Source: Cristatella mucedo (lineage: Eukaryota; Bryozoa; Phylactolaemata; Cristatellidae). From it: a DNA stretch of 64,000 nucleotides. The stretch is from positions 306,001-370,000 of the forward strand of contig WPIO01000107.1 in assembly GCA_009760855.2 (NCBI GenBank). The letters run 5' to 3'. The notes beneath the pieces were generated by a model. It worked only from the letters and a program-made list of their open reading frames with translations. It searched no databases and had not been told where the DNA came from. This document shows, one piece after another, positions 1 to 64,000 of the stretch; the stretch's first letter is position 1; every line of letters begins with the position of its first letter. The translations under genes were made by a program, and so were the position numbers.

Positions 1-1702
1 TTGTTATATAAATTATTTATATATTATTATATTGTTATATTATTAATTAGTTATATAATATATGTTATATATTAAATATAATAATATTTGTGGGACAATA
101 GATTGTTTGAATAGCCGTGCAATATTGTCTTTTTATATTTGCTCCTGTCCTACACCTCTAGGCCATACCAGACATCGAATTATTCGACCCTAGCCACTTT
201 GAATAGGATACCTACTTGAAATAATATTTCAGCTGGTCTAGGCACTCGAACTCACCATTATGCTTGTGCCTTATTTACTGCCAGCCCCTGCAAAGTAAAG
301 GCATGGATTCCAAAAAGTGTATACTGAGATAATTAACCAGTTTTAGCTCTCCTGACTCTTTAAATTTGTAAAATCATTTCAGCCAAGTGTTATCTATGAT
401 TTGGGCTGACTGGGAAAAGTGAATTGGACTACTCTACGACAATAACAGGTACCGTGCCGTAATGATAGTGCATTTAGATCTCCTGCCAGCTGGTAATCTT
501 GTATTCCAACACTAAAAGCAGTGTAAAATGTTTAGGCTTTCCTGCTGCTTCGTAAAAGAAGGCGGTTACATTGACTGACCGTTACTTCACTTCACAAGTT
601 GTAGCTATAATTTATAGTTTATCCAGGAGTGTTAGTCGTTCCGTAGCTTTAGTGGTGACTGAGTTCTAGACTGTCGTTAGCATTTATTGAATATTTCATT
701 ACTTACCTTGTCAGAATTTATCCTCTATACGTAAGCCAGGCAGCCGGTTCCTCACATGGAGCGCACAACATGCCTCGCACATGGTTTTGAAGGTTCAATG
801 CGGCCCATAAATGCTGTTCCGGTATTCGTTAGGAACTTGCATGTCATTGCAGCATATTGCTAATTTTGTTTTCGTTATAATGCATATCTAATAGATTACA
901 GTATCATTCATGGCATGATGGAAGCAGCGAATGGTTCACTTAGAATGTGTGTACGCTTGAATTGTTAAAAAAGATTGGAGCTACGCACGATTAGCGTAAA
1001 TTCAAGTAATGAATACGGTATTTTTGGCCTTGGGAGTCACTTCAAAATTATGTGTAAGTACTAATTTTCTCGATTTTCATAAAGCTCTATTAAATGAAAT
1101 TTAACTCCAACCACCTATTACATTTGGAACGTAAATGCCGGATGGACTATGTATCTAGTTTTGGATTAAATGTGAATGCTGTTGAGCCTGTCTATGTCTA
1201 CCCATACTGTAAGCTTAACATTCATGCTTGAGCTAACCTATTCTCGGTTGATCGGTAAAAATTATTTCAGTGCCTCACTGGTGGACGTGGTTGCACACAC
1301 CAGAGAAGCAATGATATAGAATAGGTCGGCTGGTGGATTTGAGTGAAGTGATCTCGAAGTCAATAAGTCTATATAATGAATTGCCTTCTACCAAAGTTGC
1401 ATCATAAATATAAATATTATGAAATATCCAGTAAGCAAGTATAGCACCAGCTGCAGAAGATTAAAGGTGCTAGTTGTACCACCTAAAAAAGGAAGTGGAA
1501 TTAGTTAGTTGAGATGTAGACAGCAATCTGGTTGTGCTCTCATATCGTTTTCTTAGTAGACCTTTATTCTTCCAAGCTCGTTGCATGATACTATGCCGAC
1601 TTGGGAATAACTTTTCAAAATTAATGCCATTGATTATAAGTAAACAAGTAAACGGCTCAATAGTTGTACAACTCGCAAAGGCTATTTTTAATTTCCTTTC
1701 AG
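1..1702 (+). other. 3' part of intron 1, gene copy A
   Basis: This stretch has no gene of its own. It aligns by eye along most of its length with intron 1 of the other copies (about 22940-24851, 33975-35804 and 44730-46655). Shared landmarks are the GTGCAA/GTGCACTA region near 115, the GCCAGGCAGCCGG block near 735, and the final pyrimidine tract and CAG acceptor at 1693-1702. Around 1260-1400 the minus strand carries the decayed reverse-transcriptase relic listed separately. The first exon of copy A should lie roughly 1.6 kb before the window if intron 1 is as long as in copy B. The first 90 bases are very AT-rich simple sequence. Confidence 0.6.
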
Positions 1703-4700
1703 TAATCTCACACTAAGCGAAGAAACCGGAGCACAGATATTGGCAGCATTTCATGATTTGAGTAAGTATTTCCTATTTGATGTGCTGTAAATATATTCCT
1801 ACAGTGAACCTGACTTCATGTTTCGTCCTGCTCCCGTTTTTGTGTCTTAGACATCATTGTTGTTCTATGTAATGTAATGTATCTCCGTCAGTAACTCCAC
1901 AAAGTCATAAAGACCATGTGGGTGTTACGCAGGCGAGTTTTTTATAGAGCACTCACAGCCTAAGCGGCTTTCAGTACACATTCGGTAGCCAACAGACTTC
2001 GTCTCACGCAACAAAGAGAAAGTGGGAAGCATAGCAGAGTTAGGAGAGCAGTTGAGGTAGTGAGTAGCATAGAAGTAGCAGTTCAGGACCGCTGAAAAAG
2101 ATGTGCCATAGTCGGCAGTTGGAGAGTAGATGTCGTTGCGTAAGAATTGTGGAAGCGAGTTCCGCAGTCTAGGATCTGCAGAGCTAAAGCTTCTGTCGCC
2201 AACTGTCTTTAAGCGGAGGAATGGGACAGCTAATTTATTGTCCACACAGGACTTGAGGGCGCGAACAGGCTGAAACTGATGCAGCAGTTCAGCTAGGTAC
2301 GAAGGAGCCAAGCCGTGGCGGGCCTTGTGGGTCAGCGTAAGAACTTTGCTCTGTATCCTTTGCTCAACCGGCAACCATCCTAGCTTTTTCAGCAAAAGTG
2401 GCACGTGCTCAAACCGTTGGGACTTGAAGACAAATGTTAAATGATGCGTTGCAGAACCTAACAGCTCATCTGACCAAGCCAAACTATGTCCATGAAGCCT
2501 CGACTCAATCAATACTGATTAAAAAAGCGTGATATCTAAAAATTGTAATGCTATATTACAGCGAAACTACTTAGCAGGTATCAAGTTACCTTCGTCAGTC
2601 AGTGAGTGATACATACCAACAGCTAGCCCGAGGAGCTAACGGAAAGCATTGGCTGAGTATGCAGTGTAGTAGTAGTATCGAGAAAGCTAACTTAAGAGAG
2701 CATAATAGTGAGTTAGACTTCTTAGATGCATAGCGTATATTGTAAACATAAATACATTCAGCGTCTGACACTGTTAAACATTAGATGTGTAGGGCTCAGA
2801 AAATATTTCAATCTGCATAAACTTACAACTTTTCAAACTCACCAGTTTTTTTTAAACTAAATTAGTATTCATTTTTTGAGTAATTGTGTGCGTTATCGTT
2901 ACGAAGCAGCTGCCTGAATCTAAAGTTTACTGACTAACCATTTACCAATAAGATCTGTCTTTAAACTTGCAGCATTAACATCGCGAAATTAGTTAATTTG
3001 TGTGTGAATAGCATGACAAAGTATACGACGTCACGCTAAGGTATTGCGAGGATAGTAGTCGCATGCGGGAAGTACTGAAAAAACATAAAGCACGCTTGAC
3101 AAGGATAAAGAGCTTGACATTTGGACGAAAAAGACTGCTAAGAGTTGACTTGAAGTAAAGTTTGTAGTGGCTAAATTGTAAATTATCTTCTAAAGAGTTG
3201 GAGAATCGCCTTATTGGCTTTTATCACAGCTAACTGTAGACAAATAAGTTTAATCTGTCATAGATTTTCATCATACAACTAGAGTAAACAAGTTGAGTAT
3301 CCTAAACCCACTTAATTGCACTGATAAAGTTGACTCTGCATTCGTGTATATCTTGCATATGCCTGGGTGTAGCCTTTCTATTCACACTAAGGCCTTCGTG
3401 AAGGTAAAATTAAGTTTGGTTTTTGAAGACTAAAAGTAGGCTTAAAGGCATGAAATATGTTGACTGCATTTGACGTGTGGTGCCTTATCACCAGTGCCAT
3501 AAAAACTTACCTGTTGCAGGAGAACGGTAGGCAGATTTAGAGGTGACTGGTGGTAGGTGATATGCCGGTGTTGCATGATTTTAGAATTCTTGCTGGAGTA
3601 ATATTATCTGCTATCTTATTACCTATCTATCTTATTATTATCTTGCTCTCTTGAGAAGGCCTATGTTGACGTCTTATTTACTCCCTAGTAAAATTTTCAA
3701 GTACCAATTGATAACAAAAATTACCCATGCCAGAATAGTCCTGTGCACTCCTCTAGCTGCACTTCGTGTCAGTGGCTTGTGTACCTGAAATGCTGCTAAT
3801 TATCCAATAGAACTATAAAGCGAGTACCCGTGAATAAGTTAGGTACAGGTAGCTACATTTTCAGAGCAGGAAAACGTCTACACTCTCTATGGACGTTTCC
3901 TAGCACTAACGCAGGGATTCGCTTGATCTCACTTTGGTTCACATCTAAGTTGGTATGAACAGCCACTGAGACTCTTCTGTTACTATAAACATGTGGCTGC
4001 CATATCAGCTAGCCTTTATATTTAACTTTTGATCTATATACGATAAAGATTCTTTACTGCTGCATACGGTTTATAAAAATCCCTGCACCATTAACTTTTC
4101 GCAACAAGTACTGTGGTTGAGTGAACTTGCTGAGAATAATAGGTTTTTTTACGTGGAGCCTACAAACTACAGTCTACCTCTTACGGCAAAGTAAATGCCG
4201 TTAACGTATTCCTGTCCAGGGGTTGCTCTTAGCTACGGCAGTTGTCTTTCTTGTGCCGCACTCTTTGGAAGAGACAGCCAGCATAAACAAATTTCACCTA
4301 GCTGCACTAAAAATGTTTGCACCCTAGCGGCTGAATAGGTCATGCAAATTTATTTTCTCCACTTTTGCAAAGTTTTAGATGGTCCCAAATTTGCTCGAAA
4401 ATCTCGATTTGGTTAGTGAGTAGAAGTCTTGCAATAAGCAATCTCTTATTTCCCAGTGCAAGCACTGATACTTGCCATGAGTGTGACTTTTAATCCACAT
4501 CAAAGTAGCTGTTGAATCACGTAATCTTGTACTTATAACAATTGCACTTTAAGACTTGGACGACTTCGACTGGATCGAAGCAGCATATCTGACTAACATA
4601 TCGGTTTGTGTTGTGGGCAGCAGCTTTGTTCAAATTCTCTACAAACTGGGAAGGCAAGCAAAGGTTTCTTATAAAATGGAAAGCCGGTCTGAGTCAGAAT

Positions 4701-5739
4701 TCCTTCGTTTGCAGATAGTCTGAACAGAAACATCCAAGCTGGGCATGTCTCTTCGCATCACACGAAAGTCTTACGTCGTAGAACAAGCAGCTTCGGTCTC
4801 TACTACCACACATCTGAGCTTTCAAAACTAAAATGATTCCAATGAGACGGCCCGTGCTTAATTCATCCTATTGCATCAGCCTATTCAGTGCCTATAACAT
4901 CTTTCATCATGCCAAACACATTCTGTGCACAATGGGAATGGCATCTCTCTATTATAGAATTCGTTAATTTTTTATTTTGGTGGTATTTTGCAAGCAATAT
5001 GTACGGCTAAATTTTCTCTTAGTAGCTTAAATAAACCAACGGAACTAGTTACGATATCGGACAGTTTTCGATTTATTAACGGGTTACTTCTGCTCGATAA
5101 ATGAACATTTCGAGGTACTTTTGGAGGTATATATATGTGCAAAGCTGAAAATTCCACAAAGTATAACTACGGTCATCTCATTTCTTGGTTCAAGATCTGA
5201 ATGAGAAAAATTAAAGCTGGGTACCCGTCATCGGTCACTTTTATTATCGCACCGTGGAGTTTTGCCTAATCAACCACTACCGATACTGTCAACATTGTTG
5301 GTGTTTTGCCTACCCTTGGTGTGAATATGCTCTGCCTGATGCATTACTTTGATCGTAAATGTCCTCCTCTAAGTTGAAGCTGTCGATAGTTAAAAATGGC
5401 TTACCCAGTTTCGGGTGAATTGAATTCGATATTTTTGCAGGCCTCACTGGAGAGGAACAAGTTAATAAAGTGGCGATGTTAATCCGCAAAGGGATCGACG
5501 AAGAAAAGAAAAAAGCCCAAGCATTGCCCATATTAAAGGCAAAGAGCTTTCAGATGATGTCGAAACCGATTTTCGAGTATCAGTGGTGGCTCAGAGACAT
5601 TCCTTGCAAGCTCAGACGGAAGCGAATGCTGCGTAGAAACAGTCGCTGCCCGTGCTTATGTTTTGATGTAGCCAACTATGGGTTCGACGCTTTGAAGCTA
5701 ACATTCTCACTGGATGAGGAACACGGCGATCCAAAATAA
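1703..5739 (+). CDS. Gene copy A (partial): EQWW-family small protein, exons 2 and 3
   Basis: Unrecognised family. Exon 2 is 1703-1761 (59 bases), after acceptor TTTCAG and before donor GTAAGT. Read from its second base it encodes NLTLSEETGAQILAAFHDL and leaves one base in phase 1. Exon 3 is 5441-5739, after TTTTTGCAG; it begins with two bases that complete a Ser codon and ends at TAA 5737-5739. Exon 3 contains LPILKAKSFQ, then the family core EYQWWLRDIPCKLRRKR, then a divergent acidic tail. Splice phases match copies B and D exactly. Exon 1 (M-S-L) must lie outside the window; with it the protein would be 122 residues. A TATAAATAAACAC polyadenylation context follows at 5819. Intron 2 carries an F2 LINE absent from B and D. 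No signal peptide or membrane helix is visible. The role is unknown; many basic residues around the WW core might bind nucleic acid or a partner, but that is a guess. Whether it is still expressed cannot be judged from sequence. Confidence 0.68.
1865..2440 (-). mobile_element. LINE family F2 (CR1/L2 group), 5'-truncated copy in intron 2 of gene A
   Basis: The minus strand encodes the C-terminal region after the reverse transcriptase, with LGWLPVEQRIQSKVLTLTHK, then GDRSFSSADPRLRNSLPQFL and RETKSVGYRMCTESRLGCEC. Its 3' end runs to a GAGATACATTACATTACAT tail at 1865-1887, read on the minus strand. Introns of copies B (near 25075) and D (near 46815) continue uninterrupted at this place, so the element inserted into A after the duplications. 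The reading frame is still open for about 170 codons, so it is fairly young. It is 5'-truncated as usual for LINEs and cannot move by itself. Confidence 0.85.
2562..2577 (+). other. Conserved 16-base candidate microexon in intron 2 (copy A)
   Basis: CGAAACTACTTAGCAG lies between a TTACAG acceptor and a GTATCAAG donor. The same 16-base interval with the same borders occurs in copy B (25236-25251) and copy D (46996-47011). Sixteen bases do not preserve frame: joined between exons 2 and 3 it causes an early stop in every copy. It is either a regulated frame-breaking exon or conserved by chance. Confidence 0.3.
3024..3150 (+). other. Conserved segment in intron 2 of copy A, possible decayed exon
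   Basis: Aligns with 25695-25850 (B) and 47440-47575 (D) around GGTATT..GAGGA.AGTAGTCGCATG and GATAAAGAGCTTGA. In A, the frame that looks coding in B and D is broken by TAA at about 3088. If this was an exon, it is dead in A. Confidence 0.3.
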
Positions 5740-5820
5740 CGAGGCCGGAAACGAGCAGACAAGGGCGTTACCGGTATACATTTCGGTGGTATATGTAGTA
5801 AACGCTTGAATTTAGTTATA

Positions 5821-5826
5821 AATAAA
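5821..5826 (+). terminator. Polyadenylation signal, gene copy A
   Basis: AATAAA within TATAAATAAACACGAATGTCAC, 82 bases after the stop codon. Copies B (28072) and D (50163) have the same hexamer inside nearly the same surrounding sequence, so this marks the shared gene end. Confidence 0.75.
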
Positions 5827-5859
5827 CACGAATGTCACTTTTTTCGCACGAACTTATGT

Positions 5860-8300
5860 AAATGAGCTGCTACACCCAGACCTGAATTGCAATCCACTTC
5901 AATTAGTTTAAAATGTACTACAAATCAGCATCCCAAAGATCCAACAATATCTAATATCAAACTAAGCCAACTAGAAATGTACAAAAAACTTCGGGTGATT
6001 CGGCTCCATCTTTCTCACGAATTGCATTTAAATTAAATTGAACAGGCCAGGCAAGGCCAAGATCTAAATCAAAAAACAGTCCACCTCATTCCGCCACCCA
6101 AAACAGAAACCCTGTTCAAAACGCTAGTTTTTTTTATAAAAAATGCCAATACACTGTGCGATGATTGTACTGAAAGAGCTATCCTTGCATGCTCAACGCT
6201 GTACTTCTGCGAAGAAGGAAGATGAACTGCAATAGCCTGGCAAATGAAATAATTCAAAATCATCCTTGAAATTCATTCAAAGAGACTAGCAATAGATTCA
6301 GCCGAGGTCCAGTTTTTATTGCACATTAAATTAAAACGTCTTTCGCACTCATACACCCATAGTACCAAAACTGTTGCATCTTTACACTACTTTAATGCTC
6401 GAAAATTACTCAAAATTAAAAGAAAAATGTTGGCACTGCATTCTATAAATGAACAACCCATGCTTGAACAGCTGTCGCCAAGCTCTGATAGACATTCCTA
6501 ATAAGACCTGATTCATTTGAAGTGGAAACATGAATGCTCATTCAAATTTGAAGACCACTTCTTATCCTAATCCCTGCAATCAAGTGCAACGGCCTTGTCT
6601 CGCACCGGAATTCACCTCAAAACCTAGCAATCTACTGTAGCACGTGGCACAGCTACCATAATGCCAAATCTAACAGCTATAACTGTGATTGAACGCTGCT
6701 TTACTTTCTGGTAAGCGTCTACTCCCACCATTTCACTGTAATAGCCTCAACCATTCTTTAGCAATACACTGCAATGGTTTTGGACAGTACGTCAATCCAC
6801 CGTAACCTCTAGCCAAAAGACCTGAAAGTGTACACTTTGAAATCTAGCTATGATTGCAGGTTGCATCAATATTCGGTTGCAGCGGAATCGTACAATTTCA
6901 CTTCAATTGCCACGACCATTCTGCTGCAATGCATTTGAATTGACTGTGATTGCCCAAACCACTACTTTGCAATCGAAATTAATCTGAGACACAATTGCCC
7001 TTAAATCGGTTTCAAATGGTCCAAATTGTAACCCACTTTTAAAAGAAAGTTGGGTAAATTCAACATTATTACTTCAACTCATTGTGCTCGTGAGATCTTA
7101 AGCAATACATGGCAATCTTTGTCCACTGTTCGGCTTGAAGCGACAATCCATAATTTTTCGTGGCAAACCAACGACAAATTTGCCAAGCCAAGCTCCTATT
7201 TTCATTCCATGCATCATTTGGCTGCGTTTCAAGTATAACCTTAAGTTTTCAAGCTTTATTCGCCTGCTTAATGTTAACGATGTATGGCAATCGTCAGCAA
7301 CGATTGGAGCAAATACAGCAATCCATGAAGAATTGGCCAAATGGGATTAGCAAAAATGCAACATCTATTCCGCTTACAATGTATTTGTCTGGGCGCTTGA
7401 ATTGCATCAGGTATTGACATCGAGGCATGGCAACCGACGAAAAAGGCATAGTGAAATAGTCTAATCAATAACGAATAGGATACTTGTGCGGCCAAGGACT
7501 GGCCACAATCGTGGGCTCAAAACTAAATCTCTCGAACAGAGATTGAGTTCTCTTAGGGTAGGGTACGGAGAAATTAAGGTTATGGACCAACAGTTAGTGA
7601 GAGAAGCTGAAAGTTTTCTTAGTAATGCAGCACAGTGCAATACAAGTGAAACTGCATTCCTTTTTAAAACTTGGAAGATACAACCGAGAGCAGTTCACTT
7701 TAATTGAAGGCAATGATTTAACTGATACCCAAATAGGTTTCAAATTGGCTGGAAATCAGCTGTTGTCATTTTTAGTTATTATATCACTTAACATCCACTG
7801 TTCGAGCACTTACTTTCCTTGTCCAATTCAACCTTGGGCAGGACATGGGAGTTGACGGCAGTTACCCAACGCTATATGGCAGGTAGTCTATGATACAAAC
7901 AAAATCCAAGCTAGTTGGAGAAGATCAAAAGTTTCTTGTGTACAGCAGCGAGCTGTAATAACATTGCAACCACAACTTAGCAACCGATTGTTAACGTATA
8001 CTGAGAGAAATGCAGAGCAATATTGGGAAATGGCCTGGGAAAGTAAGGAATCTGTAATTATCCATTGATAACATTATTAACCACTTAAAAGGTCTCGAAG
8101 CTATTGGGCAAAATTCGGCAATGCCAGTCACCAATTAGGATATCGTATTCCGCCCATCACAGTCAATCAAATGTAAGTATTACAAAGCTAAATTCAAAAT
8201 GATGCATTGAATTGCAACTTTTTAATTGCCAAGTTTCAATACATATCATAACAATATTGCAATCAAAGCCTAGTCATCACCTTTGTTAGTCTTGAGGTTA
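5860..8300 (+). repeat. Highly diverged tandem repeat (about 170 bp period, TGCAAT-rich), 3' of gene A
   Basis: No gene is visible here. A motif like GCAATACACTGCAATGG recurs with loose spacing: GCAATCAAGTGCAACGG at 6575, GCAATACACTGCAATGG at 6761, GCTGCAATGC at 6924, GCAATACATGGCAATC at 7102, ACGATGTATGGCAATC at 7278. Longer context repeats too (CATTTCACTGTAATAGCCTCAACCATT near 6730, ATTTCACTTCAATTGCCACGACCATT near 6896). Steps are 155-187 bases. Monomers are strongly diverged, so the edges and copy number are approximate. Related sequence follows gene D, and lies inverted at 9990-12060. Confidence 0.5.
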
Positions 8301-8483
8301 GTACAACTGTATGTAACGGATTTGATTCGCTAAGGCTGTTATCACGAGTCTTATCCTGGTGTTAAAGAAGATGTGAAAGTAGGCCAGCCCCGAAGAATGA
8401 AGGGAGCTACATGCGTTTGACAGAACATTGAAGTCGACAGCATGTTGGACTTGGAACCAGTGCATGTCTGCGAACATTGGTTC

Positions 8484-8870
8484 GATGTACCTAAAATTCT
8501 TTGGAGACCATGAAATTAGTTCTCATGCTCCCAAAGCCTGAAACCTACTCCCGATTTTCGTCACAACATCCACTGACTGGACCACATTTAAAAAGAACTT
8601 AAGAGCACACCTGGTTAGAACAACATTTTGTGGTTTTCTGTGATTCTTCCTTCATGTGCTAATGAGTACGGACGCTGTGCATGCTGTCACTAACAACGCT
8701 TTAAATGCTCCTCCTGTGTATGCCACCCCTAACCATTTTATTTATTTTTTATCAAGCATGATATTACTCACCATTAAATCATCTTACCCTTTACAGCAAA
8801 TATAAAGAGTCTAGAAAAAGATTGAGTTCTCTGAGGGTGCTTTATTGAGTGCATTAGTATTATTATTAAT
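8484..8870 (+). mobile_element. LINE family F1, decayed 3' fragment
   Basis: Keeps the end of the ORF2 C-terminal domain (TTTGGAGACC..., CCCAAAGCCTG, ACCACATTTAAAAAGAACTTAA), the family 3' UTR with ATCAAGCATGATATTACTCACC, and the tail hairpin AGAGTCTAGAAAAAGATTGAGTTCTCTGAGGGTGCTTT followed by (ATT)n. Many substitutions mark it as old. Confidence 0.8.
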
Positions 8871-8879
8871 ATTGTTATT

Positions 8880-9455
8880 GTAGATAAACTAGTAATCTGG
8901 TGACGGACTAGCCTATATGCTGAGTTTTGCACCAACCGTGAGAGCTGGTTTGCTTAAGCCGGTAAACCAGCAGTCATTCGTATAGCGCTTGCCATAAGGA
9001 GAATATGTGTAGCCTGATAATCATGACCACAAAATGATCGGTGATCACTTGCGTGTGCATTTACTCATGTATTAAGTTGACGGGCGTATGTTGTTTTTCG
9101 GCCATTTTAATTTACGTCATTTTTATAACACACCAAATCCTCCAATACTGTAAGCACAAAAGTCTTGCTTAGGAAAACAGGTGTACCTGATTGCTCACTG
9201 TGCTTTCAAAGGAAAAATGCAAATATGCATGGCTTTTCGCAATCGTGAGACGCTCTTCCGATGACATATGCAAAGGTGAGCAACGTAATTAATGGTTTTC
9301 TTTCCATTTATAATTTGTGTGGTACCGTATGTCGCAGAAAGTCATCTATAAACACTCAACGGGATAATTTAGTTGGCACTATATTTTATTCAGTTTTCCC
9401 TGTGCTCACATTATTAAAAAACTCGATGTGGATAAATTATAACAGTGATAAGCAA
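8880..9455. other. Intergenic sequence, nothing identified
   Basis: I see no coding frame above chance, no tRNA-like boxes and no copy of the F1, F2, SINE-1 or SINE-2 consensus here. The stretch lies between two F1 fragments. Confidence 0.5.
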
Positions 9456-9459
9456 AGGT

Positions 9460-9640
9460 AGCATGCTTACCCTGTGATGTCAACCGTAGCTATGTCATTC
9501 ATTTTGTTTGTTTATCAAGCATGATTTTACTCACTGTTCAATTGCATTTCCCTGTAAATGTAATGTAAAGCACCTAGAGAGAGAGAGATTAAGTTCTCTG
9601 AGGGCGCTTTATCAAGTTCATTATTATTATTTTTATTAAG
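9460..9640 (+). mobile_element. LINE family F1, 3' UTR and tail only
   Basis: Has GCATGCTTACCCTGTG, TTGTTTGTTTATCAAGCATGATTTTACTCAC and the hairpin AAAGCACCTAGAGAGAG...TTCTCTGAGGGCGCTTT, then (ATT)n. No coding part remains. Confidence 0.8.
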
Positions 9641-9989
9641 GTGTATCATCCTTAGAATATAATTAGGTTAATAATAAGCTAGCACAATCAGTTAACAACC
9701 TAATCAAATTCTTTCATAACTTTCCTTTGATCGAGCAGTTCCTCAGGTTCCCTGCAGACCACTGTCTCATTTCACCAGTAACCTTGAGATACCTATTGGA
9801 TTGAGAATCCTATGATTCATATATAGATGGCTTCACTTATGCAGCGAACACAGTGCTCAGAAGAAGATAGTTCTTTGAGGATTTGAGGATTTCTTTGAGG
9901 ATTTTGTTTTCATTACTACAATGGTAATAAATGTACTTCCTTGCCTGACAGGCGAGTTTCCTAATGTCTTATCACTGACTGCTAATAAT

Positions 9990-12060
9990 GTTAATGATGG
10001 ACCATTATAGAATTCCGTGATTTCACGGACCCTTTCGGTCAATTTCCAAGCATTGCAGTCAATTTAACGTTCGCTAGTGGTTGAACATGTTAAGCTTCAA
10101 AATTTGATACAATTCCCCGTATTGAGCAAGCAAAGATAGATGTTTTCCCACCAACTCGTGCTCAGCCATTGCAGAGGGTCAAAGGTTGCCCAATTTTTCC
10201 TGATCTTTGCCATCAATCGCTCCTCATAGCAAAAGATTGACTAGCAGTGCGAGTTGAAAGTATGTGTGCCCACAGTGAACGTTATTTGGCATGATTATTG
10301 AAACTTTAAACAGGCAATTAGTAGCTAGTCTGGAGCAAGTAGCTTTCCACTCCGCCCAATATATATTGATTGCCTTATATGGTTCTCAAGTTCGCACTCT
10401 CGATTGTTTCAAAGGATGTAGTTGCACTTTCAACGGGGTTTACTGCAATATGTCAGAAAATGTATAGCTTCTCTCAGCAACTGCTAGTCCGTTATTAGCG
10501 TATGGTTATGGATTGTGGATTGGCGAACTTGTACGGGCCATTGCAGTCGATAGCCGTGTATTGCCTTCGATTGAACACACTCAACGGGGGTAAATTATCT
10601 TTGCCCGCATTTAGAGATTATGCTGAATAAGACATGCAGTACCTTGCAGTCAATTCTTACGATTTTCAAGGGATTCTGCAGTTGGCCCCAATTCTGGTAA
10701 TAACAGTAATAAATGACGTCAAACGCAATGGAAGAACTGACGCACCTTTTAGGTGCTTTATATTTGCTGAAAAGCAAACACGATGGAACGGTAGCATTTA
10801 GTTGTACACGGTGGTAGCATACTCAATGAAAAGGCAAGAATAACGTGGTTAGATTGATAATCAGAGGTTCAGTATGCCTGTTTGATTGCGTAAAGCATGC
10901 ACATTATCATCATTCATTTGCACGTCAACATAGAATCGCAGGAACTAGCCGAATATTGTGACACATAGTTGCGTTTTGCGTTTCTTTTTAAGTGTGGTCC
11001 TGTCAGTGGATTTCATTACGCACGTCAGGAAGGAGCTCCATGCTATAGCAACCTGCTATCCAAAGGCACGGCCCCAAAGAACTTGAGGTTTCCACGAAGT
11101 TTAAGCAAACAATTAGGTTTTGAAAACCGAGCGGTACGATGTGTAGCCTTGAGGTGCAGTATATCTGATATTTAAGCTGGAGCCCGAGAATAAAGGGCCC
11201 TAAATGTGAGTGACAAAACGTCGACTTTGGTGAGTTGCTTGATTAGGAGCCATAAAAATACACAGAAAACCAGTGCGACGTAGCGACTGCTATGCTAACG
11301 GTAGGCAAACGTAGCTGATCAATTGTGCACTAGCTGTGGGCATTTGATTGCACATGCTGGTAGGTTTTTGCGATCTATTTGGGTGCGTTGTTGAAAAATT
11401 AACGTGGAATCTTGTTTGAAAGTTCTACGAAATTATTTATAGTTATCAAAAACGCTAAACATAATGGTAATAGGCATTTTGGGCAACGAATTTGCTTTCG
11501 ATTTGCCAGAATTTCAGCAGGATGTTTCATCTCAACAAGGCGTAACGTAACGTGAACATGCACTGCTCGAGATTTTGCAAGCGAAATTGCTTAAAATAAT
11601 TTAGTTGAATTTTAAAAGTGTTCTTTGTAACATCCGTTCAAAATTGGACCTTTGAAAAACCGATTTCAATGAATTTTCCACGGCCTTGCTGCATGCAGTA
11701 GTATTGATCCAGGGTTCCACAGTTGATTTTAGAGCATTGTTATAAAAATGTTAGGTAAATCATAGTGAAAATGTTCCGTCAATTAATAACCAAAAATTAA
11801 AGCGACCAGAAATAATTGATAGAGCTTAAAGTGTAAAAACACTGGTAACATTTTGGCCGGTTGTGGTTGACAGGCTTGATGGCCTAGGCCCTGCAAAGGC
11901 ATTGCAGTGTAACGCTGAAAAATTAGCGAGGAAATTACAGTAAAACCGTGCAAGTAAACAATAACCTAAGAGGAGATAAGCGTTCAGTCATAGTTGCTGC
12001 TTCCATTGATATGTTTTGGTCTCTACGCAGCGTATTCCGAAGGATTGCTATGTGATTTAA
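9990..12060 (-). repeat. TGCAAT-rich diverged repeat, inverted relative to the array after gene A
   Basis: The minus strand aligns with 6740-7100: for example GTTACACTGCAATG / CAATACACTGCAATGG, GGCCAAAATGTTACC / AGCCAAAAGACCTG, AAATCGGTTTTTCAAAGGTCC / AAATCGGTTTCAAATGGTCC. On the + strand this shows as repeated ATTGCAGTC (10054, 10170, 10537, 10640, 11895). Part of it (11480-12060) is paralogous, in the same orientation, to 29890-30420. An old F1 fragment interrupts it at 10970-11245. Confidence 0.5.
10970..11245 (-). mobile_element. LINE family F1, old decayed C-terminal fragment
   Basis: Read on the minus strand, the translation recalls the F1 order: a stretch like LTFRALYSRAPA, then the conserved FFG, then DPLT-like and HLKRN. 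Many frameshifts and stops are present, and no tail is kept. Confidence 0.5.
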
Positions 12061-12279
12061 GGCAACTCAGCCTTTAACTCCAAGAACCCACGAGTGCGAG
12101 ATTCACATGAAAGTTTTCTATAGCCTAATCATAGCCTAAATTGATTTTGGTAGGTATTCGGTATTACATCGACTTTACCTGTCACAACAGAGAGAAATTT
12201 GATTTTTGAAATTTATTCGAGGTTCCTTAGACAGTAATGACTTCAAAATCCCGGCATTTTTACGAGTACCAGGTTCTCT

Positions 12280-12850
12280 AGCTTTAATGAAGTCAGCTAA
12301 AATTGTTTCAGTAAATTCCACTATCATTTTTATTGCGATTGTAATATAATTCCTAAATGATTTGGCTAGTCTTCGCAGAGGACTTGAAAAATAAATACAA
12401 TCAATCCTAGCTGATTAAACAGCCTCTTTTTGTATAGCGACAGAAGAGCCTCTACGGCTATCATTGCCGCTTGCAGTGGCGATAAAGGATCCCCCACCGT
12501 AGGAATCGAACCACGACCTCGGGATCAAGGTTGTGAAAGCAACCGCCATACCTTGTGTGCAATCACGGCTCTATGACCACTATTGTAAATACACTCCAAC
12601 TTAAGCCAAAACCTGTAATTCCCAGGAGCTGCCAACGATACGACTGGACATGCCTCTTGGGAAATTTTACTCTCTCAATATTAAATCTGCTTCATGATTA
12701 CATTTTCAACTTTATCATTTGAGTCTCTTGCATCAGCCCGACAACTGAATTCGGTATGCAAGTTTGTGTTGCTACCTAACCACCCCGTTGTCTAACCAGG
12801 TACTTATTCATGGCGCTACTTTAAATAACTCATGCGATAGAGCTTTCATT
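12280..12850. repeat. Paralogous intergenic block (matches 39300-39660)
   Basis: ATTGCGATTGTAATATAATTCCTA, AATTTTACTCTCTCAATATTAA and TTCATGGCGCTACTTTA recur in the same order near 39350, 39495 and 39640. The copy here holds a SINE-2 (12393-12580) that the other lacks. It supports duplication of whole units rather than of genes alone. Confidence 0.65.
12393..12580 (-). mobile_element. SINE-2 (tRNA-derived), filled site
   Basis: On the minus strand it starts near AGAGCCGTGATTGCACACAAGG (A-box region), has the B-box GGTTCGATTCC, then a GC-rich middle with GCGGCAATGATAGCC, AGGCTGTTTAATCAGC (small hairpin) and a (ATTT)-like tail. The paralogous block near 39400 runs straight from AGAAGACTC into ATGACCACTATTG and lacks this element, which fixes its ends to within a few bases. 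Confidence 0.8.
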
Positions 12851-13119
12851 TTGTGTGTGGAGAAGTTATATGACTCATTTTCCGCTCTTGAATCGACTGC
12901 GTTGACATTCCCTAATCGTCGTCTTTGATACGGATGTATCAGCTACGTCTAATAGTTCCGGCACACCAATTAACGGTTCTTTTTTCAGCTTGTGTGGGTT
13001 ACGTATCCATTCGTTATACCTTGCAGTTTAATAAAAAAAATCTAGGTCCAAGTATATCGCTTTTTCGTGATTAAAGTTGGATGCTGATGTTGTTGTGTAT
13101 ATTGTGTGCTTAAAAATGT

Positions 13120-13275
13120 TTACAGAATATCCTGGTGACATTGTACATGCTGTTACTAACCTTGCATTCAATCTTTCTTTCCAGCAAAGGTAATTTGCCT
13201 AGGAAGAGACTGAGTTTTCTAAGGCGCTAGGCTAATGCCTTATGATTATTATTGCTGTTATTAGTATTATTAACG
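13120..13275 (+). mobile_element. LINE family F1, old 3' tail
   Basis: Weak match: CATGCTGTTACTAACC, TTCCAGCAAAGGTAATTTGCCTAGGAAGAGACTGAGTTTTCTAAGGCGCT, followed by (ATT)n. Confidence 0.6.
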
Positions 13276-13299
13276 TCAGTATGAGCACTTTTATATCAA

Positions 13300-13845
13300 C
13301 TGACGGTTGCCGCCTCACTTTCAGCAAATGATAAGGTACCTTAAGCTAGGGCCGGTTACATAAATAAAAACTGGATATCTCGCACCCTGAGAGAACATCA
13401 AACATGGGTTGGAGAAAATTTACCTAAAGCCTTAGTGGTATGCAATTTACCAACCTTTCAAAAATAAACACGTAGCGACCATACTTCAGTATACTAATGC
13501 AGGCATTGAGACATATGATAGCTCACCTGATTATTAAAAAAATAGCCACTACCGCGGTCAGACTCCGGCTCAGGATGTTGCTTGCAAAGGACACCAGCAT
13601 GAACGAAAAACAATTTAAATGAAGTGAATGGAAAATGAAGCGGACTGAAAAGTCTCGAGTTAAGAGTCGAAGCTGAAGAGTCAGTTCGGGTATTTACCGT
13701 AACCATAACAGAGCTCCGGTTTTTGTATGCATCCCCAACCAACGCATGACCGCAAAAACAGAACCATTTATTGGGAGATTGGTGATATACCCAGACGCTA
13801 AGTAATGGGGCAACAGCCAACTGAAGGAGCATGAAGGTCTCATAG
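13300..13845. other. Intergenic sequence, nothing identified
   Basis: A minus-strand open stretch of about 110 codons exists at 13494-13832, but its length is expected by chance at this base composition and it resembles nothing I know. Confidence 0.5.
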
Positions 13846-13999
13846 ATAAATAAATATAATTCATTTATATAGCGCCCCTAAAGAACTTAATCTCTATTCA
13901 GGCGCTTCACATATGCCTCGGGGCTTGAGCCCACGATTTCAGTGAGACCTTGGTCGGGCCGAGCACCTTAACCGCTAGACCAAAACCAGCTCGGCTATA
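13846..13999 (-). mobile_element. SINE-1 (tRNA-derived, F1-like tail)
   Basis: On the minus strand: GAGCTGGTTTTGGTCTAGCGGTTAAGGTGCTCG (A-box region), GACCAAGGTCTCACTG, GGGCTCAAGCCCCGAGG (B-box region), then GCGCCTGAATAGAGATTAAGTTCTTTAGGGGCGCTATATAAATG. That tail has the same hairpin plan as LINE F1. Confidence 0.8.
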
Positions 14000-15440
14000 G
14001 ATATAGATAGTTTCCTTTCGGTCAGCGAAGAGGCTTCGGGTAAAACTGCTAATTTTAAATTCGATTGGAATTCTCCATGTGGAATAATAAAGCTCAAAAA
14101 AAGTTTCGTGGCGTTGCGGTGAAGCTGTAGAGGACTGAACAGACACTCAGCATTGTTTTTAACTTGCTTTACAATGTCAAGGGCAAAAAACGGATGCTGC
14201 CGGAAATACTAATGCGTATGGTACTCTTATAAGCTCTTTTGGCTAGCCGTTGAGCTCTGCATCTTACTAAACAAAAACTATTTTTAAATCACGTGATGAA
14301 TTGGCACGCTCACAAAACCTATACATTACTATAATCTTACTTCGCTGACTTCGCCTTTATCCACCATCTTGAAAATGTGTAAGACAACTAGGATATCCTT
14401 CCACGGTTCAGTCTCTTTTTTAAATAACCGGTGAACTGTTGGAATGTGTACATTTGCTTGGTGGATCTGCATAGACTAGTTCAAGTGAACTGAAAAGCTT
14501 TCTTTAGACTGTAAGAAAATTTATCAAAAAATACTGAAATTGCTTGTCATGATATTGAACCATAAGATTTTAAAAATGACTGCCTCTAGTATAGTATAAA
14601 TTTTACAGCGTAGGCAAATTGTATACACTAGAAAAGGAGTCATGAAGTACCCTAATGAAAAATGGTTTGTACTTCCACGTGCCAGCAGCAATTTGAATGC
14701 AGCTCTTATTTTTATGAGCTGCCAAGCTGTTCCCGCAAGACGCATGGTACATTCTTAAGCTAAGGAGTAAGTTCAAAGCAGCTGGCGCCATGACCAATCG
14801 CTGGAAATTTAATAGACGGTGGATTAACGTGGACATTGCAGGTTGAAATCAAGGTACTTTAATCTTTGTAGACTTTCCATCAGTTTCCAAATGCTCGTAA
14901 TGCGATTACTGATAATAGTGCTTTTTCGCATGATAAAAGACAATTAGAACTTGAATCTCGCATTCCTGATGAATGGAGGGTTTTTAATATTGTAATGGGT
15001 TTTAAAAATTGAGGAATGACATTATTTTTAGTCTTCCAAGAGCTTTTACTATCTAAAGCACAGCGACAATTACTTAATAAGTGCGTTAACGTTACATTTA
15101 ACTAAATGGCAGAGCTGGAGACACTTGTTAAAAAGCTGGACCGTTTCTTGTAATGCCATACGGAAGCGCAAGGCACTCTGAGCAATTCGCTCTCTTTACA
15201 CGCAAGCTATTCCACGCAGCGCATTTGTATCATCGTACCACTTGTTGCCTCTAGAAATTTAGCTCTCAACATTAATGGACTGGAGAGGTCTTGAAAGCGT
15301 CCCAGCATGGCTTAAGAGGAAACAAAAGTGAAAAAAGTCTTTGAAGCAGTTGAAAAAATCTAATTCTGCAATACGACTGAGAAGGCGCTTCGAGCAAATC
15401 TCAGCATAATCTCATCAGTGCCGGCAGCTCTGCTGTTAAA
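14000..15440. other. Intergenic sequence, nothing identified
   Basis: Only short frames of chance length on both strands and no recognised repeat. A part near 14680-14720 weakly resembles, in reverse, sequence near 36250, but too weakly to call. Confidence 0.45.
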
Positions 15441-15659
15441 TTGCATAACGATAGATTGGTTGTCAGCTTTCAAAGCTGATTTTAACGAGGTTCGCACGAA
15501 TACTTTCCAATAATTAGAGACGGTACCGGGTGCTTTAGTATCGACAAATGGCAGTCAAACCCACATAGTTTGCATGGGCAGGTTTGGTGGAGTCGGGAGC
15601 TAAAACTAACTGACTTTATATGTTTCAAGCCAATACTCCGGTTTTGGGAATAATGTATA

Positions 15660-16790
15660 CAATAAGTATTCCGTCTGGAACTCAATGAACCCATAGATAA
15701 AAGTAGGTATTTTCGTATAATCAACTCACAGCCTGGGCGGCATTCAGAATGCATTCGGTAGCTAACAGATTTCATCTCACTCTGTAAAGAGAAGTTGAGA
15801 AGCATAGCAGAGTAATGAGAAAAGCAGACGAGGCAGTGTGCAGCTTCTTAGTAGCCGCTCAGGAATGCTATATAAGATGACATTGAGTCGGCCGCATGAG
15901 ATTAGTTGCTGTTGGTAAGAATTGTGGAAGTTGGTTACACTATCTAGGACATAAAGAGCAAAACCACCTGTCACCAATGGTCTGGAAGCACACGAGTGAA
16001 ACAATTAATATGCCGTCTATGCAAAACTGTGGCAACGAGGAGGCTGAAACCAGTGCTGCAGTTCAGCCACTCTATTAATTAGGTCTACTCCCCCAACAGG
16101 CTAAAAATTGTACGAACAATTTTTGGAATTTAACTGTTAACCAATACCTCGTACAAACCTGAAATTCTTTGGAGACCGTGCATTTAGTTCGTATGCTCCC
16201 AAAGCCTGGAACTCCCTCCCAACCTGTGTCAGAACATCCCCTGACCTGACCACATTTAAAAAGAACTTATAAACACGCCTATTTAGGACAGCATTTAGTG
16301 AGTCAATGTGATTTGTCCTGGATGTGCTTAGGCGTGCCGACACGGTGCATGCTGCCACTAACCACATTTGCATGCTTACCCTGTGCATGTCACACCTAAC
16401 CATGCTATTCATGTTGTTTGTTTATCAAGCATGATATTACTCACCACTCAATTGCATTTCCCTTTGCAGCAAATGTAAAGCGCCTAGAAAGAGATTGATG
16501 TCTCTGAGGGCGCTTTATCAAGTGCATTATTATTACTTTTTTCCATATTGCTATTATTATTAGTATTAGTATTAGGTATGGATGAGAAAAGCCACGGCGG
16601 GTCTTGGTGGTCAGTGTAAGAACTAAGCTCTGTATCCATTGATCAAGCAGCAGCCATCCCAGATATTTCAAAAAGAGAAATACGTCGTTGAACCACTGAA
16701 ATTTGCTAACCAATTTGCAGTCGTATTTAGAGCCAGCTGCAGAAGCCAATTGGCTTTTTTGATAGCCAGCCAAAAGGGGAGAAAATTATT
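15660..16790 (-). mobile_element. LINE family F2, decayed, split by an F1 insertion
   Basis: Two minus-strand parts belong together. 16580-16790 encodes a degraded LGWLLLDQWIQSLVLTLTTK segment, and 15660-16080 encodes the following part (a GDRWF-like stretch, then EMKSVSYRMHSECRPGCE). Between them, 16080-16580 is an F1 copy on the + strand. The F2 join falls between HPYL and the AELL-like position of the family, so F1 landed inside F2. Confidence 0.65.
16080..16580 (+). mobile_element. LINE family F1, inserted into an F2 copy
   Basis: Begins at a DLLPQQAKNCT-like position of the C-terminal domain (frameshifted), continues with GGAGACCGTGCATTTAG and CCCAAAGCCTGGAACTCCCTCCC, then the 3' UTR, the hairpin GCGCCTAGAAAGAGATTGATGTCTCTGAGGGCGC and an (ATT)n tail. 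Confidence 0.85.
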
Positions 16791-17239
16791 TAGCCGAGAC
16801 AGAAGTGTGGTGTAAGTTAACTTTTTGCACGCAACCGTGGAAGTAGTTTTCTGATCTTAAATTTGGATTGGAATTTAATGCTAGCAGCTAAAGCTGAACT
16901 TTTCACAAAACTTAAAAATGCATGCAGTTGTCAAAAATTCTACCGAAATTCTATGAACATCGCGACGGTTCCACAATAACATAGCCTATATTTAAAAATT
17001 CAAATTATTTTGGTCCAGCAGCACTGTCAGGGTAATGTATGAGGAGCAGATCAGTTTTGTCGGGGCTTTAGATTTCCGAAATTCTCTGTAACCGAGTATC
17101 GAATGTCGGCAAGGAAAAAGTTCACTGTATCAGTTGCTGCAGCACATCGAGGTGTTTTAAATGAAAAAATGCAGCTGCTAATCGTCTGCAGAAAGGTGAT
17201 ATCCTACGAAACGGTCTGTAATGCATTGCTCGGGAGTTT

Positions 17240-17860
17240 CATGCAAACTTAGGCTTGTCTGTCGTGAGCGTCGCAGTTGCCACATTACTCCACTTCTCGC
17301 CGACCTGCACTGGTTACCAGTCAAGCAACGGATTGACTTCAAGGTTTTTTCGCTCACTTTTAGGTCTCTTCATTCTATGGCTCCAGCCTATCTTTCAGAG
17401 ATACTACCCCATCAGGCAAAGCATCGTACCACTCGCTTTTCGGAATCCAACAGTCTAGAAATACCTCGTACAAACCTTAAATCCTTTGGAGACCATGCAT
17501 TTAGCTCGTATGCTCCCACAGCCTGGAACTCCCTCCCGAACTGCATCAGAACATCCCCTGACCTGACCACATTTAAAAGAAACTTAAAAACATACCTATT
17601 TAGGACAGCATTTAGTGGGTCCTTGTGATTCGTCCTCGATGTGCTTATGCGTGCTGACACTGTTCATGCTGCCACTAACCACATTTGCATGCTGACCCAG
17701 TGCATGTAACCCCTAACCATGTTATTCATTTTGTTTGTTTTTCAAGCATGATTTTACTTACTATTCTATTGCGTATCACTTTGCAGCAAATGTAAAGCGC
17801 CTAGAAAGAGATTAAGTTCTCTGAGGGCGCTTTATCAAGTGCAATATTATTATTATTAAA
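17240..17860 (+). mobile_element. LINE family F1, young 5'-truncated copy
   Basis: Contains an open C-terminal frame to TGA 17626-17628, including LADLHWLPVKQRIDFKVFSL, YAPTAWNSLP and LKTYLFRTAFSGSL. The 3' UTR, hairpin (17794-17833) and (ATT)n tail are intact. It is nearly identical to 26244-26905 and 54575-55215; by eye only a few mismatches per 100 bases. The paralogous block near 40300 lacks it. Confidence 0.9.
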
Positions 17861-18449
17861 CTGAGAACAGCAACTGACCGACGACTAACTTTTAAGAGAG
17901 TCTACAAGTAACAGGTTCCTGAATACTCTTTTCATGAGGATAACAGTTCTGCGACCTCGATGTTTGCTAATTTGGAGCAGTGGAAACTGCTTTGATTAAT
18001 TCCGGAGACCATACAACCTCGAACGTAAGCTTACATCCTAAATTTTCGGTGGATATTACATCGGTAACAGGGAAAGTATGCAAAATGGAAAGAACTAGAT
18101 CCAGCACAGAACCCTGTGGTAACCCTATTTCAGTGATTTATCTTATTATTAATGTTTTTTCAGGTAAACAATCTGCCTTTATCAACGATAATGGGCTTCA
18201 ACTGTTTTCGTGCTGTGCCCATGAGGGTGAAGCGAGATGCTAAAGAGTCGAGATAGACTTTGTGATTGTTATTATCACAACCTGCACAAACATCGCCCTA
18301 ACCAAGCAAAGAGAATACACATAGGTCTGTGCAATAATTATGTGGTTTTATACACCAAGAGTAATGTTTCCTCTTGGAGAAATTATCTCTATTACCAGAC
18401 TGGAACTTACTACATAGGTTTTAAGAAGGAATCCTCGAGTTTCAATGGA

Positions 18450-18970
18450 TTTAACGTCAGCAGAACATCAATTTCAAGGTTCTGGCACTCTCTTTTAGGT
18501 CCCTGTACTCTGTGGCACTAGGCTATTTAGTAGACCAACTCCCCAAAAAATTAGGCATCGCACCGTCCAGTTCCTCAATATTAAAACGTTTAGCTACCCT
18601 TAGTACAAACATTAAATCCCTGTGAGACAGTGCTTTTAATTGGTTGGCTTCCGAAGCCTTGAATTTTCTGTTTATGGACTCTCGGTCATCAAATAACGAA
18701 AAGACATAAACAAAGAAGCTGAAATAACACTTGGGGATCATACCATTAAGTCGATCCCTATAATTTATTCATTGCCCGTGACTTTCTTTGTGCCGAGACT
18801 CCGTGCACGCGTCTACTTCTCATATTTTCCAATTGACCCTGTACATGAGAGCTCCATCCTTGTCGTACTTATTGACTCTAACTAAGCTACGCTATTCATT
18901 TAACCAGTATTGCTTTACATCATGTGTAAAGTGTCTTGAAAGAGATTGGTTTTCTGAAGGCGTTATGCAT
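18450..18970 (+). mobile_element. LINE family F1, old decayed copy
   Basis: Frameshifted C-terminal domain with INFKVLALSFRSLYSVA, then a degraded tail GTGTCTTGAAAGAGATTGGTTTTCTGAAGGCG. Much more diverged than the copy at 17240. Confidence 0.65.
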
Positions 18971-19559
18971 GTGTTTAAATTTCATTATGACTGTGGTGTG
19001 GGTATGTAATTCAGCAGAAGCTCACGCCACTCCAAATATTCATACTGCTGAGAGCAACTACTGTATCACTGAAACTAATGATACTGAAACTTTAATGCAT
19101 AGCCATGACAAAGCTGTCCTTATAAAAATCGTTCCTGAGAGGTTTGAATTGTCTGCACGTTGTTTGGAATCACCGGGATATTTCCGACATTTGGGTTATT
19201 CAAGTTAAGAGTCACTTAGCATTGCCATGCTATGAGATCACTCAAAAGCTGTACTCAAACTTGCTCAAATGGATCGGTAAAGTCAAGGCAGCTACTCTTT
19301 GCTGCTAAATTTTTTCTTTCGGCAGATAAATCTGCCAATTTAGCCCATCGAGCAATAGGAAAGAAATACTGGTTTTGTGGCTCCCAGACTTTCAAAAGAG
19401 ATCGCATTCAGTTGGGTGGCCCTAAGTTAAGGTAGAACACTTCATGACAGACGACGCTTGATTGAGTACAGCTTTAGGCAACCCTGAGTAACTCCCTGCA
19501 AGCAGGTTAAAAGATACTCAGACTGTTGGCATATACGTTCGGATATGGAAGCTGACCTT

Positions 19560-20985
19560 TGCATTTTCTTTCATTTTTTCAGTGCACTAAAGCTGGCAAG
19601 TTTGGCAAAGCTGCACCCAAACTCCAAACTTAATGTGCAAAGTGCCCAGGCTAACATTTAATGCCCCAGGGGCCTCTAAAGTTCTTGCATCTGTAGTTAT
19701 TGCTGATCTTTTTTATGTGTAAATGTGCTAATCAGATCACAAAGTACGTCGCATGCGAAATGAGTGTGCATAGTAAGCTGAGGCCAAATAAAACTGACTA
19801 ACCAATACAAGCGTGGTGTGAGGCACCATATCCAGACCGAAATACGCCTTTCTAAATGTCGCGTAGCCGCACTATTACCAGCCAAAGTGCATCGGATACT
19901 TGCGTACCCTGAACATTGACCCTTTGATATTTACTTGGTTTAGCAGTAGTGCACGTAGGTATAGCAATAGTAGCGGTACGCGGCAGCTACTAATATTGCC
20001 CATTACTTAACATGGAATGTACATATCTGAAACCCAGGTAACTATATTTTACACTAGAGCCAGGTTAATGTCTCTCGACGATGGTCGTGGCGTGCCCTAA
20101 CAGGTCAGTGTGAAAAAGCTCTTATCGGCTCCTGCGTTCGTAGGGCTTCCCTACAACTTATTTCCACCATGGGCTCCGAGCTGCTACGATTCAGCAACCT
20201 TAAAGGGAAATGTAAGTATGCTTCAATCTGCTTAATTTAGCTCCGAGAACTGTATTGATACTTTAGCTTGCACAAGTAAATTGCTAGCCGCAGTCGGTAA
20301 CACATCAGCAATGCTTGGTACAGCAGGTTGAAGTAAATTAGGTACTCGCTTAGTACTACAAGAGTAATATTAGTGCAATCTAATCGATGGTAAACTTTCA
20401 CTAAGTCTCTTACTAACGAGCTCATTCACACCTGCCGGGTTCTATCATTCGGTAGTTAGGGAATGTATTTTGAAATGTTATTCTGAATAGAATTCCAAAT
20501 GAAATTCCTTCACGGTCGCAATCGTCAAGTCTTTCATAGTCAATCTCTGAGTATGCCAATAACAAGGCGAAAATAGCGTTCTAATTTCCAGCAATTGCAT
20601 CGGGTGAAGAATTGACATTTAAATCATCAGCATGGCCACTGTCATATTCGGCATGCAGCGAATGTCAAAACTAATAACGTTACAGATGGGAAAAAGCAGT
20701 AGTCACTGGGCATTATGACACGATAAAAGGTATTCGTAAAAACGTTGAAACCGCACATTCGATCTTTGATGATCAGTATGGCAGCATGAACGACTGGGAA
20801 CAGCAGAGCCAAAGCTGAGATTAAAATTAAGTCCGTAGTTACACCGGCTCCGGTTAAACCGTGGTGCCAGCTAAACCAAAAAATATGTCTGACACTAAGT
20901 ATTTGCAATTTTGCAATCTTGATGGCTGCCGCTGCATTCAAGCAGGTGCAATAATATAAGGTACAGGTATGTCAATAGTGATGGC
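19560..20985. other. Intergenic sequence, nothing identified
   Basis: No repeat family of this window and no frame beyond chance length. A minus-strand 99-codon frame (20642-20941) has a hydrophobic stretch but no resemblance that I recognise. Confidence 0.45.
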
Positions 20986-20989
20986 GTAT

Positions 20990-21522
20990 AGTACTGGGCC
21001 GCATGGGAGATATGATCTCAAAGCAGCATCCCCATATGAGCTGATTTGATCTCACATCCGGAACGCCAGTGGTGTACAGTAATACGGCATTGAATGCTTC
21101 CAACTGTCCACCGCTGTCATAAAGACCTGTCTATATTAAGGTTTCTAAATTGACACTTTTTTGGGTTGTGGGCGTTTTTAGGCCCAACCTTCTTGGTTTC
21201 ACGTCGGCGAACCTGTGTCCAAGTGTTTACCACATTTAGGTCGCTAGCCAACTACAAGATTTATGCATTACCGTTAGTCATTGTGGGTCGGTTGAGACTG
21301 CCATCACTGCACGCGCTGCATAGTCGGCCCAGGTGTTATCAGATGTGAGCTCTCAAGCCGAGTCAGCACTGGAGTAGCTTCCGGAACCCTGGCCAGAAGG
21401 TTGGTTTGCGTATATCTATGGAAAGGGCTTAATTATTGTTATAGCAACTGGCTCGCGGCCATTTTCACCCACCGTCGATTCCCAGCTACTACCTGCACTA
21501 ACGGCAGAAAAGACACTGTACT
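20990..21522 (+). promoter_or_regulatory. Promoter and 5' UTR region of gene copy B, conserved with copy D
   Basis: Conserved with 42410-42879: GAGCTGATTTG, GTGGTGTACA, CATAAAGACCTG...ATTAAGG, GAGTAGCTTCCGGAA, then TATATCTATG (21411-21420) followed by AAAGGGC, then GCCATTTTCA (21458-21467). Spacing from TATATCTATG to GCCATTTTCA is 47 bases here and 42 in D. A TATA-like box with a start near GCCATTTTCA would give a 5' UTR of about 60 bases. A TATA box is usually about 30 bases from the start, so the exact start site is uncertain. Confidence 0.5.
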
Positions 21523-24500
21523 ATGAGTCTAAGGTAACTAATGTATGCCGCTTAGGTTGAATTATTATGATGAGAAAACACCAGGCAGTGAGCTGTCAAG
21601 GCAGGCTGTCGGCAGGTTTTCAACTCGCATGATAAAGCTTGTTAGTTGGGTTTTTGAAGCCATTTCAGGTCACATGCATTTGCAGGATCATGCGTGGGAA
21701 ATTCACATAAGCACACGAGTCTCTATTCGTTTAAAATGATAGCTATTCAGTAGGGAATGATAAATGCAAGCTTTGAGTGTAGCTTGCATTTGCAGGAAGC
21801 TGTTTTGTGGTAATGTGTGACGCCGGAAATTGGGGCCCTCTCTTAGACAGACTATCTCCATTGAGACAAGGGCTCAAAAATCGTTTACTGAAACGTACGC
21901 TCCCTAAGTAGCTAATTCCTAAGAATGTCAAGGTTAATAAAACTAATATATACTATAACCTCTGAAGGATCGATAGAGCTTGGCTGGTTATTTCTCGGCT
22001 GTTCGCTAGATGGCCCACTGAAATAGAAGCCGCGGTTGCAATGATTGCGAAGTAGGCTTTGTCATACGCAGCTGTTGCTGCACACTTAAGAAAAATGAAC
22101 CCATGTAATCAATGGACGTAAAAGTGATCAATATTATATTCCGAAGCGGAGGTAATTACTACAGTCATTCGTGCATTTTCGATTAGCCAAGACCTCGCTT
22201 CAGGATTAGTTGTGGCTCCATGAGGAAATAAAAGGCTGATTTGTCGATCATAGTTGCATTGCGACAAAAGAATGTGTATTGCTCTCACCTCGCTTGCAGC
22301 CGAGATTCAGGATTGCCCACCGCAGCATTCGAACCTAGTACCTCGGGGCCGATGTCGTGAAAACCAGCCGCCTTATCTAGTGAGCCATTTGGGCTCACCA
22401 AATGCTCCACCTGCAAGTTTGTTAGCTTCACGTGAAGGTTGAGTGCATCGGTTTTCATTTCTTTGGAAATTGGTACTTAAATCTAATATTCAGTGTTAGT
22501 GTGTATATTAGACCAGGGGCAAATCTACCTACACAGGACCCATCTGGTAAAACCGCACAAGGTTTGCAGAGATAACCAGGTTTTAGAGCCGTTTCTTTTT
22601 TATTCTGACGACAAGAAGGGATTTTTACAGTCTCCATTTACACGTAGACCTTGATCTGACCGCATTAGCTTGAATTACTTGTGTGCTGCTGCAGTGTGTC
22701 ATTTAGTTGCAAACTCAGCTAGGTGTAACTATTGCCTGTTTTCCTTTCTTTGGCTAAAGTTACTACATCTACCAATTAGTATGGTAAACTGCTTTGAAAT
22801 GAATGCAGTTTCAAGTCAATTTGTATTAATGAGTCGTACTTTGGTTACATAATAGGATGTTATCCCTCATAGCCCTCGTTTGAATATACTTTCCAAAACT
22901 CTTTACCAATTTTAAGAACTGCAATTCATAAAATATATATTGATGTGACAATTTATTGTTTCAATAACCGTGCACTATGATTTATTTATAATTGTTTCTG
23001 TCCTACTCGTATATACTTTACTAGGCATTGACTTATTTAAACCTTGCCCTCTGAATAGGACACCTACTTAAAACAATTATTTAGCTGGCCAAGCCACTCC
23101 CACTGAGAATTACACTTATCCCTGAAAAACTGTCAGCCCCTCGCCAAGTAAAGGGACGGTTTCAAAAGTCCTATATCGAGATAATTCATCAGTTTTGGCT
23201 CTCCTGACTCTACGAATGCGAAACATATTTCACCCTCGTGTTACCTCTGAGTTGGCCTAACTGGGAAAGTGTAGTCTGACTACAACCATGCCCGGTTCTA
23301 CGCTTTAGAGATGTTTCTGGAATATCTTCTGCAAGCTGGTGAATCCGTTGTTCTTCAACTGCATGCAGCCCAACATGTTTAGGCTGTCCTGCTGCTACGT
23401 AAAATTAGGCAGTTACAAAGACAGACATTTACTCAACTTTATAGTTGTAGCCGTAAGTTATAGATTAGCTAGTAGTGTTTGTCGCCATGTAGGTTTAGTG
23501 CTGATGGCCTTTGAGATTACCATTAGCATTTATTGAATAACTCCTTCCTTGCTGTGTCCGGCTTTATCCCTTACATGTAAGCCAGGCAGCCGGCTCCTCA
23601 CGCGAGCTCACAAAGTTCCTCACAGATGGCTTTCACTGTTCATATTCTACCCTAAAATGATATCCCAACATGAGTAAAATCTCACATGAGACTGTAGCAT
23701 AACTCTTAAGTGTTTTCTGGTTTCATCATGCAGACAAAAAATTACAGTCTCACTGCTTGCTGCCAACAGCGAATGACTCACTCAGAATGTATGCAAATTT
23801 GAAATATTAAAACCGAGAGCTGGGCATGATTCATCTCAAATTTAAGTACTGAATTGAGTTATTTGGGCCTTTCGGAGTCATTTCAAATCATGATTTGGTG
23901 CACATTTTCTTATTTTCATTGCACTCGACTCGATGAACCTCCAGCAGCTTGTTACACTCTCTAACTGAAACGGCCTGGTGGATTCTGCATTTAATTTTTT
24001 GTAATAGGGGAATGCACTTGAGTCTGTCTACATCCACGCAGATTCTATTCTTAACATTCATTATTACATTGACACATGTTCAAACGAACACATTTGCTAG
24101 CTCTACTGCCTAAAATGTTTATGAAAATAAATGCTTGCATTCCCTTAAGCTTCTACAGATGGTTAGCATACTGTTGGTGCTTGTGTATACACACTTAATA
24201 ATAAAAAATTTAAATCAACCCTGCGTTACTTTGCATGCCATCTACGATTGTATTTTGCGCTGGGATTTGTGTCTGTTCTTAATTTGAACTTGAGCTAGAT
24301 CAGCCAACGTAGCCCTGGGGGTGGTCATACCAGACTAGATGCACTCACTTTGGGACGATAAGCGTTCGTAGGATCGCCCTGTAACCCATTCCGTGCTGCA
24401 TCTGTAGAACGGTTTTCTGTACTTCATTGGTAGACGTGCTTGAGCACACCGGAGCAGCACGGAAATATGATCAATTGGCTGGTGGATTTTATTGAAAGCA

Positions 24501-27500
24501 ATCTTGAAGTCAACAAATCAAGATAGTGCATTACCTTGAAGTAAAATTGCATTTAATGTAAATCTTGAAATCTCCACTAAGCAAGTAGTACACCAGTTGC
24601 AGAACTGCAAAGGTGTTATTCATTATAACTTAAAAGTGAATTTAATATAGTTATTTGAAATTTTGGATGAGATCTGGCAGCTGTGCTGTCATTTTATTGT
24701 CCTAGTTGTAATATATTCGTTCCAAATTTCCTCATTCAAAGTTGTGCCGATTGCAGAATAACTTTGCAGAATGTTCACCATTTACTTAGTGAACAAAGAA
24801 AATGCTCAGTGATTTCTCCCGCTTCAAATCAAGTATTTCATTTTATTTCAGTAAGCTGGTAGCAAACGAAGAAGTCCGAGGGGATGCTGTCGCAGCTTTA
24901 ATTGATCTGAGTAAGTATTCCATGTTTTATTTGGCGACAATATTTTGCCAATGAATCTCACCTAATGGGATCTGATCTAATGTCAATCTTGATCATCTTA
25001 ATTTAATCTTATTCTGGCTTGCAGGGTTTTATGTGTGTCTTCCTCATCACTCTCGTTAAACTTTAAATGTTGCATTGCAGCGCCTAATAGCTAATCTGAC
25101 TGCATGCATTATTTATCTTTTAACCAAGCCAAACTGCTTTCTTTAAGCCTTGAGTCTGCAAAAATTGCTTTCTGATAATCATTCAATGGGTTTAAATAGT
25201 GTGGCTTTTATAATAATTGTTTCACTACGTTACAGCGAAACTACTTGTCAGGTATCAAATTGCCTTCTTTAGTCAGTGAGACATGCCAGTTGCTAACCTG
25301 AAGAGCTAACCAAAAGCATGGGCTTAGTCCACAGTGTAATAGTAATATCCACCGAGCTAGCTTCAGACAGCAGCATGGTTAGTTAGACTTCTCAGATATT
25401 TAGCATGTATTGTGAAAAAAATACATTCAGCCTCTCATTTAGTTAAAGAGTGGATGTTTAAAGCTCAGGAAATTTGTCAACCTGCAATTGTTTGAGACTT
25501 CCAAGACGCACCGATTTTTTTGTAAATTAGATTGTTTTTTCTTTTTTGGGAGTCTTTTTTTGGTTTTTACTAAAAAGCAGCGGGCTGACTGTAAATTTGA
25601 CTGGCTAACCATGTATAAAAAGATCTTTCTTCACAGTTGCAGATTTATTATCTTGAGATTGACTTATCATGTCAGATTTGGAACAGCACGACGAAATATG
25701 CGACAGTACTTTGAGGTATTTTGAGGAGAGAAGTTGGGTGCAGACGAGTTTCGAAAAGCAATGAGAATTTTTTACGGCGATAAAGAGCTTGAACTTGGTA
25801 CTAGTAATACTTCTGAGCTGCGAATTAAAGTGAAGTTATAAGTGGCTAAGTGTTCGTGTTTGAAAGATTTGTTGAGACGGTATGTTTGCGGTCGTCCAGC
25901 TAAGGATAGAGAATTCAGACGTATCAGTCGTAGATGTCGATAAAACGACTTGAGTAGAAAGTACGATCTTCATAAATCCCCAGAACTAAGTTTATAAAGT
26001 GAATTTTGCATCTTTATATAAAAAATAATTCATGCAATTCATTAGCATAGCACCCTATGAGAAGTAAATCTGAATTCTGGCCCTTCACGTATGCCACAGG
26101 GCTGGAGCCCACGACCTCTGTCAGGTCTTGGTCGGGGCGAGCACCTTAATCACTGGGCCACACTAGCTTGGTGGTATAGCTTCCATTTGCATGGGTTTAT
26201 AAGGGCTGTGTTATTCATGGTAAGGTCTACGTGAAGGAGAAATTGAGTTGTTTGCTTGCGATTGCAGCTGGTGCAAAACTCTGCAGCTAGGCTTGTCTGT
26301 CGTGAGCGTCACAGTTGCCACATTACTCCACTTCTCGCCGACCTGCACTGGTTACCAGTCAAGCAACGGATTGACTTCAAGGTTTTGTCGCTCACTTTTA
26401 GGTCTCTTCATTCTATGGCTCCAGCCTATCTTTCAGATATACTACCCCATCAGGCAAAGCATCGTACCACTCGCTTTTCGGAATCCAACAGTCTAGAAAT
26501 ACCTCGTACAAACCTTATATCCTTTGGAGACCGTGCATTTAGCTCGTATGCTCCCACAGCCTGGAACTCCCTCCCGACCTGCATCAGAACATCCCCTGAC
26601 CTGACCACATTTAAAAGAAACTTAAAAACATACCTTTTTAGGACAGCATTTAGTGGGTCCTTGTGATTCGTCCTCGATGTGCTTATGCGTGCTGACACTG
26701 TTCATGCTGCCACTAACCACATTTGCATGCTGACCCAGTGCATGTAACCCCTAACCATGTTATTCATTTTGTTTGTTTTTCAAGCATGATTTTACTTACT
26801 ATTCTATTGCGTATCACTTTGCAGCAAATGTAAAGCGCCTAAAAAGAGATTAAGTTCTCTGAGGGCGCTTTATCAAGTGCAATATTATTATTATATTATT
26901 ATTATTATACTGAAAAAGGTGAACTGTTTTGGCTGCTTACGAAACATGGTACCTTGAGACCAGTACCATCAACTCGTATTTTCGAAGCAAGTGAAAGTGT
27001 TATGACAAATAACAAGGAAATTCCCCCTCTTGCAATGCAAACCGTAGCTCCAAAAATGAACTGATTGAAGCTGAGATGACCTATGCCCAATTCCAGTAGC
27101 TGTCTCCTCATTTAAAGCTTGTATAACCTTTTATTGTTGACTAACTCCTCCTATGCACCATAAATTGCATTTATCTACTGCCAAATTTATAGTGTTGTTG
27201 TCCTAATATTATGCAAGCAATTTCTGCAGCTAGAACATTTCATATTTGCTTGCATCGACTGACGAACTTAGTTACCACGTTCTTCAAATATCGATTCACT
27301 AATTGATTACTCTAGCTTTAAAGCTGATCATTTAGAGGCGCATAGGGAGGGGCAAAGCTGAAATTCCTAAATTTGCTGAATTCCTAAAACGTCCACTGCC
27401 ACCATCTTATTCCTCAGTTCAACGTCTAAACGATCCAACTTGAAGTTTTTACTTGTCATCCCCTACTTTTATTAGCGTGCCGTCATGTTTTCCCGAACCA

Positions 27501-27959
27501 ACCTCCTCCGATATTAACTGTAATGTCAACAGTTCTGGGCATTTCCCTGCCGTAAGCTGAAGTTGCTCTGCCTAATGCTCTACTTTGACTGTGAATGTCC
27601 TCGTACAGGTATAAGCTCGGAATACTTGGCAACGCTCACCCTATTCTGGCGTAATTTAAAGTGATATTTTTGCAGGTATCCCTAAAGAGGAAAGGGTCAA
27701 CAAGATGTCGACGTTGACCCACAAAGCACTCAACGGAAGCGATGCCCAAAAAAATGAGCCTTCAAAAACTCAGACATATTGCCCCCTGAAATTGCCTGTG
27801 CTGAAGGCAAAAGGAATTCAAACGCGGCCACAACCTATTTTTGAGGAGCAGTGGTGGCTTAAAGAAATTCCATGCAATCTCAGAATGAAACGACTGCTGC
27901 GTATGTTACAGAGCAATGCTCACATTTTCAAACAGCCAGTCTCGGGTTTCAAGAAATGA
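21523..27959 (+). CDS. Gene copy B: EQWW-family small protein, three exons, 117 residues
   Basis: Unrecognised family. Exon 1 is 21523-21533 (ATG AGT CTA AG, donor GTAACT). Exon 2 is 24852-24910, after TTTCAG and before GTAAGT, encoding KLVANEEVRGDAVAALIDL between its split codons. Exon 3 is 27676-27959, after TTTTTGCAG, stop TGA. Both split codons are Ser. The spliced frame is open: 11+59+284 bases, 118 codons with stop. Order of parts: a short helical N-terminus ending ALIDLS, a charged KEER stretch, a variable spacer, LPVLKAKG, then the core EEQWWLKEIPCNLRMKRLLR and a short tail ending GFKK. No signal peptide or membrane helix. Between B and D, core codons differ partly at silent sites (CTT/CTG, TGC/TGT, AAA/AAG, AGA/CGA), which suggests selection on protein. 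Intron 1 is about 3.3 kb and intron 2 about 2.8 kb; intron 2 holds a SINE-1 and a young F1. Function unknown. The tiny first exon rests on its conservation with D and on matching phase. Confidence 0.72.
22215..22400 (-). mobile_element. SINE-2, old copy in intron 1 of gene B
   Basis: On the minus strand TGGCTCACTAGATAAGGCGG (A-box region) and GTACTAGGTTCGAATGCTGC (B-box GGTTCGAATGC) are clear. The same element sits at the same place in intron 1 of C (32865-32998) and D (43590-43765), so it predates the duplications. Confidence 0.7.
24300..24560 (-). mobile_element. Decayed non-LTR reverse-transcriptase relic in intron 1 (copy B)
   Basis: Read on the minus strand it gives a stretch like LVDFKIAFNKIHQPIDH, resembling the FIDFKKAFDSIHR motif of RTE/L1-like reverse transcriptases. 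Homologous relics lie in intron 1 of A (1260-1400), C (35265-35485) and D (46130-46345). It is distinct from F1 and F2 and older than the duplications. Confidence 0.35.
25236..25251 (+). other. Conserved 16-base candidate microexon in intron 2 (copy B)
   Basis: CGAAACTACTTGTCAG between acceptor TTACAG and donor GTATCA, as in copy A (2562) and copy D (46996). If spliced between exons 2 and 3 the frame reads TKLLVRYP and then a TAA stop. Confidence 0.3.
25695..25850 (+). other. Conserved segment in intron 2 (copy B) with coding-like pattern
   Basis: From about 25738 one frame reads LGADEFRKAMRIFYGDKELE and on through LGTSNTSEL to a stop near 25840. Copy D has the aligned frame with [20 protein letters not shown] (47490-47570). 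From GATAAAGAG onward almost all B/D differences are at third codon positions. An upstream in-frame TGA in both copies means that it would need its own acceptor, and I see no good one. It could be an alternative exon, a former exon, or chance. Confidence 0.3.
26016..26178 (-). mobile_element. SINE-1 in intron 2 of gene B
   Basis: On the minus strand: AGCTAGTGTGGCCCAGTGATTAAGGTGCTCGCC, GACCAAGACCTGACAG, GGGCTCCAGCCCTGTGG, then a degraded F1-like tail ending in ATGAATTGCATGAATTATT. Introns of A (near 3340) and D (near 47760) run on without it, so it is specific to B. Confidence 0.8.
26244..26905 (+). mobile_element. LINE family F1, young 5'-truncated copy in intron 2 of gene B
   Basis: Starts at GATTGCAGCTGGTGCAAAACTC and keeps an open C-terminal frame to TGA 26664-26666, with YAPTAWNSLPTCIRTSPDL, then the 3' UTR, hairpin and a long (ATT)n tail to about 26905. 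Copy D's intron (near 47840) has the uninterrupted site between GAGATTGAGTT and AGGTGAACT. Nearly identical to the copies at 17240 and 54575. Confidence 0.9.
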
Positions 27960-28071
27960 AGCAATCACCTTCAATCCTCCGGATTACACATCAATCCAAA
28001 ATAGTATTGCTAGAAACGAGCTGACATTAGCATTGGATTAGATCTGTATTGAACGTGTGCTTCTACGTATA

Positions 28072-28077
28072 AATAAA
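28072..28077 (+). terminator. Polyadenylation signal, gene copy B
   Basis: AATAAA in TATAAATAAACATTCCTGTCAC, 113 bases after the stop; the same context as in copies A and D. Confidence 0.75.
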
Positions 28078-28269
28078 CATTCCTGTCACTGAGTGCACAA
28101 GGACTTATGCCAATGACCTTCAACCCCAAGGCCTGTACTGCAATTCACGATAATCCAAGGCGAGAACTTTCCTCAACGCTAAATCTTTGCTATGTTTACG
28201 GCAAACTGAAATAGCTGCAGAGTTTTGCCACAGCTGTCAGCAACTAAGTGCACAAGCCGGTATACCTTT

Positions 28270-29805
28270 GCTATTGCCTTCCGTGCTTTCGTGACAGTTA
28301 GCTCATATATCGAAACCTCACACCTGGCTAGTAAGTTTCAGTCCAGCTTTATAGCTAATCACTCCACAGAGTCAGCATTACTTAGCCTTACAACGACCTA
28401 CTTAGGAATGCAGACATGGGTAGAGTGTGTCTGCTGGTTTCGCTCGATCTTTCGGCAGCTTTTGATACTATCGATCACAAAATTCTTCTAAAGCACCTCT
28501 CATCTCGCCTGGGCATCGCTGGTACTCTGCAAAGTATCAGATTATATCTCAGTGGGAGACTCCAGAGTATTGACGTGAATGAACAAAGATCATCGGAGGT
28601 ACCTCTAAAATAGGGGTTACCTCAGGGCTTCGTGCTAGGTCCGGTTCTTTTCACGGTTTATACTCTCCCTCTTGCTGATGTGATTGCCAAGCACAATCTA
28701 GGCTTTCACTTCTATGCTGATGAGAAGGAGTTGTACTTTTGCTTTGATCCCTTCCAGCCTGCATGCACATAAAATTCTCTCAATTCACTTGCTGCATGTA
28801 TTGCTGACATTCGCTTATAGATGGCAGTTAATTTTCTAAAACTAAACGATGATAAAACTAAGTTACAAGTTATGGGCAAAACCCGTGGGATTCACAAAGT
28901 GGAAGGACTGGCAATCAAAATTGGCACTGCCAGGATATTTCCTGATAAATCAGCTTGAAATCTAGGTGTCATGTTCTAAAGCAACCTCTCGTTAGATGAT
29001 CATATCAGCTCCTCAGTCAAATCAGCCTACTTTCAGCTTCATCGTATGGCTAAATTGGAGCTTGTTCAGATAAGGATACCTCGTCCAAGTTGGTCCATCC
29101 ATTCGTAACATCTCGTCTCGACCTCTGCAACTCACTGCTTACTGGCCCACAGGATCAGGCGACTGCAGCTGGTGCAAAACTTGGCCGCTAGGCTTGTCTG
29201 TCGTGAGCTTCCCAGTTGCCACATCACACTGCTTCTCGCCGACCGGCACTCGTTACTCGTCAACCAACGGATTGACTTCAATGGAGTTGTCGCTCACTTT
29301 TAGGTCACTTCATTCTTCTGCTTCAGCCTATCTCTCAAATATACTCAACTATAAGGTCAAGCATTGTACCACCCGCTTTTCGGAATCCAACAGTCTACAA
29401 ATACCTCTTACAAACCTCAATTCCTTTGGCGACCATGCATTTAGTGCCTATGCTCCCAAAGCCTGGAACTCCCTCCCAACTTGCGTCAGAACATCCCTTG
29501 ACCTGAACACATTTAAAAAGAACTTGAAAACACACCTATTTAGGACAGCATTTAGTGGGTCCCTGTTATTCGTCCTTCATTTGGTTATGCGTGCTGACAC
29601 TGTGTGTGCTGTCACTAACAACATTTGCATGCTGACTATGTGCATGTCACACGTAACCATGTTACTCATTTTGTTTGTTTATCAAGCATGATACTACTTA
29701 CCATTTAATTGCATTTCCTTTTTCAGAAAATGTAAAGCGCCTAGAGAGAGATTGAGTTCTCTGTGTGTGCTTTATCAAGTGCATTATTATTATTAGTATT
29801 ACTGT
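28270..29805 (+). mobile_element. LINE family F1, longest + strand copy, decayed reverse transcriptase
   Basis: Covers much of the reverse transcriptase and the whole C-terminal domain. A stretch like LASKFQSSFIANHSTESALL is followed by LDLSAAFDTIDHKILLKHLS, then YLSGRLQSIDVN, a TAG at 28611, the catalytic loop as FYADE (28710-28724) where an intact copy has FYADD, and later WNSLPTCVRTSLDL. The 3' UTR, hairpin and (ATT)n tail are present. Frameshifts, stops and the D-to-E change at a metal-binding aspartate show that it is dead. Confidence 0.9.
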
Positions 29806-29889
29806 TAGTTCACCAGCAATCTAGCATAACAGTTTTACAGAATAAGTCAGATTACAGAAAACTCGAACTGAAATAAAAATCGGCGACTC

Positions 29890-30400
29890 AGACAACCGAT
29901 TTGCTTTTGATTTGCCACAGATTTCTGTAGCCAGTTTCTTTGAGCCTAGCCGTAGCTGTACGTGGACATGCGTTGTTTGAGATTGTACTAGCACAATTGC
30001 TTAACGTGATGTAGCTGAAGTTATTTAGTACGCTCTGTAACATGCGTTTAAATTTGGCCTCTGTATTACCAATTTTTCTGAAAATTGCACAGTATTGCTC
30101 TATACAGCCATGTTTACCATGGTGAATGCAGTCGATTGTGTGCTTTGCTTGATAATAGTAAGTACGATTGCATTGAAATTGTGCTATCAATCGACAACAA
30201 AAATTAGCTCGACCTGAAATCACCATAATGTCGAAACTGTAGGCATTCTGGTCGTTTTGCAGCGGCTTGGGATCGACAGGCATTGTCGTGATACCGTTAA
30301 ACTAGTGCAGGGTATTGCTAAGAATTGGCGAGGCAATTATAGCTTGTGAGTTAATTAAAAGCTTTGCTGTTGTTATAGTAGGTGCTGTTCTGTGACTATC
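29890..30400. repeat. Block paralogous to 11480-12060
   Basis: TTTGCTTTTGATTTGCCACAGATTTC here matches TTTGCTTTCGATTTGCCAGAATTTC at 11499; TAACGTGATGTAGCTGAA and GAGGCAATTATAG also match. It is the inverted TGCAAT-rich repeat of the 3' flank of gene B's unit. A 131-codon minus-strand frame here (29888-30283) is within chance length. Confidence 0.55.
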
Positions 30401-31220
30401 ATGACGAGCTCACAATTTAGTTGTCGTTTTAGAACGACGCCTAAATAGTAAAAGCTTTCCTCAGGAGACTGCTTTAATGCTAGCAATCACGTCGGATCCT
30501 TGTCTAAGATCAGGAGCAGTCTTCGACAGTAACTTGCAAAAAAGTTATTGGCCGCTTATTTTTGTCTTGGCATGATTACTGTGATTCTCTTTTGGCGGGC
30601 TACCAAAAAAGTAACTGGGTATTAGCAAATGGTTGCGAACATGGCTGCAAGGCTGCCTTTAAATTCCATAGGATTGATCACGTGTCTCCTTCGCTAAAAG
30701 AGCTTTAATGACAGCTGGTTGATCAACGGATAGAGAGCAGTGATCTTATTTTGACCCACAAGACCTGCCACAGCTTGAATGGTTCGTACCAAGCTAAACC
30801 ATTACACTAGTTTCAGCCTCCTTATGCCGTCAGTTGTACGGAAAATAAAATACCTGTTGAATGTCTCCGCTTCAATGCCGTTGATGACACAAGCTTTAGC
30901 TCTGCAGTTAATAGAAAGTTGCTCTTGTTTCCATGATTCCCGCTCAATAACAACTACTCTCCTGCTGCCGGCTATGGCTCATCGTTTTGTGTGGGCCTGA
31001 GCATCTATCTTCGCACCACTGACGACCTCGACTGCTCTACTGACACAGCTATACCTCCACTTTCTTTGTTACGTGAGGTGAAGTCAGTTGGCTATCAAAT
31101 GCATACCGAGAGCCCCTTAGTCTGTCATTGAGCTACAAAAACTTGGCTGCCTAACACCCACATAGTCTTTGTCGCTTCGTGGAGTTACAGACCGGGATGG
31201 ATTGCCTTACATTACATTGC
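30400..31220 (+). mobile_element. LINE family F2, decayed copy
   Basis: Begins at AATTTAGTTGTCGTTTTAGAACG (HNLVVVLE-like position of the reverse transcriptase), continues through a frameshifted NMAARLPLNS stretch and the C-terminal region, and ends with GAGTTACAGACCGGGATGG...TTACATTACATTGC. Stops occur throughout. Confidence 0.75.
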
Positions 31221-31322
31221 TCTTACAACGTACAAAGTGAGACTGTAACTAGTTCTCCTGGTCACGTGAAATTACTAGGCATTGACTCAGTGCCACAGTG
31301 AAAAGCACAAGATTTCCTAAAC

Positions 31323-31470
31323 CTCACCCGCCGAGCTGGTTCGTTCTAGCGGTTAAGGTGCTCGCCCCGACCAAGGTCTGACTGAGGTCGCGGCTCGAGC
31401 CCCGATGCATAAGTAAAGTGCCTGATTAAAGATTGAGTTCTCTTGGGGCACGATATAAATAAATCATTAC
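31323..31470 (+). mobile_element. SINE-1, best-preserved copy
   Basis: CCGAGCTGGTTCGTTCTAGCGGTTAAGGTGCTCGCC, GACCAAGGTCTGACTGAGG, CGGCTCGAGCCCCGATGC (B-box region), then AAAGTGCCTGATTAAAGATTGAGTTCTCTTGGGGCACGATATAAATAAAT. The last part forms a stem of GTGCC with GGCAC and an inner loop, the same layout as the F1 tail. Confidence 0.85.
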
Positions 31471-31479
31471 ATTATATTA

Positions 31480-31950
31480 TTGTATGCCGTGTAGTCTCGC
31501 AGCTTGTTTCAATTCAAAGTCACTGAGAGTGAGATAAGAGAGCGAAGTAGCGAGTAATGTCCATATCGGTATCATATTGCTCTTTGTTTTATTTTTACGC
31601 AATCAGTTCTAGTTTTGCCTTTCTACAGCTATATTCTAGGCTTAGCTGTACAGAAAAACCACTTTGTTAGCTGATTTTATATTTATAATTTTCTCACTCT
31701 TTGTCGCCACATACTTGGATTTGGATTTTTGCCTTAATTTTGCGATGCACGTATGACTTTGAAGGTAATAGAAATTCCAATTTGTAAGTGATGACACACG
31801 GAATGCCACTGAGACAAGGGGCAAGATTGGATGAGGTACTAAGGGTTTAGATATTATTTTTGCAGTGACAGGTATACAAAAGATGCTGATTTAAAATTTG
31901 AGTTTAAGTTAGTCGTAATTCACGAGGTGTTTCTTAAACAGGGCGTTCTG
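31480..31950. other. Intergenic sequence, nothing identified
   Basis: AT-rich, with no known repeat family of this window and no frame beyond chance. Confidence 0.5.
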
Positions 31951-31954
31951 ATTT

Positions 31955-32480
31955 ATAGTATTACCAGCACGAGATAAGTATGCTCATGAGATGGTACAGA
32001 ATCAGCATTATATAAAGTACAACAGTAATACAACGACAGTATACAGACCTCAAGAAATCGTATCTTTTTCTCATTAACCTTCTGTACGTTCAAAGACAAA
32101 CATAGCCATGCTGTTATTAGTGACATCCGAACAGTTTGTATGCAATTATTTTTCACTTCAAGAATATTTTGAACGTACCAAGTTGAATCCGTTTTGAGCA
32201 ATTTCGGATTTAACTTCTACATTTGCCTATCTGTTTAACCGTCTAGAGTGCACAAACGGCTACGGCAGCATGCAAATAAAATAATACAAGATGATTTAGC
32301 TGCCTATTTTATATATCGGCAAGAGAGTTTCAAAGGCTTGCTTCAAACCAACGACCTTAGGTCATCGGTCCTAAAAAGCGACTTCCTTCCTAACGGGCCT
32401 TACGTCCCACGAAGATACAGTCTCCAGATGCTTTAGGTTTGTTCAAATCAAAGTCATACCATATATTTAGGAGTGCTGCT
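31955..32480 (+). repeat. Left copy of a diverged direct repeat flanking decayed gene C
   Basis: Aligns with 35930-36470: ACGAC.GTATACAGACCTCA / ACGACTGCAGATATATCACA, CCGTTTTGAGCAATTTCGGATTTAACT / TTGTTTTGAGCAGTTATGTTTTTAACT, CAGTCTCCAGATGCTTTAGGTTT / AAGTCTCCAAAAGCTTCAAGTTT, GGAGTGCTGCTGG / GGAGAGCTGCTGG. Both hold an internally shortened SINE-2 (here about 32290-32415, minus strand). Confidence 0.55.
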
Positions 32481-32489
32481 GGTATTAAT

Positions 32490-32560
32490 AGTAATGCTCC
32501 TGACAAATAGATCTCAGAAAACTCAATCTCTTTCTAGGTGCTTAACATTGCCGATGAACA
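32490..32560 (-). mobile_element. LINE F1-type tail fragment
   Basis: TTAATAGTAATGCTCCTGACAAATAGATCTCAGAAAACTCAATCTCTTTCTAGGTGC is the F1/SINE-1 tail hairpin read on the minus strand. It is too short to decide which family. Confidence 0.5.
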
Positions 32561-32579
32561 GCTTGATCGAGAGTGGCTG

Positions 32580-35500
32580 TAAACAGATCTTATCTATCAG
32601 AGTCGGTTTGAGACCCAATCTGATAGCACGATAACCCACTGAAATGGAAGCTGCGGTTTCGATCATTAGCATAGTAGGCTTATATTATGAAGTAGTGGCT
32701 GCACATCATGAAAATAAAACCCATAAAGTCTATAAAAATAAAAGTGACTATTCCGATATACTCTTTTGAATATGATTAGGTCGGTCTTTTGAGCGTTTTT
32801 TGCGAGCCAAGCCAAGCTTCGGCCTCAGTGATATCTCGGGAAAATAATTTACTAGCTGATTTATCAGCCTCTTTTGAATTTCGACAGAAGACTATTTTCG
32901 ACTCTTGTCACTTTCCATAACTCAATTTCAACCTACGACCTCGGGACCAAGGTCGTGAAAACCAACGGCCGTTTATAGTATGCCATCACGGCAGGGACGT
33001 GAGTTAACTCTACCTTACCTCAAAAAAGTTTATTTGACTAACTTACTCTTAAGAATAGAATAACCACAATATCCCTTGCCCAGATCAATGCGGGCTTTAA
33101 GCTTCTATATTTGACGAGCAGAATTCCATATGTAAAGCACTTGGATGAAGAATTAAAGGGCCGTACGAATGACTAATTAGGACGAATCTAGACGTTTAAG
33201 TGGCAGAAATAGCCTCAATGCAAACCCTTTCTTTGCTTGGTTGTTCCAGGTTACGTGACCGTGCATCCTTGCACTAGAAGCATCATACAGGTATGCAATT
33301 TGAATGAACTTGTGGCTAAAGTATGCATTGATTATTAACCAATCTGACACATAAACTGTTGCTACATCTGAAAGTGTTTTAGCTTCACGAGGACGCTGAT
33401 TAGATTGATAGTCATTTCCTTCAGCTCCGACTTGCTGCAGTATTTAATAACGAGTAAGCAAGTGAAGTTTTTACGGGTTACTTATAAAACCAATAATCAA
33501 ATTTAACATGAACTGTTAGTGTGCATTGTAACACGGAGGACTAAGCTCTTTACACTGGAACAAGTAGGTCAAATTGGATTAAGCCTCCGGTGATTACCTG
33601 CTTCAAGAGCTGGTTTTGCTACTTCGATCACACGGTGGGTTTCTTGCATTTTATGTTGACTGTTTGCAGTTTTTATTCACTCGTAAAGCTTGAGTTGACT
33701 GCATTAATCTTAAGCATTTGTGTCCTGCTCCATTCGACAGTTAGCCACAAAGTAATCAAAACTTTTACGATCTTCCGCTTTCCTATATGCGTCTAAAAAT
33801 GCCTCAGATATCCATTCGCATGTTAAAATTATTGAAATTAGTGCTTCTAGATGATTCCTATTCATGAGTCATACTTTTCTGAAAAATCGGATGTTATCCC
33901 TTGTTGTTCTATTTTGAATATACTGCAGAGAAACTGTTCATCAATTTTGACTCGTTGATGCATAAATACATGCATTTCTGTGACGTTTGATCTTTTTTTA
34001 AACCGTGCATTAATTCATGTATATGCTTTCCTTTTTCCCACAACTCTAGGTTATACGACGTATTGACTAATTCAACCCTGACTCTTCTGAATAGAATACT
34101 CACTTAAAACTGTTTTCAGCCGGCTTAGCTCCTCGAATTCCCCGTTAGACTCGTGTTTGACGTGCGGCCGTCTCCTGGCCGAGTTCAGGTGCAGATTCCA
34201 TAGCTTTTATACATATAACCTCAGGCAGTCTAAGCTGTAATGATCTTTAAATGCAAAACCGGTTTTTACGTTTTTATCTACGAGTCTGGCTGACTCTTTA
34301 AGGACAGTACCGGTCCCGCGATGAATGACTGTCGTTGGCATACGCTCTGCTACCCGGCGATCTGTACTGCTAGCGGTGATAGAGGTTAAGGCTTTCCAGC
34401 TACTACGTAACTTTTGCAGTGAAATCGGCTGATATTTACTTCAATTTATAAACGTATTCAGAATATTTACTTCATCGATAAGTGCCAGTAGTTTTGTATC
34501 TTTACTGCTGACGGCATTCAAGACAACTATTAGCATTTATTGACTAACATTTTTTAACTTGTTACGATTTATCCTGCTTAAGTTTTTCTCGTGAAACTCA
34601 CGTGGCCACCTACAGGTGGCTTTGAAAGTTAATATGCTGCCCAGAAATGCCATCTGAATATTTATTGACAATTGGTGTACTTAACTATTGATTTTGCTAT
34701 AGCTTAATCACAGTCATAGCAAACTGCTGTATTAATGAATGATACCAACAGTAAATTTCTGACAGCTACTCATAATTTACCTCGAATTCGAATAATGAGT
34801 ACAGTCTTTTATGCGTTTGGCTGTTACATCAAAGTTATAGGTCGATAGTATTTTTCTCGATTTTCACAACGCTCAACTAGATGAATGTTGCTGTAATTGC
34901 TGGTTACATGCTTCATCTTTAATGGTTTGATTGAATCTGGATTTATTTTTAGTTAAATGTTAAATGCTATTAAGGATGTCTATTTCCACTCACACTCCAG
35001 GCTTAACATGCATGTTTACGTTTGAGATCATTAAGCGAACATATTTTTCTAAATGTAACGTCTAATTTTCTGAGAACATAAAATCTTGTGTTCACCTATA
35101 CTTGCACTGAGGATTAGCACACTGACGTCGATTAGCTAGTACACATGGAATCTTGGAAATGCATAACTACTTGGTATTCCACTTTCCTGAGCCCCACGTG
35201 TCAATTTTTGCAGTGGCAGTGATTGTATATTTTTATTGGACGTTCCAGCTATATCATATTACAGCCCGGTTTGTGGTGATACGTGACTGCATGCCGTCAC
35301 TTTGGGAAGATAAACTTTCGTAGGGTCGCTCTGGTAACTCATTCCGGGGTGCCTCTGTAAATGGCTTTTTGGTCCCTCACTTGCAGGTGTTCTTGGCCAC
35401 ACTAGAGTAGCAAGGATATGTGGGTAGGAAGGCTGGTGCATCTGAGTTAACTGATTCGGAGGTAAACAAGTCGAGATAATGCATCTCTTTGAAGGGAAAT

Positions 35501-35804
35501 TGAATCTGAAAGATTAAATCTTAGTGTGGCCTCTAAGCAAGTTAGGTATCTGTGGCGCGATTATAACGGTGCTAGTCATAATACCAGAAAAGCGAATTTA
35601 AGACAGTTAATTGAGATGTCGGCGGCGATCTGGCTGTGCTTTCATATCGGTGTTTTTGTTGGCCTGTATTCGTCCAACGTTCCTTATCTAGAGCTATTTT
35701 AAATTAAGAAGAACTTTTGCTCAGCGCTTACTATTTACTAAGTGCTCAAATAAATTGTCCAGTAACGGCGGACCTTTCAAACTGTAAGTTCTATGTTCTT
35801 CCAG
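32580..35804 (+). other. Intron 1 remnant of gene copy C
   Basis: Aligns with intron 1 of B from GATCGATAGAGC (21968) and of D: for example CACTGAAATGGAAGC.GCGGTT, the SINE-2 at the same place (32865-32998), TTCTAGATGATTCCTATTCATGAGTC and TATACTGCAGAGAAACT near 33920, and the RT relic near 35265-35485. Exon 1 and the promoter block of B and D are not found upstream; the homology is cut near 32580. Confidence 0.6.
32865..32998 (-). mobile_element. SINE-2, old copy in intron 1 of copy C
   Basis: ACGACCTCGGGACCAAGGTCGTGAAAACCAACGGCC and GCTGATTTATCAGCCTCTTTT mark it. Same place as in B and D. Confidence 0.65.
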
Positions 35805-35863
35805 TAAGAAGAGAGTTAGCAAACAACTCAGATGAGATACATTAGTAATATTTAGTGATTTAA
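35805..35863 (+). pseudogene. Gene copy C: isolated exon 2 with in-frame stop
   Basis: Exactly 59 bases between TTCCAG and GTAAGC, as in A, B and D, and alignable codon by codon (KKRVSKQLR, stop, DTLVIFSDL). The TGA at 35833-35835 stands where B and D have a Gly codon, so a single G-to-T change is enough to explain it. No exon 1 is seen upstream, and no QWW exon is seen between here and gene D. About 3.2 kb of recognisable intron 1 remains upstream. The fragment lies between diverged direct repeats at 31955-32480 and 35930-36470. It is best read as a dead copy. Its splice signals are intact while its reading frame is not. Confidence 0.65.
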
Positions 35864-35929
35864 GTAAGCATTGTATTTGTTATGCTATATTTTTTATGCT
35901 ATGCCAATATTTGTTGCATAGATTTCACG

Positions 35930-36470
35930 GAGAATTTGAGCACTAGCGGCAAGTTATAAGCAGGACTGGGCAATTGTTCAGATTGAACTTTAAATTGTTT
36001 ACCATAATTATACGACTGCAGATATATCACAAAAAATTGTATCTCCTGATTGCTTTCTGGACACTGGAAAAGAAACTTATCAATAAAATTTATGATTACT
36101 TCCAAAGCGTCGGCATGCACTTATTTCACTTAAGGATATTTAATAATAACCTAGTAAATATTGTTTTGAGCAGTTATGTTTTTAACTCCTTCTTAGCCTG
36201 CTATTCAAGGATAAATAGTGCCTACACGGTATTAGGAGCATGGAAACACAAAAAATGCATACAATTTCAAGCAGCCTCTTGTGTATAATGGCTATGGGTT
36301 TTTGATGGCTGGCTTCAAATCCTCGACCTCAGACCCCTAGTTTTCGAAAGCAACTACCTTACCCGGTGAGCCATCACCGCTCACCAAATGATAAGTCTCC
36401 AAAAGCTTCAAGTTTAAATAGGTCACAGTTGAACAACATAATCAGGAGAGCTGCTGGGACGATTCCCAGC
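35930..36470 (+). repeat. Right copy of the direct repeat flanking decayed gene C
   Basis: See 31955-32480. It includes a shortened SINE-2 on the minus strand at about 36262-36395 (GGTGAGCGGTGATGGCTCACCGGGTAAGG A-box region, TCGAGGATTTGAAG B-box region). This copy starts 67 bases after the donor of C exon 2, so the rest of intron 2 is missing. Confidence 0.55.
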
Positions 36471-36474
36471 TTAT

Positions 36475-37600
36475 ACGACCGTAGCTCTAATACTTCTTAA
36501 CTATTTGAGTCGGATAGACATTCAGTCTGAAGATCAAGACATTGCATTCAGCTGGATAATTCCAATACGCTTTTTTAAGAAGTAGCAAGACAGGCGAGTA
36601 CTTGTCTTGTGCGTTGACTCGGGTGAACAAGCCATCGAATCGACGAGAGCAATCATAGGCCCATACATATTGCCCTTCTCTATCGAACCTGTGAACACAT
36701 GGCGACATAGGCAATACCTAGATTAAATAGCGACCTTAGATAGACCAACCTTCTTACTTTAGTCGGGCCGTATTTACACGGTATTCTTGCTACCTACCTA
36801 CTCAATTTTTAATTCGCTCTTAATTGTTGCTGTATTTTAACACGGCAGTCTTGCTGTAACTCGTCCCAGTCGCTCTGCCAGCTGAACGCTGACTGCAAAA
36901 TTTCTTTCATTAGAGAGGTAAGAAATGGCCGTCCACCAAGCATCCCTCACGGGCTAAGCTTCGCTAACGCAGACATTAGAAGAAAGGAACCTTTCCGCTA
37001 TTTTCTTTACCACACGTCGGTTCGTACTTACATTGGAATCTTCGATGTGCCAGTGCTTCATAGACTTGAACTTGCGTGAAATGAATCAATGATTCCGCCA
37101 AGCGAGACCTCAGCCAATTCTTTTTAAGTGACGAATTAGTAGTGGCCAGTGGGGGTGCCTTAGACTGTTAGCCTGCTAAGTCGCGCCATAGCTTCGGCTG
37201 AGGTAGTAGAGCTGCGTTGGCTTCTGAGTCTACGCCGAATTTTCCCGAAGTCGTGGGCCGACCCCGACAATTTTACCAACCTATGAACGAAATGCTTAAG
37301 TAGATAAAAAGCATGCAAGAATTAATATCAATCGCTTCTACCTGCTTCAAATACTTGCCTATATAAATTTGTTAAGGAAGAGGGTTGAGTTGCTGGTCCT
37401 AACTCGTCATGCACTTAATATATATTTGCCTTTAGACACATACGCACTACGCTCTTAAGTTGAGATACTTTGGCACTCCAATCCAACAGTTGCATAGCAA
37501 CGCATTGAAGTTCATAGCTGTATCCGTCTGCATCCGGGCGTGGTTCGGTGGGAAGGAAAGACGGCCGGAAAGGTGTAAGGGTCAGCTGCTAGACCAGCGG
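36475..37600. other. Intergenic sequence, nothing identified
   Basis: No frame beyond chance and no known repeat. 37100-37300 is locally GC-richer. Confidence 0.45.
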
Positions 37601-37604
37601 CTGA

Positions 37605-38075
37605 CCCTATGGGCCATGGCTTGGCTCCTCCGTACCTAGCTGACCTGCTACACGCGTTTCAGCCTCTTCGTGCATCAGGCCCTGTATTGCAAATAAATTT
37701 GCTGTTCCATTCCTCCTCATTAAAGGCCGTTGGCGACAGAAGCTTTAGCTCTGCAGAGCCTAGACTGTGGAGCTCGCTTCCACAATTCTTACGCAACGAC
37801 AACTACTCTCCTGCTGCCGACTATGGATCATCTTTTGCAGCGGTCCTGAGTTGCTACCTCCATGCTGCTCGCTACCTCAACTGCTCTCCTTACTCTGCTA
37901 GGCTTCCCACTTCCTTTCGGTTTCGTGAGACGAAGTCTGTCGGCTTCCGTATGAGTAAGCCGCTTAGCCAGTGAGTGTGCTATACAAAGCTCTCCAACCT
38001 TACACCCACATAGTTTTTATTTCTTGGTGGAGTTACAGACGGAGATACCTTACATTACCTTGTGTCGCTTTACGA
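37605..38075 (+). mobile_element. LINE family F2, 5'-truncated copy
   Basis: Open frame with GHGLAPPYLADLLHAFQPLR, GDRSFSSAEPRLWSSLPQFL and RETKSVGFRMSKPL, stop near 37974. The 3' UTR ends GGAGTTACAGACGGAGATACCTTACATTACC. It is fairly well preserved; it cannot move by itself. Confidence 0.85.
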
Positions 38076-38079
38076 GGGC

Positions 38080-38480
38080 TTGGCCGAAGAAGCAGTGACG
38101 TAAGGTCACCCGGATTCTTGGATAGCAGAAGTAGGCCGACTAAGTCATGGAATTGGACGCTGTCGGTCTCAATGAGTTATGCATCTGAATGGGTGATGGC
38201 GTGCTCCGGCGATACGGCAACGCCCGGTTGCAACGAGTGCCCGAGGCCTGAGCAGAGCTGGATAGCTCGCTAGTTGTTATACCCGTATACTCCACGTATC
38301 CCTATGTGGCAATTTGTACAGTAGTCTCCCTGTTTCGGCGAAAGCTCTCCACTGGTAGATGTCGACTTTGACTATTAAAGAAGTTACTCAGCTAACAGGA
38401 CCTTTGACGGCGTACGGTTGTAGTGTTGCTCAGACTTTGCAAGTCGGTCTTTCCGTCAAATGATTTTGTGTTGCGAACAA
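38080..38480. other. Intergenic sequence, nothing identified
   Basis: Starts right after the F2 tail. No repeat of this window's families and no convincing coding frame. Confidence 0.45.
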
Positions 38481-38484
38481 AAAT

Positions 38485-38570
38485 AATAAAGATTATACAT
38501 TTAATATAGCACCCTCGGAGAACTCAATCTCTTTCCATAAATTTACATTTGCGGCAAAGTAATCACGATA
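38485..38570 (-). mobile_element. LINE F1-type tail fragment
   Basis: AATATAGCACCCTCGGAGAACTCAATCTCTTTCC...TTACATTTGCGGCAAAG read in reverse is the F1 3' end (CAGCAAATGTAAA plus hairpin). It follows a short AATAATAA run. Confidence 0.6.
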
Positions 38571-38859
38571 GGTTTGTTTGTATTAGCATGCTCAATAAAC
38601 AGCAAAAACGAGCTGTGTGGTGCTAAAGAGATCGGCGGTGGTTCCACTTCATTACACAATCCATAGTCTGTTGTATCCATGCTAATAAGCACTTTCATAA
38701 ATGTTAAGAAAGAAAGTTAGTACTCTGATATCGCTATACGAGTGAATTATTATCATTATTTTCTTACCCTTCGCCCATTCTCGTCAAGAAGTATTTAAGT
38801 CATCAAGCATTACTGACGCATGCACTGAACTAAAACATAATATTACTAGTAATAAAAAT

Positions 38860-39290
38860 AATAATAATATACTCGATAAACCACCTTCAGAGGACGCAAT
38901 CCTTTTTTCTAGGCGCTTTACATTTACCTCAAAAGAAACCTGATCAAACGGAAAGTGGTAATATCTTGCTTAATATTTCAACATGGGTATCATGGTTAGG
39001 GGTGTCATGCACAAGGTCAGCTAATCACTGCGGTTAGTGGCAGCATGCAACAGTGTCAGCACGCATAAGCCTATGAAATACGAATAACCATGACTCACTA
39101 AATTTTGTTATCAATAGGTAAAAAGATAGGACCAAAACTTGACAGTAAATCCGTTACTTGACTGGTAGACAGTATATCACCATAAATCATGAAAAGAACC
39201 AGATCTAGCATGGAACCCAGAGATACCCTATACTTCAGAGGTAAATCGGACAGGAATGACGTCAATATCCCTATATTCTTTTAAGAAGTT
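38860..39290 (-). mobile_element. LINE family F1, old decayed copy
   Basis: Minus-strand tail (AATAATAATATACTCGATAAACCACCTTCAGAGG), 3' UTR (GGTTAGGGGTGTCATGCACAAGGTCAGC, GCGGTTAGTGGCAGCATGC) and then reverse-transcriptase sequence near 39190 (GAAAAGAACCAGATCTAGCATGGAACCC). Internal deletions removed most of the C-terminal domain. Confidence 0.75.
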
Positions 39291-39299
39291 GGTTCACTA

Positions 39300-39660
39300 G
39301 CTTTTTTGGAATTAGCTAAAATTGTTCCATTTAATCCTCTCATCAATTGTTATTGCGATTGTAATATAATTCCTAGATGACTAGGCTAGCCTCTACAGAA
39401 GACTCATGACCACTATTGTTAATAAACTCAAACTTAAGCGAATAGCTGTTATTCCCATGAGCTACCAACGTTGCGTCTTAGCACGTTTCTTGGAGAATTT
39501 TACTCTCTCTCAATATTAAGTCAGCTTCATGATTTCCCTTTAAACTTTTTCACTTGAGTTGCTTGCATTAGCGAAACCAACTGAATTCAGTATGCAATTT
39601 TCTATTGCTGCCACCGAACCCGTCATCTCACCAGCTACTTCTTCATGGCACTACTTTATA
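39300..39660. repeat. Paralogous block (matches 12280-12850), SINE-2 empty site
   Basis: Same order of sequence as 12280-12850 but running directly from AGAAGACTC into ATGACCACTATTG near 39400, where the other copy holds a SINE-2. Confidence 0.65.
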
Positions 39661-39699
39661 TAGTTCTTGCTATCAAGCATTCTTATTTCTTGTAGCCTG

Positions 39700-40165
39700 G
39701 TGCTGTAATTCTTACCTGCATGTGCAATCAGGCGATTACAGCTTCTGCGAAATTGTGCATCTAGGCTTGTCGCGTGAGTGTCGCCGTTGCCATATCACAC
39801 CACTTCTCGGTGACCTGCACTGGCTCCAAGTCAAGCAACTCATTGAATTCAAAGTTGTTTTCGTTCACTTTTAGATCACTTCTAACTTTGGCTCCAGCCT
39901 ATATCTCAGATCTATTTCCCCACCAGCCTTAGCATCGTGCCATCCACTTTTCAGAATCCAACAATTTGCCAATACGTCGTCCTATCCTATAATCCTTTGG
40001 AGACCCTACATTCAGTTTGCATGCTCCCAAAGCCTGGAACTCACTCCCGACTTGGGTGAGAATGTCCGTTAACTTGACCACATATAAAAAGACTTTAAAA
40101 AGACACCTATTTAGGAAAGCAATTAGTGGGTCCCTGAGATGTTTCGTTCACGTGCATATGCGTGC
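39700..40165 (+). mobile_element. LINE family F1, decayed C-terminal fragment
   Basis: TGCAATCAGGCGATTACAGC, a frame with GDLHWLQVKQLIEFKVV, then APKAWNSLPTWVRMSVNL and LKRHLFRKAISGSL. Frameshifted in between; the 3' UTR is cut soon after, near 40170. Confidence 0.8.
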
Positions 40166-40189
40166 TTACACTTTGCATGATAGGCAAGA

Positions 40190-41010
40190 AAATATTCACT
40201 ATATCAGTTGCTGTAGCACATTCCGACATTTTAAATGACAAGCGCTGCTGATTATCGTCTGGTAAAAGCGATATCCTACGAAACGGTCCTTAATCCATTT
40301 CCCTGTAGTTGGATATACACTGAGAACAGCAACGGAATGAGGATAGACTCTTAAGGGAGTCTTCAAGTGACTGGTTCCACACACTACTCCTTTCATAAGA
40401 ATAGCAGTTATGTGTCCCGATATTTGCAAATTTTTAATAGTGGAAACTGCTTAAATTAATACCGGAGACAATACAACTTCTGATGTAAAGTTACATCGTA
40501 GATTGTCGGTGGCCATTACATAGTTACAGGGAGATTACCAAAACGAAAAGAACTGGATCAAGCACGGACCTCGGAGGCAATCATATTTCAGTGGTTTCTT
40601 TGATGGTTGATGGCCGTTCAGGTCAACAATCTGCTTTTTCCAACAATAATTGGCTTTAATAGTTGCAGTACAGTCCTTGTGTGAGCGTGACGAGAGATAC
40701 GAAGCGTTTGGGACACACTTGAAGATCGGTAGTATCACAACCTGTAGAAACATCATCCAAACCAAGAAAGAGAATCTACTTAATTCTGTGCAATAATAAA
40801 ATCTCGCTATACACGCAAATTAATTTTTTTTGAGAAATTTCTCTATTACCAGACTGGAACTTACTACGAAATTAATAGCGTTCGGGAGGTAACCTTGAGT
40901 TAGGAGAGGACAGCTCACAACAGATAACGTTTTAGTCCTGCTTTAGGTAACCTTGTGGGACCCTTAGCAAGCAGGTTCATAGTTAATCAGGCTGTAATAA
41001 GTTGTGTGGG
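40190..41010. repeat. Paralogous intergenic block upstream of gene D (matches 17090-19560)
   Basis: See 17090-19560. Here the block runs from GGTCCTTAATCCATTTCCC to ACTGAGAACAGCAAC without the F1 copy present at 17240-17860. Sequence near 40550 resembles minus-strand F1 reverse transcriptase (GAAAAGAACTGGATCAAGCACGG). Confidence 0.6.
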
Positions 41011-41540
41011 CCTGCGGCTTCTGCCGTAATTAGCAATGCGTCTGATACTAATGAACATGCCTCACCTATGGTAAATAGTTAAGCCGGTGAAGCAGCACAG
41101 CGTCGGGAGACTAAAACCAGATGCCTTTCCTGTGGTGTGCTGAGATTGATCTAGCCCTCATACATTTGCCGGTTGAGAGGAACAACGGAAAGTGTCTTTT
41201 ACCATGCACGTCCGAATGCTGTATCTCCGCGAGACTCTTTCTAGAACAGCCACCGCTGTCATACAACAGAGACATTGTCATACAATCGCTAGCATCATAG
41301 AGTGGTCTACCCGAGGAGAAAAGAGTACCAGACCTTGTATGGTCTAGATGGGACGCTTATCCTGAGGTTAAAAATGTTTAACGGCAGGCCAAACTATATG
41401 CCTTGGCTTCCAACTATTGAGGCCGTAGCCAGGCTAACGACTTCAATGCTGCTAAAATGTGGCTACAACATGTTGTGCTAGTGTTCATGGCGATAACGCG
41501 ATACTCGGTTGGGGGATCCGCCAGCCCACGTAATAATAAA
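41010..41540. other. Intergenic sequence, nothing identified
   Basis: No recognised repeat and no convincing frame on either strand. Confidence 0.45.
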
Positions 41541-41544
41541 TAAA

Positions 41545-41735
41545 TAAATAAATCCTAGCTGATTAAACAGCCTCTTTTTGTATAGCGACAGAAGAGCCTT
41601 TACTGCTGTCACCACCGCTTGCAGTGGCGATAAAGAATCGCCCACTGCAGGAATCGAACCCACGACCTCGGGACCGAAGTCGTGAAAGCAACCACCTTAC
41701 CTAGTGTGCCAACACGACGTAAGGCAAGATTATAT
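41545..41735 (-). mobile_element. SINE-2, well-preserved copy with target-site duplication
   Basis: On the minus strand: GTGTTGGCACACTAGGTAAGGTGG (A box), GACTTCGGTCCCGAGGTCGTG, GGTTCGATTCC (B box), a middle with GCCACTGCAAGCGG, AGGCTGTTTAATCAGC and a clean (ATTT)n tail. ACGTAA stands on both sides (CCCACGTAAT left, CGACGTAAGG right), a likely target-site duplication. Confidence 0.85.
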
Positions 41736-41759
41736 AAAAAGCTGCGAAAAGATTAATTT

Positions 41760-42320
41760 CTGATCTTCTCATGGTTGACGGATGAGGAAGCCGAGCGTAA
41801 GGCCGAGAGGTTTCGGCTGGAGCAGGGGCAGCTCGCCGGAGCCGAGATCGGGACAATGCTAGGCGACGAGCCAGCTTCATCGCCGGTCGATCCCACCGCG
41901 AACTGCCCGCAAAAGCCAGACAGATGAATGGAACAAATTCAGCTGCCGCAGATATCTCGCGGAAATACTGGCAGAGTAAGTGGGTTTGGGACCGCTTCCG
42001 ACCGATTAGAGGAAAAAGTCGAAGATCGCTAGAACAACGTCAGTGCGAAGTGGCACCAGCCGGTAACGAAGAAGGTGCCGCATATGCCGGCCTCCGGCGG
42101 TGAGGTGTTAGTGGTCAGTGGCGAGGCGATAGCTGCCGGAGAAAAGGAGCAGGTGGCCCAAGCGATCGACGTCTTGGCGCTGAAGTGCAGCAGGGAGATC
42201 GTGGGTAGCGGCGGAGAGCTTTTCGGATGCAAAGAGTGCCCGAGAGCACGACGTCAGCCTCAGAGCTTCTTAGGGGCGGAGAGCACCCGCCCAAGTGTTT
42301 CGGCACTTTTCCCATAGGCT
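41760..42320 (+). other. GC-rich island, possibly foreign or former coding sequence, upstream of gene D
   Basis: Much GC-richer than its surroundings. One frame reads WLTDEEAERKAERFRLEQGQ and continues for about 50 codons before a stop; another segment reads ISRKYWQSKWVWDRFRPIRG. No start, splice sites or family could be fixed. The matching position upstream of gene B lacks it, so it is probably an insertion rather than part of the unit. It could be a transposon gag-like remnant. Confidence 0.3.
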
Positions 42321-42409
42321 TTTCTTGCAAGCTATTGCCATAGGATAATGTATAGTTAGACACGTAGAAATATGCCCTCGAGCAGGCAGGTAGTTGTTAT
42401 GCAGAAGCG

Positions 42410-42879
42410 GCATTGGTATATGAGCTGATTTGTGCTCCTAGCCGTAAGGCCGTTGGTGTACACCAGCGACACATCTTACTGCCCACAGTCTTCCACTTTT
42501 GTCACGAAGACTTGACTGCATTAAGGATACGGACTCGATATGTTCAATTATGAGCATTGTTTAGACTTGCAGCTTGTGTCGCCGTACCTGCGTTTATTCG
42601 AGTACCGTCTTAAAGTTGCTAGCTAGCCGCGCTACTACATTCAGACGTCAAGGTGAGTCGTCGCGCGTTGGTTGAGACTACCACGGCTACCAGTGCCGCG
42701 TTCTCTGACCGGACAGGAATCCGCAAGCCGCGTTAGTAACTGAGTAGCTTCCGGAAGTCTGGCCTAATGGCCAGTTCACATATATCTATGAAAAGGGCCA
42801 AAGGAGGTAGCCACTACTTAACGCCATTTTCAGTCTTTACTCGATTCGACGCTGCTCCCGGCAACAGTCACACTGAACT
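42410..42879 (+). promoter_or_regulatory. Promoter and 5' UTR region of gene copy D, conserved with copy B
   Basis: TATATCTATG at 42781-42790 followed by AAAGGGC, GCCATTTTCA at 42823-42832, and GAGTAGCTTCCGGAA near 42740, in the same order as in copy B. The bases just before ATG are CACACTGAACT here and GACACTGTACT in B. Confidence 0.5.
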
Positions 42880-45800
42880 ATGAGTCTAAGGTATCTAATT
42901 TGTATCACTTATTTTGAATTACTTTGATGCGCTACCATCAGGCAGAGTGCTATCTTGGCAGGGTGTTGTAAGTTTTCGCATTGTACGGTAGAGCTCTTGC
43001 AGGGAAGTCGGCGCTTGGTAGCCACTTCGCCCTGCATGCGTTGGCGAGGTCGGGCATTTTAAACTCTCATAAATGCACGAGGCTACTTTCTTGTAAAATT
43101 GCATTATTTAAGTAAGGCATCGGAAATGCAAGCGCTCAGTGTAGCGGGCCTTTGCAGGAAGCTCTTTTGCAGGTAAGGTGGGGGATTCCGGAAATTGGGG
43201 CCTGCTCGTGGGTGGGTCCTTTCCGTTAAGAATAGTGCATGGAAAACTTTTATTGTAGCACACATTCCCTAAGCAGCTACTTCCTAAGAATGTCACCATC
43301 CATAAAAACCAATAAAATGTATAGCCTCTAATGGATTACCAGAGCTTGGGTGGTATGGCTTGGCTGTCGAACGATTAGCTGCTGAAAAAGAAGCTACGGT
43401 TGCAAATGTTGAATAATTAGGCATTTTCTATGCAGCTGTTTCTGCACAATTATGCAAAATGAACCAATAAAGTTGGTGAAAGTAAAATTGACTATTAAAA
43501 ATATATTTTTGGAGGTAATTAAGTTGGTCTTGCAAGCATTTAACTGGAAGCCAAGCCCTGCTCAGGGCTCGGTGTTGGCTCGAGTAAAAAGCAAAGGATG
43601 ATTTATGAGCCTCTTTTTTAATTGCGCGAGTAGAGCCATTATTATTACTACCATCGCTTCAAGCGGCGATAATGGATGGCCAACCATATTAATCGAACCC
43701 ACAATCTGGGGACCAAGGTCGTAAAAAGCACAGGCATCACCTAGGGTGCCATTACGGCATGAGTCTGAAATCATTCTACCTCATCTGAAATTCCTTTATT
43801 TGAGTACTTCACTCAAATTTACAAGAGTAACCTTACTACCAACCCTCACCTAGACCGATGCCAATTAAATGCTCCCTACTTGTGATTAGCAGAAAGCAAT
43901 ATTTAAAATCCCTGGATAAGGAATGAGTTCTCCAAGGCCAATGTAGGAACAACTAAGAAGATATGTTTACACCTCAGAGAGGCAGGAATAGATCCGATAC
44001 GAACCCTTTCTATGCGTTGTTGATCCAGCTCTCCTGACTGTGCGTGCTTGCACTGAGAAATTTGATGGACGTACAGTGTCTGAACAAATGTTTAGTATGA
44101 GACTGCAATGATTATTAATTGACTTGACACATAAAAACCGGCTCCAAAAGCCAGTTTTTACTTTCACCTGTACGCCAAGTGCATTGGCATTCATTCTTTT
44201 ACTATAAGTTGTTGCAGTATTTAATAAGGACTGAGCAAGTGGAAATGGCAATAGTTGTTAATGAAATCGGTAATCATATCTAAGATCGACTTTTAGTGTG
44301 CATACAACACCGAGGGTGAAGCGACCTACACGTGAACAAACTAGCAAAACTGCACAACGCTTTCATTGACAACCAGGTTTAAGAGCTTGCTACTTTTCCT
44401 TGGGCGACCTAGCGAGTTTGTTACAGTTTCAATTGACACGTATATATTGAATTGACCACATTAACCTGAAGCTCTTCTGTGCTGCTGCATTGTAACAGTT
44501 CATGGCATGCTCATTTAGAGGTTACGATGGTCTGCTTTCCTAGTTATGGCTAAAACTACTGCAGATACCAATTTGTAGGCTAAAATCTATTAAATTAGTT
44601 CTTCTAGACGATTCCTATTCATCTATCCTTCTTTGCTTATAAAAATCCTGCGTTATCCTTCGTAGCATTCTTTTGAATAAACTGCAGAGAAACTCATCAA
44701 AATAAGACTCGCATGCGTTAGAATACACGCTTCTTTGACAGTTGATTGCTTGAGTAACTGTGAATTATTGTGTGTCTATCATGGCCTCAGTCCCACACCT
44801 CTAGGTTATGCGAGATAATAACTCCTTCAATCCTACGCCCTCTGAATAGGGCAAACCCACTTAGATTGGTTTTCCTGCCCGCCTATCCACTCGAACCCAG
44901 CATTTCATTTGTCCGTGATTTGCTTCCACCTCCTGGCATAGTAAATGTACAGCTTCTTAAGTTTATACACTGCTACCCCTAGTCAGTTTTAGCACTCCGG
45001 ACTCTTTAATTTCGAAACTCGAAGTTGCCTCTTGCTACTACTAGTTGGGATGACTGTTAAGTTATAGGCTGACTGCTCTAAGACCTTACTGGATCCCATG
45101 CTGTACTGACATTTCCGGTATAGGTCCTGCCAGCCTGGGATCTGTTTTGCCCGCTGCAAGCGCTGCCAGACTTTAAAGCTTTCTTGCTTCTACATAAAAT
45201 ACGACAGTTAGATCTGTTGGCCTTTACTTTACTTTATATGTGTAATCAGAATTTTTGGTTTATCCACTAGCGTCTGTCGTTCTGCATCTTATATGGTTTT
45301 GTATCTTTAATGCTGACAGCCTGCTCGACTAATGTTAGCTTTCCTTTAATAACTTCCTCTTTGCCGTGTCTGGATTAATCTGGTACAAGTAAGTCTGGCA
45401 CTCGGTTTTTCTTGTGGAACTCCCAAAGTTCCTCACATGTGGCTTGGATGGTTCAGATTGTGCCCAAACGCTTTCCAAAATTTAGTGAAATTTTGCATGT
45501 CATAGTAGCCTAGCTGCTAATTTTGTTGAAGCTTCATCCCACATCCAACCAATTACTGTATGACCACCTGGTGGACAAGCGACTGGTTCATAAAGAATGT
45601 GTTTGCATTTGACAAATTTGGATAAAATCCTGGAAAGCTGCAAATTATAAACCTTCCTTTTACATTCAATTACTGAAAATGGTTTTTAGGCATTTGGGAG
45701 TCAGTTGAAATTTGTGAGTTGGTACTAACTTTCTCGATTGTCACGACCCTCAACTGGGTGAATTTAAATCCATTGCCTTATGACATTTTTAATGGCGGGA

Positions 45801-48800
45801 TAAATATGCAATTAGTTTTCAGGATTGCTGTTGAGCCCATCTACATGTATGCACACTGTAGGCTGAGCATCAATATTTGCGATTACACTTATCATAGCAA
45901 AGGTATATTGCTAGGTGTATTGCCTAAATTTCTTTGAACAAGCTTTTTGCAGTTACACTTGCATAGAGGATTAGCATACTGCTGTCAACTGCAAGTACAC
46001 ACGGAAACTTACAAATGCATAGCTGCTTAACATGAGTTTTTGTGTGATCCACGATCGCATTTAGCATTGACAGTTGTTGACCTCTGTATTTGACTTTCCA
46101 TTGTATCAGGCAACATAGTCCAGCTAGTGGTGAAGCGTAACCGGGATGCCATCACTTTGGAAAGATCAGCTTTTGTAAGGTTGCTCTGCTAACCCCTTCC
46201 TGGATACATCTGTACGAGGGTTTGAAGTCCCTCACTGGTAGACGTCTTGTATGACACCAAAGACGAAAGGAAATTTGATAGGTGGTCTGGTGGATTTCAG
46301 TACAGCGATCTGGATGTCACTAACTCAAGATAATTCATTGCCTTGAAGTAAAATTGCACCCTAAAAATAAATCTTGGAAATGTATGTCAGCAAACTTGTT
46401 GCCAGTTGGAAAAGAATAAGAGTGCTTGTAATAGTGCCTTTAAAAGTTAATTGGAACTATTTTTTATATATTTGGGGTGATCTGGTCGTGCAGTCATAAT
46501 ACTGTCTTATCTGACCTTTATTCTTCCAACATTTCATATCTGAAATTATGTAGACTTGTGAAAAACTTTGCTAAATGTTAGCCGGTGACTAAGTGATCAA
46601 ATATAAGGCTCAGTAATTTTACCCATGTCAAGGAATATCTTCGATTTTGTTCCAGCAAGGTCGGAGGTTACGAAAAATTTCGAGGAGATATCTTGAAGGC
46701 ATTACATGATTTGAGTAAGTATTCCACAACGTATTGTGTGCCAATATTTTTCAAATAAATCTGACCTAATGGTGTGTCTGGCATCAGTAGTTTTATTTGT
46801 GTATTAGGCATCTTGTTAAATTTCAAATGCTGCACGTTGAAACCTATTAGCTCGTTTGACAAAGTGCATTATTTTTTTCTAAACCATGTGTAACTGTCTC
46901 CATGAAGCTTTTAAACTGATAAATAGTTTTGTGATAATCACTTAAGAGTTGTAAAAGGTTTTTGGCTATTGTATTTTTTTTCTGCTACCTTACAGCAAAG
47001 CTACTTATTTGGTGTAAAATTGCCTTAGTTTTTTGCAATATACCAGCAGCTATCAAGAAGACCTAATCAAAAGCCTGGGCTTATTCTGCAGTGTAATAGC
47101 AGTATCCAGCTAGCTAGCTTAAGAGAGCTGAACAGCTAGTAAGATTTCTCGGACATTTAGCAGACATTTTAAAATAAATACATTTAGCTTCTTATTTAGT
47201 GAAATATTATAAATTTACCATTCAATGAAGTCTTCGATCATTTGAAACTTCAAAATGTACCTGCTGGTTTTTCGAAACTAAATTGCTGCCTTTTTTGAAT
47301 TTGTTTGTCATAGTCATTAGAAAACAGCAGACTGACTTTAAATTCTAATGGCGACCCATATATAAATAAGATCTTTCTTCAAGTTCGCAATAGCCGAATC
47401 ACGAAATTCCCTGTGTCGGTTGGTGAACAGTGTGATTAAGTATGCAATAGTACTTTGAAGTATTTTGAGGAAAGTAGTCGCATGCAAGGAACTTTGAAGA
47501 AGCAATCAGCATGTGCAACATGGATAAAGAGCTTGACCTTGGAACAAGCAAGCCTACTGACACTCCTACTTGAATTTAAGTTATGGGGAGCTAAGTTTTT
47601 GCATCTTCTTCATAAGACTCGTGGGAAAGCCTTAGTGGCTTCCAATCCAGCTATAATTAAAGACATATAAGGCACACATTTTTACAGTATAACTTTTGTA
47701 AGAAAGAGTGAGCTTCCTAAATCCACTGAAAACATGTGATAAAGAGTAGGCTGCATTTGTTTATACTTTGCATATGCCTGAGCGGTTATTGGGGCTTTTT
47801 TATTCAAGCTAAGGCCTACGTCATAGTGAGATTGAGTTATGAGTGTGAGCCCAATTCATATGCCGACAAAGAGGTGAACTATTTTGACTTGATACGACAC
47901 CCGGTACCTTGAGATTAGTATTATAATAACCTACTCGTTCCAGCAGAGCACTAGATAGATTTAGAGGAGACTGGTGGTATAGGATATGCTGTAGCTGCAT
48001 GCGTCTGTAAAGCTTGTTAAGGCAATAGTATGCTTTTTGAAGCAATCGTGTGTTCGTGGCTTATTCACTCCTGACTCAAATCTGCAAAGTATGGAGAGGT
48101 AAAACTAATTATTCAAGCCAGAATGCTGGATGAGGTATGGCTGTGCCGTGCTCTTGCTGCTTTATACCAACTGGTTTTTGCTTTGAATAATGCTGATCAT
48201 TGCCAAAATAGAACTTGGAAGTTGGGAATCTGTGGCTGACGAAGGTACAGGTAGCTACACTTCCTGTGGAGGGAAACGTCTACTCTCCTATTGGGTGTGT
48301 CCTCACTTGGACAATGGTGTTAGCTCGATCGCACTTTGGATATCATCAGAGTGATATCGACAGCCATTTAGGCTCTCTTGTTACTTTATGAATGCTGCTG
48401 TCAAATCAGCTACCTTTCACATTTAACGGCGCTTTATAAATGGTAAAGACCGTGAATCGCAAACCCTTGCACCTTCAACTTTTGGCCAAAAGCAGCTGTA
48501 GCTGAATGAACTTTCTGATGATGACTTTTTATGTGTTACGTAAAAGCTATATTCTACCTCTTTAAGAAAAGCAAGTGTCTTTAATTTATTCCTGTCTACG
48601 GGTTGCTCTTGGCTACGGAGGTCATCGATTCTAGTGTGACACTCTGTGCAGGAGTCAGCCAACCCTAAAAAAGATGTCACCTACCTGCGAGTCACTTTGA
48701 TGTATCCTCGCATTTAAATGTTAATATAGAAGTTTACTTTTTCACTTTGGAAATATTCTGGCGAGTTTCAAATTAGCTAGCTTTTTTTAATTCAGTTAGT

Positions 48801-48972
48801 AATTTGAAGACTTGCAAACTGAAATTACTTATTTCCCAGCCCTTACAGGTGATACTTGCCATGAATAATCTTTTGTAGCCACGTAAATACAGTTGTTACA
48901 TCAAGTAATATTTTATTTTACATGCTTGCATGTGAAGATTCGTGAATAAATTAAAGTCATGTACTCAACTAA

Positions 48973-49068
<96 letters not shown>

Positions 49069-50053
49069 TCGTGGGCAGGTGCTTTTCCAAATCTTCCACA
49101 TACTTCCAAAGGAGGAAAAAGTTACTAATAAAAGAGAGGCCAGTCTGATTCAGGATTCCTTCGTCAGCAGGTGGTCTGAACATTAAAATTCAATTTAAAA
49201 TCAGGCTTTCCATATCCAAATCACAGGAATTGTATGATTGTTTCTCTCAACTGCATGAATTGATTAAAAGTTATTTTGCTGATTTATTGAAAGCAATTTT
49301 TTTGCAGATCATCAGTTTCATATTGCCTTGAATTTACGAACTGGCTAATATTTAATCTCAGACAAGGACTGATATACACGTTGATTATTTCTCCTTGATA
49401 GCTGATACTAATAAGGAGTTTTAAAGCTGAAATCTCTGTATGCGATCTCTGCCTTCATCCATTTCTCTATCCAAAGTCTAGTGAGCAAAGGTGATGCTTC
49501 TTACTCACCATCGGTCACTTTTACAAGCGTGCCATCGCGTGTTGCTGAATTTACTAGCCCTATTAATGGCTGTCGTGTCAATGCTTGTTTCCTTTCACTT
49601 GCCATTATGGAATGCTGCTCTGCCTAATAGGCAGCTTTGATTATGAATGTCCTCGTATCAAATGAACCACTTGGTATTTCAAAACGCTAGACCTCTTTTG
49701 GATTATGATTAATTGAAAGCAAAATGTTTGCAGGCATCACTAAACAGGAGCGCCACAAAAAGTTGACGACAATAGTGAATGAACTGATTTTGGAAGTCGA
49801 TACAGAAATAGTAAATGCCGAATTAGTAGACGACGAAGAAACAGAAACGCAAAGGCCACTGAATTTGCCTATCTTGAAGTCAAAAGACTTTCAATTGATG
49901 CTAAAACCAATGTGTGAGGAGCAGTGGTGGCTGAAAAATATGATCTGTAAACTCCGACTGAAGCGAATGATGCGTATGAAAAACAACGCCCAGTGCTTTG
50001 GTTTTGCCACAGGCTTTTCTGATTTGACCAATTGCATGATGCCCCTTCAATAG
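42880..50053 (+). CDS. Gene copy D: EQWW-family small protein, three exons, 129 residues
   Basis: Unrecognised family. Exon 1 is 42880-42890 (ATG AGT CTA AG, donor GTATCT). Exon 2 is 46656-46714, after TTCCAG and before GTAAGT, encoding [19 protein letters not shown]. Exon 3 is 49734-50053, after TTTGCAG, stop TAG. Both split codons encode Ser. Lengths 11+59+320 give 130 codons with stop. Compared with B the spacer is longer and acidic (VDDEETETQ), followed by [10 protein letters not shown] and the core [20 protein letters not shown]; the tail is longer and ends CMMPLQ. No signal peptide or membrane segment. Intron 1 is about 3.8 kb, with an old SINE-2; intron 2 is about 3.0 kb, with a long (TA)n. 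Exons are more alike than the introns around them, including silent changes in the core. Function unknown. Pseudogene status cannot be excluded without transcripts, but three copies with open frames argue against it. Confidence 0.72.
43590..43765 (-). mobile_element. SINE-2, old copy in intron 1 of gene D
   Basis: GGTTCGATTAATATGG (degraded B box) and CTTGGTCCCCAGATTGTGG on the minus strand, with AATGGCACCCTAGGTGATGCC as the A-box region. Same place as in B and C. Confidence 0.7.
46130..46345 (-). mobile_element. Decayed reverse-transcriptase relic in intron 1 (copy D)
   Basis: Homologous to 24300-24560 and 35265-35485 (CATCACTTTGG.AAGATCAGCTTT.GTA, CCCTCACTGGTAGACGT, GGTGGATTTCAGT). Evidence for reverse transcriptase comes mainly from copy B. 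Confidence 0.35.
46996..47011 (+). other. Conserved 16-base candidate microexon in intron 2 (copy D)
   Basis: CAAAGCTACTTATTTG after TTACAG and before GTGTAA. The donor is weaker than in A and B. Inclusion would give an early TAA in exon 3. Confidence 0.25.
47440..47670 (+). other. Conserved segment in intron 2 (copy D) with two open frames
   Basis: One frame, from 47455, is open for 71 codons (starts [16 protein letters not shown]) and matches copy A's RYCEDSSRMREVLKKH. The other frame, near 47490-47570, matches copy B's DKELELGTS stretch. Only one at most can be coding. B has a stop in the first frame and A has a stop in the second. Possibly an alternative or lost exon. Confidence 0.3.
48972..49065. 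repeat. (TA)n microsatellite in intron 2 of gene D
   Basis: About 47 TA units with one C interruption near 48991. The aligned place in copy A (near 4597) has only a few bases (ACATAT before GTGGGCAG), so it expanded in D. Confidence 0.97.
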
Positions 50054-50162
50054 GCAGCATTTTATCGCCAGCCGATGTAATGTGTCTAGAATCTATAGGA
50101 CACATTGGCATTGTCGAGGTCGAATTTCGAGCTGATGTGTAGTCAGGTTTGATTGTAGTATA

Positions 50163-50168
50163 AATAAA
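50163..50168 (+). terminator. Polyadenylation signal, gene copy D
   Basis: AATAAA in TATAAATAAACATTTATATCAC, 110 bases after the stop; matches A and B. Confidence 0.75.
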
Positions 50169-50179
50169 CATTTATATCA

Positions 50180-50800
50180 CCATGTGCACACGAACTTATG
50201 CAAATGAGCCTCAACCACAAGGCATTTACTGCAATCCACAGCAATCCACTGTAGCTCCCTAACTCAGGCCAACTGTCCATAGCTCCTAAAAGTATATAAT
50301 ATTAAGCTACGCCATAATCAAAATGTACCCAGAAATTGTTTGGCGATTCCGATAAAGCTTTTTCGGGGAGTGCACTGAAATACGACTGCAGATTCCTCGC
50401 CAATTGTTTAATCAAACACAGTCCACTACAATCTACTGCATTCCATCGCCCAACATAAGAAATCTTGTTCAGGACGCTCTTTTTTGTAGATAAACGACAA
50501 TACGCTCTGCAATAATTGCACTAAATATACAATTGCCTTGCATTGACACGTGGAGCTCTCTTGCTAGACCCTGTAATTGACTGCAAAAGTCCGACCAATT
50601 CTTTAATCCACTCCCATCCCGGAATCTATTCCAAAATTACTGGAAATTAATCAGCCGACTCTAAATTGCATATAAAACAGCATGTGTAGCTCGCTGACCC
50701 ACCTAAAATAACACAAATTGTATATCCTTGTCGGGGCCACGCCCGGCCCTTACTCAAAATTACCTGGAAAGATACGGCAATCTTAATTCCACAGCAAACC
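50180..50800 (+). repeat. TGCAAT-rich diverged repeat after gene D
   Basis: Same flank as after gene A: GAACTTATG.AAATGAGC, ACTGCAATCCAC, CTGTTCA..ACGCT.TTTTTT, and CTTGCATTGACACG. About 160 bases separate ACTGCAATCC (50228) from ACTGCAGATTCC (50389). Confidence 0.5.
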
Positions 50801-50879
50801 ATCCTTAAATAGCCATCGTGAAGCTCTAATTTACATTGCATATAAGACTGTACTCATTTGAAATGTATCCATAAAATTT

Positions 50880-51060
50880 TGCTCCATTGCATACACAGGC
50901 TGTCATGCCAACTTCAAGCTGAGTTGCGAAAGCTTTGGCTGCCTCAGTGAGTCGAAGAATCAGCACCCGATATGCATTCGGGTGCACATATTGCAACTCT
51001 CTTACTTGCTTATTGAGGTGGTCTCGAGCAATTTCCACCTACATCGCGATCAGCCAGTTG
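50880..51060 (-). other. Possible exon on the minus strand (unassigned)
   Basis: From about 51045 down, the minus strand reads EIARDHLNKQVRELQYVHPN and on to about KAFATQLEVGMTACV: a charged, helix-like stretch of about 50 codons. Upstream lies GATGTAG, which could be an acceptor. Length alone is not significant and I recognise no family. It could be chance or an old transposon part. Confidence 0.2.
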
Positions 51061-51189
51061 TGGAAAAGAGCATTTCATACGAAGCTAAGCATTACAGCAA
51101 TGCAGCATTGACGACCACTTTTGCAGTACTTGCCTTAGAACGACTTCAAAAGCCAGGGTCTGTGTGTCGCACTAATTGAATGACCTTCA

Positions 51190-52470
51190 AACTATGCTGA
51201 CACTGAGCATATGCTTTGTTGGCAATAAGTTCACTTTAATGAAGACGATACTCAGCTGTCTTTGTCATTCCGACCGTCTCAATCTGTTGCAGCAACTTGA
51301 TAAATGTGGTGCTTGCCTTCCTGACATTCGATCCTGGATATCGGAAAACTTCTTGAAACTAAATGACGATAAAACAGAACTGCTGCTTATTGGACATCCT
51401 AAACGTGTGGCTGGATTGAAAGGCTTTGCTCTTCTAATAGGTGATGCTGTTGTGCGACCGTCACCACATGCTCGAAATTTAGTTGTCGTTTCCGAAATCT
51501 GCCTAAATTTCAAAAGCTTCATTCAGAATATTGCTTCTAAAGCTAGCCATCACGTACGATCCCTTCCTAAGATTGAGAGCTGTCTACCAGAGTGGCTTGC
51601 AAGAAATAAACGATAATCTTACTTCTGTCTCGGATTGATTGTTGTAAATCCATTTTGGCTGGGCTACCAAAGAAACCACTTATGCAACTGCAGATGGCTA
51701 TGAATATTAATAATAATAATAATAATAATGCACTTGATAAAGCGCCCTCAGAGAACTTAATCTCTCTCTAGCCACTTTACATTTGCTGCAAAAGGAACCA
51801 CAATTGAACGGTGATTAAAATCATGCTAGATAAACAAGCAAAATAAATAACATGGTTAGGGGGTGATATTTACATGGTCAGCATGCAATATTGCTGCAAG
51901 GCTAGTTTTCAATTCCCAAAGGTTGGAGCATGTGTCTGCTAAAAGAGCTAGGATGGATGCCGGTTGATGAATGGACACAGCACATAGTTCTTAGGTTGAT
52001 CAACAAGGCCCGCCAGGGTTTGGTTCCTCTATACCTAGCTGAAGTGCTGTACTAGTTTTAGCCTCTTCGTGATCTCAGGTCCCTCACGGACAATAAATTA
52101 GCTGTTCCATTCCTCAGCTTAAACACCTTTGGCAACAGAAGCTATAGCTATGCAGGTAATAGACTGGAATTAACTTCCACAATTTATACGCAACGACAAT
52201 TATTCTTATGCTGCCCACTATTTCCCCTTCATTTTCAGCAGTCTTGAGCTGGCACGTCCATACTATTCACTACATCAACTGCTCTCCAGACTCTACAGTT
52301 TCCCACTTTCAGTCTGTTGCGTGACGTAAAGTCTGTTGGCTACTGATTGCGTACCAAAAGCCGCTTAGGCGGTGAGTGTGCTATTAAAAACTCTCCTTTC
52401 GTTGCACCCACATAGCCTTTACTTTTTGTGGAGTTACAGACAGAGATACATTACATTACTTCATACGTAA
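51190..52470 (+). mobile_element. LINE family F2, split by an F1 tail
   Basis: Begins in the reverse transcriptase: an EDDTQLSLSFRPSQSVAAT stretch (frameshifted), then DIRSWISENFLKLNDDKTEL in the open frame to 51616. The copy resumes at 51886 with AATATTGCTGCAAGGC (AARLV position) after the F1 piece, continues through the C-terminal region and ends GGAGTTACAGACAGAGATACATTACATTAC. Many stops in the second half. Confidence 0.85.
51700..51885 (-). mobile_element. LINE family F1, tail fragment inserted in F2
   Basis: (AAT)n, then the minus-strand hairpin GCGCCCTCAGAGAACTTAATCTCTCTCTAGCC, TTACATTTGCTGCAAAAGG, AACATGGTTAGGGGG and GTCAGCATGC. AATATT stands at both edges (GAATATTAATAAT left, GCAATATTGCTGC right). 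Confidence 0.8.
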
Positions 52471-52854
52471 GTCTAAGTGCATGATTCTGCAGCCAGTGCA
52501 AGATCAATCAACCTCAACTGCACTGCTTCTGTTCCGGGCACAAACTGTCAGTGAGAGATTTAGCTGCAGCCCTACTAAATGACTCGCATGTAGGGTACTT
52601 CAACTGTTGACCTTGGAAAAATGTGCGGAAGCAAAATATGGCCAGCAACTTTTCGTTTGTGGTTAACAGCCGGGCTGTGGCCGGTATTGCATAGTTGACC
52701 ACTGGGTTGGAAAATGATAGAGCCCAGGAAAGACGTTGAAGGGAAGGTTGGAGAGTACGCTGTCAACCACATATTCACCCTCCGTTAAGGATTCTAGTGC
52801 GGCAATTTTTGCAGCACAAACCCAGAATATCGTTGGTCTCGTTGTGATGTGATG

Positions 52855-53210
52855 TATCTCCGTCTGTAACTCCACAAAGTCATTAAGACCATGTGGGTGT
52901 TACGCGGGAGAGTTTTTTATAGCGCACTCACAGCCTAAGCGGTTCTTTGGTACGCATTCGGTAGCCAACAGACTTTGTCTCACGCAACAAAAAGAAAGTG
53001 GGAAGCATAGCAGAGTAAGGAGAGCCGTTGAGGTAGTGAATAGCATACAAGTAGCAGCTCAGGACTGCTGAAAAGGACGTGCCATAGTCAGAAGTTGGAG
53101 AGTAGTTGTCTTTGTGTAAGAATTGTGGGAGTGAGTTCCACAGTCTAGGACGTGCAGAGTTAAAGCTTCTGTTGCCGAAGGTGTTGAAGCTGTGACGTAG
53201 AGAAGCAGTA
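52855..53210 (-). mobile_element. LINE family F2, 5'-truncated copy, tail-to-tail with the previous one
   Basis: GTGATGTATCTCCGTCTGTAACTCCACAAAGTC is the F2 3' end on the minus strand. It continues through TGGCTACCGAATGCG and the AEPRLWNSLP-like part, and is cut near 53200. With 51886-52470 it forms an inverted pair about 385 bases apart. Confidence 0.8.
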
Positions 53211-53214
53211 GTGC

Positions 53215-53912
53215 TGCTATCAACCGCTGGCTTGCCTAAGGAAAGTCATCCTATGAAATAGCACTTTCACTACATTGGTTCACCACATAACTACTAGAAG
53301 CTTCAGCGGAAATCTTTGTCGGCGACGCGATTAAGGTTGTCGCTCGGTGAGTAGAATATGCGCTAATGGTGAAGCCGACCAGGTCTAAGCTCTGCACGCA
53401 TAGTCTCCATCCGCCATTTAGCCTCTCGCAGATGAGTACCCGCCCAAGATGCCTCCGAAGTATTGCGGGGCATGGCGGCAGAAATGCATCATTATACTCA
53501 ATACACACTGACACTTACCATGGCATTCGACTGATCTTAACTTTGAAACTACGTCCTTACTTCCATCTGCCAATGTGAGGGCCACGTTGGATTAATTCGT
53601 CTGCTAGTTACCAATGTGCTAGTGGAATGGCCCTGCTAGGATTTCTTCTATTCCCTGAATCTACGGACGACAGAACAGGGGACAACTTCTAGTAGTCCAC
53701 GTACTAGTATCGAGCGATCAAACCGCTCACCGACCGGCATACAACAGCAGGCACAAGCGTTAAAGCTTGGCCTTTATCCTGAAATATATGAAGTGAGCAC
53801 GAGCTTATGTTGAAGCTTTGAACCAGGCTTAGCGAGAGCACTTTGCTGTAAATATCCTGGTTTAACCTCAAGCACTACATCCATTAGGAAAATCACTTAT
53901 TGCTCAACTCAT
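53215..53912. other. Intergenic sequence, nothing identified
   Basis: No repeat of the window's families and no frame beyond chance length. Confidence 0.45.
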
Positions 53913-53914
53913 CG

Positions 53915-55225
53915 CCTACGTGGCACTCACTGGCACTGCTCTGCAGTGGTTCAGGTCCTATCTCAGTGGGAGACTCCAGAGTGTTGACGTGAATGGACAA
54001 AGATCATCTGAAGTACCTCTAAAATATGGAGTACCTCAGGGCTCTGTGCTAGGTCCGGTCCTTTTCACCGTTTATACTCTCCCTCTCGCTGATGTGATTG
54101 CCAAGCACAATCTAGGCTTTCACTTCTATGCGGATGACACTCAGTTGTACCTTTGCTTTGATCCCTCCCAGCCTTCGAGCACCTCAAATTCTCTCAACTC
54201 ACTTGCTGCATGCATTGATGACATCCGATCATGGATGGCAGCAAATTTTCTAAAACTAAACGATGATAAAACTAACTTACTAGTTATGGGCAAACCTAGT
54301 GTTATTCAGAAATTGGAAAGGCTGACTTTCAAAATTGGCTCTGCCAGCATATCTCCAGTTGCATCAGCTCGAAATCTAGGTGTCATATTCCAAAGCGACC
54401 TCTCGTTAGACGACCACATCAGCTCCACAGTCAAATCAGCATATTTTCAGCTTCATAACATTGCTAAAATTAGGGCTTGTTTAGATAAGGATACCACGTC
54501 CAAGTTGGTCCATGCATTCGTGACATCTCGTCTCGACTTCTGCAACTCACTGCTTACTGGCCTACCAGCATGTGCGATCAGGCGATTGCAGCTGGTGCAA
54601 AACTCTGCAGCTAGGCTTGTCTGTCGTGAGCATCGCAGTTGCCACATTACTCCACTTCTCGCCGACCTGCACTGGTTACCAGTCAAGCAACGGATTGACT
54701 TCAAGGTTTTGTCGCTCACTTTTAGGTCTCTTCATTCTATGGCTCCAGCCTATCTTTCAGATACACTACCCCATCAGGCAAAGCATCGTACCACTCGCTT
54801 TTCGGAATCCAACAGTCTAGAAATACCCCGTACAAACCTTAAATCCTTTGGAGACCGTGCATTTAGCTCGTATGCTCCCACAGCCTGGAACTCCCTCCCG
54901 ACCTGCATCACAACATCCCCTGACCTGACCACATTTAAAAGAAACTTAAAAACATACCTATTTAGGACAGCATTTAGTGGGTCCTTGTGATTCGTCCTCG
55001 ATGTGCTTATGCGTGCTGACACTGTTCATGCTGCCACTAACCACATTTGCATGCTGACCCAGTGCATGTAACCCCTAACCATGTTATTCATTTTGATTGT
55101 TTTTCAAGCATGATTTTACTTACTATTCTATTGCGTATCACTTTGAAGCAAATGTAAAGCGCCTAGAAAGAGATTAAGTTCTCTGAGGGCGCTTTATCAA
55201 GTGCAATATTATTATAATTATTATT
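53915..55225 (+). mobile_element. LINE family F1, best copy: 356-codon reverse-transcriptase and C-terminal frame
   Basis: An open frame (53920-54990) covers the second half of ORF2: WFRSYLSGRLQSVDVNGQRS, then YGVPQGSVLGPVLF (motif before the catalytic site), FHFYADDTQLYLCFD (54118-54162, catalytic YADD intact at 54127-54138), FLKLNDDKTNLLVMGKPS (template/primer region), ITPLLADLHWLPVKQRIDF, YAPTAWNSLP and LFRTAFSGSL. The 3' UTR has the hairpin at 55156-55195 and an (ATT)n tail. It lacks the 5' UTR, ORF1, endonuclease and first half of the reverse transcriptase, so it is 5'-truncated and immobile. The absence of stops and the near identity to two other copies indicate recent activity of a source element elsewhere. 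CR1/L2 group of the Jockey superfamily by motif style; the exact clade is not settled. Confidence 0.93.
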
Positions 55226-55497
55226 ACGTCATAGCAACGGCTGCTAAGATTATTATTAATTAATATCGCGTATTCAATTACTTGTCATTATAATTCAGAA
55301 ACCACGGTTCATATTATGGCAATGTGAATTGCAGTTTCAAATTGAGCTCCTATTAGGCTTAAATATGACAGAAACTTGACCAACCCAAAGGAGAGTATTG
55401 ATTTTTAGCTTCACCTTCTTGCTGGGCTTTAATAGAAATAAATACAGATGCTATTCAGTCGTCTTCGTCAACTACGTCGTTGTAGTATTCTTCTTAA

Positions 55498-55498
<1 letters not shown>

Positions 55499-55585
<87 letters not shown>
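55499..55585. repeat. (TA)n microsatellite
   Basis: Uninterrupted TA run of about 43 units, directly followed by a degraded SINE-1-like sequence. Confidence 0.97.
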
Positions 55586-55587
<2 letters not shown>

Positions 55588-55740
55588 CTTTGGATAGTAC
55601 CCTAAGAACACTTCATCCATATCAGGAGCATAGGCATATAGTCACATATGCCAAGGGCTGGAGATCACAACCTCGGTGGTCAAGCAAGTTTTAATGATCT
55701 TGGGTGACCTCGTATGTTTAGCTACAACGCCAAACCAGTG
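55586..55740 (-). mobile_element. SINE-1, degraded copy
   Basis: ATAGTACCCTAAGAACACTTCATCC (tail), CACATATGCCAAGGGCTGGAGATCACAACCTC (B-box region) and CAAGCAAGTTTTAATGATCTTGG follow the SINE-1 order on the minus strand. Confidence 0.5.
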
Positions 55741-55744
55741 AGGC

Positions 55745-57200
55745 ATATTTAAATTTGTTGCCAACCGCCTCATTGCCATGCGGAGGGCTTTAAAACGTCC
55801 CGAAATGTTTTGGCTGTTTTTATGATCCGATCATAAGTGATTCGGTTGCACTAACACAGGCAACAAGCTTAGCTTCAGCATTAGGTATTGAAAAAATAAA
55901 ATATTGCTGCTATCTCAGAATAGAACGCCACTACCATAATCTACAAGAACCGTGAGACCAACCTGCACTTTCGAGCTATCACAGTCAACTTATGAACTGC
56001 ATGACTGGCACCTCTGTAATTGTATTCACGTGCAGGTACAGCTTGCACGTGCAGCTTGGTAAACTAGCCATTCAGCAAGACACCCGAAGCGAAACGGGAG
56101 CCAGCAGCCGGCGTCGATCTTTGCTTAGTGTGTGTATCTCCGTCAGTAGGCACATAAATGCACGCGGATGTGTCAGAAACGTAGTTAACGGTTAGGTTAT
56201 GGAAAAACGTGACGGGTATTTCAATACGGCTGCATTTATTTTACTACGATTAAACTCAGCTGGCAGTGCTGCAAAGGAAGAAACTTACTGCAATTTCAGG
56301 CACAAGGTATTGCATCATTAAGTTGCAAATTCAATAGATTCGTTGTAGAAAAGGACTCAGAGGGCTTATGGCATGCACCGTAAGCAAGGCAGTTCAAGTA
56401 AACCATTATTAGGATGCAGCTTTGGCGGACGCATACGGTCGTTAGTATAAGTAAGCAGTCCTCTGCTTCAGCGAAATGCAGCTGCATGCCAAACCAAGAA
56501 GTTTTACTGCTGAGAATATCTGCTTCGGCTTTAAAAGCTCTCTTTGGTCGGTTGGTGAGAATTGGCCACACTAATATTTTTCATAGCACAGACAAACCTC
56601 AACAGTTGATGCTATAGCAATATTCATGGAACATGCATCAGTCAAAAGCTCTGCAGTTCTTTTAACAGCTCATGAAGGACAGTCACTCTAGCCCTCATAA
56701 TGTAGATCAAAACTTTGGTTACAGGCACAAACATGCTACCAACAGCCACGATTTTATACTTAATTATAGACTTCTCGTGCCTTATAACTGGCTAACCGAT
56801 TTGAGTGGTAGTCCTAATTATATACTGCACATGAGTCGCCCGAATAACCTCATTAGCCTAGAGATCGACTGGATGGATAGTCATCGGGTCAAATCAGATG
56901 AGGTAATTAGTGCACTTAATTCTGTTCCACTGGAAGTCTCTGCACAGCCTTTCCAAGACTTTTGGTTAGCGTTAGCTGAACACTCACGTAGTGTTTTGCA
57001 CTAGATACCGACCCGTCTCTAAATGGAAATCAGCCTGGCTTTGACGACCAGTTTCGTCTTGCTAAAACACTAGTTTCTAAAAGAGAAAAATTATGAATGT
57101 CTGCGGTTGTGATAAGCTTCAGTGTTAAATGGATTTCAATATGGTCACAAGTATCCGAAAATATTTTTTTCCATTGAGACCTAAGACGAATATTTTGCCA
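55745..57200. other. Intergenic sequence, nothing identified
   Basis: A 110-codon + strand frame (56672-57004) is the longest here. Frames of this length are expected a few times by chance in 64 kb at this composition, and I recognise no domain in it. Confidence 0.45.
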
Positions 57201-57204
57201 ATAA

Positions 57205-58818
57205 TGATTGACTTGATAAAGCGACCTCAAAGAACTCAGTCTCTTTCTAGGCGCTTCGCATTTACTGCAAAGGGAATTGCAATTGAATCGTGAGTAATAT
57301 CATGCTTGTAAACCAACATGAATAACATGGTTAGGGGTGACATGCACACGGTCAACATGCAAATGTGGTTAGTGGCAGCATGCACAGTGTCAGTACACAT
57401 AAGCACATGAAGGACGAATCACAGGGACTAATAAATGCTGTCCTAAGTAGGTAGGTCTTTAAGTTCTTTTTAAATGTGGTCAAGTCAGAGGATGTTCTGA
57501 CGCAAGTCTGGATGGAGTTCCAGGCTTTGGGAGCATAAGAACTTAATGCATGGTTTGCAAAGGATTTGACGTTTTTACGAGGTATGGGTAAACAGTTGTA
57601 TTCCGAAAAGCAAGTGGTACGGCGCTTTTCCTAGTGGGGGAGTAGATCTGAGAGATAGGCTGGAGCCAAAGAATGTATTGACCTAAAAGTAAACAAAAAA
57701 ACCTTGAAGTCGATTCGTTTGCTTGACTGGTAGCTAGTGCAGGTCGGCGAGAAGTGTTGTGATATGGAAACTCCCACGCTCACGACAGACACGCCTAGCT
57801 GCCGATTTTTGCACCATCTGTATGCGCCTGATTGCACGTACCGGTAATGACGGTATGTCACTAATTCCTAAACTAACTTAGACGCGATATCCTGATCTAA
57901 ACAAGCACACAATTTAGCGATTCTATGTAGCTGAAAGTAGGCAGACTTGACTGTGAAGCTGATGTGGTCGTCTAACGAGAGGTCACTTTGGAATGTGACG
58001 CTTAGATGTCGAGCTGATTCACCAGGAGATATCCTGGCAGAGCCAATTTTGAGTGTCGAGCGTCAGCCTTTCCAATTTCTGCATCACACTATGTTTGCTC
58101 GTAATTAGTAAGTTGGTTTAATAATCATTTAGTTTTAGAAAATGTGCCGCCATCCATGTGTGGTTGTCATTAAAACATGCAGCATGTGAGTTGAGAGATT
58201 TCGAGGTGCTCGAAGGCTGGAAGGGATCAAAACAAAGGTACAAATGAGTGTCGTCTGCATAGAAGTGAAAGCTTAGATCGGGCTTGGCAATCACATGAGC
58301 AAGAGGGGGAGTATAAACCGTGAAAAGAACCGGACCTAGCACGGAGCCCTAAGGCACCTCATATTTCAGAGGTACCTCGGATGATCTTCGTCCATTCACG
58401 TCAATACTCTGGAGTCTTCCAATTAGATAGGACCTGAACCATTGCAAAGCAGTGTCAGTGATGCCCTGGCGAGATGAGAGAAGCTCTATAAGAAATTGGT
58501 GATCGATAGTATCAAAAGCGGCCAAAAGATTGAGCAAAACAAGTAGAGAGACTCTACCTATATCTGCATCCCTAAGTAGGTCGTTGTACACCTTAAGCAA
58601 TGCTGACTGTGTAGAGGGATTAGCTCTAAAGCCAGACTGGAACTTACTAGCAAGATTAGAAGTTCCAAGATAGAAGTTAAGCTGGTCAGCAACAACCCAT
58701 TCCAATGTCTTTCATAGAAATGGTAGAAGGGAGACTGGGAGGCAGTTGCTCAAGTTCTATTGGTCCAGTGTCGGTTTCTTGAGAAGTGGCCTGACTACAG
58801 CTTTTTGAATACATTTTT
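57205..58818 (-). mobile_element. LINE family F1, long decayed copy
   Basis: On the minus strand from the 5' side: VVRPLLKKPTLDP-like start of the reverse transcriptase near 58790, LNLLAAFDTIDHQFLIELLS, SYLIGRLQSIDVNGRRSSEV, FHFYADDTHLYLCFD (YADD intact), MAAHFLKLNDY, then the C-terminal region with frameshifts, 3' UTR, hairpin (GCGCCTAGAAAGAGACTGAGTTCTTTGAGGTCGC) and tail near 57205. It is the longest F1 stretch in the window, interrupted by several frame breaks. Confidence 0.9.
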
Positions 58819-58824
58819 CCTAAT

Positions 58825-58975
58825 TACTTTTGCCGGATTGGTTAGACTGAGTGATTACGGTGCTCACCCTAGCCCTGGTCTGGCTGAGGTCATGAACTCG
58901 TGCCAGTGGCCTACATAAAGCGCCTAAATAAAGATTAAGCCCTCTCGAGGTGCTATGCAAATGAATTATATATAC
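58825..58975 (+). mobile_element. SINE-1
   Basis: GCCGGATTGGTTAGACTGAGTGATTACGGTGCTCACCC, CCTGGTCTGGCTGAGG, GAACTCGTGCCAGTGG, then AAAGCGCCTAAATAAAGATTAAGCCCTCTCGAGGTGCTATGC. Its start abuts the truncated 5' end of the F1 copy at 57205-58818. Confidence 0.75.
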
Positions 58976-58979
58976 AGGG

Positions 58980-60100
58980 GTTAAGAGACCAGTAATGTTT
59001 GAGCTCGGTCGTTTCTAAAAAAAATTATTGGAAACATGTCAAGTGCTAACTAGCACATTTTTATTTGAATAAAGTGATACTTTATTGTGGGAGACAAATT
59101 ATATAGAATCGGAAATGGTAAGACACTCGGAGCTGGTTGAACCACCAGAAAGTTCCTGTACCCCGACTGCAGCTGCTATAGATGCCGATCACCACTTCTT
59201 GAAAAACGATTTGTATTTACACACCACGGCACGATCTATGGAAAAATAGAAATTAAAATCATAAGTTTTTCGGCTTTTAATCCTGTACGGAAATGAAGAC
59301 GAGTCCTTTTTTCGAGCTGAAACCTTTTGGTAGTCTGGGCATGCGTCCGACCTTCGCCTTGTTACTGGCTTGCACATCCGGACTGATGGCCGGCTGTAGA
59401 AAGAAACTCACGTGCCGTAGTAAAGTTTTGAATTCCTCGTAAATATACTGATGCTACGCGTCATGAGTCGCCCGTTCCAAGTACGTGAGTCCGATTCCGC
59501 GTAGTTTTGTGGAATGCTTGCTATTTGATTGATAGGACAGTGATAGATAAGTTGTGCCTTTCGCTGTGCGATCCCACCGCTTTAGCTTGAGCACTTACCG
59601 ACGTGGTCCTAGTATGTCAGATTTCCCGCAAACTGTGCCGGAGTCCACTTACGGTCACAGTGAAGAGTTGCTTGCATCTCGGCGCCCATTCATGTAAAGG
59701 TTGAACCATGCAGGGCTCGTAATTATTAGGAAGGCTTGTGGAGAGGTAAGCTTTACGTCTTGGCCTTTCAATAGTGCACGCCAACAGCCGGCGTAGCTGT
59801 TTTTCGGCTGGCTGGAATGAAAAGTGGCTTTAATTGCTGCGAAAGGTGCGATGCGTTGGCACCTCGGTAATCAATGCTTAAGATGCATTACTTATGTTGA
59901 AGCGCGTTCGTTGTTGTCGTTTACCTTGTCCATACTAGTTTAATTGTTTGATCTTCGTTCTGATTATATGCTCCCATACATGGTATTTATCGGAAATTAG
60001 AGCGAAGTTTTGCCTTGCATTCTAATTATTTCCTTAACTGCAGAATGCAAACTCAGGCACAGGCTTTTCGGTATTAATAATGATAAAAATAATGCATTTA
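58980..60100. other. Intergenic sequence, nothing identified
   Basis: No repeat of the window's families, no frame beyond chance. A short AATAATGATAAAAATAATGCATTTAATATAGCC near 60080 looks like the start of an F1/SINE-1 tail. Confidence 0.45.
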
Positions 60101-60109
60101 ATATAGCCT

Positions 60110-60485
60110 CCTTTTATTTTATTTTATTTTATTTAGTTCCTATGGTCCCAAAGCCTGGAACTCTCTCCCAACTTGCGTCAGAATATCCCCTGACTTGACC
60201 ACATTAAAAAAGAACTTGAAAGCATACCTATTTAGTACAGCATTTAGTGAGTCCCTGCGATTCGTCCTTAATGTGCTCATGTGTGCTGACACTGCATGCT
60301 ATCACTAACCACATTAGCATGCTGACATTGAGCATATCACCCCTAACCATGTTATTCAGGTTTATCAAGCATGATATTACTAACCGTTCAATCGTACTTC
60401 CCTTCGCAGCAAATGTGAAGAGCCAAGAGAGAGATTGAGATCTCTGAGGGCGCTTTATCAAGTGCATTATTATTATTACTATCAT
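60110..60485 (+). mobile_element. LINE family F1, short 3' copy after an (ATTTT)n run
   Basis: TTTTATTTTATTTTATTTTA at 60113 is followed by CCTATGGTCCCAAAGCCTGGAACTC, the end of the C-terminal domain, the 3' UTR, the hairpin and (ATT)n. Confidence 0.85.
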
Positions 60486-60530
60486 TGTCTTAGGAGAACT
60501 CAGTCTCTGTCTAGGCACTTTACATATACG
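60486..60530 (-). mobile_element. F1-type tail fragment, inverted against the previous copy
   Basis: TTAGGAGAACTCAGTCTCTGTCTAGGCACTTTACAT is the hairpin on the minus strand; it follows the (ATT)n tail of the + strand copy directly. Confidence 0.55.
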
Positions 60531-60859
60531 TAAAGGAAAAACATTTTATGTGAGCTCGACCTAATTTTGGATTGAGCAATGAGGCACTATCGGCTTGCTA
60601 CTATGGTTGGTGCAATCTTTTAGTAATTACTTGATCGAGAATGTGTACTGTGAATCCCAATACGTCATTGAATGTAGCAAAGTTACGATTGTGCTTCTCA
60701 TCTAGTAAGGCAACCGTATGTACCAGAATGACACTGGCCCACATCTACATTCAACTTATGGCTACTGTGTTTATCAAAAGGATAGCCTTTTGAATGATTG
60801 CTGAGCCATAGGAACTATGTAACGTTCTTGTTCTAGAATAATTAAATGCTAAAACCAAC

Positions 60860-61545
60860 TAATTTATGAAGCCTTTTTCACTTTCCCAAACTAATGCTTC
60901 ACACATTACCTTTCCACTAGTCGCAGCAGACATCAGGCATACTTTAACAACGATGAACATTCAAATAATTGAAGGACTTTCTATTTTTTCTATTATGAAT
61001 TATTGTTTCATTATTGTCAAATTCCGAAAGTCTTTCATCTCATTGGGATCTGATCTAATCTGCAGTTTATACCTCCCTCTCTATCACGAATCATCTGCCA
61101 GTCACAGATCCTTAAGATCACTGACAGGGACGATGTCTACACGTTTTGTTTGTCTTGCCATATTGCTCAATACCCATTTCGACATGCCCTCACTGCTCGA
61201 ACGTTACAGCACGACTCTTACCGATGCTATGTACGAGCTTCTTCCTCTGACTGCCTGTGTGCTATCACCAGGATGACCTGTTACAGAGATCAAACTAGCT
61301 AAGCCTGCCAGATAAATACTATGAAAGCAATTAAACAATCAGCTCAATTTGTGCATCGATAAGTACACTGGTACATAGGCCCAACCACAATACAAACTAT
61401 TACTTGGCTCCTTCATACCTAGCTATACTACTGCACCAGTTTCAGCTCCTTCATGCCCTCAGATCATCTGTGGGCAATACATTAGCTGTCATGTTCTTTG
61501 CTTAAAGACTGTTGACAATGCAAGCTGTTCCTAAGATGGAGATTC
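60860..61545 (+). mobile_element. LINE remnant (F2-like): region between endonuclease and reverse transcriptase, plus C-terminal piece
   Basis: A 136-codon frame (60866-61276) contains LYLPLYHESSASHRSLRSLT and LLERYSTTLTDAMYELLPLT, which fits the linker after the endonuclease in CR1/L2-type ORF2. After a gap, 61405-61545 carries an F2 C-terminal fragment (GGCTCCTTCATACCTAGC, CACCAGTTTCAG, ATTAGCTGTC). The reverse transcriptase between them is deleted. It is the only part of the window that shows the 5' half of such an element. Confidence 0.55.
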
Positions 61546-61549
61546 GTAT

Positions 61550-62250
61550 CGCACGGAAGACACGTTTTGCATAGCCGGAAATTTCTACATACGTACATGC
61601 AAATATACATACAGACATTAATGCACACATAATGCATGCACACTAATCACGATCAACCAATACACCTTAACAAAGGCCAAGTCCAATTTCAAAATCACAG
61701 GTGAGCATGCCGAAAATACTGATAGTCTACGATATGCCGTACATGTAAACACTCCCAGGTTTAAATCTACCATATAATTCTCATGTCGATCTTAGCAAAC
61801 CCTTCTCTGACATTTTGATAGACAGAAATCGTAGATATTAGAAGATCGGAAACTCAAGTTTACTCCTCTCCCTCTCAAACACAACCACTGTAAGATCCTC
61901 CCCCCAGTTCCTTGCCGAACCTGTGTATACAAGTTCAAGCTTGCTACTAGTGATGTTACCTTAAATTGTATGCATCAGTCTAACTAAACTGTAAGCCCTC
62001 ATGACCCAATATTTCGCTTCTTCGGAGCAAGGACCTGCTACAAAATGCTTTGATGACATAATCAAACAGTCCGAAGGCCCCTATGCCGCAAACCGCAGCA
62101 GGTCGGAGGCAGAAGAAGTTACAACGGCTGTTGCTGCACTAATGTGATGCCCGGCACAATACGGTACTCATATTCCTGACCTTGTACTCCTACCGACTGC
62201 GGTTTCTGTCATCAGCATTTGAGCCAGCTGTAGGCTCTGTGTACTCGCCT
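61550..62250. other. Intergenic sequence, nothing identified
   Basis: Short ACAT/ATGCAC-rich simple sequence near 61590-61640. No frame beyond chance. Confidence 0.45.
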
Positions 62251-64000
62251 CAGTCGCTGCCACTATAGGTGCTTCTCATTGAATGCATTCTTTAATCATT
62301 CGTCTGCTGGTCTGCTTTGGTCCTGAACTCGCATCTTTCAGTGCTCATCACACCTCGTCTGCAGGGGCTCGTTTTCCACCACCACCGACTTCCCCAGGAG
62401 CCCAGCTTGCCTATAGGTTGGCACTTTCCCGATTGTTCTCTGTCATCCTCAACGTTGCCACCGGCCCACGAGCTGTGCTATTTGTGCCTCACCTCTCTTT
62501 CTAGCAACACCGGATGACCTGTCCAAGCTCTCCCAGCAGCCCTTCTTGCCTTGAGTGATTTCGTTGAATTCTGGCTGTGTCGCGTACAGGACAACATGAA
62601 AACGTGCGACTATCCTAGCTCGAGGGCTTTTTTCTCCTCAGCAAAGAGTGGCAGTCTCTTATCCGCCGTCGTTGCAGAAACTTTGAAGCAGAGGCATTGC
62701 CACGCCGGTCCAAACCTTTTTCCATCTTGGCCGGACAGGCCTTTTCCAGAAGGGCCATTGCCATGAGAACCGAGAAATGTCTCACAACTACAGCCACTGT
62801 ACTCCATCAAACGTACCACGGCAATACAATGTGGCTGCGTGTAGGAGTCCGACCAGCGTGAGTAGTGCTTGTCTTCTTGCTGCTGTCTGAGGCCTGCTCG
62901 CTGGCTTGCTCACTGCCCTCTCCCGTCAGAGCTGGGGCCATCTTGTTTTTGCAAGGGGTTCAGCCATCCGGAAGCTGCCGGCTTTCGGCTTCCTTCCCAT
63001 TTTGCATCAAACTGCATCGGCTGCAGGCCTTCCGAAGGCTTTATGATGTCTGTAGATGATAGGCTGGTCGAGGTGTGCTTGCTGTCTGTTGAACTTGGGG
63101 ATTACTTGTTCCGTGAAAACGGTGGCTTCTTTTGCCTGATCCTTTCTTGCTGCCTTAGCAGCCGCTGTTGCATCTTGTTCTGCTCAAAGGGTGGCGTGGG
63201 GAATGGCTAAATGGCTGACGAGGGATGGGGGTGGCACCGCCACTCTGGACCATTCATTTGCTTCTTGATTGCGTAAGCTATTTGCACAGCTGGTCCTTGC
63301 CTAATTCCTGCTTCGCCGTCTTAATGCGCACTCGCGGAAGTTGGCCGTAATCTCCGACAAGATGATACCATGTCGCTCCCTCTGGGTTTCAGGCCAAATT
63401 GATGGCCTACTTAGGAGCTGAGCTTTGTCTCTATCAGCCTAGGGTTGAGATTAAGTCGGCCTGCCTCTCCCTTAATGGGGATCTACACTCGCTGCAGGCA
63501 AGCCTTCTTACCCCCAGACAAAGCCACATGCCTTGCTGACGTTTGCCAAGCGACAGCTTGATTGCCTGACAGGCTCAGCTGGTGCTTAAGGCTGCCCATC
63601 AGCCAGCCAATACGGCTCTCTCTGAGCCGTGATGGTCTTCTTTATGCATGTTGGGCTTTGTCTTTTCCTATAACTAATGTTTTATTGTTAATATTTCCTT
63701 TGGTGCAGGCTCTGCACTCTGCGACAAATGTGAAGATTCTTCGTGGCAGAAGTGCCTCTTGCATGCTGTGTTCACTGACAAGTGTGCGAGCACCGAATCG
63801 CATGTCATCGCCTTGACCAGGCATGTGCCAGCATGAGTAGCGCACCTTTTTAGACGAGTAGCACTCACGGTACCCTACTCAAGATGCCTCTGGCCCTGGA
63901 AACTGAGTCGGCCTACTTTCACTGTGTGCAGATGCGAGATCGGGACTTCATTTCTGACCCAGTCCAACCAACTCTTGCTGGCTGACTTGGACAACTTCGC
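62250..64000. other. GC-rich block, unassigned; possible decayed mobile element or host exons
   Basis: Visibly GC-richer than the other 62 kb. Several overlapping frames of 60-113 codons exist on both strands. One + strand frame near 62560-62766 reads SDFVEFWLCRVQDNMKTCDY and then a serine/alanine-rich stretch, reminiscent of gag-like proteins of tyrosine-recombinase retrotransposons, but weakly. Near 63708 TTTCCTTTGGTGCAG could be a splice acceptor. Nothing is firm and the window ends inside the block. Confidence 0.3.

What the first reader, a model, noticed from the sequence alone, without database searches (positions are those of the whole stretch)
1703..50053. Tandem array of an unrecognised three-exon gene family (copies A, B, C, D)
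Four copies on one strand share exon sizes, splice phases and 3' ends. Phases are 2 after exon 1 and 1 after exon 2 wherever visible, exon 2 is exactly 59 bases in all four, and the joined frames of B and D are open end to end. The proteins (117-129 residues) match no family that I know. Keeping three open copies amid such transposon decay suggests function. That they are genes is inferred from conservation; what they do is unknown.
Basis: partly seen in the sequence, partly recalled or inferred. Interest (0 to 1): 0.9.

Follow-up and report, generated by a model that had tools for sequence, protein, structure and literature searches.

The report
Small tandem gene family, function unknown
An invertebrate chromosome carries three neighbouring copies of a small three-exon gene that look like working genes and matched no protein family in the libraries searched, with dead copies of the same gene nearby.

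Summary
Copies A, B and D are complete three-exon gene models (122, 117, 129 residues). A's first exon lies 1.8 kb outside the window; all three first exons read ATGAGTCTAAG|GTA behind a shared promoter-like block. Exon 2 is 59 nt in four of four copies. C is a dead fragment: no exon 1, exon 3 or 3' end found, and a stop in exon 2.

Coding is supported. In exon 2 and the exon 3 core only the predicted frame is open in all three copies. The 38-codon core has pN/pS 0.38 against 0.90 expected without selection. Exon 2 and the flanks of exon 3 show no significant constraint.

No convincing relative was found in Pfam, NCBIfam, PHROGs, PDB sequences or viral contigs. Structure prediction was unreliable (pLDDT 55). 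No eukaryotic protein database was available, so orphan status is untested.

Beyond the finding: the shared 3' end is an old dispersed repeat in which the AATAAA probably arose; and 110-116 kb beyond D lie about 13 tandem 412-bp units derived from exon 3, beside a dead exon 3.

Verdict: a real, probably functional small gene family; function unresolved.

The parts
1..5903 (+). duplicated unit A (its 5' part, with promoter and exon 1, lies outside the window from about -2305)
   Evidence: self-comparison of C8:286001-400000
1703..1761 (+). A exon 2, 59 nt, acceptor TTTCAG, donor TGA|GTAAGT
   Evidence: exon 1 (ATGAGTCTAAG) at -1832..-1822 = C8:304168-304178
5441..5739 (+). A exon 3, coding to stop
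5524..5637 (+). A conserved core (38 codons)
   Evidence: pN/pS
5821..5826 (+). A AATAAA signal, aligned with the repeat-embedded signal of D; A's own blastn match to the repeat starts at 5832
21039..28157 (+). duplicated unit B
21355..21522 (+). B promoter-like block and 5' UTR; CTTCCGGAA (Ets-like, name recalled) and TATATCTATG conserved in A, B and D
   Evidence: three places in the genome
21523..21533 (+). B coding part of exon 1 (MSL + AG)
24852..24910 (+). B exon 2, 59 nt
27676..27959 (+). B exon 3, coding to stop
27792..27905 (+). B conserved core (38 codons)
28072..28077 (+). B AATAAA signal, aligned with the repeat-embedded signal of D; B's own match to the repeat starts at 28080
32626..35863 (+). 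unit C, truncated at both ends (dead fragment)
35805..35863 (+). C exon 2 relic, 59 nt, one in-frame stop
42724..50248 (+). duplicated unit D
42880..42890 (+). D coding part of exon 1 (MSL + AG)
46656..46714 (+). D exon 2, 59 nt
49734..50053 (+). D exon 3, coding to stop
49865..49978 (+). D conserved core (38 codons)
50099..50550 (+). dispersed repeat in D's 3' UTR and beyond; AATAAA at 50163-50168

Best explanation
A, B and D are protein-coding paralogues made by old tandem segmental duplication and kept under birth-and-death evolution. Each is transcribed from its own promoter, spliced from three exons and ended at an AATAAA that probably arose inside a repeat inserted after the stop codon before the duplications. 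Each makes a small, non-secreted protein: MSLS, two short amphipathic helical stretches (exon 2 and the start of exon 3), a variable linker, and a conserved tryptophan-basic core. Shown from sequence: gene structure, open frames, selection on the core, dead relatives. Inferred: expression, use of the AATAAA, helices, intracellular location. Guessed (about 0.3): the conserved core docks one constant partner (nucleic acid or a helix-binding protein), while the fast-changing helices give each copy its own partner, as in a small adaptor.
For: Complete models with canonical splice sites, in-frame stops upstream of the ATG in 3 of 3, open frames. Core pN/pS 0.38 versus neutral 0.90 (0 of 1500 simulations as low); all 99 ungapped codons 0.60 versus 0.88, P 0.0013. 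In exon 2 and core only the predicted frame is open in 3 of 3; core pN/pS is lowest in the sense frame. Promoter/exon 1 block 62% and core 61% three-way identical against 52% overall. Promoter and exon 2 flank occur at 3 places each, exon 3 protein at 7 and 8. Relatives that lost parts show stops or truncation: C, E, G, 412-bp array.
Against: Exon 2, the first part of exon 3 and its end are less alike (44%, 39%, 34%) than the 52% overall, and some non-coding 40-bp windows (up to 75%) exceed the core. Exon 2 pN/pS is 0.86, not different from neutral, and an antisense frame of exon 2 scores lower (0.68); in the first 59 nt of exon 3 one antisense frame is open in all three too. C-terminal ends differ in every copy. 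Only three sequences carry the test. AlphaFold models are unreliable (pLDDT 55.6 and 55.0). No transcript, no orthologue and no second species was available.
Confidence: 0.8

Rival explanations
1. Recently dead genes: the family was functional through most of its divergence but the copies are now unexpressed pseudogenes or nearly so.
For: Heavy repeat load; C, E, G and the 412-bp array look dead; exon 2 and the C-terminus show no significant constraint.
Against: Three of three full-length copies keep frame, splice sites, start and AATAAA; simulated neutral lineages keep 90 codons open in only 3-5%.
Confidence: 0.12
2. Non-coding or chance frames in a segmental duplication: the exons are alignable only because the whole 8 kb unit is.
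For: Introns align at 66-69% over the unit; several non-coding 40-bp windows are more conserved than any exon.
Against: Frame-specific openness and pN/pS in the core; splice sites and upstream stops in register.
Confidence: 0.04
3. A domesticated or carried transposon gene.
For: The sequence from about 46 nt after D's stop codon onward is a dispersed repeat: 40 of 312 candidates scored and matched, 39 of them other than D itself.
Against: The detectable repeat match starts after the stop codon (50099 against 50053). Promoter and exon 2 flank occur at 3 places each, all on this contig; exon 3 protein at 7 and 8 places, 3 and 4 of them on this contig and 4 on C265 and C185. No transposon or viral family matches.
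Confidence: 0.03

Closest known systems
Lineage-restricted (orphan) tandem gene families with birth-and-death evolution (general class, recalled)
   Same: Small multi-exon genes, tandem copies, live copies among dead ones, fast flanks round a short conserved core
   Different: Restriction to a lineage could not be tested here; no known member shares its sequence in the libraries searched
Three-exon tandem families such as conotoxin genes (recalled)
   Same: Three exons, short, tandem, parts diverging as fast as introns
   Different: No signal-like start (MSLS), no constant cysteine framework, and here the conserved part is in exon 3; not filed there
Polyadenylation sites that arose in transposon sequence (recalled; one review seen only as a search listing, PMC8615635)
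   Same: AATAAA lies in repeat-derived sequence shared by the gene copies
   Different: Inferred from sequence only; no mapped 3' end

Membership tests
Protein-coding gene family (paralogues) | Open joined frame with conserved splice phases in several copies | tested here: met
   A, B, D: 3 of 3; C not
Protein-coding gene family (paralogues) | Selection on the encoded protein | tested here: met
   core yes; exon 2 not distinguishable from neutral
Protein-coding gene family (paralogues) | Spliced transcripts | not testable with these tools
   no RNA data
Any family in Pfam, NCBIfam, PHROGs, PDB | Convincing sequence match | tested here: not met
   best: SgrT E 0.019 and 0.014 (below its cut-off), HydF 0.21, VirB4 0.0073, phrog_16421 0.19, PDB 0.89 and 0.054; each family matched one member only (the PDB 0.054 hit is a profile match). 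One search scanned exon 2+3 proteins; 44, 49 and 50 scanned exon 3 pieces only
Lineage-restricted (orphan) genes | No homologue outside the lineage | not testable with these tools
   no eukaryotic genome other than the window's own was searchable
Transposon protein | Exon 3 repeated across the genome or matching a transposon family | tested here: not met
   7 and 8 places; no transposon family
Secreted toxin-like three-exon genes | N-terminal signal peptide and cysteine framework | tested here: not met
   proteins start MSLS followed by charged sequence; cysteines differ in number between copies (read by eye; no predictor run)

The most novel reading that the evidence does not exclude
A protein family new to science, whose genes end at a poly(A) signal evolved inside an old repeat, and whose discarded exon 3 seeded a 412-bp tandem satellite-like array 110 kb away: one locus that shows a small gene being duplicated, re-terminated by a repeat, and turned into satellite DNA.
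Probability: 0.4. Interest if true: 0.55.

Novelty: new member of a known kind. Interest (0 to 1): 0.4.

Why it matters
If expressed, these would be small genes of unknown function that the libraries searched here do not describe, and the locus shows live copies, dead copies and an exon-derived tandem array on one contig. That makes the fate of a small gene family directly readable. The protein's function is open, so the interest is moderate.

Tried and rejected
Searches for a known family: Pfam, NCBIfam, PHROGs, PDB sequences, viral contigs (51; 62 pattern matches, 0 confirmed). Only weak hits, no family matching more than one member; rejected as chance.

Structure: exon 3 of B and of D, each with a three-sequence alignment, gave pLDDT 55.6 and 55.0, with helices at B 3-19 and 66-79, D 3-26 and 72-83 (numbered from the first full codon of exon 3). 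No fold search was run, since such models give meaningless matches.

Positive selection: exons less alike than introns suggested it, but the 3' UTR is equally low and pN/pS is below 1 in each part tested; not claimed.

Calmodulin-type binding of the W-basic stretch was considered from memory and not tested; only a hydrophobic-moment scan was run.

Species: the 21-kb mitochondrial contig C688 has AGR, ATA and AAA codons in COX1 where I recall Ser, Met and Lys (invertebrate code), and, with genes other than COX1 named by eye, nad1-nad6-cob-nad4L-nad4-nad5 on one strand, which I recall as a chiton-type lophotrochozoan order. Species not identified. The first translation was in the wrong frame or strand and was discarded.

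tRNA and Rfam scans of the window: 0 and 0. Of the 28 open frames listed (exon 3 of A and D among them), 10 others were scanned with Pfam; 1 matched, a reverse transcriptase. Paper searches gave listings with the starts of abstracts only; no paper was opened.

Full report
What is there. The window is C8:306001-370000 of a 572-Mb, 688-contig animal genome. A unit of about 8 kb is repeated on the + strand: A (-2305 to 5903), B (21039-28157), C (32626 to about 35863) and D (42724-50248). Negative numbers lie upstream of the window. The introns still align at 66-69% identity, so the units are old tandem segmental duplications. Over 2441 four-way columns the tree is A,B against C,D, support 96, with a longer branch for C (0.305 against 0.21-0.23). 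On that tree the usable relative-rate tests are C against D: chi2 12.2 with A and 3.7 with B as outgroup; other rows of that call use a sister copy as outgroup or lack a proper one and are not used, and A against D with B also gives 11.4, so rates vary anyway.

Gene model. Exon 1 contributes ATGAGTCTAAG before GTA at -1832 (A), 21523 (B) and 42880 (D); these are the only three occurrences of ATGAGTCTAAGG on the + strand of 114 kb, and the block round it matches three places in the genome. Upstream stands a block with CTTCCGGAA and TATATCTATG in all three (motif names recalled). Exon 2 is 59 nt in 4 of 4 copies. Exon 3 begins after TTTGCAG and ends at 5739, 27959 and 50053. The phases are 2 and 1. 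In-frame stops lie 60, 24 and 6 nt before the ATG. Proteins: 122, 117 and 129 residues, pI 8.9, 9.9 and 7.7.

Is it coding? In exon 2 and in the exon 3 core only the predicted frame of six is open in all three copies; in the first 59 nt of exon 3 the predicted frame and one antisense frame are. The core has its lowest pN/pS in the sense frame, 0.44 over 40 codons (next 0.65, antisense); exon 2 does not (sense 0.86, one antisense 0.68). Against neutral simulation: core of 38 codons 0.38 versus 0.90, none of 1500 as low; all 99 ungapped codons 0.60 versus 0.88, P 0.0013; exon 2 0.86, P 0.46; exon 2 plus start of exon 3 0.74, P 0.16; C-terminal part 0.70, P 0.13. NG86 omega: A-B 0.39, A-D 0.47, B-D 0.51. 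Neutral simulation keeps 90 codons open in 5.4, 4.8 and 3.1% of lineages; it takes a living copy as ancestor and indel sizes that I chose. Length differences in the exon 3 linker are net multiples of three although single gaps are not.

Against. Three-way identity is 52% over the whole unit, 44% in exon 2, 39% at the start of exon 3, 61% in the core, 34% at its end and 40% in the 3' UTR. So constraint is limited to the core, and some non-coding windows (up to 75% over 40 bp) exceed it. AlphaFold gave no usable fold.

Relatives in the same genome. Exon 3 protein finds 7 places with B and 8 with D. Besides A, B and D: E on contigs C265 and C185, which look like two versions of one region (long stretches 88-99% identical); its exon 3 is split by an insert with a 114-bp duplication, C185 has a stop that C265 lacks, and no convincing exon 2 or promoter match was found in 30 kb of each. 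The eighth place led, on C8 116 kb beyond D, to G (about 471.8 kb): acceptor TTTGCAG and a degraded exon 3 with stops. Just upstream of G, about 465.8-471.3 kb, are about 13 tandem units of about 412 bp. The consensus of 14 windows matches exon 3 of D (E 8e-9 against this one sequence; best match 37.0 bits, best of 100 shuffles 18.9) but holds a frameshift and stops. A search with two units found matches only in this array (5 of 5). This looks like a dead exon 3 amplified into a tandem array. A search with the exon 2 flank of D found A, B and D and not C, so decayed copies can be missed.

3' end. DNA from the AATAAA region onward matches elsewhere in the genome. With D's 50060-50560, 40 of 312 candidates were scored and matched, one being D itself; 11 of the 39 others start upstream of the AATAAA, the earliest at 50099, 46 nt after the stop codon. 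In A and B the match itself starts 3 to 6 nt after the AATAAA (5832, 28080), so the embedding rests on D and on the alignment of A and B with D. Three of three gene copies read TATAAATAAACA where 6 of 6 inspected repeat copies lack AATAAA; in 3 of these 6 the BLAST match spans the place, in the other 3 it was reached by extending the alignment. So the signal probably arose inside the repeat before the gene duplications.

Mechanism. Shown: gene structure and selection on the core. Inferred: transcription, splicing, use of the AATAAA, helices, intracellular protein (no signal-like start; no predictor run). Guessed: a small adaptor whose W-W-basic core binds a constant partner and whose helices diverge between copies; probability about 0.3.

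What is known. No convincing relative in Pfam, NCBIfam, PHROGs, PDB sequences or viral contigs. The claim that no family is known goes no further than these. Paper searches returned listings only. The host is an invertebrate by its mitochondrial code; a lophotrochozoan is likely from recalled gene order.

Verdict. Real and probably functional genes, ordinary in kind, unusual in their record of decay. Confidence 0.8 in the gene family, 0.3 in the proposed mode of action.

Noticed in passing
window 50099-50550 (also 28080-28157, 5832-6040): Old dispersed repeat at the gene copies' 3' end; AATAAA present in 3 of 3 gene copies and absent from 6 of 6 inspected repeat copies.
   Followed up: partly
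L058 2786-8264 (C8:465.8-471.3 kb): About 13 tandem units of about 412 bp whose consensus matches exon 3 with a frameshift and stops; a genome search with two units matched only this array.
   Followed up: partly
L058 8790-9020 (C8:471.8-472.0 kb): Degraded exon 3 copy G with intact-looking acceptor, next to the tandem array.
   Followed up: yes
L017 6052-7225 (C265:16052-17225) and C185:139628-141474: Copy E: exon 3 split by an insert flanked by a 114-bp duplication; one contig has an in-frame TAG the other lacks.
   Followed up: yes
window 53866-54990: Reverse transcriptase fragment (RVT_1, E 4.8e-14), LINE-like; its 3' part recurs in the window in families of 7 and 8 copies.
   Followed up: no
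window 1867-2431: Repeat inside intron 2 of A, 95-97% identical to 39 other places (40 of 5251 candidates scored), so a recent insertion in an old unit.
   Followed up: no
window 32626-35863: Non-coding sequence of dead copy C has a longer branch than that of A, B and D (relative-rate C against D chi2 12.2 and 3.7); cause unknown.
   Followed up: partly
L036 and L037 (C688): 21-kb mitochondrial contig with invertebrate code; the same frames recur at about 10.87-12.5 kb and 12.98-14.6 kb, and inverted at about 2.5-4.1 kb.
   Followed up: no
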